Source of the DNA: Closterium sp. NIES-65
Taxonomy: Eukaryota; Streptophyta; Zygnematophyceae; Desmidiales; Closteriaceae
Direction of reading: 5' to 3'
Assembly: GCA_948144175.1 (NCBI GenBank)
Contig: CANXME010002096.1
Span: forward strand, 1,736,001 to 1,800,000
Length of the DNA stretch: 64,000 nt
Part shown: positions 1 through 64,000 of the stretch, one piece after another
Position numbering within the stretch: the first letter of the stretch is position 1
Layout: the number at the start of each line of letters is the position of its first letter
Program-made: the position numbers and the translations under genes
The notes under the pieces: model-generated
Seen by the model: only the letters and a program-made list of their open reading frames with translations
Database searches by the model: none
Told to the model about the DNA's origin: nothing

Positions 1-7
1 TCGGCCT

Positions 8-246
8 CTAGTTGTTGCCGCGGTCTCGCGGCGGTACGTGCTCGGCCCACCAAAGTCGATACTGCACAATCGCTGCCGTGTATTGCCTTCGCACCGTGGC
101 CCTAAAGGCCGCCCGTCTTTCGGCCCTCTCAACGTTCTCGGCGATCGTCAACTCCGCGGCAATGTCGGTCAGTTCGGGAATTTCGGGAAGTAAGGGCGGC
201 GGATTAGTGTTCTGCTGGGTGACTTTCGGTTGTTGTCGACCTAGCT
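8..246 (-). other. short open frame of unknown origin
   Basis: On the minus strand a frame stays open for about 79 codons and ends with TAG at 10-8. It has no good start codon in view. The predicted peptide is rich in Pro/Leu, then in Glu/Arg/Ala, with a helical, charged C-terminal half (ending WWAEHVPPRDRGNN), which looks more like coding sequence than chance. I do not recognise a family; a fragment of a retroelement gag is possible but unproven. Confidence 0.2.
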
Positions 247-1486
247 AGTCGTCCTAGTCGGAATGATTCTAAGTCGGAAGCCCGTACAGTTTGCCGACCT
301 AAACGCACTCTACACCGGCGTGGCTCGTCGTCGACCCTGCACCACGCGTGGTCGGTCGGTCTCCGAGAAGCGTGAAAATGACTGAGGGAAATGTGGCTCA
401 CCAGAATGAAAATGAATGCAACGCAACAAACAAGTGACGAAATGCCATGGACACTTGGCCGTCAGGGGGTCATAGCATAGAGAGGCACAGTCTCGGTTCG
501 GGCGGACAGGTGTTGGCGGGCGATCCGTGGGCAGGTCTCCAACCCTGCATGCCAGGCAGAACGGCGGCGCAATGGTCGACGTGGCACGGGACACGCATGT
601 CTTCTTCGCAGCCGACTGTGTGGTGTTCCCATCACGGTGAACCGTGCTTACACGTCGGCGTGACGCAGTAGTGCTCATCGCGTCGCCCGACGATGGTATC
701 CCGCGGGCACGTTCCCGACAGCAGGCCGGCGAAGGCTTGATGGCCGCGTGGACAGACGTTCGTCGATCGATGTTCGCCGCGTGGAATGTTGTGTTTCGGA
801 TGGGCGACGTGTGGCTCTGCGCGCCAGAGCAGTGGTCGGCCAGGAATCGCGATGGGCCTCACGTCGCAGTCCGCGCCGATGGCAAGCTGGACGTCGCGGC
901 AAGGTGGCCGCGACCGGCGTCGTCGACGTGTCGACCTCGTACGGAGGGTCCGTTGAGAGGTGCCATCGGGGTTTGTCTCATCGGGATTGCCGGGCGACGC
1001 AAGGTGACGCTTGTCGCCCAGGACGTGCACTCAGTTAGCCGGACAGGATGACGCAGGGTGGCGGATCCCTTTCCCGAGCCGCGTCGTTTTTGCACCCGGA
1101 TGTAGTCGGCGCGTTGAGATATACCATGCTGAATCGATACTCACGAATCAGAATAGTGATTCTTGATTAGAAATCGACATGGCCTGACCCGCCCTTCTGC
1201 CAGGCTGGTTTGGAGCGGGGCAGGAGCCACCGTTGCATCAACCAAAACGCACCACACTCCGGATATGTAAGAGACAAAGGCTCCAGCCTGCATGCTGTGA
1301 TACAGTGCAACAGACCCGCCCGAAGGCAGACATTCCCAGAGGTCACCCGAGGCTCGTACCGAAACAAGGCGGGAAAAAGGGGCAACTTCTGAAACGCTTG
1401 TGGCATAATTCATGAAGCTCAAGGGAAGGAACGGTTGCGATTGGCTATAGAAGGCTAGGTCAACGTGTTGTCTTGCATTTGTGCTT
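247..1486. other. unassigned GC-rich stretch
   Basis: No convincing gene. Up to about 1100 the DNA is GC- and CG-rich with overlapping open frames on both strands, none of recognisable protein character. From 1100 to 1486 the composition becomes more balanced. Nothing repetitive was found apart from the target-site copy at 1478-1486 belonging to the next element. Confidence 0.3.
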
Positions 1487-1728
1487 GGGAAATTATACGC
1501 GCAGTCACAATTATGGCCGTATTATCACGTTTGGTCACGGGGTTATCACGGACAGTCACAGTACAGTACTCCGCTATCACGCTTGATACATTATATCATT
1601 TGCTGCTGCAAGCGTGATAGCGCTATGATCATGCGTGATAGCGAAGTACTGTACTGTGACAGTCCGTGATAACCCCGTGACCAAACGTGATAATACGGCC
1701 ATAATTGTGACTGCGCGTATAATTTCCC
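1487..1728. mobile_element. Mutator-type MITE (long terminal inverted repeats, 9-bp TSD)
   Basis: The 242-bp segment is almost a complete hairpin: it begins GGGAAATTATACGCGCAGTC and ends with the reverse complement, with arms of about 95-100 bp that differ at only a few positions and a short loop around 1590-1620. It is flanked by a 9-bp direct repeat, TTTGTGCTT, at 1478-1486 and 1729-1737. Very long inverted repeats starting with G and a 9-bp target duplication are the hallmarks of Mutator-like elements. There is no coding capacity, so it is a non-autonomous (MITE-like) copy. Near-identity of the arms and an exact target duplication suggest fairly recent insertion. Confidence 0.85.
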
Positions 1729-1737
1729 TTTGTGCTT

Positions 1738-2208
1738 CCTTGCGGTTGCATGTCATGTGATGTGAATGACGTCGTGTAGTTGTCGGCGAGGTGTGACACA
1801 CGCACTCATATGTACAGAACTGTATCTTCCGAGGCAGATGTGGGCCATATTGGAAATAAGAAGTCGCTAGAGCGCAGCGAAGTTGGCCAACTCTCGCAAC
1901 CAAAAAAAACACAAAATGGTACACCCTCATTCTCAGTCTTCTCACCGGCGGAAGCAGTGGCTACAGTGTTTGGACGTAGCGGGCTGGTGAGATAACTCGG
2001 TTGCGGGCCAAGTCGCACGAGGCGACGAAACCAGACTTGGGCCGTAAAATTCCGTTAACGCTGAATAACTGTCTTAACCGTTTAGAAAACAGCAGTACCA
2101 TTCTAGAACGTATAGAACCCTGACTAAACGCCCTGGGTCAAACTGTCAGTGTAACGCATGTGATATGACCTTCTTTGGTCCGCTGCGGCTACACTAAGCG
2201 TCCCGGTC
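1738..2208. other. unassigned stretch between MITE and copia element
   Basis: No gene recognised. Contains short open frames on both strands around 1780-2018 without family resemblance. The sequence ends at the 5-bp target copy AGTAT (2209-2213) of the following copia element. Confidence 0.3.
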
Positions 2209-2213
2209 AGTAT

Positions 2214-2657
2214 TGTTACGAATAGTAATATCTGATATTACTAAGCACTCCTCACCGCAGCAAGGAACGCACAATATTGGGAATGAACGCAAGCGTCAGA
2301 CGGTTGGAATTGAATCGAAGAGCCGGACGGTTACAGCACATTTGAACCGTCGGAAGCAAACGGCATCGGACAGCTGCAGGCACGATGGTTTTGGCGGGAA
2401 CAGCTACGAAACTGTACGCGCCGAACGGTTGGGATGCACTCTTGAATAAGGGAATGTACCCCTTAGAGTACATGGCTAGCTAGGTCGTTTTGTCTTCCCT
2501 GTACTCATATTTATACTCCCTGTATCTGCATGTTCTATTCATCTCAAGCATTTTACATTCACTCTGCTATTGAGGTCAAGGGCCCACCAACACTACCTCA
2601 CTGCGTGCGAACCTTCCAGAGTAGATCATGGGCTACGATCAACTTCTGATTACAGCA
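2214..2657 (+). repeat. left (5') LTR of the older copia element
   Basis: Direct repeat of 9991-10434. Bounded by TG at the start and CA at the end, preceded by target copy AGTAT and followed directly by the tRNA primer-binding site. Confidence 0.95.
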
Positions 2658-2671
2658 TGGTATGAGAGCGG
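2658..2671 (+). other. primer-binding site (initiator Met tRNA type)
   Basis: TGGTATGAGAGCGG immediately after the LTR resembles the TGGTATCAGAGC complement of plant initiator Met tRNA 3' ends used by many plant copia elements. The younger copia element at 57806 has nearly the same site. Confidence 0.8.
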
Positions 2672-2750
2672 CTCTGGAATCCTTCGCACCGTCACTCCCG
2701 AAAATTACGACATTCGGAAAGTGGTGTCCGGCACAGGATCACGTACAAGG

Positions 2751-4085
2751 ATGGCCGGAGGATCTGGTGGTCAGACTAATCTGACGGCTGAAGCACAACC
2801 CAACCCGGCTGTAACAAGCGGGAACACGACGACAATCGACTCTGTAGTTCTCGCACAACTTCTTCAAGGACTCACCAGCTTGGAGCAAGGACTCCAAACA
2901 CTGCGGAATGGCGATGCGGGAACTTCCTCGCAACCCTCTCAACCGGCCCCGACTGGCCAAAGCACCGCCCCGCAAACATTCTCCCTCGACACCAATGGCT
3001 CAACCCCCAAGACTCCCTGTCCCAGTGAAGAGGCAATTCTCTCCGCTCAATCAAGGTTTCTCAGCATATAAAAAATAAAAACAAGTACCTGTTTTGACGG
3101 TAGAGACTTCTATACCTGGAGCTTCGAATTGGAGCTCTTACTGCAGAACGCCCAAATCTTCCATTACTTTGACGGGAGCTATGCAGAGCCTGCTGAGGAC
3201 ACCGACGACGCCAAGACGAGGTATTACAACGAATCGCTGATGGCGTACGGAGTGCTCCTGCGGAATATGTCGGCGGCGGAGCAGCTCAACATTCGTTCGT
3301 ACAAAACGACAGCTGCTCCAGCCCTCAACGCCTGGCGACATCTGACAGGCGTGTATCAGCCCAAGGACTCCGTGTCCTCGAGCCGACTAATCCAGGAACT
3401 GCTGGAAACCAAGATGACCTCAGGGGAGAAGGTCAACAACTACCTTAATCGCTGTCGGAGTCTTCGCGATCAAATCGTGAAGTTGGGAAGCACGATATCG
3501 GAAGAAATCTTCGTCAACATCGTGCTTCAAGGGCTCGGCCCAGAGTGGCGGCCCTGCAAGGCGCTTCTCCGACAGCAGGGGGTCATCTCGGAGGCCGCCC
3601 TTTGCGCCGCCCTTCTCGTCGAACAGAGAGATATGGATCAGCAGCGACCAGCGCCACGACGAGAACGCGAACGGCTCGCCTTCTACGCCGACAACAACGA
3701 AGAGCGACGGCCGAGGCGCCTCTACTGCAAAATTTGCAGAAATTTCGGGCACTTGGCGGATCGATGTAAATTCCGATCTCGCCCTCGCCTGTCCAATCCG
3801 AGCACTTGGACCGGCCAACAAGACGCACGAGGCGACGTGCGTCCAGCCCAGGGACAACAACTCCCACCTGCGCGCAACCTGAACCCAGCGGTTCAGCATC
3901 AGCAGCAGCAGTCGTCATTGACTGCCCTAGTTCGCAATGTCAGGAGCAACATGACCATGTCAGGCGAGTCGCGTCGTCGCCGCGTGCGCTCACCTTCACC
4001 TGAGCCAGCACCACACCCCATTGGCGCATCTACCAACAACAACCCTTTCAGCCCGCGCCGCGACTACACCGACGACGACGACTAG
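2751..4085 (+). pseudogene. copia gag region (fossil)
   Basis: Encodes a gag polyprotein region of the UBN2/copia type, with the expected helical capsid-like part and, near 3735-3770, a CCHC zinc knuckle (CKICRNFGHLADRC). The same architecture is seen in the younger copia element in this window, with which it shares many short motifs. The region is broken in this copy. Role in an active element: packaging of the element RNA into virus-like particles. Confidence 0.85.
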
Positions 4086-4136
4086 GACTGGAATCTCCCA
4101 GTCCCGCTGCTCGAAAGTCCCCCGCACGTCCCTGAT

Positions 4137-4982
4137 ATGTGGGTGGCGCCACTTGATTGGCTCACGCGCGAACAATTTCTCAAGTTCGACACCCCGCACA
4201 TCGTCACGCCGCGACTGGCGCTGCTCGCACGTGACGACAACAAGCGCTACAACACCTGGTACCTGGACAGCTGCTGCGGCCAGCACATGGTGGGCTCCGA
4301 GTGTTACATATCCAACGCCGTCCCCACCCCTACCGTCACCTACGTCACTGTGGCAAACAATACACGCCTGCGCGCAAGTGCGCAAGGCATCGTCGTGCAC
4401 AAGGCACGCAGAAGCCGCACCCACATCACGCTCAACGATGTGTTGATCGTCCAGATTTTGCGCTTCAACCTCATGTCCGCCGCACAGCTCATGGATTGCG
4501 GCGTCGACCTCAGCACGGACCACGCGACGCGAGACATCCTGCTGCACTACGAAGCACGCAACTTCCCTCGCAGGCAGATCGGACGAGCGCGCTCCGAAAA
4601 TGGAGTGTACGTCTTGGGTTTCGACATCCCCGACTGCAGCGACAACTCGCACGAACTGATTGACCTCGTGCCACTGCACTTCGAGCACATCCACCGCAGG
4701 AACTGGAAGCACCCTGACGGCAGACCGTGGGTGCCGCACCATCCCCACCCACGCGAAACGGCATTACACAATCCCGATCCGGATGGAATATGCAGGGATT
4801 GTCACACACCGACGACTTCAACGAACGCGATTGCCGGCCGGGGACTCGCCGTCATCGCTGAAGCAGAGCGCCACGCGCCCCCAAGGGAAGGGATGTCGCA
4901 GCTCGAGCTTGAAGCCACTACCCATGGAATCTTCGACACGCCAGAGCATCCCCTCATCGGCCCCCCCTCACAACACCTTTAG
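4137..4982 (+). pseudogene. copia protease region (fossil)
   Basis: Contains the retropepsin-like active-site context TWYLDSCCGQHM near 4255-4290, matching TWFLDSCCGQHM in the younger copia element of this window. In the family this aspartic protease processes the gag-pol polyprotein. The region belongs to a broken copy. Sequence between about 4980 and 5620 is diverged linker of the same element with no separate gene seen. Confidence 0.8.
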
Positions 4983-5624
4983 GGGATGCTGCGCGGAACT
5001 GGCGTCGGCACCTTTGATGCCCGTGGCCAGCCGCGACCCTACACCCACGAGAAATTCCTGGAGATCTACCCTCATCAACGCGATTCGACGAAGAAACTCA
5101 CCGTGGAGCAAGAGGAAGAATTGGCGCGCCGCAAAGCTAAGGAGCTTCGCCAGCAAAGTCTCGCTGAAGCACGCGGGACCTTCGCTTGCGCCGCCTGGGG
5201 AGGAGAAGCGGTAGAAAAAGGCTCCAATGAAGGAGGATGGGGGAGCGATAGCGGCTAGGGAGACAGCGGCGGCACCTGAGCCAACGCGGGCGGCAGATGG
5301 GGCGCCGCAACTGCCGCCGACAATAGCGCCTGGGGTACTCTCCGCGAAGAACGAAGGGGGGGAGAAGCTGAAGCCAAGGAAACTCAGGCAACACCCGCAA
5401 TCGTCCCTCTCGGTCGTCCCCCGCGCCACGTTCCACTCGCACTACCTCCTCCTGACAACCCCCCGCGCCGCGATCCATGGGACACTATCATCTGGGGCAA
5501 CGAACCGTCAACACCACGTTGCACCGCCTACGGACCTGCCCCTGAGCACCGCGAACCCACCTTCGTCCCTGTAACCATCCCTGGGACCAACATCCCGCTC
5601 TCCGAAATTCGGGACAGAGAATTT

Positions 5625-6987
5625 TTGGCGCTGATGCTGACTACCGCGGCACAAGAAGAAGAAGCAGAGGAAGCAGCGACAGAACCTACCCCTGCACCTG
5701 ACGAAGGCCGTGAGGAAGCACGCACGCGCTACATGCACACCTCCGGCTTTCGCGCTGACGACGCACTCTGGCACCAGCGCCTCGGACACCCTTCCCGCGC
5801 GACGCTGAAAAATTGCATCGACGCAGGCGTCTTCGCTCCCGGCGCACTCCTGCGCCCAGACGGCTCCGAAGTAAGCGGCGCGACACATCCGCGCAATTGC
5901 ACCGTCTGCCCTGAAGCTGCGCTGAGCCACCAACCGTTCCCGCTACTCGAACCTGGAACGAATCGTTACCCCAAGCTGCACAAGGTGTACAACGATTTCC
6001 TGAACGTGGGGCATTGCGGAGTCGAAGACGAAATGTACACGCTTACCTTCATCGATGCCGGAACGCGCTACGTGTGGGTCGTGAATGTGGAGTCGCGCGA
6101 CAGAGCGTACGAAGTATTTCGGCTTTGGCTGGCGCATGTGGAGAGGCAATCTGGGAAGAAACTCAAGATTTGGCAATCTGACGGCGCGGCAGAATTCAGG
6201 AGCAACCAGATGCAGACTTTCCTGACACAGAAGGGGATCGAGCACCACATTTCTCTCCCCTACGCGCTCCAGCAGCAGGGCGCAGCCGAGCGGACCAACC
6301 GCACACTGATGGCGAAGGTGCGCGCGCTGAAGCAGTCGAAATTGCCGCCCATCTACTGGACCTACGCGATGCACCACGCCGTGCGGGTGCACAACCTGCT
6401 TTCAACCACCGCAATCACCGGGAACCTGTCCCCGCACGTCAAATGGAGTGGAACCAAAGGGGATACCTCCATGCTCCGGGTATGGGGGTGCATGGTTCAA
6501 TACCGCCCGCCGACCTCAACCATCGGCAAGTTCGCCAGCCGCGCACGCTGGGGAATCCACCTCGGCATCAGTTACGAGCACAAGGCGTGGATCGTGCTGG
6601 ACCTCCTCAGTCAGAAAACCACTCACGCTCGCGACGTCATCTTCTACGAGTGTCTCTTCCTCGACCAGTTCCGCCGCGACGAGCAGACGAATGCGAATCG
6701 GGTCTACGCCAACGACGGCCACAGCTACGCAACGCCGGAAGACGAAGCCGCTGCAGCAATCTTGGAGCAGGACACAAGGGGGGAATTCGCGTGGGAGAAC
6801 CGGTGCAGCGACGACGACGACGACGATGATTCCTCAGGAGGAGGAATAGGCGGAACAGGCGGAAGCAGAACAGGCGGAAGCGGCAGAGGTGCAACACCGC
6901 CAACACCTGAACCGGAGAGCGACGACGATGATGTGCAGGAGGTCATCCCGCAACGTCGCCACGACAGCACCATCTCAGGGCTGCAGC
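5625..6987 (+). pseudogene. copia integrase region (fossil)
   Basis: Carries the pre-integrase zinc-binding pattern (HQRLGHPS with CTVCPEAALSHQ downstream), then the retroviral-type integrase core (FIDAGTRYVWV, IWQSDGAAEF, GAAERTNRTL) and the copia C-terminal part, ending in an acidic stretch at 6805-6960. The frame is interrupted by the nested TRIM, whose target site is at 6983-6987. Confidence 0.9.
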
Positions 6988-7198
6988 TGTCAAACATAAT
7001 AGTTGAGGGGCCTAGGGTTTGACCTAGGCAAGAGTGACGAGAGGAAAAGTGCAAGCCAAAAGAGGAGTTCAATAATAGAGGGCATACAAGATACAGGCAA
7101 GGAATTAGGCAAATGGTACACCACCTAGCAAGAAACTAAGATAACTACACTAGGCTACTGTAGGCATTTATATGAATGTATACAAATACATTTCAACA
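6988..7198 (-). repeat. TRIM LTR (3' copy on the minus strand)
   Basis: Direct repeat of 8155-8365; begins TGTCAAACATAATAG and ends TTTCAACA on the plus strand. Confidence 0.92.
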
Positions 7199-8154
7199 CA
7201 CCCCCTAAATGCCTACAGTGAAAACCCATGTGTAGCACAAAGCCTGTAAGGGTACACCAGGTGCAGTGGAAGAAGCAGCAGTAGGAAATAACAATGGCAG
7301 CCGGTGCATTAGCGGCAAATACAGCTGCAGCACACCTTCAGCCAAGGCAAAAGCAGTAGCAGGTGTAGGGGCGGCAGGTCGCCTGAGGAGCAGGCTCTGT
7401 GGCTGCAACGTGCAGCAGGACAGCAGCGGCTCGACGACAGCACCTGCAGGCCCCAGCAGCAGGCAGCAGAAACAAAGGCAGGTGGCGGCAGGGGCGGCAG
7501 CAGGATGTGCTACGGTAGCAGCGGGTTGCAGCTGCAATTTCCTGACTGTCTTCTGCCACCCTCTCTTACCCTCCCCCCCACAGCAGCACGAGCGGCAGTG
7601 AGAGAGAGAGGAGGGGCGGCTGTTGGCAATGCATAATCTCTCTCGCCACCCCCTCACACTCCCCCTCCCCCCACGGGTGCGCGAGCAGCAGTGAGAGGGA
7701 GGAAAAGGCAAACAGCGGCGGTAGGAGCTGTGTCACACACGCGCCAACCCCACACCCCCCCCCCCCCCCTTTTCACTGGCGCACGAGCAGCAGGTGCGGG
7801 GCAGGGGAGCTGCGCAGTAGCGCGCGGCCATACGTGGCTGCGCGCGGCTGTGCGCGGCTTCACGTGGCCGTACGCAGCTGCGCACGGCTGCGTGTGGCTG
7901 TGGCAGCTCGTAACGGGACGAGGGGCGGGGCAGATCGGGATGGGGCGGGTAGCGCGGGGCGGGTGACAGGGCAAAGGAGCAACGGGGCAGCACGAGCCGC
8001 CCAGCTCGTCGCAATTTCAGCAGACAGCTCGTCGTCGCGCCCGTCACGTCAGTCACAACTAAGGGCGCGACGGGCGCCACGAAACGAGAAATACGCGGTG
8101 GGCCCATGGGTTAGTTAAAAACAGCAGGCCAGGATGTTACGTGCTCTGATACCA

Positions 8155-8365
8155 TGTCAAACATAATAGTCGAGGGGCCTAGGGTTTGACCTAGGCAAGA
8201 GTGACGAGAGGAAAAGTGCAAGCCAAAAGAGGAGTTCAATAGTAGAGGGCATACAAGATATAGGCAAGGAATCAGGCAAATGGTACGCCACCTAGCAGGA
8301 AACTAAGATAACTACACTAGGCTACTGTAGGCATTTATATGAATGTATACAAATACATTTCAACA
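8155..8365 (-). repeat. TRIM LTR (5' copy on the minus strand)
   Basis: Direct repeat of 6988-7198, flanked on its inner side by the initiator-Met primer-binding site in minus orientation. Confidence 0.92.
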
Positions 8366-9983
8366 GCAGCTGCTCGAGCTTCACACCGCAACCTCAAAGG
8401 CACCACGCATCATCGAGCCCCGAAACCCGCGCGAAGCACTCTCTGGACCACACAGCAAGGAGTGGCGTGAGGCGATGGACGCGGAAATCAAGGCACTAGA
8501 GTCACGCGACACCTGGGTGCTCGTCGACCGCGCAGCGATCAAGGGCGCAAGAATTCTCTCGGGGAAGTGGGTTTTCCGCGTAAAAACTGCAGCGGATGGG
8601 ACGATCAAGCGCTTCAAGGCGCGATGGGTGGTTCGCGGCTATGACCAGAGGCATGGGATCCACTTCGACCAGACGTTCGCCCCAGTCAGCCGCCACACCT
8701 CCGTCCGCATCCTGCTCGCCATCGCAGCTGCAAGGCACCTGCCACTTCGTCGGATCGACGTGAAGAACGCGTTCCTGTACACGTTAGTAGACGCCATGAT
8801 CTACGTGAAGCAGCCACACACCTACGGCGAAGGAGACTCGCGCGTATGTCAGCTACGCAAGTCACTCTACGGCATCAAGCAGGCTCCGAGGCTGTGGCAG
8901 CAGTACCTGCACAACCCTGAAATCGGGTTCAAGCAAATGCCACACGATCCAGGGATGTACCGTCTCGATTTCCGCAGCGAATACATTCTCCTCACTGTGT
9001 ACGTCGAAGATCTGCTTTACACAGGCTCAAACAACGAGCTCCTCCAGCTGTTCGAGAAGGCTCTGGCGGGGCGCGTCGACATCACATGCAACTACGAGGT
9101 GAAGCAGTTCCTAGGCCTCAACATCACCTACGTGCCTGAAGCCATTCACCTTTCAGCGGCTGAGTATGCAGAGGAGTTAGGGAAGCGGTTCAACATTTCA
9201 CCTGCACCTCTCTCAACTCCCTACCGAACCCCCGGACCGAACCACAAACCCGACAACAAAGCCCTATCCCTTGCTGGGATTCAGACTTACCAGCAGCAGT
9301 TGGGATGCCTCCTCTTCGCCTCTGTCACCTGCAGGCCAGACCTCTCGTACATCGCAAGTCAGCTGGCGCAGTACTCACGCAAACCAACGGTTGAAAATCT
9401 CCTGGACCTGCAGCGCGCCCTCCAATACTTTGTTTCAACGCCCAAGATTGGGCTGCGTTACTCAACTGCACCAACCCCATCCTTCAATCTCATCGGATAT
9501 GTGGACGCCGATCACGCAGCAGATCCCGATAATCGACGGTCCAGGGGTGGGTTCCTGTTCCGACTCGAGCCTACGGGACCAATCTCCTGGAATTCACAGA
9601 AGCAGGAGTTGGTTGCCCTGTCATCAGCCGAAGCGGAATTCATCGCAGCAACCGCAGCAGTTCGCGAAGGCCTCTATCTGCAGGAACTCCTACAAGAGGC
9701 AAAAATTCCAGCTTCGCCCACATTCCGCCTTCACTGCGACAACCAGAGCGCGATTCGCATCGCGAACAAGCCTGGTTTCGTTAACCGCACCAAGCACATT
9801 GCGCTGCGGTACTTCTTCGTGAAGGACGAAGTGGACAAAGGAAAGGTCAACTTGACCTACTGCCCGACAGGTGACATGGCAGCAGATTTCCTTACGAAGC
9901 GGCTGCCACGTCATCAGTATCAGCACTGCTCCGAACTCAGTGGCGTGGTCAAGCAGGTCAAGTCGAGCTACGGCGAGGAGTGA
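8366..9983 (+). pseudogene. copia reverse transcriptase and RNase H region (fossil)
   Basis: Shows the copia RT signature (GKWVFRVKTAADGTIKRFKA, TFAPVSRHTSVR, KSLYGIKQAPRLW) and the RNase H part (GYVDADHAADPDNRRS, LSSAEAEFIA, CDNQSAIRIANK, RTKHIALRYFFVKDE). It closely parallels the same region of the younger copia element at 61400-62990. It belongs to a broken element and is separated from the integrase region by the TRIM. Confidence 0.92.
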
Positions 9984-9990
9984 AGGGGGG

Positions 9991-10434
9991 TGTTACGAAC
10001 AGTAATATCTGATATTACCAAGCACTCCTCACCGCAGCAAGGAACGCACAATATCGGGAATGAACGCAAGCGTCAGCCGGTTGGAATTGAATCGAAGAGT
10101 CGGACGGTTACAGCACATCTGAACCGTCGGAAGCAAACGGCATCGGACAGCTGCAGGCAGGATGGTTTTGGCGGGAACAGTTGCGAAACTGTACGCGCCG
10201 AACGGTTGGGATGCACTCTTGAATAAGGGAATGTACCGCTTATAGTACATGGCTAGCTAGGTCGTTTCGTCTTCCCTGTACTCATATTTATACTCCCTGT
10301 ATCTGCATGTTCTATTCATCTCAAGCATTTTACATTCACTCTGCTATTGAGGTCAAGGGCCCACCAACACTACCTCACTGCGTGCGAACCTTCCAGAGTA
10401 GATCCTGGGCTACGATCAACTTCTGATTGCAGCA
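9991..10434 (+). repeat. right (3') LTR of the older copia element
   Basis: Direct repeat of 2214-2657, followed by target copy AGTAT at 10435-10439. Confidence 0.95.
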
Positions 10435-10439
10435 AGTAT

Positions 10440-11089
10440 AACATATGCCAGTCTAACGAGAATGAGGGTGTAGTACAAATCAACAGTAGTTTGACACGTG
10501 AAGAGTGTGAAGCAGTGGGGAAAGGACAGGACGCTTTAGCAATAACAACTTTATGCACACAATCAGAGTGACTAGTGTTTCACCTACACAACTTTCCACA
10601 TTTTCCCTATGTAGTCTCTGCCCGTGCGAGAAACGACTCGGTATAAGGAGAGCATCGTTTTATAGCAGTACATATCACAAATACAGGAATGCCTAACGAC
10701 GTCTGCCGTTTCAAATGCTTCAAGCCTAGCCTCTAAAGAGAATAAGGGCTTCTTAGCCCAACAAAAGATTCTCCTGATATGTTCTCACAAACTTGCGCAG
10801 GGATTCGATAATCAGGACTTTGACAAGATCATGGAAAATCATTGTTACGGAAATCATCAAATACAGGAAATACATTAAGTTCATCAACCAACAATACTGT
10901 ATCAATCGTTTTAGGCAGCAGACGGCGGAAAAGCCTCCACTCTTTACTAGGGCCGAGCGAACACAACAAGGTTGCAGTCGAAAGGTGAAGCTGCCTTATA
11001 GCGAGGCTACAGGCGTAAAAAGACAACGACACATAAGTAAGAATTCACTACACACTGCATTCTCGTTCTACGAATGCAGACCTAGTGAC
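10440..11089. other. intergenic, 3' side of PFD6
   Basis: No gene recognised. AT-richer than its neighbours; expected to contain the 3' untranslated region and polyadenylation signals of PFD6 (minus strand), which ends at 11090. Confidence 0.4.
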
Positions 11090-14000
11090 TTATTGCCTCC
11101 GTTGTGCATGGAACGCTTGAAGCTTTCGTTGTGCTTGCATGATCTGCAAAAAATGTTGTGGACGGGGGACGGGGGACGGAGGAGGGAGGTGGAGGGGAGA
11201 GGGGGTGGGGAAGGTTTGTGGAGTAAATGTGCTTCCGGGTTTATGGAATGATGGTGCAGGAGGGCAGAAGAACGAGTGGGAGCCTTAAGATTACAGGGAG
11301 AGGGGAATGCCGTGCTGCTGAAATGAAGAGAAGGGGAGAGGATAGGATGGGCTAGAGGGATACACAGAAATGGAGTACAAAAGATTAGAATGAAAGGTTG
11401 CTGCAGAAACTGATGTGGTTTGCAAATGACAACAACAGAATCTCTTGAGTCCGAGCAGTGAAAGGATAAAGAGTGCTGTGTATAACGAGGATATGTGGAA
11501 GGGGGAAGTGGGGCACTGTGGGGAACTCACGTCCTGCTGTTTTGATGCTTGCTTCTGCTCTAGCTGCTTCAGTGCCCCCTCCAGCCGCTTACTGCAATGG
11601 AATGTTTTTGGATGTAGGCATGCGAATGTATGTAGTTACATGTAGATGCATTTAAATGTATGTAGTTACTTGTAGATGCATGTAAATGTATTTAGTTACG
11701 CGTTGATGCATGTGAATGTATTTTAGTTACGCGTTGATCCATGTGAATGTATTTTGTTACGTGTTGATGCATGTGAATGCATATAGTTACGTGTAAATGC
11801 ATGTGAATGTATACAGTTACGTGTAAATGCATGTGAATGTATTTAGTTACGCGTTGATGCACGTGAATATTGTAGAGCACAGGTGGCGAGACACATGGGA
11901 GGTCAGTAACACATGGCATGGTCACATGGCATGGTCACATGGCATGGTCACATGGCATGGTCACATGGCATAAACACATGGCATGGTCACATGGCATAAA
12001 CACATGGCATGGTCACATGGCATAAACACATGGCATGGTTACATGGCATAAACACATGGCATGGTCACATGGCATGGTCACATGGCATGGTCACATGGCA
12101 TCGTCACATGGCATGTCAACAACAGACGCATGGTCAACACCCCATGGTGCCCTCTTGCGTTAAAACTCCGTCCACAGCAACCCTCCACCCCTCACCCACC
12201 CAATTCCCCACACCTCCCCCCTTTCTCGCCCTCTGTTCCCCTCCCGCCCGCACCCCCCTCTCCACTCACACACTCATACTCCACCGGAGTAGATACATTC
12301 AACCTGCTTCCCCACGTTCGCCAGGTCTTACCAGGTCTTGCGGCACGAGCTCCCTCTCACGCAACTGCCATGCACAGCACCTCCCCCCCTTCTCCCTCCC
12401 CCCCTGTTCCCCCCTACCCCCTCCATCCACCCACACTCACACTTCACTAGAGATGTATTCCAGCCGCTTCCCCACGTTTGCCCGGGCCTCTGCCAGGTCT
12501 TGTGGCACGAGCACCGGGCCTATCAGCTTGAACACCTTCGCATCCTCCTCTAGTAGCTCCAGCTCCTGGCGAGGAAGGAGAGGGAAGAAGAATAAGACTT
12601 GAACCATGGGGGGGTTAGAAGGGTCTTGTGGCACGAGCACCGGGCCAATCAGCTTGAACACCCTGGCGTCTTCCTCTAGCAGCTCCTGATGAGGAGAGGG
12701 AGAGAGAAGGGACGGTGGAGAGGCGAAGGGCGGTTGAAGGGTGTCAAGGCTTGAGGCACGAGCACAGGGCCAATCAGCTTGAACACCCTGGCGTCTTCCT
12801 CTAGTAAATCCAACTCCTAAAAGGAGGTGTGGGAAGGCGAGATAAGAGGAGAGGCGTGGGGGGTAGAAGGGACTTGCGGCATGAGCACAGGGCCAATCAG
12901 CTTGAACACCCTGGCGTCTTCCTCTAGTGAATTCAACTCCAGAAGGGGAGAAGCAGAGAGAAGGGATGGTTAAAGGTGGAGAGGAAGGGGAGGTGAGATG
13001 CGGGGCACGGTTGATACCATATCGTGTCGTGAACACCACCCCAATCATAGCCCTTCAACACAATCACACCCCACCGTTATCACATTCCACTAGAGTCCCA
13101 ATACCACATTCCGTTACAGTCACAGACTTGCACCACCACCCAATGATAGCCCTTAACCGTAAGCACATCCCACTGGTATCACATCCTGCTGCAGTTCCAA
13201 CCAACACCACCACATTCTGTCACAGTCACCCCCTTTGCCCCCCATCTAGTCACATCCCAGTCAAGTATCGCTGAGCCGTAAGGATCCAATCTTATAACGA
13301 AGTAGCAGCAAACGGGAAGAAACACATACGCAGCAAAGAAACGAGACCGTAAAAAAAATCCCAGACCTTTCTCGCTTCTAACAGTCACCGCTTTTGTACC
13401 ATCTCGTCACATCCCGGTACAAAACCGCTCAGCCGCAACACGTACCACACTCTCCAATGACCGCCCATTATAATCGCCTCCCACTGTTACCACACCACAT
13501 TCCGCTACAGTCACACACACCTTCTGCACCATCTCGTTCTCGTTCAGCTGCAGGCTGTACTGCCGCCGCACCTTGTGATTGCGTGTGATGTCTGCCGAAG
13601 GGGAGGGGGAGGGGGAGGGGGAGGGGGAGGGGGAGGGGGAGGGGGAGGGGGAAGGGGAGGGGGAGGGGGAGGGGGAGAGGGAAGGGGAGGGAAGGGAAGG
13701 GAGAGGGATATGCTAGACTAGAGGTGCCTCTTCGATCCTCAGCTGCAGGCTGTACTGCCGCCGCACCTCGTGGTTGCGCGCTATGTCTGGCATGGGGGGA
13801 AAGGAAGGGGAAGGGGGGAGAATAGGGAGGGGGAGGGGGAAGAAGGAAGGGGGCGGAAGGCGGGTACTAGAAGTGTTTGCTTGACTCTCAGCTGCAGGCT
13901 GTACTGCCGCCGCACCTTGTGATTGCGCGCTATGTCTGCACGTGGGAAGGGGAAGACGAGCGGGAGGACGAGGGGGAGGGAGCAGGGGAGGGCAGGGAGG

Positions 14001-14521
14001 AAGTGGGTGGGGTGGGGGAGAGGGGAGGTGCTAGAAATGTCTTGTCAATTCTCAGCTGCAGGCTGTACTGCCGCCGCACCTTGTGGTTCCGCGCGCTGTC
14101 TGCACGCGACAGGGGAGGGCGGAAAAGCGCAAGGGTTGGCGGGGAAGGAAGGCGAACGGGGGAGAGAGGGACGGGGGAGAGGGGAAGGGCGAGAGGGGGA
14201 AGATGGGGGGAAGAAGATGGCGGAAGGGAGCTGTATGCTGTGATGCATCTTGCCGCATTTCTTTCGCGTGTCGTCTGTGAAGAAGACAAGAGCAAGCCAC
14301 GGGAATCTTCCTGCCCAGAAAATAAGAATGCTGATCTACGGTCGAGATTCAAACAGTACCCGGAAAACGGCGATCCGATTCGTTTTTTTCCGAATTGCTA
14401 CGCGAAGATTAGAAGGACCAGCAGAGAATTCGAAATCGTCGCGCTTACCCTTCTCGAGGGACCGAAGCGCGTTCACTTCTGCTTCCAGCTGCTGCTGCAA
14501 CTCTCGCAGCGCCGCCGCCAT
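11090..14521 (-). CDS. PFD6: prefoldin subunit 6 (beta-type prefoldin)
   Basis: Five exons on the minus strand: 14521-14449, 13591-13521, 12565-12441, 11591-11531, 11143-11090. Phases join without conflict and give 127 residues, the usual length (about 125-130) of plant PFD6. Prefoldin is a cytosolic hexameric co-chaperone (two alpha-type and four beta-type subunits) that hands unfolded actin and tubulin to the CCT chaperonin; PFD6 is a beta-type subunit. Seen in the sequence: N-terminal helix starting MAAALRELQQQLEAEVNALR, the RRQYSLQLNENE beta-hairpin part, the family signature EEDAKVFKLIGPVLVPQD, and a C-terminal coiled-coil helix ending HAQRRQ. Introns 2 to 4 (coordinates falling) contain extra truncated copies of exons 2 and 3, described separately. 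It lies head-to-head with the GT43 gene. Splice sites are all GT-AG. Identification is strong; expression is not shown. Confidence 0.93.
11605..11875. repeat. tandem repeat, unit about 31 bp, in PFD6 intron
   Basis: About eight diverged copies of a unit of the form GTTACGTGTAAATGCATGTG followed by AATGTATTTA. Lies in the intron between exons 4 and 3 of PFD6. Confidence 0.8.
11905..12118. repeat. ACATGGCATGGTC-type tandem repeat in PFD6 intron
   Basis: About 15 copies of CACATGGCATGGT and its variant CACATGGCATAAA (13 bp). Immediately follows the 31-bp array; both expand the same intron. Confidence 0.85.
12296..12360 (-). repeat. PFD6: truncated copy of the 3' part of PFD6 exon 3
   Basis: Reverse complement resembles the stretch of exon 3 coding LVPQDL through GKR plus the intron start, but is degenerate. 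It lies downstream (in gene direction) of the intact exon 3 at 12565-12441. Confidence 0.75.
12620..12945 (-). repeat. PFD6: three truncated copies of PFD6 exon 3 (5' half)
   Basis: Copies at about 12627-12690, 12750-12820 and 12870-12944 each repeat the exon 3 stretch for EEDARVFKLIGPVLVPQ, differing from the intact exon at 12441-12565 by a few bases. The first two keep an AG acceptor-like sequence in front. All stop before the LAEARANV coding part, so none can replace exon 3. Confidence 0.88.
13595..13712. repeat. (GGGGAG)n microsatellite
   Basis: About 18 near-perfect GGGGAG units just upstream (gene direction) of the intact PFD6 exon 2. Confidence 0.9.
13740..14102 (-). repeat. PFD6: three truncated copies of PFD6 exon 2
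   Basis: Copies at 13740-13789, 13889-13938 and 14053-14102 repeat the acceptor (CAG) and the first 48 or so bases of exon 2 (coding ARNHKVRRQYSLQL). Only the copy at 13521-13591 continues through NENEMVQK to a GT donor. The three extra copies stop at the CAGCTG codons and lack a good donor in phase, so they look like decoy acceptors. Confidence 0.9.
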
Positions 14522-15493
14522 GATCCTCCCGCAACGTCGACGAGCAGGTTCAGCAACGACCGCTCCTTCGTTTCCGTCGCAAAGTCTGCTGCGAAAAGAT
14601 CAGCAAGCGCTATTCGCGAATCTGCCGCTGAACAGGGAGTGGATGGAGAGGGACGTTGGGTGTGATCGTGAAATGAAGGAGCTTCCATCTCGATACAGAG
14701 TACTTTGTTAATGGATGGCTTGAGAGTAGTTTCATTACGGCTCGATGGATGATAGAGGTTTCAGAGCGGTGCAAATACGTTCTGTGTAACGTCTGTGTAG
14801 TACAGGATTCTAGTGGGGGACTTCGTTTCAGATGTGGCGAAATTCGCAGAAGAATCTGCTGCTAGTTCGCCAAGAGTAATTCTGGGGCTTTTTAGGTTTT
14901 CGCAAGCCGAAAAACTCGCTGACAAGGTAACCACGAAGTTCTTCGTCAAGCAGCAAGGCCCGCCCAACACCTCAGAAGCCATGGCTGAGAATTCTCATGC
15001 GGCATGGTAGCCGTAGCTTGCTGATCTGATTCAGCTCAGCTCACACGCACTTCAGCTGATCTCACGACCGCGGTCGTATCACCGATGTGCTTGCTGGGTC
15101 GCTCGCCCCGCGATCCCGTCTCTCTGATCCCAATTTGTCTCTCGCATCGAGAAAGTAATCCGTCGATCTAATCCATTCCTGATTCCTCGTCCTGATTGCT
15201 GCGGGCAAAGGCGCAAGGGTATTCGAGCAAAAGGGGCTTTATTCCTCTGCGTGTTCGGCCAGCCACAGCAGAGAGGCGCATGGTGTTTTTGAGAATTCTA
15301 AAAAGCACCCCAAGATGACTGATAAATCAACCCGAAGGTCGTTCCGGCCATGGATCGTCGCGCCGCTAGTGCCTTTTTGACTACGCTAGTTTACCTATTT
15401 AGTCTTTCCTCGGTTCTCATGCAAGTATTGATTCAATTTTAGGTGTAGATTACAGTCCGAGCCAGTTCCACCCCATTCGAGCGTGTTTCAGCC
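14522..15493. promoter_or_regulatory. divergent promoter region between PFD6 and GT43 gene
   Basis: A 972-bp interval separates the start codons of two genes transcribed away from each other, so both promoters and 5' untranslated regions should be here. No clear TATA box, and no specific regulatory motif is claimed. A minus-strand frame at 14982-14761 is open but has no recognisable product. Confidence 0.45.
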
Positions 15494-18400
15494 ATGAATC
15501 CCGCACCGTTGGGTCGAGTCGCGAGCCGGCCGGCAGCGATAGGTCGCGTGGGGCGAATCCGGCTGCTGCTGGTGGCTCTGGGCGGCGCGATGATCCTCTC
15601 GGGCCTCCGATTCGTCAATCGCACGACGAACCTCGTCGCGCCTGCCAGCGACGAATTCGCGAACTTCACGAGTTTCGGCGAGCGATCACGCGAAGATTCT
15701 CCGCGGCCTGCATCGTCATCGCCAGTCGCGTCTTCTTTCCCCTCCTCCTCCACTAATATCCCTTCCGATACAAGCACATCTTCCTCATCATCATCTTCCT
15801 CGTCGTCGTCCTCCCCCACCTCGTTGCACAGCACGCCCTCGTTACAGTCACAACCAATCGCAGCCGTTCCACCCACTCCGATTAGCTCTCAACCAGATCA
15901 ATCCTCAGCCGTCCGATCACTAGAAAACGGCTCTCAAATCTCTGGAATTGCAGTCCGTCCCCCTCCGGCCAAAGATAATACACAAGAAGCTGATAGTAAC
16001 CCGAGTGGTAACCAGAGTGGTAACCAGGTGGACGCGACAGAGGACCCGGTATTGGCGCTGCAGCGAGCGGTGAAGCCCGAGGGGATTAAATGGTCGTTGC
16101 TCGCCGTCACGCCCACCCACGCGCGCGCCATGCAGGTGGGTGGAATTGTCTGTCTCACTATAAGGCGCCTCAGAACAATCCTGCTGTTTGGAAACTCTGT
16201 GCCGAGTATTGATTGCGTTGTCAAGTAAAGACGTGGCTGCTGCTGGCTGTCACGCCCAACCACGCGCGCGCCATGCAGGTGGGTGTGGTGCGAGGCTGAA
16301 ATCCCTTTTAGAGAATTCTCTAGACCCTCCACTGCAATCACCCATGCAGGTGGGTGCCGTGAACCTCCCACACCCTCCCCTCTCTTATTTTGAGTCGACT
16401 CAAAACCACACCCTCCCCTCTCTTCCCGCTCCGCGCGCCCCGTTCCACTCGAGCTGAAGATGAGATGAGAGACCACCTTCGCACGCCCACCACGTCCAAA
16501 GATGAGATGAGATGTACTTCTTTTGTCTCGCCGCCTCTCTCCCCCCCTCCGCCTCTCCCTTCCCCTTTCCCTTCATTCCCGTCCCCCCTTCCTCCCCCCC
16601 ACCACGTCCTCTACTTCATCCGCCTCCCGGCCTATCTGTGATCGCTGTGACCCTTGGTGTCCTTCCCAGGTGTAGCGAGGTTGTTTTTGAGACGTCTCAC
16701 TTTTGATCGACTCAAAAGAGACGTCTCAAAAACAACCTCGCTACACGTGACCCTTGGTGTCCTTCCCCCTTACCACTCCCCTCTCCCCTTCCGCTTCCCA
16801 GGTCGTTTACTTCATCCGCCTGGCTGCTTTTCTGCGCTCTGCGGGACCGCTGGTGTCCCTCGTCCCTTACCACTCCCCTCTCCCCTTCCACTCCCCCCCC
16901 CCCCCCCCGCTTCCCCTACCCCTCCTCCCTCTTTCTCCCCCCACCAGGTGGTTTACTTCATCCGCCTGGCCGCCTATCTGCGCTCGCTGGGTCCCTTGGT
17001 GCTCTGGATTGTCATAGAGGCGCCGCTTAAGGTACACTCCTTGTCGTGCGGTCACCCCTTTGACTGTTGAGTCGACTCAGCAGTCGCTCGCTGGGTCCCT
17101 TGGTGCTCTGGATTGTCATAGAGGCGCCGCTTAAGGTACACTCCTTGTCGTGCGGTCACCCCTTTGACTGTTGAGTCGACTCAGCAGTCGCTCGCTGGGT
17201 CCCTTGGTGCTCTGGATTGTCATAGAGGCGCCGCTTAAGGTACACTCCTTGTCGTGCGGTCACCCCTTTGACTGTTGAGTCGACTCAAAAGTCGCTCGCT
17301 GGGACCGCTGGTGCTCTGGATAGTCATAGAGGCGCCGCTTAAGGTACAGTCTTGCATCCGAACCGCGTTTTGAGTCGACTCAAAACGCGCCGCTTAAAGC
17401 CAGGGTCTCAAGTAAGCAAAGGAGCCATCAACCGCAAAGCAGTTGAAGCTAGGTTACCTAGTTAGTGCAGGCGAATTTCTGTTTGGTTGGGTTGGAAATC
17501 TACCCCCGTCAGTGCCTCAAAAGCAATTGCACAAGTTTTGAGTACGTGAGACTTTCGACGATTCTGGGGCACTTTAGGTTCGGATCCGAACCATATTTAC
17601 AAACCTGGAAGGTTCGGCTACACCTAGCGATTTGAATTTGTTTTTTACCCCTCGCTTCACCCCTCTTCAAACTTCACAATTCGCCAACCAATCACAAACA
17701 AACTTGCACTGTCAACTGCAAAACACTTGCAGTACGTGAGACCCTGGCTTTAAGGCGCAGTCCGCAGTACGACTCTGGGAGAAACGCTTAAAAACGCTTT
17801 TTTCAGATACAGTCCTCGATATGACCCTGGGGGAAACGCTTTTAGATTGTGTTTTGAGTCAATTCAGAACACTTTGAAGGCACTGTGTTTACTCTGAACT
17901 GATCCTTGGAAGAAAAACTTTGAAGGTGTTTCCAGACAAGCAAGGTGTGCAGTGCGGTGCCGCTCTTTTCGTGTGATGCTAAAGGTTAAAAGTAGCGTTC
18001 TTGTTGCTCCACCTCTCCATCCCTGTCGACTCCTGTCCACCCTCTCAACTCCCGTTTAGCCCTCTCCACCCCTCTCCACCCCTCTCCACCCTCCCTCATG
18101 CCTCCCTGGGAAGACAGAGGAGACGGCGGAGCTGCTGAAGCAGCACGCGGGGTCGTGCCTGCCAGCTGGCGACGCCAGCTGTCGGCGAATCAACTACGTC
18201 CACCTGGAGACCCGCCGGGTGAGAGGCGGTTGAGCTGCTATGATTCTGTTTGGTTCTGTTCTGTTCTGTTCTGTTCTTGGACATGTTGTTTCCTTGGAAG
18301 TGGGGGGGAGGGGAGGGAAGGAGGAGAAGGGGGGGTGCGGGGGCGGGCATGTACACACACGTTCCGTTTTTGTTGATAATATAATTTCAACCTCTTATAT

Positions 18401-20148
18401 CAATAACTTAATGCATCATCGTCATTGTTCCATTCCATTTTGTTCTTTTCCATTTTGTTCCGTTCCGCATTTCGTTCCATGCATCATCAGGTGAACATAT
18501 CCAATTGGAGCAAGGCAGTGCTGCAGCGGAACGCGTTGCTCTCGACTTGATTGTTGCTGCATGATCCCTAATGTTGCATAGACCATCACTGCGAGTTGTC
18601 TGTAGCACTTCATTTCACTGCATGCACTCACCATGCACCATCAGGTGGAGTCATCCAAGTGCAACAAGGCAGTGCTGCAGCGCCACCAACAGCATCCTCA
18701 TAGTCGTGATTACACAGTTGTGATCCTCATCCCTGCATGCATTTGAGATGAGACGTCTCAAAAGCAGCGCCGCAATCAGCATCCTCATAGTCGTGATTAC
18801 ACAGTTGTGATCCTCATCCCTGCATGCTCGACTATCATCATGCCATGCCATGCCATGCACCGCACGCACTCATCAGATGGAGACGTCCAAGTGGAACAAG
18901 GCGGTGCTGCAGCTTCGAAGCTTTCCACCATTTGATTCCATTCCATTCCATTCCTATCATCCTTTTACTGCATGCACTCACCATCAGATGGAGACGTCCA
19001 AGTGGAACAAGGCAGTGCTGCAGCATTGTCAACGATCTCCTGATGCTTCCATTCTCACATGCTCATCATTTAACTGTGTGCATGCATGCATCATCACCAT
19101 CCCATGCACCATTAGGTGGAGACGTCCAAGTGGAACAAGGCAGTGCTGCAGCGCAACACCGCGCTCGACTTCATTCAGGAGAGGCGCATTCAAGGCGTCG
19201 TTTACTTCATGGACGATGACAATGCGTACCTCCCTCAGGTGGGGTTGACTCGTAGTACTGCGAAGTGTGATCGTACTGCCACGTGTCTCAAGAGGAGAGG
19301 CGCATTCAGGGCGTCGTTTGCTTCATGGATGGTGACATTGCGTACCTTCCCCAGGTAGGACTGTACTGAGAAATGACTGTAATGCGCCGTGACTGCCATT
19401 TGAAGTGAGTGGCTGTTGCGGAGGTTTTTCACTCGTGTGTATTTTTCCGAGAATGACTACAAGCACATTAGAAATGTGATTACTTTCACCCTCCCCTGGT
19501 ACCGTCAATCTCTACTTATTGCTCAATGTTTCCTGTTTCGTTCCGTTTGTTGATAATTCAAGCTGAGAGTTCCATCGTTATTCTGCTGGCTGACTTATGT
19601 TCGGTTAAATGCTATTTGACCGCCCCTTTTTTTTCCGAGGACCCCTGCTCTTAAAGCTGCGGTCTACATGCTAAAATGGGTTTTGGGGGGTAATCTAGGT
19701 GCACACCCTTTCGCGTTTGTTGATTGAAGAGCGAATTGTTTTCTTTCCCAAAACACCTGTGCGAGGACTTCGCACCCCGCTGACGAGCGCAGTCAATTTC
19801 GTGAGTGAGTTCGCTTTGGGGGGCCCACATCCGCGGAAAGGCGAAGATTTCTGCGCAGAACACAAACAACCAAGCGGAAATTTCTGCGCCCATCCCCCTC
19901 CTTCCTTCCGCATCGATTGTTCGTTTCTCCGACGGGACAGTGCTACCCTGTTTTCAAGTGATAAACCAGGGCCTGTACCTCGAAGTATGTAGATCGCAGC
20001 TTCAACATTCCCTTCACGAATGTCTGTTCTACTCTTGTGTGTCTCGAGTCAAGTTCCTTACACAGCATCCAAAACGTTTGTCTCATGCCTTTTTCTATCA
20101 TTTTCTCATTGCTTTCCCACAGGCCCAGTTCTTTATCGAGTTCCAGAG

Positions 20149-20240
<92 letters not shown>

Positions 20241-22752
20241 TTTTTACCTATTGACTCCTTTTGCTTTCCCACACCCAGCTGTTTCTCGAGTTTCAGAGCA
20301 TAAAAAACGTGGGTGTGTTCCCCGTCGGCTTCCTCTACCCGGACGAATACTCGAGGCGGAACCGGCATATACACCACACGCCCATGGTAGAGAGACCGCT
20401 TGTAAAGAGGACGGAGAGCGGGGGCCTGCAGGTGTACGGGTGGGAGACGTTTGAGTGGTTCATCTCAAAGGCCAGGCGGAAATTCAACGTTGACATGGGA
20501 GGATTTGCGTTCCGGTGAGCCTTTCTAATGGTAGAGGGGGTTACTTGTCATGGGGTTGAATGGAAAGTGGGAGTCTCTAGATGTTTGAGTGGTTCATCTC
20601 AAAGGCCAAGCGGAAATTCAACGTTGACATGGGAGGGTTTGCGTTCCGGTGAGCCTTTCTAATGGTAGAGGGGGCTACTTGTCATGGGGTTGAATGGAAA
20701 GTGGGAGTCTCTAGATGTTTGAGTGGTTCATCTCAAAGGCCAGGCGGAACTTCAACGTTGACATGGGAGGATTTGCCTTCCGGTGAGTCTTATGAATGAT
20801 AGAGAGGCTGCTTGTAATGGGGATGGATGGGGATGGGGAGAGGGAGGGGGGGGGAGCCTGCAGGTGTACGGGTTGGTGGGAGACGTTTGAGTAGTTCATC
20901 TCCAAGGCCAAGCGGAAATTCAATGTTGACATGGGAGGGTTTGCCTTCCGGTGAGCTTTATACATGGATGGTCGGGAAGCTGCTTGTAATGGGGATGGAT
21001 GACAGGGATTTTGCAGGTGTATGAGTGGGTGGGAGACGTTTGAGTGGTTTATCTCAAAGGCCAAGCGGAAATTCAATGTGGACATAGGGGGGGTTTGCGA
21101 GTCTGCTTGTAATGGGGATGTAATGGGGGGGGGGAGGTGGATGGGAGAGAGGCGTTTGAGTGGTGTCATTTCCAATGCCAAATGGAAATCTAATGTGGGT
21201 ATAGAGCGTGTGTGAACGTGTGTGCATGTGTGTGAGTGTCTGTGCGTGTGTGTGAGCGTGAATGAGCGTGACTGAGCGTGTGTGAGCGTGTGTGCGCGTG
21301 TGTGAGCGTGTGTGAGCGTGTGTGCGCGTGTGTGCGCACATGTGTTCTGAGGGTGAGGGAGGGGGGAAATTAATGGGGAGGGGGAGGAGAGGGAGGGGGG
21401 GGGAGGGGGGGGATGGGAGGAGGAAGGGGAGGGGGTGGGGGGGAGGGAGGGAAGGGGGGAGGGAGGAAGCCAGGCGCACGTGCGGGTGCATGCATGCATG
21501 CATGTATTCACGTATGGAGTAAGACACTCCCCCTCCCACCCCCTTTCACCACCACCCCCCCAACCACTTCCACTGTGCTCGTTGCTCCCTACTTCTACCC
21601 TGCATGCAGCTCGGAGCTGCTCTGGCAGAACCGCTCCTTTCCTCATTCCCACCACCTTCCCCCTCCCCCTTTCACCCCCCCTCTCCCAGCTCGGAGCTGC
21701 TCTGGCAGAACCGCACAGACATGCAGGGCTACCCACCCACACCACCCTGTGCACACCTTTTCCTTTATGCTACTCCCCCCCCCGCCCTCATCCCCCCCTT
21801 CTTTCCCTCTTCCCCCCATGGTCTTCCCAGCTCTGAGCTGCTCTGGCAGAACCGCACAGACCTGCCGGGCTACCCACGCCACCCGCTGCGATTCGAAGCC
21901 AGCTGGCAAGGGTCAGTCTCCCACTCGACTAATGCATGATCATTGCCCTCTCCCAGCCCTCTCCCAGCCGATTTTTAAGGCACCTCAAAAACCCACTCCC
22001 AGCCCTCTTCCAGCCCACTTGCTGCCGTCCCCCTCTCCCTCTCCGTCTCTCTGCCCTCTCCCTCTCCCATTCCTCTCTCCCCTCTCCCCTCTCCCCTCTC
22101 CCCTCTCCCCTCTCCCATCTCCCATCTGCGACGACTCCGTTTGTTCCCGCTGCCTTTTCTCAATTGAAGCAATTTTGCCCGTTTCTTTCTCCCAGCCACC
22201 CTTGCTGCGGCTTCTCAACTGTTTGGAGCATGGCCCTTCCGTGTCTGCCATTGCTTGCTGCATCCTGCACAGATACTTGTCTAGCCTGTTCCACAAGCCA
22301 CATATGTGTTTCCCAATCCAAGTGACTCCTCCACATGCCATTAGTGCCACATTTTGACGACTTGATCCTAACCCCACATTTTGACGACTTGATCCTAACC
22401 CTGGTACCTTATCACTTTATGTGCGTGGTAATGCCTGTGTTTCTTATACTGAATGTGATTTGCCGACATGGCGTGTACAAGCAGCCAACTGGAAGCCACG
22501 TTTTTAAGCCGACTGGTTCCAGATGCGAGTTATTTGGAGCCATTAGCTAATGGATGCACACTAGTGCTGGTGTGGCACCTTCACGTGGAGGCAAACCGGC
22601 AACACATGTACCCCATTGGCTGGAGAGTGCCTCAACCCGTTGACCTTGAGCCTGCAGATGAATATGACACATGGCGGTTTATCATTGGTCGGCAAAGGCA
22701 CCGGATTAGGGGCCTAGGCCCGAAGGACATGCCGTTTACTTACAGACCATAA
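15494..22752 (+). CDS. GT43 family glycosyltransferase (IRX9/IRX14-like, putative xylan xylosyltransferase)
   Basis: Seven exons: 15494-16135, 16948-17031, 18120-18218, 19116-19238, 20279-20514, 21831-21911, 22485-22752. Phases all agree; product 510 residues, close to plant IRX14 (about 525). It is a type II Golgi membrane protein: short basic N-terminus, signal anchor at residues about 24-44 (IRLLLVALGGAMILSGLRFV), Ser/Pro-rich stem to about 180, then the GT43 domain. Landmarks: LLAVTPTHAR (residues about 200-212), LVLWIVIEAP in exon 2, the metal-binding triad VVYFMDDDN in exon 4, FPVGF and FEWFISKA in exon 5, LLWQNR in exon 6, and VWHLHVEANRQHMYPIGW near the C-terminus. In plants GT43 proteins act in xylan backbone synthesis; beta-1,4-xylosyl transfer here is inferred from family. 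Every exon edge has truncated tandem copies in the introns, and six introns contain satellites and palindromes. Confidence 0.92.
16233..16280 (+). repeat. truncated copy of GT43 exon 1 end with donor
   Basis: Repeats the last 40 or so bases of exon 1 (coding LLAVTPNHARAMQ) followed by GTGGGTG, the same donor as at 16136. A shorter piece recurs near 16344-16358. Confidence 0.85.
16671..16746. repeat. long inverted repeat built round GAGACGTCTC palindromes
   Basis: TGTAGCGAGGTTGTTTTTGA and the following GACGTCTC at the left are mirrored as a reverse complement at the right, with an inner TTTTGATCGACTCAAAA-like palindrome between. The whole insert is flanked by a direct repeat, GTGACCCTTGGTGTCCTTCC, at about 16648-16667 and 16748-16767. 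Confidence 0.9.
16803..17345 (+). repeat. tandem copies of GT43 exon 2 pieces
   Basis: A 5' piece of exon 2 (coding VVYFIRLAAF) lies at 16803-16860 before the real exon (16948-17031). After it, a unit of about 98 bp holding the 3' half of exon 2, its GT donor and a GAGTCGACTC palindrome is repeated three more times (copies ending near 17135, 17233 and 17344). Confidence 0.92.
17391..17757. repeat. inverted-repeat-bounded segment, possible MITE
   Basis: CTTAAAGCCAGGGTCTCA at about 17393 recurs as its reverse complement, TGAGACCCTGGCTTTAAG, ending near 17755, bounding a segment of about 360 bp without coding potential. The CAGGG start recalls hAT ends, but no clean direct target duplication is visible. 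Confidence 0.4.
18491..19027 (+). repeat. four truncated copies of the 5' edge of GT43 exon 4
   Basis: Copies at about 18491-18545, 18645-18687, 18876-18916 and 18987-19027 repeat AG-acceptor plus coding for ETSKWNKAVLQ; the complete exon is at 19116-19238. Two identical 50-bp intron segments (18691-18740 and 18778-18827) flank a GAGACGTCTC palindrome at 18750-18759. Confidence 0.92.
19292..19354 (+). repeat. copy of the 3' half of GT43 exon 4
   Basis: Repeats the exon 4 stretch coding ERRIQGVV through AYLPQ and its donor (GTAGG), with changed bases in the DDD-coding part. Confidence 0.88.
20151..20237. repeat. (CT)n microsatellite
   Basis: About 43 perfect CT dinucleotides in GT43 intron 4, just after a truncated copy of the exon 5 acceptor edge (20111-20150, coding QFFIEFQSF). 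Confidence 0.97.
20581..21100 (+). repeat. four copies of the 3' edge of GT43 exon 5
   Basis: Copies near 20581-20655, 20717-20787, 20886-20956 and 21038-21097 repeat the stretch coding FEWFISKAKRKFNVDMGG and most keep the GGTGAGC donor. The complete exon ends at 20514. Confidence 0.9.
21607..21737 (+). repeat. two copies of the 5' edge of GT43 exon 6
   Basis: Copies at about 21607-21635 and 21688-21737 repeat CAG acceptor plus coding for SELLWQNR(TDMQGYP). The complete exon is 21831-21911. Confidence 0.9.
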
Positions 22753-23697
22753 AAGGAGAGAGGCAGCATGATTGATGCCTTGCTCTTAGAGCTTTGGATG
22801 GAAATGAATGATCTTGTGAAAATCTTGTCCCCACACATCAGCCTTCTATACTGATGAGGCTCCTATTCTAATAGTGGGGTCATTTGCACGTGACGGGCAT
22901 GGTGCAGCCAGCCCTTGGCTCGTCTCATCACACTGGTAACAGCACGTCACAATAGTCATGATTGACGTGGCTCCTGCTGTATGTGGTGAAGTATGAATGA
23001 TCCAGTTGGCGCTTCTCAAATGCTTGACGACTCCATCCAAAAGTGTGTTGGCAGGTGATGCTGACAGTTTAGCTTGAGTTACTGAAAATGCGCCGGTAAT
23101 TCAGGAAGAACCGAGCCGTGACATCTGCGCGGTCACACAACCGTGTCGCGTCACGTGTCACACACATTTGACTGCAGCCCACTAACACCACCCCCAGACC
23201 CGCGCCGCGTTTCCAGCATTTTCGTAGGCTGGGCCGTGGGATCATTAGGCTTTCGTACGCCACCACACAAAAATACGCCGTACCGTGTCCCACCGTACCG
23301 AGCCTTTCAGTGACAGGCAGCTCTCCTTGTTACGTAAGGGAGAACACACTCGCTTACACACACATCAGCTTCATCCAACACCTCACTTCTCTCAGTCACA
23401 CAGATTAGAGCAATCCGCCTCACGAGCAATCCGCCGCACGACCTTCATCTCCAGGCGAACCATTGATCGGTTTCCGCAAGCCGACAGCTGAGTTTCCCAA
23501 CCTGTCAAGTCGGAGACTCGTTCTTTACTTACGAACTGTCTCACAATTGGATAGGTCCGAAGTTAAACAGGTCTGACGACTTCCAATGGCAGCGGCCCGA
23601 TTAGGTTTTGAAGAGTGCTGACACGCACAATACTCCCATTCCGTTACGGTTGCTTACCTTTTGTTTTCTTCTATAGAGTTATATCACGCCTGCCAGA
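22753..23697. other. intergenic, 3' of GT43 gene
   Basis: No gene recognised. Holds the GT43 3' untranslated region and presumably the promoter of the small gene at 23698. No repeats of note. Confidence 0.4.
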
Positions 23698-24070
23698 ATG
23701 GAGCCAGTTTTGACACTCCAGCCTTTTAGCACGAGCAAGAAGAGCTCGGTCTTCGAATCCGGTCAGATGTGGGATGTCGGAGCAATGGTGTTAGGAGGCG
23801 TTGTTCCAGGGGTTGTGCTCGTGAAGTGCGTGGCTGCTGTGGGAGCCATCGCGTTCTCGTCATGGTGCGCCGTGGTGGTGGTGGTTGCTGCTGGCCTCCA
23901 ACAAATACACAGTAAGTTGATTTTGAAGGCTTACTACCGTTGACACCAGTATGTTCGCCGAAGCGACCCTCGTGCTCCTCATTGATCGTGAATAGCGGTA
24001 CTCAGGCTCCCCTTTTCCCCCTATTTCCTCAGGTTTTGACGCTGACGGCTACGCTCAGCAAGATTGCTAG
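23698..24070 (+). CDS. small hydrophobic protein of unknown function, two exons
   Basis: Exons 23698-23911 and 24033-24070 join in phase 1 to give 83 residues; the 121-bp intron starts GTAAGT and ends with a pyrimidine tract and CAG. The protein has a short polar N-terminus (MEPVLTLQPFSTSKKSSVFE), one long hydrophobic stretch at about residues 28-67 that could form one or two membrane helices, and a short acidic C-terminus ending YAQQDC. The start is the first ATG in the frame. I do not recognise a family. Without splicing the frame would run only to 23943. It sits between the GT43 gene and the four-helix protein gene, same strand. Confidence rests on good splice sites and protein-like composition only. 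Confidence 0.5.
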
Positions 24071-25594
24071 TTAATGCTCACACGATCTAGGTTCACGCTG
24101 AATGGACGTCCGCGATTTTTTCTAGGCATCGCGAGACTAACTTCTTGAGGTGACGGCAGACAATTGCTGTTAAAGCTCGAAGCTGCTTCACCATTTTTCC
24201 TCAGCCATTCATCTGTATAGTGGGTTCAGTATTTGCTTAGGATATATCTGGCATGCGCCTGCCAGTCTGTATATGCCTTGGTGCTTTTTGTCTGTGCATA
24301 GTTATTTTACCCATGTTTGGCACTGCATCAATCAAGATTGCAGCTGAATGAAGTCTCTTAATGCCTCCATAGCTCGTACTATTGGTAAATGATACTGGCA
24401 AATCCTGATGCCCATCATACCGTATCAGGTTTTTGGCATATCTAATACCGGTAGAAAGTATTTTGCCACCTTCTAGTAGGATAATCTGGCAATAAATTCC
24501 ACACAGGTTGATCCAAATCCCCACATTTCAAACCAACCATCAGCCGCACCACAATTCTACCGTAATGTAAATAAGAAAAGGTCGCAGAATTTCCGTACTG
24601 AACCGTAGCGCACCGTATCACGTATTCTCCATTCCCCATCCCTCGGCTTTGCCAGATTCCCTCACCACCACCCCTCCCGCTTGTAAAGCGTATGTTATTC
24701 CTGAGCCTCCTATAATTCAGATTCTGCTTGAACCTTCTCATACACTGGCCGTATTGCACCAATCATCCCTCTGCACTTTTCGCGCTCAGGCCAGGTATAA
24801 TGCATTCGCGTACTTCGTCCTAGCTCTTGAGTCTCGCTGCTCGCGCACAAGCCCTGTGGGGCAAGCAACTTGAAATGGCCGCCATGGTAGCCGCACACTC
24901 TCCTTCCACAGTAATAGCTCCGTGGTGGTTTCGTTTGCACCGAGCTTCCCGTTCAACTGTGTTTCCAGGGTCATTCCCCCCCGTACCCACGAGTACTCCG
25001 CGATTTAAACCGATTTCTACCAATTTTTACCGGGAATTTCGTATTTACCGGAATCCACTGTATCTCCCAGCGGCGCAAACAGCTCGACAAGATGACATAT
25101 TCTTAGCTCCCTTATGGGCCATTTGGGTCTTGTTTCATGCGACGTCGTGCGACTTCGAGTAACTTCGTACGGCTTCATCCATGCAGCATGACATCACGGT
25201 CGCCACCCGAGGGCTCTGATTGGAGACTGACATTGGTCGCAAACATTTGTTAAGCACCAGATTACGGCGCTGGAACCACTTCTGAGGCGCCTCAAAAAAG
25301 TCGCCACTTGAGAGCTCCGATTTAAGACTGACATTGGTCGAAGGCAACTTATAAACACAGAACTACGGCGCTGGAACCAACTGTTACTAGACGCTTGCTT
25401 TGGCCAATGAATGCATTCTGAATCGCAGCGTGAGTTTCAAAGGGAGGGGGATTATTTTCTGGAGCAGGCTACGGAACGTCAGGAAAAGTGGACCGCGTCA
25501 GGAAGAAGACGGCGCAGCGTGAAGGCATTGTTCCCAAACGCAAGACGCATCGTCATCGGCGTCATTTCCGTTAACAAACGCGAGACGCGTCGTC
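24071..25594. other. intergenic stretch with a palindrome-separated duplication
   Basis: No gene seen. At 25199-25282 and 25301-25384 an 84-bp segment (starting GTCGCCAC, ending GCGCTGGAACCA) is present twice as diverged direct copies; the junction holds the palindrome GAGGCGCCTC at 25284-25293. The rest is ordinary, moderately AT-rich DNA likely to include the promoter of the next gene. Confidence 0.5.
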
Positions 25595-28500
25595 ATGGAT
25601 CCGCCATCGAAGATCATTCCCGTCAGCTTACGAATCGCGGAAATCGCGTTCGCGGTCGGCTCCATAGGGTGAAGACTTCGGACCCTGACTCAAAAGTCTT
25701 TTAACCTGGTTTCTCATTGCTTACTGTTTCCTCTCCTCCTCACTGTACCATCATCACCCTTTCAAGTTAAATTCGCCTGTTACCTCCGTCAAAATCACAT
25801 AGTTGGGTAATCCACGTTCTTATTGCGGTAATTTCTCTGAGTTCCCGTTTTTATTGACTTAGGACCAAGGTTCTGTGCTTCAGCCTGTGCTTCAGTCTGT
25901 ACTTCAGATTGAGCTTCAGTCTGTGCTTCAGTTTTCTTTCCCAGTCTACATGACTGACCCCCGCTCATCTCTGCCTGCATCTGCTGCTCACCCACCCGTC
26001 TGTTCCCATCAAATTTCCCATGAAGCTCAATTACCGTTCTGAGAATCTGAGACGTCTCAGATTCTTGAACCAGACGCCCGCTGCTGCTCGCCCTGTCCAC
26101 ATGGGTGAATACTCCATCATTCCCGCACCTCACCCACCTATCTCTTCACACCTCCTCACACCTCCTCACACCTCTTCACACCTCATTCCTCCCCACACCT
26201 CCACACCCCTCCTCCACCCCTCCTCACCCCTCCTCACCCCTCTTCACCCCGCTGCACCCCTCCTCATCCGTCCCCATCAGGCTGTCAGTAAAGCTGGACC
26301 ACCGAATGAGCCAGGCGCCAACGCTTCTGCTCAACCTCACCCTGGGCATGGCGGGACTCTTCGCGAGCATGTTACTGTGTTACATCCACACCTCCTGCTT
26401 CGTCTACCTCCACACGCCTCCTCATCGCCCCTCACCCCTCTTTACCCCTCCTCACCTGTCCGCATCAGGCTGTCACTGAAGCTGGACGACCGAATGAGCC
26501 AGGCGCCCACGCTTCTTCTCAACCTCACCCTAGGAATGGCAGGGTTGTTTTCGAGCGCCATGTTACTGTGTTACATCCACACCTCCTGCTTCGCCTACCT
26601 CCACACGACCAGGGTGAACCTGCTGCTGCAGGTCATTGAAAGCAACGTGAGTCCATGCATGCAATAGTTCAAGATGAGTCGACTCGAGTCTAGATTTACA
26701 CGAGTTGGTTCTCAAGATATGCTCCAAAGAAAGGTCTACGAGATAAAACTTTCTGCTACGTTTTACCTCCAAACGACCAGGTGGCTTGAACCTGCTGCTG
26801 CAGGTCGTCGAAAGCAACGTGAGTCCTTTTGAAAGTCTCACGGGTCACATGCGTGAGTCCATGCGTGCATCTAGATTTCACATGAGTCCCACGGGTCACA
26901 TGCATGAGTCCATGCGTGCATCTAGATTTCACATGAGTCCCACGGGTCACATGCATGAGTCCATGCGTGCATCTAGATTTCACATGAGTCCCACGGGTCA
27001 CATGCATGAGTCCTCTAATGCTATACTATACTGCTATGCCTGCTCCCAATGCCTCCTCCCTGCTCGTCCCTCCACAGTTCTTTACACTCATGGTGCTCGT
27101 CTCTCATGATTACAGCAGTCCGTTCACGGGCCACCATGACTCATTACAACGCGGCTCAACTTCCTCTCCTGCTCCCACTGGCCCCCCTGTTCGTCCCTCT
27201 GCAGTTCTTCACACTCGTGGTGCTTGCAGCAGCCAGTGCGCGGGCCACCGCCATCACTGACTCATACGGGCTCAACTGCAGCGGGTATGTGCTGCTGTGG
27301 GTGCTGCTGGGTGCAGCTCGGTGCTGCTGGGTGCTGGCGGGTGCTGCCGGGTGCTGCTGGGTGCTGCTGTGTCTACCAAGGCTGATAGGCATGGCACAAC
27401 AGGCTGCCTAGCTGCCGATAGGTCTCAATTTGTTCTCTCCTGCAAACATGTCGCCCATGTCACCTGCAAGGACTATCACATGCGGTGACAGCTTCCCATG
27501 CCCTTCTCATGCCGCCCTTTCCTTGCCCGCCCTTTCTCCACCGCCCCTCCTCATGCCGCCCCACCCCGTCCCATGCCGCCATGCCCATGCCGCCCGTTCC
27601 CATGCCGCCCCTTCCCATGCCGCCCCATCTCATGCCACCCCATCCCATGCCACCCCATCCCATGCCACCCCATCCCATGCCACCCCATCCCATGCCACCC
27701 CATCCCATGCTACCCCGTCCCATGCCACCCCATCCCATGCTACCCCGTCCCATGCCACCCCATCCCATGCTGCCCCGTCCCAGGCTGCTCCCCATTCCGC
27801 CCCTTCCCATGCCACACCTTGCGATGGCATCCCTTGGCAAGGCGCCATGGTCACCGGGTCAGCTCAAGTCATCCTCATGTTTGATGGGTCGTGCCAGTGA
27901 CCTGCTGGCTCTGCTCACAGCGCTCTCCTTTGGGGCTGCCTGCTGGTGAGTCGGTGTAACGCACATCACCGCACAGCACAGCTCTGCACCGCGCCACACC
28001 TGTGGTGCCTGATGGGTCGTGCCAGTGACCTGCTGGCTCTGCTCACAGCGCTCTGGTGAGTGAGACACGTCAACTCTCAAGTGAATGCACTGCGTGCGTT
28101 TTTTGTTGTGTGTGTATTCTAGTGAGTTGTACCCTCTATAACTTCGCCATCTGCCTCTAGAAGCTGCCTGCTGGTGAGACAATAATTCTCTGAGACACCT
28201 TATAGAAGAAAACCCCTATCCCTCTCCACCCCAGTGACTCCTTCGTCCCTCCCCATGCCATCACCAAATGTTTTTCTTAAAAAAAAAATCCCTGAACCAG
28301 TTGTACCCGCTTCTGTTTCCATGATTTGCCCCCCTCTTTTCCTTATTCCGGTGCCTACTTCCTTCTCCCCTCCGAATGCCACACTACATTTACCCTCAGG
28401 TATTTCGCAGTGTGCTTGTACAGGCTGCGCCCTCCGCCAGTTGTATCTGCCTTGGGGAAGAAAAGTGTTAGAAGGGTTGTCACCAGAGATAATGGAAAGA

Positions 28501-29171
28501 GCTCGTCTGGGAGTTCTGAAAGGGCGACTTCTGAGAGTGAAGGAAGGAAAAGCGTTCAAACGGTGTTCACTGGAGATAGTGGGAAGAGGTCAGTTGTAAG
28601 CGTTGAGAGGGCGTCCGTTGAAACTGATAAAAGAGGAGGGATTCAAACGGTGTTCAGTGGCGATGTGAGGAACTTGATTGTACGCGTTGATAGGGTGGCA
28701 CCAGGAAACACTGAGACGCCATCACATGAAGATTTCGAAAGGGTAGAAGTTAGGGGTATCAATGTAGCAGCAGGTGTGAATGTTGAAGGGGGAGCAATCG
28801 GGGATACTGAAGCGGCAACAGCTGGGGATATAAGCGCAGGAGTTGGGGATATCGATATACCGACAAGCGTGGATGTTGAAGTGTTAGGGATTGCGGATGG
28901 TGAAAGAGCAGCAGTTAGTGATATTGAAGCGGCAGCAGCTGGAGATATCGAAAGGGGAGCAGGTCCTGTTGTTAAAAGGGCAGCAGCAGGGGAGATTGAA
29001 AGTGCAGCAGAAGTTGGGGATAGGGTTATTGAAAGGGTATTAGCTGGGGATATTGAGAGGATAACCGTCCGGGACACTGCAAGGGCAGCAGATGGGGAAA
29101 AGGAGAGTGCACCAGAAGTTGACACTGTTTTGGCACCAGCTGGAGACATTGAAAACGGGTCGCCTGTGTAA
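25595..29171 (+). CDS. four-helix membrane protein with long acidic C-terminal tail (unknown family)
   Basis: Exons 25595-25668, 26469-26646, 27205-27284, 27898-27945, 28400-29171; all junction phases agree and give 383 residues. Predicted membrane helices: about 10-27 (SLRIAEIAFAVGSIGLSL), 37-66 (LLLNLTLGMAGLFSSAMLLC onward), 85-101 (FFTLVVLAAASARATAI) and 111-133 (DLLALLTALSFGAACWYFAV). The last exon adds about 250 residues of Ala/Val/Asp/Glu-rich sequence with repeated GDIE-like motifs, probably cytosolic. The short four-helix layout with an Arg in helix 1 recalls MARVEL or CASP-like proteins, but key family motifs are not clear, so no function is given. The alternative first exon at 23698 was rejected because its phase does not fit exon 2. 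Introns contain truncated copies of exons 2, 3 and 4 and tandem arrays. Confidence 0.68.
26274..26420 (+). repeat. truncated copy of exon 2 of the four-helix protein gene
   Basis: CAG acceptor followed by coding for LSVKLDHRMSQAPTLLLN and on to the HTSCFVYLH part, then diverging before the donor. Complete exon 2 is 26469-26646. A further copy of the exon 2 end with GTGAGTCC donor lies at about 26780-26826. Confidence 0.88.
26840..27012. repeat. tandem repeat, unit about 51 bp, seeded from a splice donor
   Basis: Three to four copies of a unit reading CATGAGTCCCACGGGTCACA then TGCATGAGTCCATGCGTGCA and CTAGATTT. The GTGAGTCC-like core matches the donor of exon 2, suggesting that the array grew from the exon 2 boundary. 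Confidence 0.75.
27560..27800. repeat. CCCATGCCACCCCAT-type tandem repeat
   Basis: About 15 copies of a 15-bp unit CCCATGCCACCCCAT in intron 3 of the four-helix protein gene. It keeps all frames open, creating false Pro/Met/His-rich open frames on both strands. Confidence 0.9.
28014..28172 (+). repeat. copies of exon 4 of the four-helix protein gene
   Basis: GATGGGTCGTGCCAG and the exon 4 start are repeated at 28014-28056, running into a GTGAGTGAG donor; a short copy of the exon 4 end (GCTGCCTGCTG plus GTGAGA) lies near 28162-28177. The complete exon is 27898-27945. Confidence 0.85.
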
Positions 29172-29685
29172 GTATTTTTCAATAACTAGACACAGGGGAG
29201 GGAGGAGAGGGGGGGTGGGCAGGTTTTTTTAGGGGGTGGGGGACAGGGGCGGAGGGGGCGGGGAGGGGGGGAGGGGAGAGAGAGGGGGGGGGGATAGTTT
29301 AAGCTTTTTGATGCCATGTAACTGACGACACATGTGCGAAGACTTGTAACGCTTATCACAGGCGTGTCATTTAATCAGCTTCACACCTCGTGTACCAAGG
29401 CAAATTGGAATGTGGAGTATGATATTGTGATAGATTTTATGTAGCTTCGCCTACAAAGAGACACAGTAGAATCTTCGACGTGTAGCTTATATCGGAACTT
29501 CCCGCGTTCACCTCCGTCTGACACAAACACCAATCTCGAGGATGAGCTGCTGTTGCATCACTCCGACAAGTTGTCTCGAACCGCGTTCACCTTCGTCTGA
29601 CCGAGTTTTTCGGTGACGTTCGGCATTCGTCCAAGCTATCACGTGTCGGAACGGGTCATCACGTGTCAGCAGCTGAGCTGCTGAC
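29172..29685. other. intergenic between four-helix protein and SET gene
   Basis: 514 bp. A G-rich run (29190-29300) follows the stop codon; the rest is expected to contain the promoter of the SET gene. No specific element identified. Confidence 0.4.
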
Positions 29686-32600
29686 ATGGCGGCTGTGCAC
29701 CATTTCCTCTCTGCGATCCCTGGTTCCTCTAGGCGAATCGTCAGTCGCCACGTGTTTGACTTCGCAGCTCTCCGCCATTGTCAGCCAATCGGCGCGCGAA
29801 CCGCTACACGAGTCGCGAAGGCTCGACCTTTGAAATGCCTCGGGCAGGCGATTCGTTTCAAAGTGACCTCGTCGTTAGCGCAGGTCCGGGCAGCCGAAAA
29901 TACATCCTGTTCAGACGAGCTGACCGTACAGGTGTGTAGCACTGGCGGTTGCCGTATTCTGCTTGACACGTGGCAGTCGCGCGTTGCTAACGGCTCCTTT
30001 TCCGTTTTGTGTGGATCGTGTCGCCGTCCAATCCCGTTCACTCCGCCCAGGATGACACGTGGCAGGCGCTGAAGCGGCTCACATTGGGGGACTCCGCGGA
30101 GAGCTGCCCCGTAGAAGTGCGCGATGGGGGGAAGACTGGCGGAGGGCGGTAAGCATGGGGACGGGGAAGATGAGCGGAGGGCGGTAACTGTTTTTTTGGT
30201 TGCCCTGTGCGACTCAGGAATCGCCTATCGTGCGACTCCGCGGAGAGCTGCCCGGTAGAAGTGCGCGACGGGGGGGAAACGGGCGGAGGGCGGTAGGCTC
30301 GGGCGGGAAGGGGGGGAGACGGGCATGGGGCGGTAAGCTCGGGGGGGGAAGAGGGTTGTGGGGGGAAAGACGGGCGTGGGGCGGTAAGTGTATTCTGAGT
30401 CCCACGGCCATTTACTCAAAGGTTCTCAGAAGTCGTTGCCTCACTGGGGTGGGGGACGCCGCGGAGAGTTGCCCTGTTGACGTGCGCGATGGGGGGAAGA
30501 CTGGCGGAGGGCCGTAAGCATGGGGAGGGAGGGGAGGGGAAGGGGAGAGGGATGGGGAGAATGGAGGATGGGGGAAGACGGGCGGAGGACGGTAAACGTG
30601 GGCAGTGAGCAGTTGAATGAGCGGGCGAGGAGTGGGGGAGGGATGGGGAGAATGGAGGATGGGGGAAGACGGGCGGAGGACGGTAAACGTGGGCAGTGAG
30701 CAGTTGAATGAGCGGGCGAGGAGCGGGGGAGGGATGGGGAGAATGGATGATGGGGGAAGACGGGCGGAGGACGGTAAACGTGGGCAGTGAGCAGTTGAAT
30801 GAGCGGGCGAGGAGTGGGGGAGGGATGGGGAGAATGGAAAATCACCATTTTCTTCATTTTCTTCAGACCACCTCTTTGACCACCTCTTTGACCACCTCTT
30901 TGACCACCTCTTTGACCACCATTTTGACCACCTCTTTGACCACCATTTTGACCACCTATTTGACCACCACTTTGACCACCATCTTGACCACCTCTTTGAC
31001 CACCACTTTGACCACCATTTTGACCACCACTTTGACCACCATTTTGACCACCTCTTTGACAGCACCAAAGTGTTTTTGTTCCCGCCATTGTCTCGCTCTG
31101 CCTTACCCACAATCACCCCCCCACCTCTTGCCCCCACCCACTGCACTCCCCCTTCCACCTCATCGTATTCTTCTCTCTCTCCAACTCTCTTCTAGAGAGG
31201 GTGTTTTTGAGACGTCTACACCCTCCAAAAACACTCTCTAAAAACACTCTCCAAAAACACCCTCCAAAAACACCCTTCAAAAACACCCTCCAGAAACACC
31301 CTCCAAAAACACCTTCCAAAAACACCCTCCAAAAACACCCTCCAAAAACACCCTCCAAAAGCACCCTCTCTACACGTGCCTTCCACCTCATCATATTCTT
31401 CTCTCCAACTCTCCTTTTCCCCCTTCCCTCCGCTCCGCCCCCCTCCTTTCGTCTCCCCGCCATCCAATCGCTGTCTCTGTTCAACTACAGCGGCCTGTAC
31501 GCCACCCAGCCAATAGAGAAAGGACACGTGTTCCTCACTGTACACAGGGATCAGGTCAGCGTGTGTCTCTCTCTTGAGATTTCTCATAAGCCTCGTCTAC
31601 TTCCTCCACTCCCTCCGCTTCCTCCACCCCCTCCGCTTCCTCCACTCCCTCCACTTCCCAACGCCTCTGCTTTGTTTCTTCCAACTCAATCCATCGTTTC
31701 ATGACTACCACGAACATTGACGCCACTGTAACTGCTATTATTGCCCTTCTCGGTTCTATACCTCATGTCTTCTCTCTTCCTCCCCTACTTCTCTTCTCCT
31801 CCCATCCAAAATGGTCCTTTGTACAAGCCGTTGCCAAAAGCATGCACCCATCCCTGACCTCGCTTCTGTTCTCAATCCCCTTTATCCTCCCCCCATCTTC
31901 TTTCTTTTGCCGATAAATTGTTTGTAATACGCATTCACCGCCCCCGCCCTCCCAGTCACCCCTCTTTCCAATTACCCCCGCCCTCCCAATCACCTCATCA
32001 CCCGTCTTTCCAACAGATGATAACGGGTGACTCCCTTCCCCCACCCCTTGGGTCCCTCCTCCCTCCCTCACTCTCTGTGTGGGCCCGCATCGCCCTCTTC
32101 CTCCTCCTCCGCCCTTCCCCCTCCCATTCCGCCTCCCATTCCGCCCAACACCAACACCAACACCAACACCAAGACCAGCAACAAGAAGAACACGACAACA
32201 TCCACCACCAAGACCAGCACCACCAAGACCAGCACCACCAAGACCAACAACAAGAAGAACACGACAACATCCACCACCAAGACCAGCACCACCAACAACA
32301 GCACGAGCGCTGGCAGCCGTACATCTCATCGCTCCCGCCATTCAGGGCCGTTGATTCCACGGTCAGTGCTCTCAAGCATCATAACTTGGTTTTGAGTCGA
32401 CTCAAAACTCGACTCAAATCTTTTTAGTTGACTCAAAACTGGGCCGTTGATTTCACGGTCGGTCAGTGCTCTCAAACATCATAACCAGCACGGCCGTTGA
32501 TTCCAGCTTTGTGTGTGTGACCGTTGTTGAGTCGACCCAAACGTCTGAACATCGACCAACAACAGCACGAGCGCTGGCAGCCGTACATCTCATCGCCCTC

Positions 32601-35600
32601 CCTGCATCACAGCCGTTGATTCCACGGTCAGTGATCTTAAGCTGAACAGCTAGCCTTGTGTGACTGTTGAGTCAACAGCTCAACACATCTCTCCCCTTTT
32701 TTGAGACGTCTCGAAACAGCTAGCCCTGTGTGACTGTTGAGTCGCAAGGAGTTTTTGAGAATTCTCTCCCCTTTTCTCTCCTTCCACGAATGTCTATTCG
32801 GCGCCTTAGATACTCGTTTCTCCCCCTCCCAACATCCCCCTTTCCCCCCCCTCCTTTTATCCCTCCGCCAGGTCTGGTTAGGGGAGCACAAAGGGGGCCA
32901 TGCGTCTGGTCTATGCTTCTGGACTAAAAGCGTAGTGTTGAGTCGACTCATAAAAGGGCCATGCTTCTGGACTAAAAGCGTAGCGTTGAGTCGACTCATA
33001 AAAGGGCCATGCTTCTGGACTAAAAGCGTAGCGTTGAGTCGACTCATAAAAGGGCCATGCTTCTGGACTAAAAGCGTAGTGTTGAGTCGACTCATAAAAG
33101 GGCCATGCTTCTGGACTAAAAGCGTAGCGTTGAGTCGACTCATAAAAGGGCCATGCTTCTGGACTAAAAGCGTAGCGTTGAGTCGACTCATAAAAGGGCC
33201 ATGCTTCTGGACTAAAAGCGTAGCGTTGAGTCGACTCATAAAAGGGCCATGCTTCTGGACTAAAAGCGTAGTGTTGAGTCGACTCATAAAAGGGCCATGC
33301 TTCTGGACTAAAAGCGTAGCGTTGAGTCGACTCATAAAAGGGCCATGCTTCTGGACTAAAAGCGTAGCGTTGAGTCGACTCATAAAAGGGCCATGCTTCT
33401 GGACTAAAAGCGTAGCGTTGAGTCGACTCATAAAAGGGCCATGCTTCTGGACTAAAAGCGTAGTGTTGAGTCGACTCATAAAAGGGCCATGCTTCTGGAC
33501 TAAAAGCGTAGCGTTGAGTCGACTCATAAAAGGGCCATGCTTCTGGACTAAAAGCGTAGCGTTGAGTCGACTCATAAAAGGGCCATGCTTCTGGACTAAA
33601 AGCGTAGCGTTGAGTCGACTCATAAAAGGGCCATGCTTCTGGACTAAAAGCGTAGTGTTGAGTCGACTCATAAAAGGGCCATGCTTCTGGACTAAAAGCG
33701 TAGCGTTGAGTCGACTCATAAAAGGGCCATGCTTCTGGACTAAAAGCGTAGTGTTGAGTCGACTCATAAAAGGGCCATGCTTCTGGACTAAAAGCGTAGC
33801 GTTGAGTCGACTCATAAAAGGGCCATGCTTCTGGACTAAAAGCGTAGCGTTGAGTCGACTCATAAAAGGGCCATGCTTCTGGACTAAAAGCGTAGTGTTG
33901 AGTCGACTCATAAAAGGGCCATGCTTCTGGACTAAAAGCGTAGTGTTGAGTCGACTCATAAAAGGGCCATGCTTCTGGACTAAAAGCGTAGCGTTGAGTC
34001 GACTCATAAAAGGGCCATGCTTCTGGACTAAAAGCGTAGCGTTGAGTCGACTCATAAAAGGGCCATGCTTCTGGACTAAAAGCGTAGTGTTGAGTCGACT
34101 CATAAAAGGGCCATGCTTCTGGACTAAAAAGCGCCCTGAACATTTGTTTCTCCCCCTCTCAAAATATCACACCACCCCCTCCCCCCCCCCCGGTCCTTCC
34201 TCCCCCCTCCCCCCCTCCCGGTCCTTCCTCCCCCCTCCCCCCCCCCCCGGTCCTTCCTCCCCCCTCCCCCTTGATCAGGTGTGGTGGGGGCAGCACGAGA
34301 GGGCCATGCTGCTGCCCTCACTGTACAACGACACACGAGATTGCCTCAACTATTCCTCCTTTCTCCACCTCCCAACATACCTCCCCTACCCTCTCCCCAT
34401 CTACCAGGTGTGGTGGGGGCAGCACGAGAGGGCCATGCTGCTGCCATCGCTGTACAACGACACACAAGATCGGACGGCTCTTATTCAATCTGAGTTCGCC
34501 ACCATCCAATCGGTAACACACTGCCAATTGCCCTTGCTGGCTTGCCCTTTCTTGCTGGCTTGCCTTTCTTGCTGGCTTGCCCTTTCTTGCTGGCTTGCCC
34601 TTTCTTGCTGGCTTGCCCTTTCTTGCTGGCTTGCCCTTTCTTGCTGGCTTGCCCTTTCTTGCTGGCTTGCCCTTTCTTGCTGGCTTGCCCTTTCTTGCTG
34701 GCTTGCCCTTTCTTGCTGGCTTGCCCTTTCTTGCTGGCTTGCCCTTTCTTGCTGGCTTGCCCTTTCTTGCTGGCTTGCCCTTTCTTGCTGGCTTGCCCTT
34801 TCTTGCTGGCTTGCCCTTTCTTGCTGGCTTGCCCTTTCTTGCTGGCTTGCCCTTTCTTGCTTGCTTACCCTTTCTTGCTTGCTCATAATAGCATATCACT
34901 CACAGTTCTCTCCCTCCCCCCCCTTGCTGCCGCACTCTTTGCTGCCCTCCCTTTGCCCCCCCCCACGTATTGCCACCCCTTGCTAACCGTCCAACCTTTT
35001 GTTTTAGCTCGTGCACGCCTCCCCCCTCCCCTTCCCTCCTCCTCTTCTCCCTTTCTTGTCAGTTGAAGACAGGTGAGCTGCAAAGACCTTGAACTATCCT
35101 TCTCCCCTTTCCTCCTCTTCTCCCCTTTTCTCTCCCTATTCCCCCCTCCAGGCGACACCCATCACCCACACCTGCACTGTTCCCCGTTTCTCCCCCTCAT
35201 CATTCCACCATCCCTCCTCCTCTTCTCCCCTTCTCTCCTCCTATTCCCCCTCCAGGCTCTCACCCATCACCCACACCTGCATTCGTTCCTCCCGAACCTG
35301 ACCTACGACCAGTTCTGCCATGCCTACTCGCTAGGTACGGCATGTGATGCATTTACAGAACTAGTGCAGACTGGTGCAGGTGCAGAGTCAAACCTGCCTT
35401 GAATGGTGCAGGTGCAGAGTCAAACCTGCCTTGACTGGTGGAGGTGCAGCGTCAAGCCTGCCTTGACTGGTGCAGGTGCAGCGTCGAGCCTGCCTTGACT
35501 GGTGCAGGTGCAGCGTCAAGCCTGCCTTGACTGGTGGAGGTGCAGCGTCAAGCCTGCCTTGACTGGTGCAGGTGCAGCGTCGAGCCTGCCTTGACTGGTG

Positions 35601-38600
35601 CAGGTGCAGCGTCAAGCCTGCCTTGACTTGTGCAAGCTGGGTCAAACTTGGGCTGGCTGGGGTGCAGGGTGGGTCAGGGTGGGGCAGAGTGGGGCAGGTT
35701 AGGCAGGGTGGGGCAGCTTTCATACAACAGTGCGACATAGGGCCAAGATGCTAGCTCACTAGGTGTGGATCAAGTTCTCCTTTTCCCACCCCCCTCCTCC
35801 AACTCCCACCCCACCCCCTCCTCCACTCTCTCTGACTCACTTTCCCTCCTCTCCCCTTCCCTCCCCTGCCTGCCGCAGCACAGTGTGTTCCCGGGCGTGG
35901 GGGATCGAAGCTTTGGGCAATCTTGCTCTGGTGAGTGAGTGAGTGATTAATTGCTGCCCTGCTGTTACAGGGTGTTTTCCAAACAGATCATAAGTACCCT
36001 CCAAATTTCACGGGTGTGGGGAACCTCATGCACGGACATGGTTAATTACCCGCTCACACACTCTCCTCCCACACACAATCTCCTCCCACACACACTCTCC
36101 TCCCTCTCACACTCTCCTCCCTCACCACCCCTCATCATTTCTCACCACCCCTCACCATTTCTCACCTCCCATCACCACTCCTCACCACCCCTCACCATTT
36201 CTCACCTCCCCTCACCACTCCTTACCACTCCTCGCCACCCATCACCACCCTTCACTCATTCCCAGCAACCCCCAGGTAGCTTTTGCCGACATGGTAAACC
36301 ACAACCCTCACACGCCCACACACGCTTCTCCTCCCATACCCCCCCCACCACCCCGCTGCACCCATCACTGCCCCTCATCAAACCCCCCAGGTACCATATG
36401 CCGACATGATGAACCACAACCCCCACTCGCACACTCTCCACCCTCACCACCGCTCACCACCCCTCACCACCCCCCAGGTACCATATGCGGACATGATAAA
36501 CCACAACCCCCACTCACACACTCTGCTGTGCTACGACGAGGAGCAGCAAGCAGTCGAGGTGCCTTTTGAACCCTCTATATCCCTCTCGCTTTCTACACCC
36601 TTCTCGCCTTGTATGCCCTGCTTGCATTTCCAACCACAATACCCACTCGCACACTCTGCTGTGCTACGATGAGGAGCAGCACGCCGTTGAGGTGCCCTTC
36701 GGGCCCCACCACACCCTTCTCCACACCCTTCTCCACACCCTTCTCCACACCCTTCTCCACACCCTTCTCCACACCCTTCTCCACACCCTTCTCCACACCC
36801 TTCTCTACACCCTTCTCTACACCCTTCTCTACACCCTTCTCTACACCCTTCTCTACACCCTTCTCTACACCCTTCTCTACACCCTTCTCTACACCCTTCT
36901 CTACACCCTTCTCTACACCCTTCTCCACACCCTTCTCCACACCCTTCTCCACACCCTTCTCCACACCCTTCTCCACACCCTTCTCCACACCCTTCTCCAC
37001 ACCCTTCTCCACACCCTTCTCCACACCCTTCTCTACACCCTTCTCTACACCCTTCTCTACACCCTTCTCTACACCCTTCTCTACACCCTTCTCTACACCC
37101 TTCTCTACACCCTTTCTACACCCTTCTCCACACCCTTCTCCACACCCTTCTCCACACCCTTCTCCACACCCTTCTCTACACCCTTCTCCACATCCTTCTC
37201 CACACCCTTCTCCACACCCTTCTCTACGCCCTTCTCTACACCCTTCTCCACACCCTTCTCCACACCCTTCTCCACACCCTTCTCCACACCCTTCTCCACA
37301 CCCTTCTCTACACCCTTCTCTACACCCTTCTCTACATCCTTCTCTACACCCTTCTCCACACCCTTCTCCACACCCTTCTCCACACCCTTCTCCACACCCT
37401 TCTCCACACCCTTCTCCACACCCTTCTCCACACCCTTCTCCACACCCTTCTCCACACCCTTCTCCACACCCTTCTCCACACCCTTCTCTACACCCTTCTC
37501 TACACCCTTCTCCACACCCTTCTCCACACCCTTCTCTACACCTTCTCTACCCTTCTCTACACCCTTCTCTACACCCTTCTCTACACCCTTCTCTACACCC
37601 TTCTCTACACCCTTCTCTACACCCTTCTCTACACCCTTCTCTACACCCTTCTCTACACCCTTCTCTACACCCTTCTCTACACCCTTCTCCACACCCTTCT
37701 CCACACCCTTCTCCACACCCTTCTCCACACCCTTCTCCACACCCTTCTCCACACCCTTCTCCACACCCTTCTCCACACCCTTCTCCACACCCTTCTCCAC
37801 ACCCTTCTCTACACCCTTCTCTACACCCTTCTCTACGCCCTTCTCTACACCCTTCTCCACACCCTTCTCCACACCCTTCTCCACACCCTTCTCCACACCC
37901 TTCTCCAAACCCTTCTCTACACCCTTCTCTACACCCTTCTCTACATCCTTCTCTACACCCTTCTCCACACCCTTCTCCACACCCTTCTCCACACCCTTCT
38001 CCACACCCTTCTCCACACCCTTCTCCACACCCTTCTCCACACCCTTCTCCACACCCTTCTCCACACCCTTCTCCACACCCTTCTCCACACCCTTCTCTAC
38101 ACCCTTCTCCACACCCTTCTCCACACCCTTCTCCACACCCTTCTCCACACCCTTCTCCACACCCTTCTCTACACCCTTCTCTACACCCTTCTCCACACCC
38201 TTCTCCACACCCTTCTCTACACCCTTCTCCACACCCTTCTCCACACCCTTCTCTACACCCTTCTCTACACCCTTCTCTACACCCTTCTCTACACCCTTCT
38301 CTACACCCTTCTCTACACCCTTCTCTACACCCTTCTCCACACCCTTCTCCACACCCTTCTTCACACCCTTCTCCACACCCTTCTCCACACCCTTCTCTAC
38401 ACCCTTCTCCACATCCTTCTCCACACCCTTCTCCACACCCTTCTCTACGCCCTTCTCTACACCCTTCTCCACACCCTTCTCCACACCCTTCTCCACACCC
38501 TTCTCCACACCCTTCTCCACACCCTTCTCTACACCCTTCTCTACACCCTTCTCTACATCCTTCTCTACACCCTTCTCCACACCCTTCTCCACACCCGTCT

Positions 38601-41600
38601 CCACACCCTTCTCCACACCCTTCTCCACACCCTTCTCCACACCCTTCTCCACACCCTTCTCCACACCCTTCTCCACACCCTTCTCTACACCCTTCTCCAC
38701 ACCCTTCTCTACACCCTTCTCTACACCCTTCTCTACATCCTTCTCCACACCCTTCGCCACACCCTTCTCTACACCCTTCTCTACACCCTTCTCTACACCC
38801 TTCTCCACACCCTTCTCCACACCCTTCTCTACACCCTTCTCCACACCCTTCTCCACACCCTTCTCCACACCCTTCTCCACACCCTTCTCCACACCCTTCT
38901 CCACACCCTTCTCCACACCCTTCTCCACACCCTTCTCCACACCCTTCTCCACACCCTTCTCCACACCCTTCTCTACACCCTTCTCTACACCCTTCTCTAC
39001 ACCCTTTTCCACACCCTTCTCCACACCCTTCTCTACACCCTTCTCCACACCCTTCTCCACACCCTTCTCCACACCCTTCTCCACACCCTTCTCTACACCC
39101 CTCTCTACACCCTTCTCCACACCCTTCTCTACACCCTTCTCTACACCCTTCTCTACATCCTTCTCCACACCCTTCTCCACACCCTTCTCTACACCCTTCT
39201 CCACACCCTTCTCCACACCCTTCTCCACACCCTTCTCTACATTCTTCTCCACACCCTTCTCCACACCCTTCTCTACACCCTTCTCTACATCCTTCTCCAC
39301 ACCCTTCTCCACACCCTTCTCTACACCCTTCTCCACACCCTTCTCCACACCCTTCTCTACACCCTTCTCTACACCCTTCTCCACACCCTTCTCTACACCC
39401 TTCTCTACACCCTTCTCTACACCCTTGTCTACACCCTTCTCCACACCCTTCTCCACACCCTTCTCTACACCCTTCTCTACATCCTTCTCCACACCCTTCT
39501 CCACACCCTTCTCTACACCCTTCTCCACACCCTTCTCCACACCCTTCTCCACACCCTTCTCTACATCCTTCACTACACCCTTCTCTACACCCTTCTCCAC
39601 ACCCTTCTCCACACCCTTCTCCACACCCTTCTCTACACCCTTCTCCACACCCTTCTCCACACCCTTCTCTACACCCTTCTCTACACCCTTCTCCACACCC
39701 TTCTCTACACCCTTCTCTACACCCTTCTCTACACCCTTCTCTACACCCTTCTCTACACCCTTCTCTACACCCTTCTCCACACCCTTCTCCACACCCTTCT
39801 CCACACCCTTCTCCACACCCTTCTCCACACCCTTCTCTACACCCTTCTCCACATCCTTCTCCACACCCTTCTCCACACCCTTCTCTACGCCCTTCTCTAC
39901 ACCCTTCTCCACACCCTTCTCCACACCCTTCTCCACACCCTTCTCCACACCCTTCTCCACACCCTTCTCTACACCCTTCTCTACACCCTTCTCTACATCC
40001 TTCTCTACACCCTTCTCCACACCCTTCTCCACACCCGTCTCCACACCCTTCTCCACACCCTTCTCCACACCCTTCTCCACACCCTTCTCCACACCCTTCT
40101 CCACACCCTTCTCCACACCCTTCTCTACACCCTTCTCCACACCCTTCTCTACACCCTTCTCTACACCCTTCTCTACATCCTTCTCCACACCCTTCGCCAC
40201 ACCCTTCTCTACACCCTTCTCTACACCCTTCTCTACACCCTTCTCCACACCCTTCTCCACACCCTTCTCTACACCCTTCTCCACACCCTTCTCCACACCC
40301 TTCTCCACACCCTTCTCCACACCCTTCTCCACACCCTTCTCCACACCCTTCTCCACACCCTTCTCCACACCCTTCTCCACACCCTTCTCCACACCCTTCT
40401 CCACACCCTTCTCTACACCCTTCTCTACACCCTTCTCTACACCCTTTTCCACACCCTTCTCCACACCCTTCTCTACACCCTTCTCCACACCCTTCTCCAC
40501 ACCCTTCTCCACACCCTTCTCCACACCCTTCTCTACACCCCTCTCTACACCCTTCTCCACACCCTTCTCTACACCCTTCTCTACACCCTTCTCTACATCC
40601 TTCTCCACACCCTTCTCCACACCCTTCTCTACACCCTTCTCCACACCCTTCTCCACACCCTTCTCCACACCCTTCTCTACATTCTTCTCCACACCCTTCT
40701 CCACACCCTTCTCTACACCCTTCTCTACATCCTTCTCCACACCCTTCTCCACACCCTTCTCTACACCCTTCTCCACACCCTTCTCCACACCCTTCTCTAC
40801 ACCCTTCTCTACACCCTTCTCCACACCCTTCTCTACACCCTTCTCTACACCCTTCTCTACACCCTTGTCTACACCCTTCTCCACACCCTTCTCCACACCC
40901 TTCTCTACACCCTTCTCTACATCCTTCTCCACACCCTTCTCCACACCCTTCTCTACACCCTTCTCCACACCCTTCTCCACACCCTTCTCCACACCCTTCT
41001 CTACATCCTTCACTACACCCTTCTCTACACCCTTCTCCACACCCTTCTCCACACCCTTCTCCACACCCTTCTCTACACCCTTCTCCACACCCTTCTCCAC
41101 ACCCTTCTCTACACCCTTCTCTACACCCTTCTCCACACCCTTCTCTACACCCTTCTCTACACCCTTCTCTACACCCTTGTCTATACCCTTCTCCACACCC
41201 TTCTCCACACCCTTCTCTACACCCTTCTCTACATCCTTCTCCACACCCTTCTCCACACCCTTCTCTACACCCTTCTCCACACCCTTCTCCACACCCTTCT
41301 CCACACCCTTCTCTACATCCTTCTCTACACCCTTCTCTACACCCTTCTCCACACCCTTCTCCACACCCTTCTCCACACCCTTCTCTACACCCTTCTCCAC
41401 ACCCTTCTCCACACCCTTCTCCACACCCTTCTCCACACCCTTCTCCACACCCTTCTCTACACCCTTCTCTACACCCTTCTCCACACCCTTCTCCACACCC
41501 TTCTCTACACCCTTCTCCACACCCTTCTCCACACCCTTCTCCACACCCTTCTCTACATCCTTCACTACACCCTTCTCTACACCCTTCTCCACACCCTTCT

Positions 41601-44469
41601 CCACACCCTTCTCCACACCCTTCTCTACACCCTTCTCCACACCCTTCTCCACACCCTTCTCTACACCCTTCTCTACACCCTTCTCCACACCCTTCTCTAC
41701 ACCCTTCTCTACACCCTTCTCTACACCCTTGTCTATACCCTTCTCCACACCCTTCTCCACACCCTTCTCTACACCCTTCTCTACATCCTTCTCCACACCC
41801 TTCTCCACACCCTTCTCTACACCCTTCTCCACACCCTTCTCCACACCCTTCTCCACACCCTTCTCTACATCCTTCTCTACACCCTTCTCTACACCCTTCT
41901 CCACACCCTTCTCCACACCCTTCTCCACACCCTTCTCTACACCCTTCTCCACACCCTTCTCCACACCCTTCTCCACACCCTTCTCCACACCCTTCTCCAC
42001 ACCCTTCTCTACACCCTTCTCTACACCCTTCTCCACACCCTTCTCCACACCCTTCTCTACACCCTTCTCCACACCCTTCTCCACACCCTTCTCTACACCC
42101 TTCTCCACACCCTTCTCTACACCCTTCTCTACACCCTTCTCTACACCCTTCTCTACACCCTTCTCTATGCCCTGCTTGTAATTCCAACCCCAATCCTCAC
42201 TCGGACTCTTTGCCGTGCTACAACGAGGAGCAACAAGCAAATGAGGTACCTTCGTCGCCAGTTGAGGTACCTGTCTCCTGCTGCGTTGAAGTTCAGTTCT
42301 CCTGTTTCCTTGCAGCGCCTTGAAAATGCATTTAACGAGCCTCTCAACTCAAAGCTTAGCCCCCAGCACCCTTGCAGAGTAGAGCTGGATTCGAACCGCA
42401 GCAAGCCTTTAATGCATTTAACGGGCCTCTCAACTCAAAGCTAAGCCCCCACCCCAGCACCCATTCTCGTGCACTCCTCCCTGTAGTTTCCATCCATCCT
42501 CTCCCAAACTATTCTTTTGCTCTGTGGCCTCTTTCCCTCTTTTCAAATCATAGCTGACCCGCTCCTGAAAGTTTTTTTTTCCCCGATTTGTTTTTTCCAT
42601 CCTGCCCACTGCCCTTTTTCCAGATCATTGCTGACCGGGACTACGAACCAGGGGAGCAGGTGATAAGCGGTGCAGGTGATAAGGGGAGCAGGTGATAAGC
42701 GGTGCAGGTGATAAGGGGAGCAGGTGATAAGCGGTGCAGGTGATAAGGGGAGCAGGTGATAAGTGGTGCAGGTGATAAGGAGAGCAGGTGATAAGCGGTG
42801 CAGGTGATAAGGGGAGCAGGTGATAAGCGGTGCAGGTGATAAGGGGAGCAGGTGATAAGCGGCGCAGGTGATAAGGGGAGCAGGTGATAGGCAGGCGGTG
42901 CAGGTTATTATTAGATCATGTGCAGTTCAAATGTATGATGTGGTGATAGTTACGTTGCCTCTTTACTGTTGTTATGAAGTTTCTGAATTGTCCACTGCTA
43001 TCGGTCTTGTGAAATGAGGGTGTTTGTGAGACGTCTCATTGCTATCATATTACGTGTCCATTGCTATCTGTCTGGACCTGTCTGGACCTGTCTGGACCGT
43101 GAATCACATGCTTCTCACCCTTGATGTCTTTCCTTCACTTTGTGCCTTCTCCTGCCCTCCGCCCTCCCACATCTCTCCCCCGCCATCCGCATCCCCCTCT
43201 CCCTCCCCCTCTCCTTCCCCCTCTCCTCCCCCCTCCCCATGACCCCTCATACCACGCAGGTGCGAGTGAGCTATGGCGATCTCTCCAGCGGTGTGCTGGC
43301 TTTTGACTCAGAGCAGCCCCCCTTTTGAGGCGCCTCAAAAGCTTTTGACTCAGAGCAGCCCCCCACCCCTTCTTTTCCGTCCCGCCTCCGCACTCCCCCT
43401 CCCGTGCCCCATCACCCCCCCTCATCCCACCCAGGTGTTAGTGAGCTACGGAGATCTCTCCAGTGGTGTGTTGGCGCTTGACTTTGGCTTCACTGTGCCT
43501 GACAACCCGCACGACTCTGTGAGTGCCGCACGACTCTGTGAGCGAGCGGGGCGTGACCCTTCCCTGCTGTCACCTGTCCAGTCGATTCAAAAATCTCCAG
43601 TGGTGAGCTGGCGGTGGACTTTTGGCTTCACTGTGCCTGACAACCCGCATGATTCGGTGAGTGGGGCATGACTGTGTGAGTGGGGCATGACTGTGTGAGT
43701 GGGGCATTGCTCTGCTGGTGGAGGGGGCCTTCTGGGGGAGGGGCCTTTTTGGGGAGGGGCCTTCTTGGGGAGGGGCCTTCTGGGGGAGGCGCAGCTGCTG
43801 CCTTTTGACCCGCCTTGCCTCAGGATACTCTTAGCACCTTGTATGGCCTTGGCACACCCTCCTTGGCACACCCTCCTTGGCACACCCTCCTTGGCACACC
43901 CTCCTTGGCACACCCTCCTTGGCACACCCTCCTTGGCACACCCTCCTTGGCACGTGGAGCTGTGTGTGCTTATAACGAGCAGCAGCAACCCCCGTGACGC
44001 ACCTCTCAATGTGCCCAAGAGGTGGCTTCTGGGGGAGGCACAGCTGCTGCCTCATGCCATCCTCTTCCTCCTCCTCCCCCCCATTCCCTCGCCCTCGTTC
44101 CCAAGCAGGTGGAGCTGTGTGTGCTTGTAGCCAGCAGCACCACCCCCCACGACACACAGTTCAACGAGGCCAAGAGGCGCCTTCTGGGGGAGGCGCAGCT
44201 GCTGCCGTGTGACTCTGCCAGAGGCGCCTGCTTTGTGCTCAAGTGAGTGCGAGTGTGAGTGCGAGTTTGAGTGTGAGTGTGAGTGTGATTATGAGTGTGA
44301 GTGTGATTATGAGTGTGAGTGTGATTATGAGTGCGAGTTTGAGTGTGAGTGTAGTTATGAGTGAGTGACTGAGTGCAAGCGTGTGTGTGGCCGCGGTTGT
44401 GACTGTGAGTGCGAGTCCAAGGGAGTGTGTCAGGATGGCCGAGTTGGTCTAAGGCGCCAGTTTCAGGTA

Positions 44470-44501
<32 letters not shown>

Positions 44502-44529
44502 TCCTGACATTGTAGCCCAGACCTTTTGT

Positions 44530-44560
<31 letters not shown>

Positions 44561-47500
44561 TCCTGACATTGTAGCCCAGAGATTTTGTTAGCTCGTGTTT
44601 GCCCTTACTATTCGTCATCCCTTCTACCCTTGCGAGTGCGAGTGCTGCAAGCGAGGCCGTTGTTTCCTGTACAGCAGTTGTTTCCTGTACAGCAGTTGTT
44701 TCCTGTACAGCAGTTGTTTCCTGTACAGCAGTTGTTTCCTGTACAGCAGTTGTTTCCTGTACAGCAGTTGTTTCCTGTACAGCAGTTGTTTCCTGTACAG
44801 CAGTTGTTTCCTGTACAGCAGTTGTTTCCTGTACAGCAGTTGTTTCCTGTACAGCAGTTGTTTCCTGTACAGCAGTTGTTTTCTGTACAGCAGTTGTTTT
44901 CTGCATCAAAACGGCCATTCTGAATAGAGTCGACTCAGGGGTCTCTTCTGGGGGAGGCGCAGCTGCTGCTGTGTGACTCTGCCAGTGGCGCCTGCTTTGT
45001 GCTCAAGTGAGTGCGCGTGCGAGTGTGAGTGAGTATGAGTGTGGGTGCGTGCGAGTGTGAGTGACTATGAGCGTGGGTGCGTGCGAGTGTGAGTGAGTAT
45101 GAGCGTGGGTGCGTGCGAGTGTGAGTGAGTATGAGCGTGGGTGCGTGCGAGTGTGAGTGAGTATGAGCGTGGGTGCGTGCGAGTGTGAGTGAGTATGAGC
45201 GTGGGTGCGTGCGAGTGTGAGTGAGTATGAGCGTGGGTGTGTGCGAGTGTGAGTGAGTATGAGCGTGGGTGTGTGCGTGCTGCAGCAGAAGCCATTGTTT
45301 TCTGTGGTAGGAGCCATTGCTGTGTGGAGTCAACTCAAAGGTCTCTTCTGGGGGAGGCGCTTCTGCTGCCGTGTGACTCTGCACCTGCTTTGTGCTCAAG
45401 TGAGTGCGAGTGGAGTGAGTGTGAGTGGGAGTGAGAGTGGGGGTGTGAGTGCAAGTGGGAATGGGAGTGTGTGAGATTGTGAGTGCGAGTGTGTGAGGTC
45501 GTATCCCCGGCTGGTGGCAAGATTGGTTAGTGGCATGCCACCAACTCGGAAAACACGTGGAGGAATAAACCTCCTGGTGTCAAGAGGGGATGCTTCGGAA
45601 AGTTGAAAGGACACGTCGCAACACCCGCACTGCGACATCTGACAAATCGCCTGACACCCAAACACACGCAAAATTGCAGATCGCACACACACATCGCACG
45701 CGCGCAAGCCAACGTCTAAGTGGTGCGAAACCGTCAAAATTCCCGGCAGGAATTGGCAACACCACCTCAATCCCAACTGCCGTGCACTCAAGATCCAGCA
45801 ACCACAACTCACAAACTTCGGCGTGGAATTTCAGATCGTCATACCACACCACGCTGCATTCCACCAAGCATTCCATCAATCGCACGAGCATGCCACCTCG
45901 TAAAAGTCGCAGCCAGAAAGGCAAGCAGAAAGCAGACGAGGAGGAGCCCTGGGTAGATCCTCCTTATGTAGCCTGGATGAAAGAGCAGGAAGCACAAGGA
46001 GCTTCCCGTCCACGCATCAAGAACCTGGCTGCTGACGGCCCTGGGTCAACATCCCAGTACATCGCGCACGACGAAGATGGCCCCGCAGAAAATGTCGATG
46101 CGGATACGGATGTGGACTCCGAGGATCTCGACGAAATACTGTCATCGAGCGAGAGTGAGACGGATTCGGACAACTCTGACGATGACGAAAGCGAAAACGG
46201 GGATGACGACAGACGCGACCCGTCCGACCGGAAAAAGGGTGGGCGAAAGCGCCGTAGAGGCAAGAAGGCGGTGAACAAGGCAAGAAACTACAATACTGAG
46301 TGGTCGAAGGAGGAGTTGGTTGAATTGGCAGCTGCAATGTGGAATACCCGCGACGATATCAAGGCCACGCAAGGGAAACAGGGGTCACAGTACTGGAGAA
46401 AACTACGGAAACACATGAAGGAGGCGAACGAGGACTGGGATCGTGAGAGCGAGGCCATGAAGCATGCTTGGAAGCGCATCATGGCGATGTACCGCAAGCT
46501 TGCGCGTGCGGACATGGGATCCGGCAACAAGGCCACGCAGAAACCGAAATGGTGGGGTTACGTCCAAAATCTGAAGCATGGTACGGCTGCCGTGCGCCCG
46601 CATGTGACGGATGGCGGAGGCGCGGGAGAGACTCACGTGGACCCGAACGCGTACATTCCCGGCCCTCAGGCCGGCCACGCCGGCCCATCTGCTGCTGGTC
46701 CAAGCCGATCCGGCCAAGGCACACCGGCTCCCCTGGCTGAAGGATCTGGTAAGTTTTGCATGACATGCCTGAAAGATGGTCTTGTAATTGATTCCACCCT
46801 ATTTGGTACAACATGCATGTTAAACAGGGGAGAGACTAGCCATCTACGCTATGTCACAAATCTGACCCCTACGCGTACATCCCGATGCTCGTTCCACACA
46901 GGTGCGGGCACTCCGGGAAGGACTCCAAGGCGCCGCGTCGATGAAACCGCAACCATGGGCGGTGCGCGTCTAATCTCAGATACCATCGTCGCCTGCACTA
47001 AAGAAGGCCTGCAGCAGTTAAACCAGATGGCTCAATATGTAGTAGCGGCAATGACGTTGGCGGCACACGTGGTACCACCGCCTTCGGCTGCTGCCCGTCC
47101 TGATACTGCACCCGCCCATCCCCAGCAACCAGAGCGCGACTCGGCGGGCGAGGCAAGAGGCACGGCGCGCACTCTGTTCGCCGTGCCAGGGCAGCCGAGT
47201 GACACCCCGCGAGCGCCACCTACGCAGCCAGAGTAGGGCGCCGTGCCCGATGACGCCGAAGGTATGCGCGGTGAATGTGCTTACCGAAATGTTTTCGCCG
47301 TTTTTTCAGCGCGGCTGCAGTAGGTCTTGATATCTCCGGCCAGTTATAACTAGACATGCCAGATCGTGTCCACCACTGTGCGTTTTGGGCCGTCCAGTAC
47401 GACGGCCTGGGATTCGCCGTCCGCATGCGTGGCGTACCCATGCAGGTCAGGATGTTATGCAATATAATGATGCATGCTGTCCCCGCACATACCCTCCACA

Positions 47501-50500
47501 GCTTGCATTCGTGGCGCCTGCCGAACAGCCGCCACCGGTTTTTGAGCGCGCCGATGGTCCGCTCAACGACCATGCGAGTTGCCGACTGCACTTTGTTGAA
47601 GCTCTGCTCCCATCTCTTCATTAACCGCTTCCTTGGTGCATGCAGTGGCGTAAGACAGTAATCCCGCAAAGGGTAGGCAGCGTCCCCCACCAACTGGTAT
47701 GGAGCGATTTCACCACTTTCAAGTCTGCCGTATAGTGCCGACTGCGTGAATACGCATTGGTCATGGTTTGAGCCAGGGTTGCCAACGTTGTAATCCCAAA
47801 TCAGGCCCCGCACATCGCATGTCACCTGTAGTTGGACAGAGTAATGAGACTTTCGGTTGTAATATTCCTGTCTGTGCCCCTCCATCCCGCGGACTTGAAT
47901 ATGGGTGCCATCTATGGCCCCAATGACGTTAGGGACTCCCTTCACATCTCTGAAATCTGCAGCCATAGCTGGCCTGGCTTCTGGTGGGGGAAACCTGACC
48001 CACTCACGTTTGAAACGACGTGGGAAGTGCATTAGGAAAGCATCAACTAGTCGATGGAGTAGCGATTTAGGGATGCCAAATGTCACAGCCATGTCTACGT
48101 AGGTTAGCCCCGAGGCGAAGTACTTGATAGGAATAAGAACACACAGTTCAATAGGGATGTCATGACGCTCCACAAAGTAGGATAAGGGACCTTGCATGGC
48201 TGCAGTGATGTACGTCAGGATGTCGCGTGTTATGCGGAAAACGTCTTGAAACTCCACGTCGGTCATGATGCGGATATCCTCCTGCCACTCGCGGATGCGT
48301 GTTCTTCGGCGCTTCCGGCGAACAACACGGCGCTGCTGTGCTAGACGCGCAGCTTCCTCGTCGACGTGGACAACCCTGGTATGATTGTCTCTCAAGTTTA
48401 GACACTCTTCGCTGGCTCTACCTACCATGGGCAACCACACTAGTATGTAATAGGCACACCAGAGAAGCATGACGGCTAGAAGCGCTGCCGAGACTTTAGG
48501 GTCCATGTTCCTAACTTTCTGATGAAACCAGCTAGGCTTCTTGTTTCCGAGGCACTTATGTTTGGCAATTTATTTTGGTGAAAAAGGGATTCTTGGCCGT
48601 GGGCCTGGACATGTTAGGAGACGTGCAAGAGTGGCTGTTTCGTGTGCATCGACTATGATAGTGAGGATTTTGCGCAGCTATCGTTCAGTCGGTGCTGGTG
48701 CTGATGTTAGGACGTGGTGACGGTCGTGGGGATATCCGAACGTGTGAAATGTCGGTTGGTTGGAATTGGCGGTCAACAATCTGTCGTGCAGATGGTCGCA
48801 CTGGTTGGGTTTGGTTTGATGTGCAGGTCGCCGGTACATCGCCCAATGTTGCACACATTGACACAAAGCTGGAGCCGCACCCACGCGCGGCTCCAGTTGG
48901 GGGCAAGCGAATTTCCCGCTTGCCCCCAACAGTACCTTGCCACCAGCGGGGGATACGACCTGAGTGTGCGGGAGTGTGAGTGCGAGTGGAGTGCGTGTGA
49001 GTGTGAGTGCAAGTGGATTGAGTGTGAGTGTGAGTGCGAGTGGATTGAGTGTGAGTGTGAGTGCGAGTGGATTGAGTGTGAGTGTGAGTGTGCAGGATTG
49101 ACTGCCAGTCATAGGATGCCTGCATGGAGATTTTCCCCTCTTCTGCCTGCATTCAGCTCAAGTGAGTGATTTTTGCGTATTTTAAAAAATTATAAAATAA
49201 CTCCAAAGCATTTTCAAGAGTGGTTGCGTGCATTTGGCCCAGGTGAGGAGTGACTGAAGCAGAAACCGTCAGTCGTGTCGAACAAAATGTCTCATCCGGT
49301 GGAGGTGCGGCTGTTGCCTTGCCAAGTGAGGTTGAGTGAGTGAGTGAGTGAGTGGGCGAGTAAGCAAGTGAGGGAGAGAATAAGTGAGCGGTGAGTGAGT
49401 GTTAGTTTTTTTACTTGTGCCCTGTGACTATTCCGCTGGTGCCTCCTTCATGCTCAAGTGAGAGAGTGAGTGTGAGTGCGAGTGTAAGTGTCTAAGATGT
49501 CGTTTCGCAGTTCGGACACCAGCGAGGGTTCCCCTTTTCACTACGCTTTCAGGAGTATACTTCGGGTTTCTTCCGACTTTGTGAAACACTACTGATTGGC
49601 CACGTTCACCAACATAACTGGGGACAAAACCAATTGACCAATTGATTTGAAACAATGTTCCACTTGCATCTTCAGAATACCCTGGTTCAACCATCTGTAT
49701 GTGCAATGCAAGTGTTTATTTGGGTAAGTGTTGGAAAAGCCGTCCGGGTCAGATGCTGTAGGGTAAGAAGGTGCAAGCCATTAATGTCCGAACTTCGCTT
49801 GGTGTCCGAACTTCGGAACGAGCTCTAAGAACGGAGTTGCCCGCCTGCGCTTGTGTATGAAGAAGTGTTTTGAGACGTCTCAAAACGAGCTCTAAGAACG
49901 GAGTTGCCCGCCTGCGCTCGTGTATGAAGAAGTGTTTTGAGACATTTCAAAACCAGCTCTAACAATGGAGTTGCCCGCCTGCGCTCGTGTATGAAGAAGT
50001 GTTTTGAGACGTGTCAAAACGAGCTTTAAGAACGGAGTTGCCCGCCTGCGCTCGTGTATGAAGAAGTGTTTTGAGACGTCTCAAAACGCTTGCCCGCCTG
50101 CGCTCGTGTATGAAGAACTGTTTTGAGACGTCTCAAAACGAGCTCTAAGAACGGAGTTGCCCGCCTACGCTGGTGTATGAAGAAGTGTTTTGAGACGCCT
50201 CAAAACGAGCTCTAAGAACGGAGTTGCCCGCCTGCGCTCGTGTATGAAGAAGTATTTTGAGACGTCTCAAAACGAGCTCTAACAACGGAGTTGCCCGCCT
50301 GCGCTCGTGTATGAAGAAGTGTTTTGAGACGTATCAAAACGAGCTCTAAGAACGGAGTTGCCCGCCTGCGCTCCTTTAATAAAGTAGTGTTTTGAGACGT
50401 CTCAAAACGCGCTCTAAGAACAGAGTTGCCCGCCTGCGCTCATGCATGAAAAAGTGTTTTGAGACGTGTCAAAACGAGCTCTAAGAACGGAGTTGCCCGC

Positions 50501-53500
50501 CTGCGCTCGTGTATGAAGAAGTGTTTTGAGACGTCTCAAAACGCGCTCTAAGAACGGAGTTGCCCGCCTGCGCTCGTGTATGAAGAAGTGTTTTGAGACG
50601 CCTCAAAACGAGCTCTAAGAACTGAGTTGCCCGCCTGCGCTCCCACCCTCAGGCTCCATCGCGACTCCGCTAGTGTCGGTGCCTCCTTTGAGCACAAGTG
50701 AATGTGTGCTTGGAAGGAATTTACCTTGCGACTTTTGAGACGTCTCAAAATTCCTTTGAGCACAGGTGAATGTGTACTCGGAAGGAGTTTATTTTGTGAG
50801 TCTGACAGTGGCCCGCCTGCCCTCCCACCCACTTCTCCTTCCTCCCACCCACCCACTAGGCGCATCGACTCGCCCGCATCGGATGGCAGGGGCTTGCCCT
50901 TCGCGCTGCGAGCCATGGCACGAATCCTCACAGCCAGCAGCGAGGAGCAGGTGAGCAGTGATAATAGCCATGTAACCAGTGGGTTAGCATGTAACCGTTG
51001 CACCACGGCGCAGCAGCCGATGGGGGCTTGCCCTTCACGCTGCAAGCCATGGCACGGTGTCTCACAGCTGCCAGCGAGGAGCAGGTGAGCAGCAACGGGT
51101 TACCACATGATTGCCAGCGGGTTACCGGATTGTTGCCATGTAACGGTTACACCACGGTGCAGCATAAGATGGCAGCGGGTGAGCAGCTGCCAGCGACGAG
51201 CGGGTGAGTACCCAGGGGTTACCAGCAGGTACACGACATGGCACCACGGTGCAACCAGTTACCAGCAGGTACACGACATGGCACCACGGTGCAACCAGTT
51301 ACCAGCAGGTACACGACATGGCACCACGGTGCAACCAGTTACCAGCAGGTACACGACATGGCACCACGGTGCAACCAGTTACCAGCAGGTACACGACATG
51401 GCACCACGGTGCAACCAGTTACCAGCAGGTACACGACATGGCACCACGGTGCAACCAGTTACCAGCAGGTACACGACATGGCACCATGGTGCAACCAGTT
51501 ACCAGCAGGTACACGACATGGCACCACGGTGCAACCAGTTACCAGCAGGTACACGACATGGCACCACGGTGCAACCAGTTACCAGCAGGTACACGACATG
51601 GCACCACGGTGCAACCAGTTACCAGCAGGTACACGACATGGCACCACGGTGCAACCAGTTACCTTTTGAGATGTCTCAAAACCTGGTGAGTATTCTTGGT
51701 GCTTATTAGTGATCAATGAGAAGGCGTGTTTGCCCTTTGTGTTCAAGGCGTGTAGCAAGAGTCCACACGGCCTGCAGTGATGGTGGTGCCTGCCACGTCA
51801 GATCGAGCACAAAGGTACGCCTGGATTTTCTTCTGAGAAATCTCAAAGGTGGATTACATTAAAGCGTTTTCACGGGTAACTGCCACTCCATTTCAAGTTG
51901 GCTTCTGAAAGTCTCTCAAAAACCTGCTTGCCTCTTGAGAATGCTCAAAAGCATTTCAGGCAACGTTTGCTTTGGATTCGACTCAATTTCAGGCAACCTC
52001 ACAGCGAAGGCAATTGCCATTCCACGTCAAGCCCTGTCCTTCCCTTTCAACCCCACGCTCCCCTTCCACCCCCTCCTCTCCCCATCGCGGATCTCTGCTG
52101 TCTCCTGCAGTGTGGCAATTTCTGAGGCGCCTAAAGTATCCCCCCACGCTCCCTCCTTCCGCCCCGTCCTCTCCCCATCCCCGCCATCCGCTTTCTCCCT
52201 CAGCTGCAATTCCTGCGAGAAGAGGGGCGGCAGCACAGCGGCACGGTCGGGAGACGGCCAATCAGATCGCAGGGAGGGGACGGAGGGGGAAGAGAGGGAT
52301 GGGGGAGAGGAGGAGGGGGAGGGGGAGGAGGGGAGGAGGTAGCTGGGGTGGAGGGCTGGGAGGGCAGGGCGATGGAGCTGCTGTTGTTGCTGGTGGAAGA
52401 GAGGGTTGAGCACTTGATGGGTGCACGACAGGTGAGATCTGATGAGTTTGTAGGGGTGCAGGTGCACGACAGGTGAGAGGTAGAAAGAGCACAGGGTGTG
52501 CGTGGCATGTGAGTGCTGATGCTTGGAAATCAGGGCAGGGCGACGGAGCTGCTGTTATCACTGGTGGAAGAGAGGATAGAGCACTTGATGGGTGCACGAC
52601 AGGTGACACAGGAGGGCTGCATGGCAGTGATAGGTGGAGAGAGCATGGGGTGTGTGTGTGTGTGTGGCATGTGTGGAGTAGCAGAATCTTGGGTGCTGAT
52701 GCTGGGAGGGCAGGGCGATGGAGGTGTTGCTGTTGCTGGTGGAAGTGAGGGCCGAGCACTTGATGGGTGCACGACAGGTGAGACCTGACGAGTTTGTAGG
52801 GGTGCAGGTGCACGGAAGAATGGCAGGATGATGGATCTGCTGTTATCGCTGGTGGAAGAAAGAACAGAGCACTTGATGGGTGCACGACAGGTGAGAGGTG
52901 GCGAGAGCACAGGGTGTGTGTGGCATGTGTGTGGGATGGCAGAATATTGCGTGCTGATGCTTGGAAGGCAGGGCGATGGGGCTGTTGCTGTTGCTGGTGG
53001 AAAGAGAGGATAGAGCACCTGATGGGTGCACGACAGGTGAGACATGATGGGTGCATAGGGTGCTGAGGGGTGCACAAGGGTGCACAAGGGTGCATGGAAG
53101 AACGGCGTAAATTGGTGGAGCCAAGCACGATGATGATGGATGGCAGGGCTGTTTCGTGGCTGCTGCTGTTGCTGGTGCGAGAGCGAGCAGAGCAGCTCAT
53201 GGGTGCATTCGGCAGGAATGGAATGCAATTTGATGCCTAAAGAAAAAAACATTCGAACCATAACGTTGCACTATCACATTCACTCCCGCCATTACTGGAA
53301 GATCAAATCACCAATACCGCACATTATGAGAAAAAGGGTATTTGTACATATGTGTTGTTGCAGGATGTGAAGAATTTGGCATCCCAAGTGGACGAAAGCA
53401 GGCTAGCGACGGCTATGCGGATCATAGACAGCCATTTGGCAGTCTTGCGTTCTGTAGCGGCATGGTTGAGGCCTCGGGCCTCTGGGGGTGGTTTAGAGCG

Positions 53501-53549
53501 CGTGTTTGCCATTCCAGAAGCTCGTCAAAGTTGGAGCTCTTTTAGATGA
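29686..53549 (+). CDS. SET-domain protein lysine methyltransferase, plastid Rubisco-LSMT/SETD type
   Basis: Fourteen exons: 29686-29931, 30051-30148, 31491-31554, 32017-32361, 34408-34512, 35256-35334, 35884-35930, 36478-36558, 42624-42659, 43435-43518, 44109-44242, 50860-50950, 52204-52431, 53364-53549. All phases agree; 607 residues. The first 80 or so residues are Ser/Arg/Ala-rich with few acids, like a chloroplast transit peptide. The SET domain spans about residues 115-395: [15 protein letters not shown], the [10 protein letters not shown] helix, [10 protein letters not shown] (cofactor-binding NH motif) and the catalytic-Tyr motif [13 protein letters not shown]. The C-terminal part resembles the LSMT substrate-binding domain, less clearly in exon 13, where a Gly-rich stretch lies. 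In the family the enzyme uses S-adenosylmethionine to methylate lysines of stromal proteins; the substrate here is unknown. Odd points: a His/Gln-rich insert in exon 4 (residues about 178-235) and introns filled with exon-edge copies, satellites, a tRNA gene and a transposon. Confidence 0.9.
30226..30845 (+). repeat. copies of SET exon 2 and a tandem array seeded from its donor
   Basis: The exon 2 end (coding [18 protein letters not shown]) plus GTAAGC-type donor recurs at 30228-30294 and 30455-30513. From about 30540 to 30845 a unit of about 102 bp containing GGGGGAAGACGGGCGGAGGA and CGGTAAACG, clearly the exon 2 donor edge, is repeated three times. Confidence 0.88.
30866..31062. repeat. 12-bp tandem repeat (TTTGACCACCTC)n
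   Basis: About 16 copies of TTTGACCACCTC and variants TTTGACCACCAT/ACT in SET intron 2. Multiple of three, so it creates false open frames. Confidence 0.92.
31215..31372. repeat. tandem repeat (AAAAACACCCTCC)n
   Basis: About 12 copies of a 13-bp unit AAAAACACCCTCC beside a half palindrome GAGACGTCT at 31209-31217. Confidence 0.9.
32340..32640 (+). repeat. copies of SET exon 4 end separated by a palindrome
   Basis: The exon 4 end GGGCCGTTGATTCCACGGTC (32345-32364) is repeated at about 32441-32463; between them lies TTTTGAGTCGACTCAAAA at 32390-32407 and two half-copies. A longer copy of the exon 4 end (coding [13 protein letters not shown]) sits at about 32546-32632. Confidence 0.9.
32878..32912 (+). 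repeat. truncated copy of SET exon 5 start
   Basis: GTCTGGTTAGGGGAGCACAA then AGGGGGCCATGC resembles the start of exon 5 (GTGTGGTGGGGGCAGCACGA then GAGGGCCATGC). It leads directly into the 48-bp satellite. Another, better copy of the exon 5 start is at 34280-34345. Confidence 0.85.
32912..34130. repeat. 48-bp satellite, about 25 units, each with one GAGTCGACTC palindrome
   Basis: The unit reads GGGCCATGCTTCTGGACTAA, then AAGCGTAGCGTT, then GAGTCGACTCATAAAA. Its first part matches the exon 5 start (GGGCCATGCTGCTGCC) and its last part is the palindrome, so an exon fragment and a palindrome were amplified together. Units are nearly identical; the main variation is T or C in GTAG(T/C)G, in a non-random order. 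Because 48 is divisible by three, the array is open in several frames on both strands (16-residue periodic false proteins). Confidence 0.97.
34530..34882. repeat. 18-bp tandem repeat (CTTGCCCTTTCTTGCTGG)n
   Basis: About 19 nearly identical units in SET intron 5, directly after exon 5. Open in several frames for the same reason as other arrays here. Confidence 0.95.
35345..35640. repeat. tandem repeat, unit 36-37 bp, in SET intron 6
   Basis: About eight copies of a unit reading CCTTGACTGGTGCAGGTGCA then GCGTCAAGCCTG, starting shortly after the exon 6 donor. Confidence 0.9.
36278..36445 (+). repeat. truncated copies of SET exon 8 start
   Basis: CAG acceptor plus coding for (V/A)(P/F)(Y)ADM(V/M)NHNPH is present at 36278-36320 and 36393-36440, ahead of the full exon 8 at 36478-36558. 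A more degenerate copy appears around 36010-36060. Confidence 0.88.
36645..36700 (+). repeat. copy of SET exon 8 end with donor (left of the minisatellite)
   Basis: Coding for [16 protein letters not shown] followed by GTGCCC. A second such copy ([16 protein letters not shown], donor GTACC) lies at 42193-42248, on the far side of the minisatellite, so the array sits between two copies of one exon edge. Confidence 0.9.
36710..42168. repeat. 5.46-kb minisatellite of 12-bp units with higher-order repeats
   Basis: About 455 units of CTTCTCYACACC, in which Y is C or T; rare other variants (ACATCC, TACGCC, CTTGTC, CTTCGC, ATTCTT). Using these variants as markers, the block 38281-39720 is repeated almost exactly at 39721-41160 (1,440 bp, 120 units), and a 552-bp shift (46 units) relates CTTGTCTATACC at about 41177 and 41729. 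Intron sequence just before the array contains TTCTACACCCTTCTCGCC, a likely seed. Length 12 keeps frames open, so very long Thr/Pro/Phe/Ser, His/Pro/Ser and Val/Glu/Lys/Gly frames arise on both strands; none is taken as a gene. Confidence 0.98.
42652..42900. repeat. 32-bp tandem repeat carrying the SET exon 9 donor
   Basis: About eight copies of GGGGAGCAGGTGATAAGCGG then TGCAGGTGATAA. The first copy is the exon 9 end itself (GGGGAGCAG followed by GTGATAAG donor), so the authentic donor is followed by about 15 identical or near-identical CAG-GTGATAAG sites. Confidence 0.95.
43258..43665 (+). repeat. copies of SET exon 10 around the real exon
   Basis: Exon 10 start (coding [15 protein letters not shown]) is copied at 43261-43310, and exon 10 end ([12 protein letters not shown] plus GTGAGT) at 43601-43661; the full exon is 43435-43518. 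Between the first copy and the real exon, TTTTGAGGCGCCTCAAAA (43323-43340) separates two identical copies of GCTTTTGACTCAGAGCAGCC. Confidence 0.92.
43845..43960. repeat. 15-bp tandem repeat (TTGGCACACCCTCC)n
   Basis: About seven copies of CTTGGCACACCCTC-type units, followed at 43955 by a truncated copy of the exon 11 start (coding VELCVLI). Confidence 0.9.
44429..44509 (+). tRNA. tRNA-Leu (anticodon CAG)
   Basis: Folds as a class II tRNA: acceptor stem GTCAGGA with TCCTGAC plus discriminator A; D arm GCC...GGC; anticodon stem CCAGT/ACTGG around loop TTCAGGT, anticodon CAG; variable arm TCCGAAAGGGC; T arm GTGGG TTCAAAT CCCAC. Internal promoter boxes A (TGGCCGAGTTGG) and B (GGTTCAAATCC) are present. 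No intron. It resembles nuclear plant tRNA-Leu genes. It lies in intron 11 of the SET gene on the same strand, so polymerase III transcription would occur inside a polymerase II unit. Confidence 0.93.
44520..44580 (+). repeat. partial duplicate of the tRNA-Leu 3' half
   Basis: TTGGTCCGAAAGGGCGTGGG then TTCAAATCCCACTCCTGACA repeats the variable arm, T arm and acceptor 3' strand, together with the flank ATTGTAGCCCAGA. It lacks the 5' half, so it is not a functional tRNA. Confidence 0.9.
44660..44905. repeat. 18-bp tandem repeat (TTGTTTCCTGTACAGCAG)n
   Basis: About 14 near-identical copies in SET intron 11, followed by a GAGTCGACTC palindrome at 44929-44938 and a copy of the exon 11 end. Confidence 0.95.
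44940..45404 (+). repeat. copies of SET exon 11 end with donor, and GAGTGTGAGTGAGTATGAGC array
   Basis: Exon 11 end (coding LLGEAQLL through ACFVLK, then AAGTGAGTG) is copied at about 44945-45010 and 45347-45405. Between them the donor-derived GTGAGTG sequence has grown into an array of about 30-bp units at 45005-45280. Confidence 0.9.
45890..47236 (+). CDS. Harbinger ORF1: Myb/SANT-like DNA-binding protein
   Basis: From the ATG at 45890 ([20 protein letters not shown]) the frame runs to TAG at 47234. An upstream ATG at 45590 is in frame, but the 45890 start is preferred because coding-like composition begins there. Features: acidic Asp/Glu/Ser stretch, basic [12 protein letters not shown] nuclear-localisation-like cluster, then a trihelix Myb/SANT-like domain ([50 protein letters not shown]). 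An intron with good borders (GTAAGT at 46749, CAG ending 46901; 153 bp, in frame) is likely; splicing would remove 51 codons and join phase 1. In this superfamily the Myb-like protein binds subterminal sites and helps bring the nuclease to the nucleus. Confidence 0.88.
   Translation: MPPRKSRSQKGKQKADEEEPWVDPPYVAWMKEQEAQGASRPRIKNLAADGPGSTSQYIAHDEDGPAENVDADTDVDSEDLDEILSSSESETDSDNSDDDESENGDDDRRDPSDRKKGGRKRRRGKKAVNKARNYNTEWSKEELVELAAAMWNTRDDIKATQGKQGSQYWRKLRKHMKEANEDWDRESEAMKHAWKRIMAMYRKLARADMGSGNKATQKPKWWGYVQNLKHGTAAVRPHVTDGGGAGETHVDPNAYIPGPQAGHAGPSAAGPSRSGQGTPAPLAEGSGKFCMTCLKDGLVIDSTLFGTTCMLNRGETSHLRYVTNLTPTRTSRCSFHTGAGTPGRTPRRRVDETATMGGARLISDTIVACTKEGLQQLNQMAQYVVAAMTLAAHVVPPPSAAARPDTAPAHPQQPERDSAGEARGTARTLFAVPGQPSDTPRAPPTQPE
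47220..48506 (-). CDS. Harbinger ORF2: DDE transposase/nuclease
   Basis: Intact 428-residue frame on the minus strand. The DDE_Tnp_4 (HARBI1-like) core is clear: first Asp in [12 protein letters not shown], second Asp in [11 protein letters not shown], Glu in [15 protein letters not shown], with the usual [11 protein letters not shown] and GSNHDQCVF stretches. An N-terminal helix-turn-helix-like region ([20 protein letters not shown]) precedes the core. Odd: the first 30 residues ([20 protein letters not shown]) look like a membrane or signal-anchor segment, unusual for a nuclear transposase; the true start may be downstream or supplied by splicing. It cuts and joins the element ends together with ORF1 product. 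Confidence 0.93.
   Translation of the reverse strand: MDPKVSAALLAVMLLWCAYYILVWLPMVGRASEECLNLRDNHTRVVHVDEEAARLAQQRRVVRRKRRRTRIREWQEDIRIMTDVEFQDVFRITRDILTYITAAMQGPLSYFVERHDIPIELCVLIPIKYFASGLTYVDMAVTFGIPKSLLHRLVDAFLMHFPRRFKREWVRFPPPEARPAMAADFRDVKGVPNVIGAIDGTHIQVRGMEGHRQEYYNRKSHYSVQLQVTCDVRGLIWDYNVGNPGSNHDQCVFTQSALYGRLESGEIAPYQLVGDAAYPLRDYCLTPLHAPRKRLMKRWEQSFNKVQSATRMVVERTIGALKNRWRLFGRRHECKLWRVCAGTACIIILHNILTCMGTPRMRTANPRPSYWTAQNAQWWTRSGMSSYNWPEISRPTAAALKKRRKHFGKHIHRAYLRRHRARRPTLAA
48964..49430. repeat. GTGAGTG-rich degenerate repeats, remnants of SET exon 11 donor copies
   Basis: Successive GAGTGTGAGTGCGAGTGGAT units and several CTCAAGTGAGTG or AAGTGAGG motifs (near 49155, 49250, 49325, 49450) appear to be decayed copies of the exon 11 donor edge. 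No coding role seen. A minus-strand frame at 49706-49428 is open (92 codons) but unrecognised. Confidence 0.6.
49850..50640. repeat. 66-bp tandem repeat, about 12 units, each with a palindrome
   Basis: Unit: GAAGTGTTTTGAGACGTCTC, then AAAACGAGCTCTAAGAACGG, then AGTTGCCCGCCTGCGCTCGT, then GTATGAA. Each unit holds one TTTTGAGNNNNCTCAAAA palindrome whose centre differs between units (ACGT most often; also ACGC, ACGTG-type and ACATTT variants), while the rest is nearly constant. Confidence 0.95.
50995..51085 (+). repeat. truncated copy of SET exon 12 end
   Basis: GGGGCTTGCCCTTCACGCTG through AGCGAGGAGCAG and a GTGAGC donor repeats the last 70 bases of exon 12 (50860-50950). A short third piece is at about 51181-51205. 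Confidence 0.9.
51218..51662. repeat. 40-bp satellite, 11 units, in SET intron 12
   Basis: Unit GTTACCAGCAGGTACACGAC then ATGGCACCACGGTGCAACCA, virtually identical between copies; ends at a TTTTGAGATGTCTCAAAA palindrome (51664-51681). No spacers between units. Words such as GGTTACACCACGGTGCA in the flank at 51140 suggest the seed. Confidence 0.97.
52533..53213 (+). repeat. five further copies of the SET exon 13 end
   Basis: The exon 13 end, coding [17 protein letters not shown] and followed by a GTGAGA-type donor at 52432, is repeated near 52536-52602, 52712-52780, 52822-52890, 52972-53037 and (most diverged, donor lost) 53142-53213. Each copy begins with an AG or CAG near GGCAGGGCGATGG, so each could act as a separate small exon. 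Confidence 0.92.
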
Positions 53550-55209
53550 GACGGGCTTTCAACATTCCTGGCTTCGTTTAATTAGATCTACCATGTTGTG
53601 GTAGGGAATGCTTTTAGCGTTCAATGTAAGGCTATGAAGTGGAGAATGTACCTGAAGGGAGCATACTATATGAGGTATGCATTTCTCGTAGATTTCGAGC
53701 AGCCAAATTTGAGCCGAAACATCCCCCCAGGGGCACCCCTATTGGCTCCCTCCCTCCGCCCACCCCCGCCCACCCCCGCCCACCCCCGCCCACCCCCGCC
53801 CACCCCCGCCCACCCCCGCCCACCCCCGCCCCCCCCCGCCCACCCCCGCCCACCCCCGCCCCCCCCCGCCCACCCCCGCCCCACCCCCCTTCCCTCTTCC
53901 CACACGCCCCCGCGCCTCCCCGTCCGCCAAAAGTGACTCTTTGGGGTGAGGGAAGGAATTCCTCTTTCGCCCAGGAAGTGGGGAAGGTTCCATTGTTGTC
54001 GGTGCCATCCTTCTTCGGGATGGACGGACAAGATTCACTCGGAAACTGCGAGGCACCAAATCTCATGTGTGACAGGGGAAGGTAAATCTGCGGGATGCCT
54101 TCCTTCTTTAGCTCTTCGCTGTTCCTAGAGCGGATCCTCCTATTCCCCTCGATCAAATTGGTTCACAACGATATTGTGCAATCCAAAGCGATGTTCTTCT
54201 TTACCGCTTTGAACCGTTACCAACCTGAACATTGTTGTATGAGCTGTAAGCCAACTACGGCTGACCCGCCCTTATCTTCTCATACACCATGCTCCCTAGG
54301 TCGCGTCGCGTCGCCGCCTCCCCCCCTCCCTCCTCTTCCCCCTGCCTTGACGTAACTCAGTTTGGAATTTTCTTGCTGCGTTGCACACAACTCAGTAACG
54401 TCTATAGGAGGAAAATGTAGAATCATTCATTCCGCGAAGCATGAGGCAGCAAGCATTCCACGACGACGCGATGCGACGGTGGCGTGGCGCGTGGTCGGAG
54501 GTTCGTCGGCGCGTGCTGCCAGCGAGGTTCAACTTGAAAAGGAGCGAAAGAAGCGAGGGCAGGAGGATAGGACGGGTTCATTTGTCCGCACGCAGGTCCT
54601 CCTCATTCGTTGATGCTTTGAAATCCAGCATGCGGCTTCTGCTCCGACCGAAGTGCCTGTCACGGCACCTGCGCATATATCACGCACCATCACACCACAC
54701 ACCTGAGAAACGTACAGCACCCAGCACGACACAGCACACTCCACATCCCCGCTCGTCCACCCCCTCCGTTCAACGCAAGCGCGAACGCGAACAGGCATGT
54801 CAATACACATCAGATCAAACATCCTGATGAGATGACCCACGCGATGACTGACTCATCAGTGTGTGCGGACACCTCTTAGTACAGATTGTCGTAGAGCCAC
54901 CGAATGTCGGCACGCGTGTTCAGTTCAGAGCGATACTGTACAGTGCGTTACAGTTTCATCTCTTCAAGAAAGAAATCAAAGCTTCTTTGAGAAGCCAGCA
55001 TAATACTGTACTGCTCCTATTGCTGCTATCGCACCTATTTTTAAGCCTGTTCCGCTACACGCAAAAAAAAACATACTTACTATCCAGTGCGCCGCTAAAG
55101 CTCTGAGCTCCCTCACAACACCCTCAACCCGTCCGACTTTAGCAACGGTAGCCGTTGCGACTTCGGCGACCATCGTCTGAATCGCTGCGACATTATCGCG
55201 ACGACCATC
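53550..55209. other. intergenic between SET and DOMON genes
   Basis: No gene recognised. Contains a (CCCCCGCCCAC)n-type array at 53757-53885, which produces false Pro/His or Gly/Trp/Ala frames on both strands. The 5' part should hold the SET 3' untranslated region and the 3' part the DOMON gene promoter. Confidence 0.45.
53757..53885. repeat. CCCACCCCCGC tandem repeat
   Basis: About 12 copies of an 11-bp C-rich unit. Confidence 0.93.
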
Positions 55210-57172
55210 ATGGCTGTGTCCGTCTCGACGGCGCCGCTCCCCGCGCTCCCGGCGCTCATGCTCCTCCTCGCGAGCCTCTTCGCGGCGCACCTCGCGCCTC
55301 GCGCGGCAGCTGAACGGCCCTTCCCCGCTGTAGTAACATCTGCTGAGCTCAGCTCCTCTGCGGAGTCCGCGGCGCCCGTTACAAGCACGTCGTCGTTTGT
55401 CACGCACGTGCGCAGGCAGCTGCTGTTCGAACGGTACAGCTGCGGCCGCTCGCCGCTCAAGGGGTACACGTCGTCGAAGCGCCTCGCCTCTGGGTGAGCA
55501 ATCTATTCTAGGGGCGCCTCACAAATGGACTCCTCCGGCGGTTTATCTGTAGGTAGAACTGCGGCCACTGCTAGCGACTTGCCTCAAGGGGTGCTACCCC
55601 AAATTTATTCGGCGGAATTACTCAGTAATGTCTTATGGAAGCGACTCCCCTCTGGTTGTGAACGGCCGCAGTTACTAGCGGCTAGTCTTAAAAGCAGATT
55701 CTTGCCGCGTCGACTCAAGTCCCCTCCCTGTACACGGGCCTGTTTTTTAGTCGACTCAAAAGCATGTACGAGCGGTCCTCCTTGACACGCAGTTCACATA
55801 GCCGACGTGGCTTTCCTCTAGGACACACCTGACTGATTCCTCTTGCATCCGACTCTAACTCACCTTGTACACCTGGCATGGCACGCACACGCATTTTTAA
55901 CGTCTCCCCAAACCTCTCTCTTTTCCTTCAGCCTCGCTCTCCTCTGGAAGGCCACAAGCGGGCGCACAATGGAAGTTGCTGTCTGGGATGGGAGGAGGGG
56001 GGGAAGGTGTCGGGGGGGGTGGGGGGGGGGGAGAGGGGGGGGGGAGGGGCCGGGGGGGGAAGGGGAGGTAGCCGTGGGTGTTTTTGAAGGGCTCAAGAAA
56101 TAACGTTTTGTTCCCCATCCCGTTTTTGTCCCCCATCGTATCTCCCTTCTCCCCGTCCAGCCTCGTTCTCCACTGGAAGGCCACGAGCGGGCGCAAGATC
56201 AAGGCCGCTGTGGTGGCCTCAGGAGCGGCTGCAGGGGGGTGGTTCGCAGTGGGGTGGTCTCCCAAGGGGAAGATGGACGGCAGCAACGCGGTTGCCATGG
56301 AGGATAGCAACAACCCTCCTGGCGTGTACGATCTTGAAGGGACCTCCGCTGCGAACGCTGCGTCGTGGACCGTCGGATCGCCGTCGATCTCGAGTGCTGG
56401 TGGCAAGGTCACGATGAAGTGAGTGCTTTCTTTTTCGGGTGGTGGGTGTTGGGTGCTCAGCGCAGGAGTGGGTGCTGTGGGTGGGGTGGCTAGCCACGAG
56501 GTGGTTCAGTAGTGGGGTGTTGGGTGCTCAACGCAGGAGTGGTTGCTGTGGGTGGGGTGGCTAGCAGTGGGATGGTGCGGCAGGGAGGGGGGTGGATTGC
56601 AATGGTCACTCAGGGGTCACATGGACGGCCGCAATGATGGTGCTGTGGAGTTAGCGAGTAGGCCCCCCTCCCAACTCTCTCCAACCCCCACCCACCCTCC
56701 TCCACCCCCCACCTTAAAATGACCTTTGAGTGGACGCCGCAGACGTTGTTACCAAAGGGCAGTCAAGGATGTGTTTATCGCTTCAGTTTATTTCTCATTG
56801 CCGAGTCTGGGTTACTCCTTCTGTGGTGTTGTATGTTGGGAATGCAGGTTCATCAAGAACAAGGGGGATGGTGCGTCTGTGAAGGTGAAAGCTAATGGCA
56901 ACAACAACATTGTATGGGCGTATGGCGATGGCACTGCAGTTTCCACACACACCAACCGGTAAGCAGCTCCTCACCTTGCCGTGCGGCCCACTGTGTGCAC
57001 AGCGAGTATTCTTTTGCATACTGTAATTGTTCCTGCATCTTGAACAGCTCGTAAATATTGTTACTGTTTACACATAAGTTTAGCTTCCCGTCCCTTCTTG
57101 GTGGCCCTTGTGTGCAGTGGGAACGCGGTTGTGAATTTTGCATGTGGGTGCCCTCTTTTCAGAAACTGCTGA
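55210..57172 (+). CDS. secreted DOMON-domain protein (AIR12-like, putative b-type haem protein)
   Basis: Exons 55210-55493, 56161-56418, 56848-56958, 57118-57172; phases agree and give 235 residues. N-terminal signal peptide, about residues 1-38 (ALPALMLLLASLFAAHLAPR and following AAA cleavage context). DOMON domain from about 95 to 225: LVLHWKATSGRKIKAAVV, GGWFAVGWSPKGKMDGSNAV, VYDLEGTSAANAASW, IVWAYGDGTAVSTHTNRGNA. In haem-binding DOMON proteins a Met (here in KGKMDGSNAV) and a His (here in STHTNR) are the axial ligands; both are seen. It ends shortly after the domain (FACGCPLFRNC) with no cytochrome b561 part and no clear GPI signal, so a soluble apoplastic electron carrier is inferred. 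Truncated copies of exon 2 occur in introns 1 and 2. Confidence 0.9.
55930..55995 (+). repeat. truncated copy of DOMON exon 2 start
   Basis: TTCAG acceptor plus coding for LALLWKATSGRTM, similar to the real exon 2 start at 56161. Followed by a G-rich run. A second, internal piece of exon 2 (GGTGGATTGCAATGGTCACT and ATGGACGGCCGCAA) is recognisable at about 56587-56640. Confidence 0.85.
56433..56600. repeat. duplicated intron segment after DOMON exon 2
   Basis: GGGGTGTTGGGTGCTCAGCG then CAGGAGTGGTGCTGTGGG and GTGGGGTGGCTAGC occurs twice in tandem (about 56440-56493 and 56513-56566). Confidence 0.88.
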
Positions 57173-57229
57173 CGAACTTTTATGGATGTGTTCAACATAA
57201 TGCTTCAGCTGAAGTAGTGTTTGTATATT

Positions 57230-57364
57230 TGTTACGAGTGCAATTGAGTGAACGGGCGAGAATTGCACTATCGAAGCAAGAGTACAATGAGCGAAGGTAT
57301 GAGCGAAGAATATATAGCGAAACTACAGTGGTAACGGTAATGGTCGCGCAACGAGCCTGGGACT
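57230..57364 (-). repeat. Ty3/chromovirus LTR, part left of the copia insertion
   Basis: This and 63424-63619 are the two parts of one LTR (about 331 bp) split by the younger copia element. On the minus strand the LTR starts TGTAAGGAAATTCCC (63619) and ends CTCGTAACA (57230), with a TATATATTC promoter-like box at about 57310-57320. The sequence ATATT (57225-57229) would be one target copy; its partner is outside the window. Confidence 0.8.
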
Positions 57365-57805
57365 TGTTGGAAACAATAAGTCCTAAGTGCGCTTCTGTCG
57401 TATCAAAACCCAAGGCACCAAGCGAAGCAGTCCCAATCGGAGCATCGAGTCAACCTCGGAGGTTAGGGTAACCGCCTGGAGGTTACGAGAAAAGTCAAAG
57501 GTCGCTGACCTTTGACTCGACAATTACAGCGCGACAGTTAAGGACACACAACTGACTCGCTACAGAGCAGTTGCCCGAGTCGCACTGTATCGCACCGCAA
57601 CAGCAATACAGTTATCTACATATCTATTCGTATTCCCTGTACTCTTATATAAATCCTTGTATTTGCTTCTTTAATTCAATCAACTTTGCTCTCACACACC
57701 AGTGCAAGGTCGGTTCAAATTCTTCACTAAACGCTTCCGCTATTACAACTACTTCACCTAGAGTTATCCCTTGCAAAGATCCTAAGGGGCTATCTCAGCC
57801 CAACA
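57365..57805 (+). repeat. left (5') LTR of the young copia element
   Basis: Direct repeat of 62978-63418. Followed by the primer-binding site. Confidence 0.97.
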
Positions 57806-57819
57806 TGGTATGAGAGCAG
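57806..57819 (+). other. primer-binding site (initiator Met tRNA type)
   Basis: TGGTATGAGAGCAG directly after the 5' LTR; close to the site of the older copia element. Confidence 0.8.
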
Positions 57820-57860
57820 ACAAGGGAAACTCTACTCCTTTTTCAAGATCATTACAAGAC

Positions 57861-60800
57861 ATGGCGACAAACAAGGAAAGGAGCTCCCCTAATGGCTCCT
57901 CGGGCACTACTCCTACTCCACCGCCAGCCTCTGGCCTGCAGACAGAAGAAGGCACGGCAACAAGACCAAGAGGAACGTCAACCGAAACCCCCATGAACCA
58001 CCCTTCGGACTTTGACCAGAACATGATGGAGAAATTTTTCTCCTTCATGTCCTTCTACGAACAACACCAGCAGTCGGGACCTGCACAAACACACAACAGC
58101 AACAATGGAGCGACACCCATGAGTCTTGATGGGTCGTCATATGCGCGAGGAAACCAGCAGCAGCAACCTATCTTTGCTCCGTACGAGCGCGGGTCAATCA
58201 GCTTCGTGCCCCACCCGCAACCTTCACCTGGACAAGAAAGACCACTGGACGCACTTCAAGTTCAGTCGCAGTTTGCACACGTCTTAAAACTGCAAACGTC
58301 AAGACCCTTCGACGGCAAAGACTTCTTTACCTGGTCCTTTGAATTCGAGCTGATGATGGAGGGCGCGCAGATACTCGGCTTCTTCGACGGGTCCCTGCAG
58401 TATCCAGCCAACGGGAGACAATATGAAAAGCAGCAGTATACGTATCAATCAATGATGGCGTATACAATCCTATTGAGGAACGTGACACCAACTCAGCAGC
58501 AGAACATTCGCTCTTACCGGACCTTCGGCAACTCGGCGGAGCTCGCGTACAGCCATCTGAAAAACCTGTATCAAGCAACAGACAGTGTAAACCAGAGCAG
58601 GTTAATGGCGCAGTTGACGACAGTTGAAATGAAACCAGGAGAAAAAGGACTGGCGTATATCAGCCGATGTCGCGAACTACGCGACAAGCTGCTTCGATGC
58701 GGAGGGTCAATCTCTAAAGACGCCTTCGTGACAGTCATCATTGGTGGGCTTGGTCCTCAGTGGCGCGCCACCAAAGCCATTCTTCGAGCCCACGGAAGAA
58801 TCTCTGAAGCTGCACTCTGCGCCGAAATACATGCCGAGCAACAAGATATGGACCTGCAGGAAGAACGACACAGGAAGAAAACGACAGTATCAGAGTTCGC
58901 ATTCCACACTCAACGACGACACAGCAATTATAACAACCGACAGCAGCAACCGAAGATAGTACCTCCTTTCTGCCACATCTGCAAGACTTCAGGGCACCCG
59001 CGCACACACTGCCCGAATCGTCAGCAATCAACGGCATCACAGCGACAACTTCGACCTTCAAGCTCCCAAATGGCTTCAACGCAAGCAAGTGCGACGACCA
59101 CTATTCAAGCTTCAACGACTTCACAACCTGCACGAGGAGCAAGAAACATAATCAACTGCATGACGAAGATAACCGATTCGTGTACAACCGAATCACCACC
59201 ACACTACTCACCGGAAGAAGAGCTTGACAACAGAACGCCTCGCCGTGAGCTACTCCAGCCGAATCCAACGTACGCCGCCATCGCTCAAAGTGAACCGTCC
59301 GGCCAAGACACCTGGTTCTTGGACAGTTGCTGCGGGCAACACATGTGCTCGTCCGGGCGTTTCGTACAACGCGAACATCGACTCCAACGGGAAGTAATCA
59401 TCACGGTTGCCAACAACCAAAACCTGCGCACACGAAGACAAGGAGTGGTACAACTTCAGTCAAGAGAAACAAACGTCATACTGCACATGTCTAAGGTACT
59501 CATCGCTGAAGGACTCGGCTACAACTTACTGAGCGTTAGCCAGTTGATGGCGAAAGGAATTCATCTGGAAGCCGACAGCACGACCCAGGAGTTCAAGCTT
59601 TACCACGGGAGAGGCGGTCTCTACATCGGAAAAGCAGTGCTGAAGAACAACGTCTTCGTCCTCGACTTCGTTCCTGACCTCGGCACTGCAGACAGCGACG
59701 CCATCGTGAATTTCACTGATTGGACACACCCTCCGGATCTCGACCCCGACTTCAGCCCGGGAGGCTTCTGGTACTCGCACACCATTCCTGAAGCAGAACG
59801 AACACGAGCATTAGCAACAATTCGACAATCGGCAGCAGTAACAACATCGACATCAGCAGCAACAACATCAGCAGCAGTAACAACATCGGCAGCAGCAACA
59901 ACATCAGCAGCAGCAGAAACAACGACACCAGTCACAGTCAACGAAGCACCACCAACACCTGCACAACAGCTGAATCCGACTCAACGTGAAGTCCACCGAA
60001 GCGCCAACCTCGTCGCCAGCTTTTACTCCAACTCCGACGCATATCAGCGTTCACCTGGACACCGCGCCTCTGAAGAGATCTGGCACGCACGAACAGGACA
60101 TCCAAGCAACACGGTTTTGAATAACACGATAAGAGCAGGAGTCCTTGACAAAGATTCTCTACTTCTACCCGATGGCAGAGAACTCCAGAAGGCACGAGGG
60201 ACTTGCCTTATATGTCCCGAAGCTGACTTACCTCATCGACCGTTTGCTTCACATCACAACCCGAGCGCTCCAGCGTACGCACCACTCGAAAAAGTCTACA
60301 GCGACATCCTCTACAATCGCGAACCAGGACAAGTCAACTACAACTACACCATCACCTTCATCGACGCCGCCACTCGATACGTCTGGCATCGCAACCTACC
60401 CAGCCGCGACATGGCACTCGCAGCATTCGCCGCCTGGCTACCGATAGCAGAGAGAGAGTCTGGAACACAACTAAAAAATTTTCAGTCAGACGGAGGTGGC
60501 GAGTACACCTCTCACCGCTTCAAGCAGTTCTTGGCGGAAAGGGGGATCAAGCAACTCCTCTCCCTTCCCTACGCACATCAGCAGCAAGGTGTTGCAGAAC
60601 GACTGAACAGGACCCTGCAGAACAGCATGCGCAAACTGTTACGTGGCATGCGGCTACCCAACCACCAGTGGCCAGCAGCAATGGACCACGCTGTCATGCT
60701 ACACAACTTGTTGTCGTCGTCGTCACTCCCGAACAACGCATCACCGCATCTGCTGTGGACAGGGAAGCAGGGCAGCACGAAAATGTTACGAGTTTTCGGG

Positions 60801-62999
60801 TGCATGGTACAGTACAGACCCCCAGAAGCACGAGCGGGAAGATTTTCGCAACGGGCACAGTGGGGACTACACCTCGGCATCGAGAAAAATTACAACGCAT
60901 GGAGAATCTTCGACGTCCACACAAAGGAAACAGTAGCAGCACGTGACGTGATCTTCTACGAAAGACTCACCCTTCAGACGTACCTCGCCAACTTGCACGA
61001 GAATCGGGACCTCACAAGTGGTTTTCGTGGTGACCGAGCCTTCGCATCAGCAGCGGATGAAGCAGACTGGGACGAGCAAAATGTTGACAACGCATCGGCA
61101 GAAGCCGGACCTCTCCCGTACTGCTCCGTCAACGTGCCCATGGACGAAGAAAATCCTCGCGACAGTAACAACGCCGAAGTCTTCTACCACTTCGCCGACA
61201 CCGGTTACGTAACACCTGCAACCGTCAACACAAATGAAGCAGAAAGGATAGGACCGAATTTCATCCCTGATCCAGAAGCGGGAGACGAAGCAGCTTATCC
61301 CGAGGATCCAGAACTCCCTCGATACTCACAGACTGGGCTGCAAATCCTCGGCCTCGTCACCGCAGTCCACGGGAACACACGCAGCTCGCTTCCTCAGGAG
61401 CCTGCAACGGTTCAGCAGGCTCTGGGGGGGGAACACAGGGAGAAATGGCGTGAAGCCATGGATAGAGAACTGAAGGCATTAGAGGAACGCAACACTTGGA
61501 AGGTTGTTCCCGTAAGCGTGGCACGGAACAAAACCATCCTTACCGGGAAATGGGTCTTCCGCATCAAGACGAAAGCAGACGGCACGATCGAAAAATTCAA
61601 AGCACGCTGGGTCGTACGTGGATTCGACCAAGAGCAAGGACGAGACTTCACCGAGACCTTTGCTCCAGTCAGCCGCCACACGTCACTCCGAATTCTCCTC
61701 GCCATTGCCGCCATGAAGAAGAAGAAGTTACGGCAGATCGACGTAGCGAATGCCTTCCTCTACGCACCTGTGGATGCAGAAATCTACGTCGAGCTCCCGC
61801 ACGGTTCCCACGGCGAACCCAACCGAATCTGTCAACTACTTAAGTCGCTCTACGGGATCAAGCAAGCACCGCGACTGTGGCAGCAGTACCTGCACGCCCG
61901 TCTCATCCGCATCGGCTTTAGTCAACTACCTCACGACCAAGGCATGTACCGCCTCACTAAGGGAAGCGACTACGTTCTCCTGATCGTCTACGTGGACGAT
62001 CTCCTCTACATTGGGTCGACCGACGGCATTGCCACGTGGTTCGAAGGAGAGCTCCAGAAAGATCTCACGCTCACGGTCTCCTCCACCGTTACACAGTACC
62101 TCGGGCTCAACATCCGCGAAGAAGAAAACGCCATCTATCTAAGCGCCGAGAAATACGCCGACACCATCGCGAAACGCTTCAGCCTCACACCAAGCGCCAT
62201 CTCCACGCCTTACCGCTATACATCAGGAACCGAGAAGGAACGAACTACTCTACTCAAGCCCGCCGGCATACGCGACTATCAGAAGAAGCTCGGATGCCTG
62301 CTATTCGCCGCCGTCACCTGCCGCCCTGACTTATCCTACTCCGCAAGTCAGCTCGCCACCTATCTCAAGAAGCCTGAAGCTGAACACCTGGCGGAACTTG
62401 ATCGCGCTCTCCACTACTTCGTCAGCACCGCGACGATCGGGCTAACCTACCACAAGAGCGCAGCTACACCAACTAAGCTAATCGGCTACGTCGACGCCGA
62501 TCACGCCGGCGACACCGACAACAGGCGCTCACGCACCGGCTATGTCTACCGCCTTGAGCCTATCGGTCCTATCTCCTGGCAGTCGAGCAAGCAGGAGTTA
62601 ATCGCACTATCTTCAGCAGAAGCAGAATATATTGCACTCTGCTCAGCCACCAAGGAGGGACTTTACCTTCGCGAACTACTGGAAGAAGCGAAGCTAGCCG
62701 AGTTACCCAGCTTCACCGTGTTCTGCGACAACCAGTCAGCAATTCGCATCGCCAACAAAAACGGCTTCGCAAACAGGACGAAACACATCGCCCTGCGCTA
62801 TTTCTTCATGAAAGACGAGATAGAAAAGGGGAAACTCGATCTGTCATACTGCCCAACATCCGAGATGGCAGCCGATTACTTGACCAAGAAACTCGGAAAG
62901 CAAAAGTTCGAATACTGCATGATGCTGACTGGACAAGGCCACGTCACCAGCAGCGACACTCCAGAAGCGAAGGGGAGTGTTGGAAACAATAAGTCCTAA
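57861..62999 (+). CDS. copia gag-pol polyprotein
   Basis: One open frame. The ATG at 57861 (MATNKERSSPNGSS) is preferred to the one at 57810, which overlaps the primer-binding site; the stop lies just inside the right LTR. Order of parts: capsid-like gag with CCHC knuckle CHICKTSGHPRTHC (near 58972), protease (TWFLDSCCGQHM near 59310), a Thr/Ser/Ala-rich linker, pre-integrase zinc site and integrase core (FIDAATRYVWH, FQSDGGGEY, GVAERLNRTLQ), reverse transcriptase (GKWVFRIKTKADGTIEKF, YGIKQAPRLWQQY, YVDDLLYIGS near 62000) and RNase H (GYVDADHAGDTDNRRS, LSSAEAEYIAL, MAADYLTKKL). The parts look whole. Confidence 0.95.
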   Translation: MATNKERSSPNGSSGTTPTPPPASGLQTEEGTATRPRGTSTETPMNHPSDFDQNMMEKFFSFMSFYEQHQQSGPAQTHNSNNGATPMSLDGSSYARGNQQQQPIFAPYERGSISFVPHPQPSPGQERPLDALQVQSQFAHVLKLQTSRPFDGKDFFTWSFEFELMMEGAQILGFFDGSLQYPANGRQYEKQQYTYQSMMAYTILLRNVTPTQQQNIRSYRTFGNSAELAYSHLKNLYQATDSVNQSRLMAQLTTVEMKPGEKGLAYISRCRELRDKLLRCGGSISKDAFVTVIIGGLGPQWRATKAILRAHGRISEAALCAEIHAEQQDMDLQEERHRKKTTVSEFAFHTQRRHSNYNNRQQQPKIVPPFCHICKTSGHPRTHCPNRQQSTASQRQLRPSSSQMASTQASATTTIQASTTSQPARGARNIINCMTKITDSCTTESPPHYSPEEELDNRTPRRELLQPNPTYAAIAQSEPSGQDTWFLDSCCGQHMCSSGRFVQREHRLQREVIITVANNQNLRTRRQGVVQLQSRETNVILHMSKVLIAEGLGYNLLSVSQLMAKGIHLEADSTTQEFKLYHGRGGLYIGKAVLKNNVFVLDFVPDLGTADSDAIVNFTDWTHPPDLDPDFSPGGFWYSHTIPEAERTRALATIRQSAAVTTSTSAATTSAAVTTSAAATTSAAAETTTPVTVNEAPPTPAQQLNPTQREVHRSANLVASFYSNSDAYQRSPGHRASEEIWHARTGHPSNTVLNNTIRAGVLDKDSLLLPDGRELQKARGTCLICPEADLPHRPFASHHNPSAPAYAPLEKVYSDILYNREPGQVNYNYTITFIDAATRYVWHRNLPSRDMALAAFAAWLPIAERESGTQLKNFQSDGGGEYTSHRFKQFLAERGIKQLLSLPYAHQQQGVAERLNRTLQNSMRKLLRGMRLPNHQWPAAMDHAVMLHNLLSSSSLPNNASPHLLWTGKQGSTKMLRVFGCMVQYRPPEARAGRFSQRAQWGLHLGIEKNYNAWRIFDVHTKETVAARDVIFYERLTLQTYLANLHENRDLTSGFRGDRAFASAADEADWDEQNVDNASAEAGPLPYCSVNVPMDEENPRDSNNAEVFYHFADTGYVTPATVNTNEAERIGPNFIPDPEAGDEAAYPEDPELPRYSQTGLQILGLVTAVHGNTRSSLPQEPATVQQALGGEHREKWREAMDRELKALEERNTWKVVPVSVARNKTILTGKWVFRIKTKADGTIEKFKARWVVRGFDQEQGRDFTETFAPVSRHTSLRILLAIAAMKKKKLRQIDVANAFLYAPVDAEIYVELPHGSHGEPNRICQLLKSLYGIKQAPRLWQQYLHARLIRIGFSQLPHDQGMYRLTKGSDYVLLIVYVDDLLYIGSTDGIATWFEGELQKDLTLTVSSTVTQYLGLNIREEENAIYLSAEKYADTIAKRFSLTPSAISTPYRYTSGTEKERTTLLKPAGIRDYQKKLGCLLFAAVTCRPDLSYSASQLATYLKKPEAEHLAELDRALHYFVSTATIGLTYHKSAATPTKLIGYVDADHAGDTDNRRSRTGYVYRLEPIGPISWQSSKQELIALSSAEAEYIALCSATKEGLYLRELLEEAKLAELPSFTVFCDNQSAIRIANKNGFANRTKHIALRYFFMKDEIEKGKLDLSYCPTSEMAADYLTKKLGKQKFEYCMMLTGQGHVTSSDTPEAKGSVGNNKS

Positions 63000-63418
63000 G
63001 TGCGCTTCTGTCGTATCAAAACCCAAGGCACCAAGCGAAGCAGTCCCAATCGGAGCATCGAGTCAACCTCGGAGGTTAGGGTAACCGCCTGGAGGTTACG
63101 AGAAAAGTCAAAGGTCGCTGACCTTTGACTCGACAATTACAGCGCGACAGTTAAGGACACACAACTGACTCGCTACAGAGCAGTTGCCCGAGTCGCACTG
63201 TATCGAACCGCAACAGCAATACAGTTATCTACATATCTATTCGTATTCCCTGTACTCTTATGTAAATCCTTGTATTTGCTTGTTTAATTCAATCAACTTT
63301 GCTCTCACACACCAGTGCAAGGTCGGTTCAAATTCTTCACTAAACGCTTCCGCTATTACAACTACTTCACCTAGAGTTATCCCTTGCAAAGATCCTAAGG
63401 GGCTATCTCAGCCCAACA
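62978..63418 (+). repeat. right (3') LTR of the young copia element
   Basis: Direct repeat of 57365-57805, preceded by a purine tract and followed by target copy GGACT. Confidence 0.97.
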
Positions 63419-63423
63419 GGACT

Positions 63424-63619
63424 GAGGTTGGGAACGTGTCGAAGCGTAGGCCCGGAGCGCGGGTTACCAGCCGAGCCGTAAGGTCGGGATGCGATGTGCG
63501 AAAATGGCGGGATGATGAATGATGCGATGGTCGCGAGTGGTAACAATGCTGACTGAGATGCTACAGTGACGCACGCGTTGAGCAGAGGTGTGAAGTAAGG
63601 AAAAGGGAATTTCCTTACA
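63424..63619 (-). repeat. Ty3/chromovirus LTR, part right of the copia insertion
   Basis: Continues the LTR begun at 57230-57364. Its minus-strand start, TGTAAGGAAA, is preceded by a purine tract (AGAGGGGAGGGTAG, plus 63620-63633), so this is the 3' LTR of a minus-strand element running off the right edge. Confidence 0.82.
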
Positions 63620-63645
63620 CTACCCTCCCCTCTAAATGGTCCTCC

Positions 63646-64000
63646 TTACGAAAGCGCGTGGACGTCTTTGAAGTTTCGGCTGCGTAGATAGTCGGTGACG
63701 ACAGGGTGGTTTTCAATTCTGTCTAGGGGAACCCAGTTGTCCTCGGTGGGTGTACGATCTTTCCAGCGAATCAGAAACACAACTTTTCGGGCCCCTCGAG
63801 GGTCTCGAACTCTGTGGCTCAAGATTTTGTCGGGGGTGATGACTGGTTCGGTTGGTGGTCGTGACATGCTGGATGGTCGATGTCGTGGGAGTTGGCTGGT
63901 GGATGGTACGTAAGGGCGAAGCAGGCTGACGTGGAACGAGGGGCTGACGTACCAGTCACCAGGAAGGAGGAGGTGCGTGGTGACAGTTGTGACCATGTCA
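63646..64000 (-). mobile_element. Ty3/gypsy chromovirus, C-terminal end of pol (runs off the window)
   Basis: The minus-strand frame ends at 63646, just inside the purine tract. It shows the integrase C-terminal GPY/F-type module (GDWYVSPSFHVSLLRPY) and then a chromodomain-like segment (ITPDKILSHRVRDPRG, VFLIRWKDRTPTEDNWVP), which tethers chromovirus integrases to chromatin. Only the last 116 codons are in the window, so whether the element is whole cannot be judged. Confidence 0.88.

Follow-up and report, generated by a model that had tools for sequence, protein, structure and literature searches.

The stretch of Closterium sp. NIES-65 DNA analysed here (the window, 64,000 nucleotides) raises the question of what its short palindromes of the form TTTTGAG-NNNN-CTCAAAA are, and how direct copies of sequence came to adjoin them. 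The palindromes are real and occur genome-wide: 30,327 exact matches were found in 874 Mb, a count that takes in tandem arrays and duplicate contigs, compared with 4 for a reversed control pattern. Between positions 16388 and 55760 of the window, 59 sites matching GAGNNNNCTC start, compared with 13 for the inverted control CTCNNNNGAG. The centre is self-complementary in 49 of the 59, and the variable centres named in the first-pass annotation (TCGA, ACGT, GCGC and AATT) account for all 49. Allowing at most one mismatch, TTTTGAGNNNNCTCAAAA occurs 26 times in the window and never in 100 shuffles. The annotation had counted more than 40 palindromes at 16-56 kb, which is right for sites but too high for independent ones, because three tandem arrays hold 36 of the 59 (25, 8 and 3) and thus leave fewer than 40. 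It had also seen none in the retrotransposons, and this is nearly so, as the stretches with the two copia elements (1-14000 and 57786-64000) hold just one family-centre site, at 3713, with centre GCGC.

Most of the loci sampled elsewhere in the genome were chosen for palindrome density. The average density is overstated by the dense loci: eight stretches taken by position from the window's own contig (40 kb in all) yielded a single clear family palindrome, L145:672, which by eye is flanked by copies of about 12 bp, and a single decayed array, L146. A scan of viral_contigs for TTTTGAGTCGACTCAAAA, which covers the TCGA centre only, gave no match, and a viral origin was rejected on this ground. 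Matches in prokaryote genomes are scattered over at least 118 stretches, with a single site in each of the 80 listed. Palindromic inserts of this kind were not found in the titles and abstract openings of the open-licence papers that searches brought up.

The direct copies of target sequence on both sides of a palindrome are here called X. Among 51 perfect-core palindromes outside tandem arrays, X copies flank 33, compared with 99 of 2000 random positions; in these 33 cases X measures 16-97 bp (median 58), the two copies being as little as 76% identical, and inspection of the 33 by eye revealed no conserved X ends. The automatic test gave no X at the other 18, and the same test missed a true X at 43323. 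The flanks had been expected to be more alike here than at other palindromes, and so they are: X was found at 29 of 54 family palindromes and at 1 of 62 other perfect palindromes, by which the idea that palindromes in general attract duplications was rejected. The features of the window, none of which is assigned a strand, are as follows.

16368..16386, left X copy, right copy at 16406-16424, flanking the insert at 16387..16405
16387..16405, insert of A plus TTTTGAGTCGACTCAAAA, TCGA family, between 19-bp X copies, 100% identical
16689..16727, ACGT palindrome broken by a decayed TCGA palindrome, GAGACGTCTC on each side (10-bp duplication); the outer arms match one another, and the automatic test gives no outer X
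16981..17348, tandem array in which a 104-bp unit is present 3.5 times; it contains three family palindromes
17368..17385, TCGA palindrome for which the automatic test gives no X
18677..18740, 64-bp left X copy, 95% identical to the right copy at 18764-18827
18741..18763, ACGT-core insert between these X copies
25279..25299, GCGC-core insert, X at 25199-25278 and 25300-25379 (80 bp, 78%)
32386..32440, compound insert with two TCGA-type cores, X at 32345-32385 and 32441-32485 (87%)
32674..32714, ACGT-core insert with one mismatch, X at 32645-32673 and 32715-32743 (97%)
32913..34129, tandem array in which a 48-bp unit recurs about 25 times; it contains 25 TGAGTCGACTCA cores
43299..43322, 24-bp left X copy, identical to the right copy at 43341-43364; the pair missed by the automatic test
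43323..43340, insert TTTTGAGGCGCCTCAAAA, exactly 18 bp, also in contig C1755
49817..50642, 67-bp tandem array containing ACGT palindromes and CACTTCTTCATACAC-type arms
50732..50751, ACGT-core insert, X at 50684-50731 and 50752-50799 (85%)
51664..51681, ACGT-type palindrome whose centre has mutated to ATGT, located where a 40-bp array ends

Most of the duplications reported in the first-pass annotation were recovered. Its 50-bp copies at 18691-18740 and 18778-18827 are identical at 50 of 50 positions, the copies around 32390, 32703 and 50733 are 87%, 97% and 85% identical, and GCTTTTGACTCAGAGCAGCC, noted on both sides of 43323-43340, lies within the perfect 24-bp X. The 84-bp copies placed at 25199 and 25301 agree at only 22 of 84 positions in that register; a duplication is nevertheless present, of 80 bp at 78% in the right one.

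At two loci, L012:8974 (compared with L008) and L011:9302 (compared with three downstream paralogous exons), the paralogues contain X once and lack the palindrome. Insert and duplication would therefore most simply have arisen together. Both earlier proposals fit, an insert that duplicates a long target stretch and the scar of a repair or template-switch reaction. Further sources of empty sites were rejected. L013 offered identical contigs and short matches alone, with poor alignment to L008:2531, and L009:7043, being part of an array, was left out of the count. Contig C1755 shares with the window the 43323 insert and those at 49.8-50.75 kb; direct repeats bound the stretch of about 155 bp that holds its one extra palindrome (L158:2539), which makes a deletion in the window equally likely. 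That the palindromes came first and the adjoining duplications are later minisatellite growth has a slim chance of being right: several palindromes do lie in tandem arrays, but X copies also enclose single palindromes, the palindrome-free paralogues have one X, and other palindromes lack flanking copies. An assembly, linker or cloning artefact, which the earlier annotation had wished to see excluded, could be suspected because the palindrome centres form common six-cutter sites. Judged from the sequences, it is very unlikely to the point of being negligible, since the X copies have diverged, a second contig of 97-99.5% identity carries the same inserts, and the arms have family structure in a family found on many contigs.

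The insert consists of an 18-bp core, TTTTGAG-NNNN-CTCAAAA (P), and arms (S) with a defined outer end, which in one family is CACGTG. For this ACGT family there are 1313 matches, and in 96 of the 100 listed the distance from CTCAAAA to the CACGTG end is exactly 12 nt (control, 0), which gives the terminal inverted repeats a defined end. MITEs and other DNA transposons have an inverted-repeat structure, a defined end and short target duplications of fixed length. The palindromes resemble them in the first two, and a transposase or integrase might move a whole palindrome of 36-54 bp as double-stranded DNA, with exonucleases trimming the ends before joining. Copies of 54 bp, in which neither arm is shortened, are in keeping with such an element; one such copy lies within a TCGA palindrome, with a short duplication. 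We nonetheless consider it unlikely. Target duplications range from 16 to 97 bp, long and of varying length rather than short and fixed, and head-to-tail polymers of S'-P would be unexpected. New copies do not have both ends intact: left and right arms are unequal in length in 15 of 23 TCGA palindromes, and the shortened inserts keep adjoining X copies on both sides in the listed cases. Furthermore, arms match within a locus (mean difference 0.5 of 12 positions, six palindromes) but differ at about half of the positions between loci (6.2 among 51 distinct listed arms; 5.5 among all 96), so each copy seems to have been remade from one arm.

The two arm lengths are weakly correlated (r 0.34, 23 palindromes), so independent truncation falls short of proof. 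Of the 46 arms counted, 4 are 5-6 nt long and thus shorter than P, in a count where cores were chosen by TGAG-NNNN-CTCA and inserts cut inside that core are invisible. Half-sites, with the centre and one arm but not the other, make up 6 of 167 sites in 264 kb. A strict TCGA half-site pattern has 5 matches genome-wide, and no source gene was recognised. As single-ended progenitors the five matches were rejected, three lying in one C1842 array and one among full C1642 palindromes; the fifth (L155) stands alone, with a full palindrome about 300 bp away.

The junctions speak to how the inserts are joined. Microhomology was found at TCGA-family junctions with a mean of 1.06 nt, compared with 0.39 in 5000 shuffles (P 0.0006), in a test that used 18 of 26 junctions and left out 8 deviating ones. 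Head-to-tail polymers share one recurrent junction: a 34-mer of the polymer occurs 137 times (control, 0), and the junction of the 27-nt polymer lies on 21 contigs among the places listed. Nine polymer loci keep a single spacer orientation and three turn once, each from S' to S and none from S to S'. In one polymer (L172) the right X begins 47 bp past the last core. Two alleles with 7 and 8 cores differ by one unit, and long polymers may thus have grown after insertion. Together with the end-to-end polymers and the unequally truncated arms, the junction microhomology points to a joining akin to repair or retroposition. The host's end-joining polymerase could by itself copy tails from genomic palindromes, which would owe their spread solely to the fit of a self-complementary tail to any pair of ends. 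The joining of protruding ends is described as yielding tandem duplications, microhomology and occasional templated inserts (PMC5730883). The microhomology seen here could stem from end joining of ready-made DNA. Such machinery-free filling is conceivable but doubtful: the defined arm end and the one polymer junction point to a discrete template, and copying from genomic donors should at times run into the donor's flanks.

We lean towards the palindromes being scattered copies of tiny mobile inserts, made at staggered breaks through templated, annealing tails. Insertion would start with two nicks some 16-97 bp from each other, which together make a double-strand break. A short template would then be copied onto each 3' end; copying would begin at a microhomology at some point within arm S' and stop at a fixed end beyond P. 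The two tails could anneal because P is self-complementary, and fill-in and sealing would give X-S'-P-S-X; end-to-end jumps between templates would give the polymers X-(S'-P)n-S-X, and unequal exchange could afterwards turn X-P-X into minisatellites. Here we infer the templated tails, the annealing through P, the staggered 3' ends and an RNA template. For the latter, the best guess is that a reverse transcriptase or telomerase-like enzyme copies a hairpin RNA, about 27 nt long in the TCGA family and about 36 nt in the ACGT family; in a close variant, an end-joining polymerase would copy existing genomic palindromes. More specifically, and more tentatively, the family may be a minimal retroposon, in which staggered chromosomal breaks have hairpin RNAs of about 27-36 nt copied onto their two 3' ends, with jumps from the end of one template to the next. 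Equally tentatively, each hairpin would have a TTTTGAG/CTCAAAA stem, a four-base self-complementary loop and a single-stranded arm S, and the copies would glue the break ends since the core is its own complement.

Among known systems, telomerase break repair and twin-primed retroposition appear to work most alike, and the palindromes are placed in neither class. Interstitial telomeric sequences are inserted by telomerase at double-strand breaks as short templated repeats, with microhomology, sometimes target site duplications, and empty orthologous sites (PMC2246262). The palindromes resemble them, including microhomology between break and repeat (18 junctions), but the unit is palindromic, of about 27 or 36 nt and not known to be a telomere repeat, and the copies are very numerous and usually have long duplications. 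In the twin-primed LINE model, two target 3' ends act as primers on one and the same RNA, and annealing of their cDNAs leads to target site duplications; template jumping is known from related elements (PMC2912911). This two-primed, annealing scheme and the jumping match the model proposed here. Variable target duplications are likewise shared with LINEs and SINEs. Instead of a constant 3' end with truncation at the other end only, however, both sides are shortened and the constant part is central. No insert longer than the hairpin units and their polymers was recognised, and no parent element, template RNA or enzyme was identified. In tandem duplication at protruding-end breaks the duplicated segment derives from the overhang and inserts are occasional (PMC5730883), which is similar; the difference is a recurrent insert sequence, with its 30,327 matches to one motif, of which the passages seen of that source have none. 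Organelle DNA of Volvox, another green alga, contains short palindromic repeats that are thought selfish, proliferate in organelles and are called inert in the nucleus, according to PMC2670323, in whose main text the words "target" and "duplication" are absent. The nuclear palindromes of Closterium, by contrast, are very numerous and in many cases accompanied by a target duplication, and those of the window have copia and Harbinger genes as neighbours on a contig of 3.2 Mb.

The palindromes look like mobile DNA too small for the known classes. If this is true, the nucleus would contain a mobile sequence 18-54 bp long that has no coding capacity, makes long target duplications and belongs to no recognisable transposon class. 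Each copy would record one break and its repair, so that very many breaks, overhang lengths included, could be read from one genome. Some of the minisatellites and exon duplicates of this algal relative of land plants would also gain a concrete origin. Should the minimal-retroposon reading be correct, a sequence would spread as a universal repair adaptor and, across a streptophyte genome, seed both minisatellites and duplicated exons.

The palindrome motif is not due to chance. Allowing up to one mismatch, TTTTGAGNNNNCTCAAAA occurs 26 times in the window against 0 in 100 shuffles, and the genome-wide search called for in the first-pass annotation (874 Mb in 2400 contigs, window included) returned 30,327 exact matches, a count inflated by tandem arrays and duplicate contigs, against 4 for the reversed pattern used as a control. 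The assembly retains near-identical duplicates of some regions (contigs C1755, C1658 and C347): parts of the window region are repeated on C1755 at 97-99%, and one identical 401-bp stretch is common to C6, C1658 and C347. Assemblies of 438-975 Mb are given for the Closterium peracerosum-strigosum-littorale complex, to which the source alga probably belongs, in a paper on Closterium genomes (PMC10407611), in whose main text the string "palindrom" has 0 occurrences. A 264-kb sample, made up of the window and 20 stretches (L-numbers) chosen around motif places listed genome-wide, holds 65 exact copies, which by core centre are 25 TCGA, 20 ACGT, 11 GCGC, 2 AATT and 7 others.

Neighbouring duplications are a property of this palindrome family. 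With tandem arrays masked (score of at least 14, gap of at most 40), direct copies (X) were found on both sides of 33 of 51 perfect cores, including four palindromes of one L015 cluster and two in L009, compared with 99 of 2000 random positions; among cores with one or two mismatches, 21 of 83 were flanked. When the gap was tightened, the proportion was 29/54 for family palindromes and 1/62 for other perfect palindromes. Two scans with arrays unmasked and a score of at least 20 point in the same direction (98/134 vs. 137/600; 56/134 vs. 119/1340). The automatic test overlooks a perfect 24-bp X at window position 43323. The length of X ranges from 16 to 97 bp with a median of 58 bp, the identity between copies is 76-100%, and no motif was seen at the X ends inspected by eye. 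Junction microhomology, scored at the 18 of 26 junctions (13 TCGA palindromes) where the insert side agrees with the arm sequence, averages 1.06 nt, compared with 0.39 nt with shuffled target ends (P = 0.0006).

Paralogues with a single X were found for two sites. At L012:8974, a 20-bp X lies on either side of AGGTGACTTTTGAGTCGACTCAAAAG, and the paralogue in L008 (72% match over 217 bp) has one X and no palindrome. At L011:9302, identical 60-bp copies surround ACTTTTGAGTCGACTCAAAAGTC, and three paralogous exons downstream each carry one X (read by eye). Since the L012/L008 and L011 paralogues have diverged, the order of events at these empty sites is argued from parsimony. An exon-like segment is present in at least four tandem repeats (L011:9240-9999 and L012:1-230), and one of the copies is broken by a palindrome whose accompanying duplication spans 60 bp. 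Window positions 43280-43460 hold a pair of similar exon-like segments in tandem, with an 18-bp palindrome in the first that places a TGA after TTT in the AFDSEQPP reading frame (by eye).

The insert consists of an 18-bp core (P) and arms (S) that follow family sequence outward. TCGA-family arms read GTCACCTCG, CTCGACTCA or CACGGCTCA, and ACGT-family arms have a variable 12-nt stretch and then CACGTG. The pattern GAGACGTCTCAAAAN{8,15}CACGTG has 1313 matches (control 0), with a spacing of exactly 12 nt in 96 of the 100 matches listed; among the 51 distinct ACGT arms in these, all have T at position 7 and 46 have C at position 6. In six palindromes with this stretch readable on both sides, one of them (C277:535138/535160, on contig C277) taken from the match listing alone, the two arms differ at 0, 1, 0, 2, 0 and 0 positions, compared with averages of 6.2 between the 51 distinct listed arms and 5.5 for all 96. 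The six exclude palindromes with a short second arm, such as L018:7381 and L021:2830, whose readable parts likewise agree by eye. Because arms are alike within a palindrome and unlike between loci, both arms of one copy seem to go back to a single arm at insertion.

Arm lengths in 23 TCGA palindromes, a set selected by core so that cuts within TGAG-NNNN-CTCA would escape, are 5-17 nt and once 30 nt; the sides are unequal in 15, and left and right lengths correlate with r = 0.34. All 12 occurrences of AAAAGTCACC in the window and 20 stretches follow a core, counting one decayed core (L015) and one tandem-unit half-core (L020:4049). Half-sites, with the centre and one arm, make up 6 of 167 across the 264-kb sample, and 5 were found genome-wide by a strict TCGA pattern. 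On C229, a TCGA palindrome is interrupted by an inserted full 54-bp ACGT palindrome, and about 16 bp are duplicated there (by eye).

Head-to-tail polymers of the form X-(S'-P)n-S-X also occur, S' and S being the arms outside P. Their 34-mer TTTTGAGTCGACTCAAAAGTCACCTCGTTTTGAG has 137 exact matches genome-wide (control 0), and the listed places are spread over 21 contigs. The X copies beside eight polymers are as follows; the C277 array reaches the end of the examined stretch, and its X lies outside view.

Direct copies (X) beside polymers: locus, length, identity
C43: 49 bp, 100%
L175: 40 bp, 100%
L151: 41 bp, 100%
L178: 31 bp, 100%
L173: 29 bp, 97%
L165: 25 bp, 88%
L172: 32 bp, 91%, right copy 47 bp past the last core
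L159: about 35 bp by eye, the automatic value of 12 bp being misled by an older upstream palindrome

By eye, a single spacer orientation was read in nine polymer loci (C43, C84, C947, C287, C741, C2227, C1677, C1642 and C277), a count that takes C84 together with its allele C1617 and C2227 with C1701 and excludes multi-core loci with other spacers. C43, C287 and C1677 show one orientation change at an end, in each case from S' ahead of the core to S behind it (by eye); in C43, read at its two ends, the 26 repeats listed in between share one direction. C277 has three extra bases at every joint. The C2227 and C1701 alleles, with 7 and 8 cores, are one unit apart, so polymer lengths change after insertion. 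A 109-bp array on C1842 (L152-L154) alternates TCGA palindromes with a broken second core, its spacer flipping between GTGAC and GTCAC unit by unit.

Other elements were also observed. A 5.4-kb array of about 455 copies of the 12-bp unit CCACACCCTTCT occupies window positions 36709-42165, its plus strand nearly without G (GC skew -0.99 over 38-42 kb). A Harbinger-type pair at 45569-48569 comprises a DDE_Tnp_4 transposase (47220-48569, minus strand), whose best 26 of 87 protein matches are all from Closterium, and a convergent 555-aa open frame without a Pfam match. Of two copia elements (3072-9983 and 57786-62999), one is in several separate frames and one has a 1737-aa open frame; no palindrome had been noted in the retrotransposons at first pass, and both elements are almost, not wholly, free of them. 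Of eight stretches of C1798 chosen by position, four (L143, L148, L149 and L150) carry the repeat of L008:1-2285 at 90-94%.

That the palindromes are a linker artefact is strongly disfavored, because the X copies have diverged, inserts are common to a second contig and the arms have family structure. The palindromic inserts lack defining features of DNA transposons, MITEs and LINEs among those tested. Both ends of the polymer unit S'-P are recurrent, a sign that a discrete template may be copied end to end. Such copying has likenesses in LINE twin priming and template jumping (PMC2912911) and in telomere-repeat insertion at breaks (PMC2246262), and the long target duplication in end joining at protruding ends (PMC5730883); this insert is absent from all three systems in the passages covered. 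If each break end were given a tail ending in P, two such tails would pair, and any two such ends could always be joined because P pairs with itself. This single assumption would explain why the centre is constant, why the arms are shortened unequally and why half-sites are scarce, as well as the likeness of arms within a locus and the S'-to-S order.
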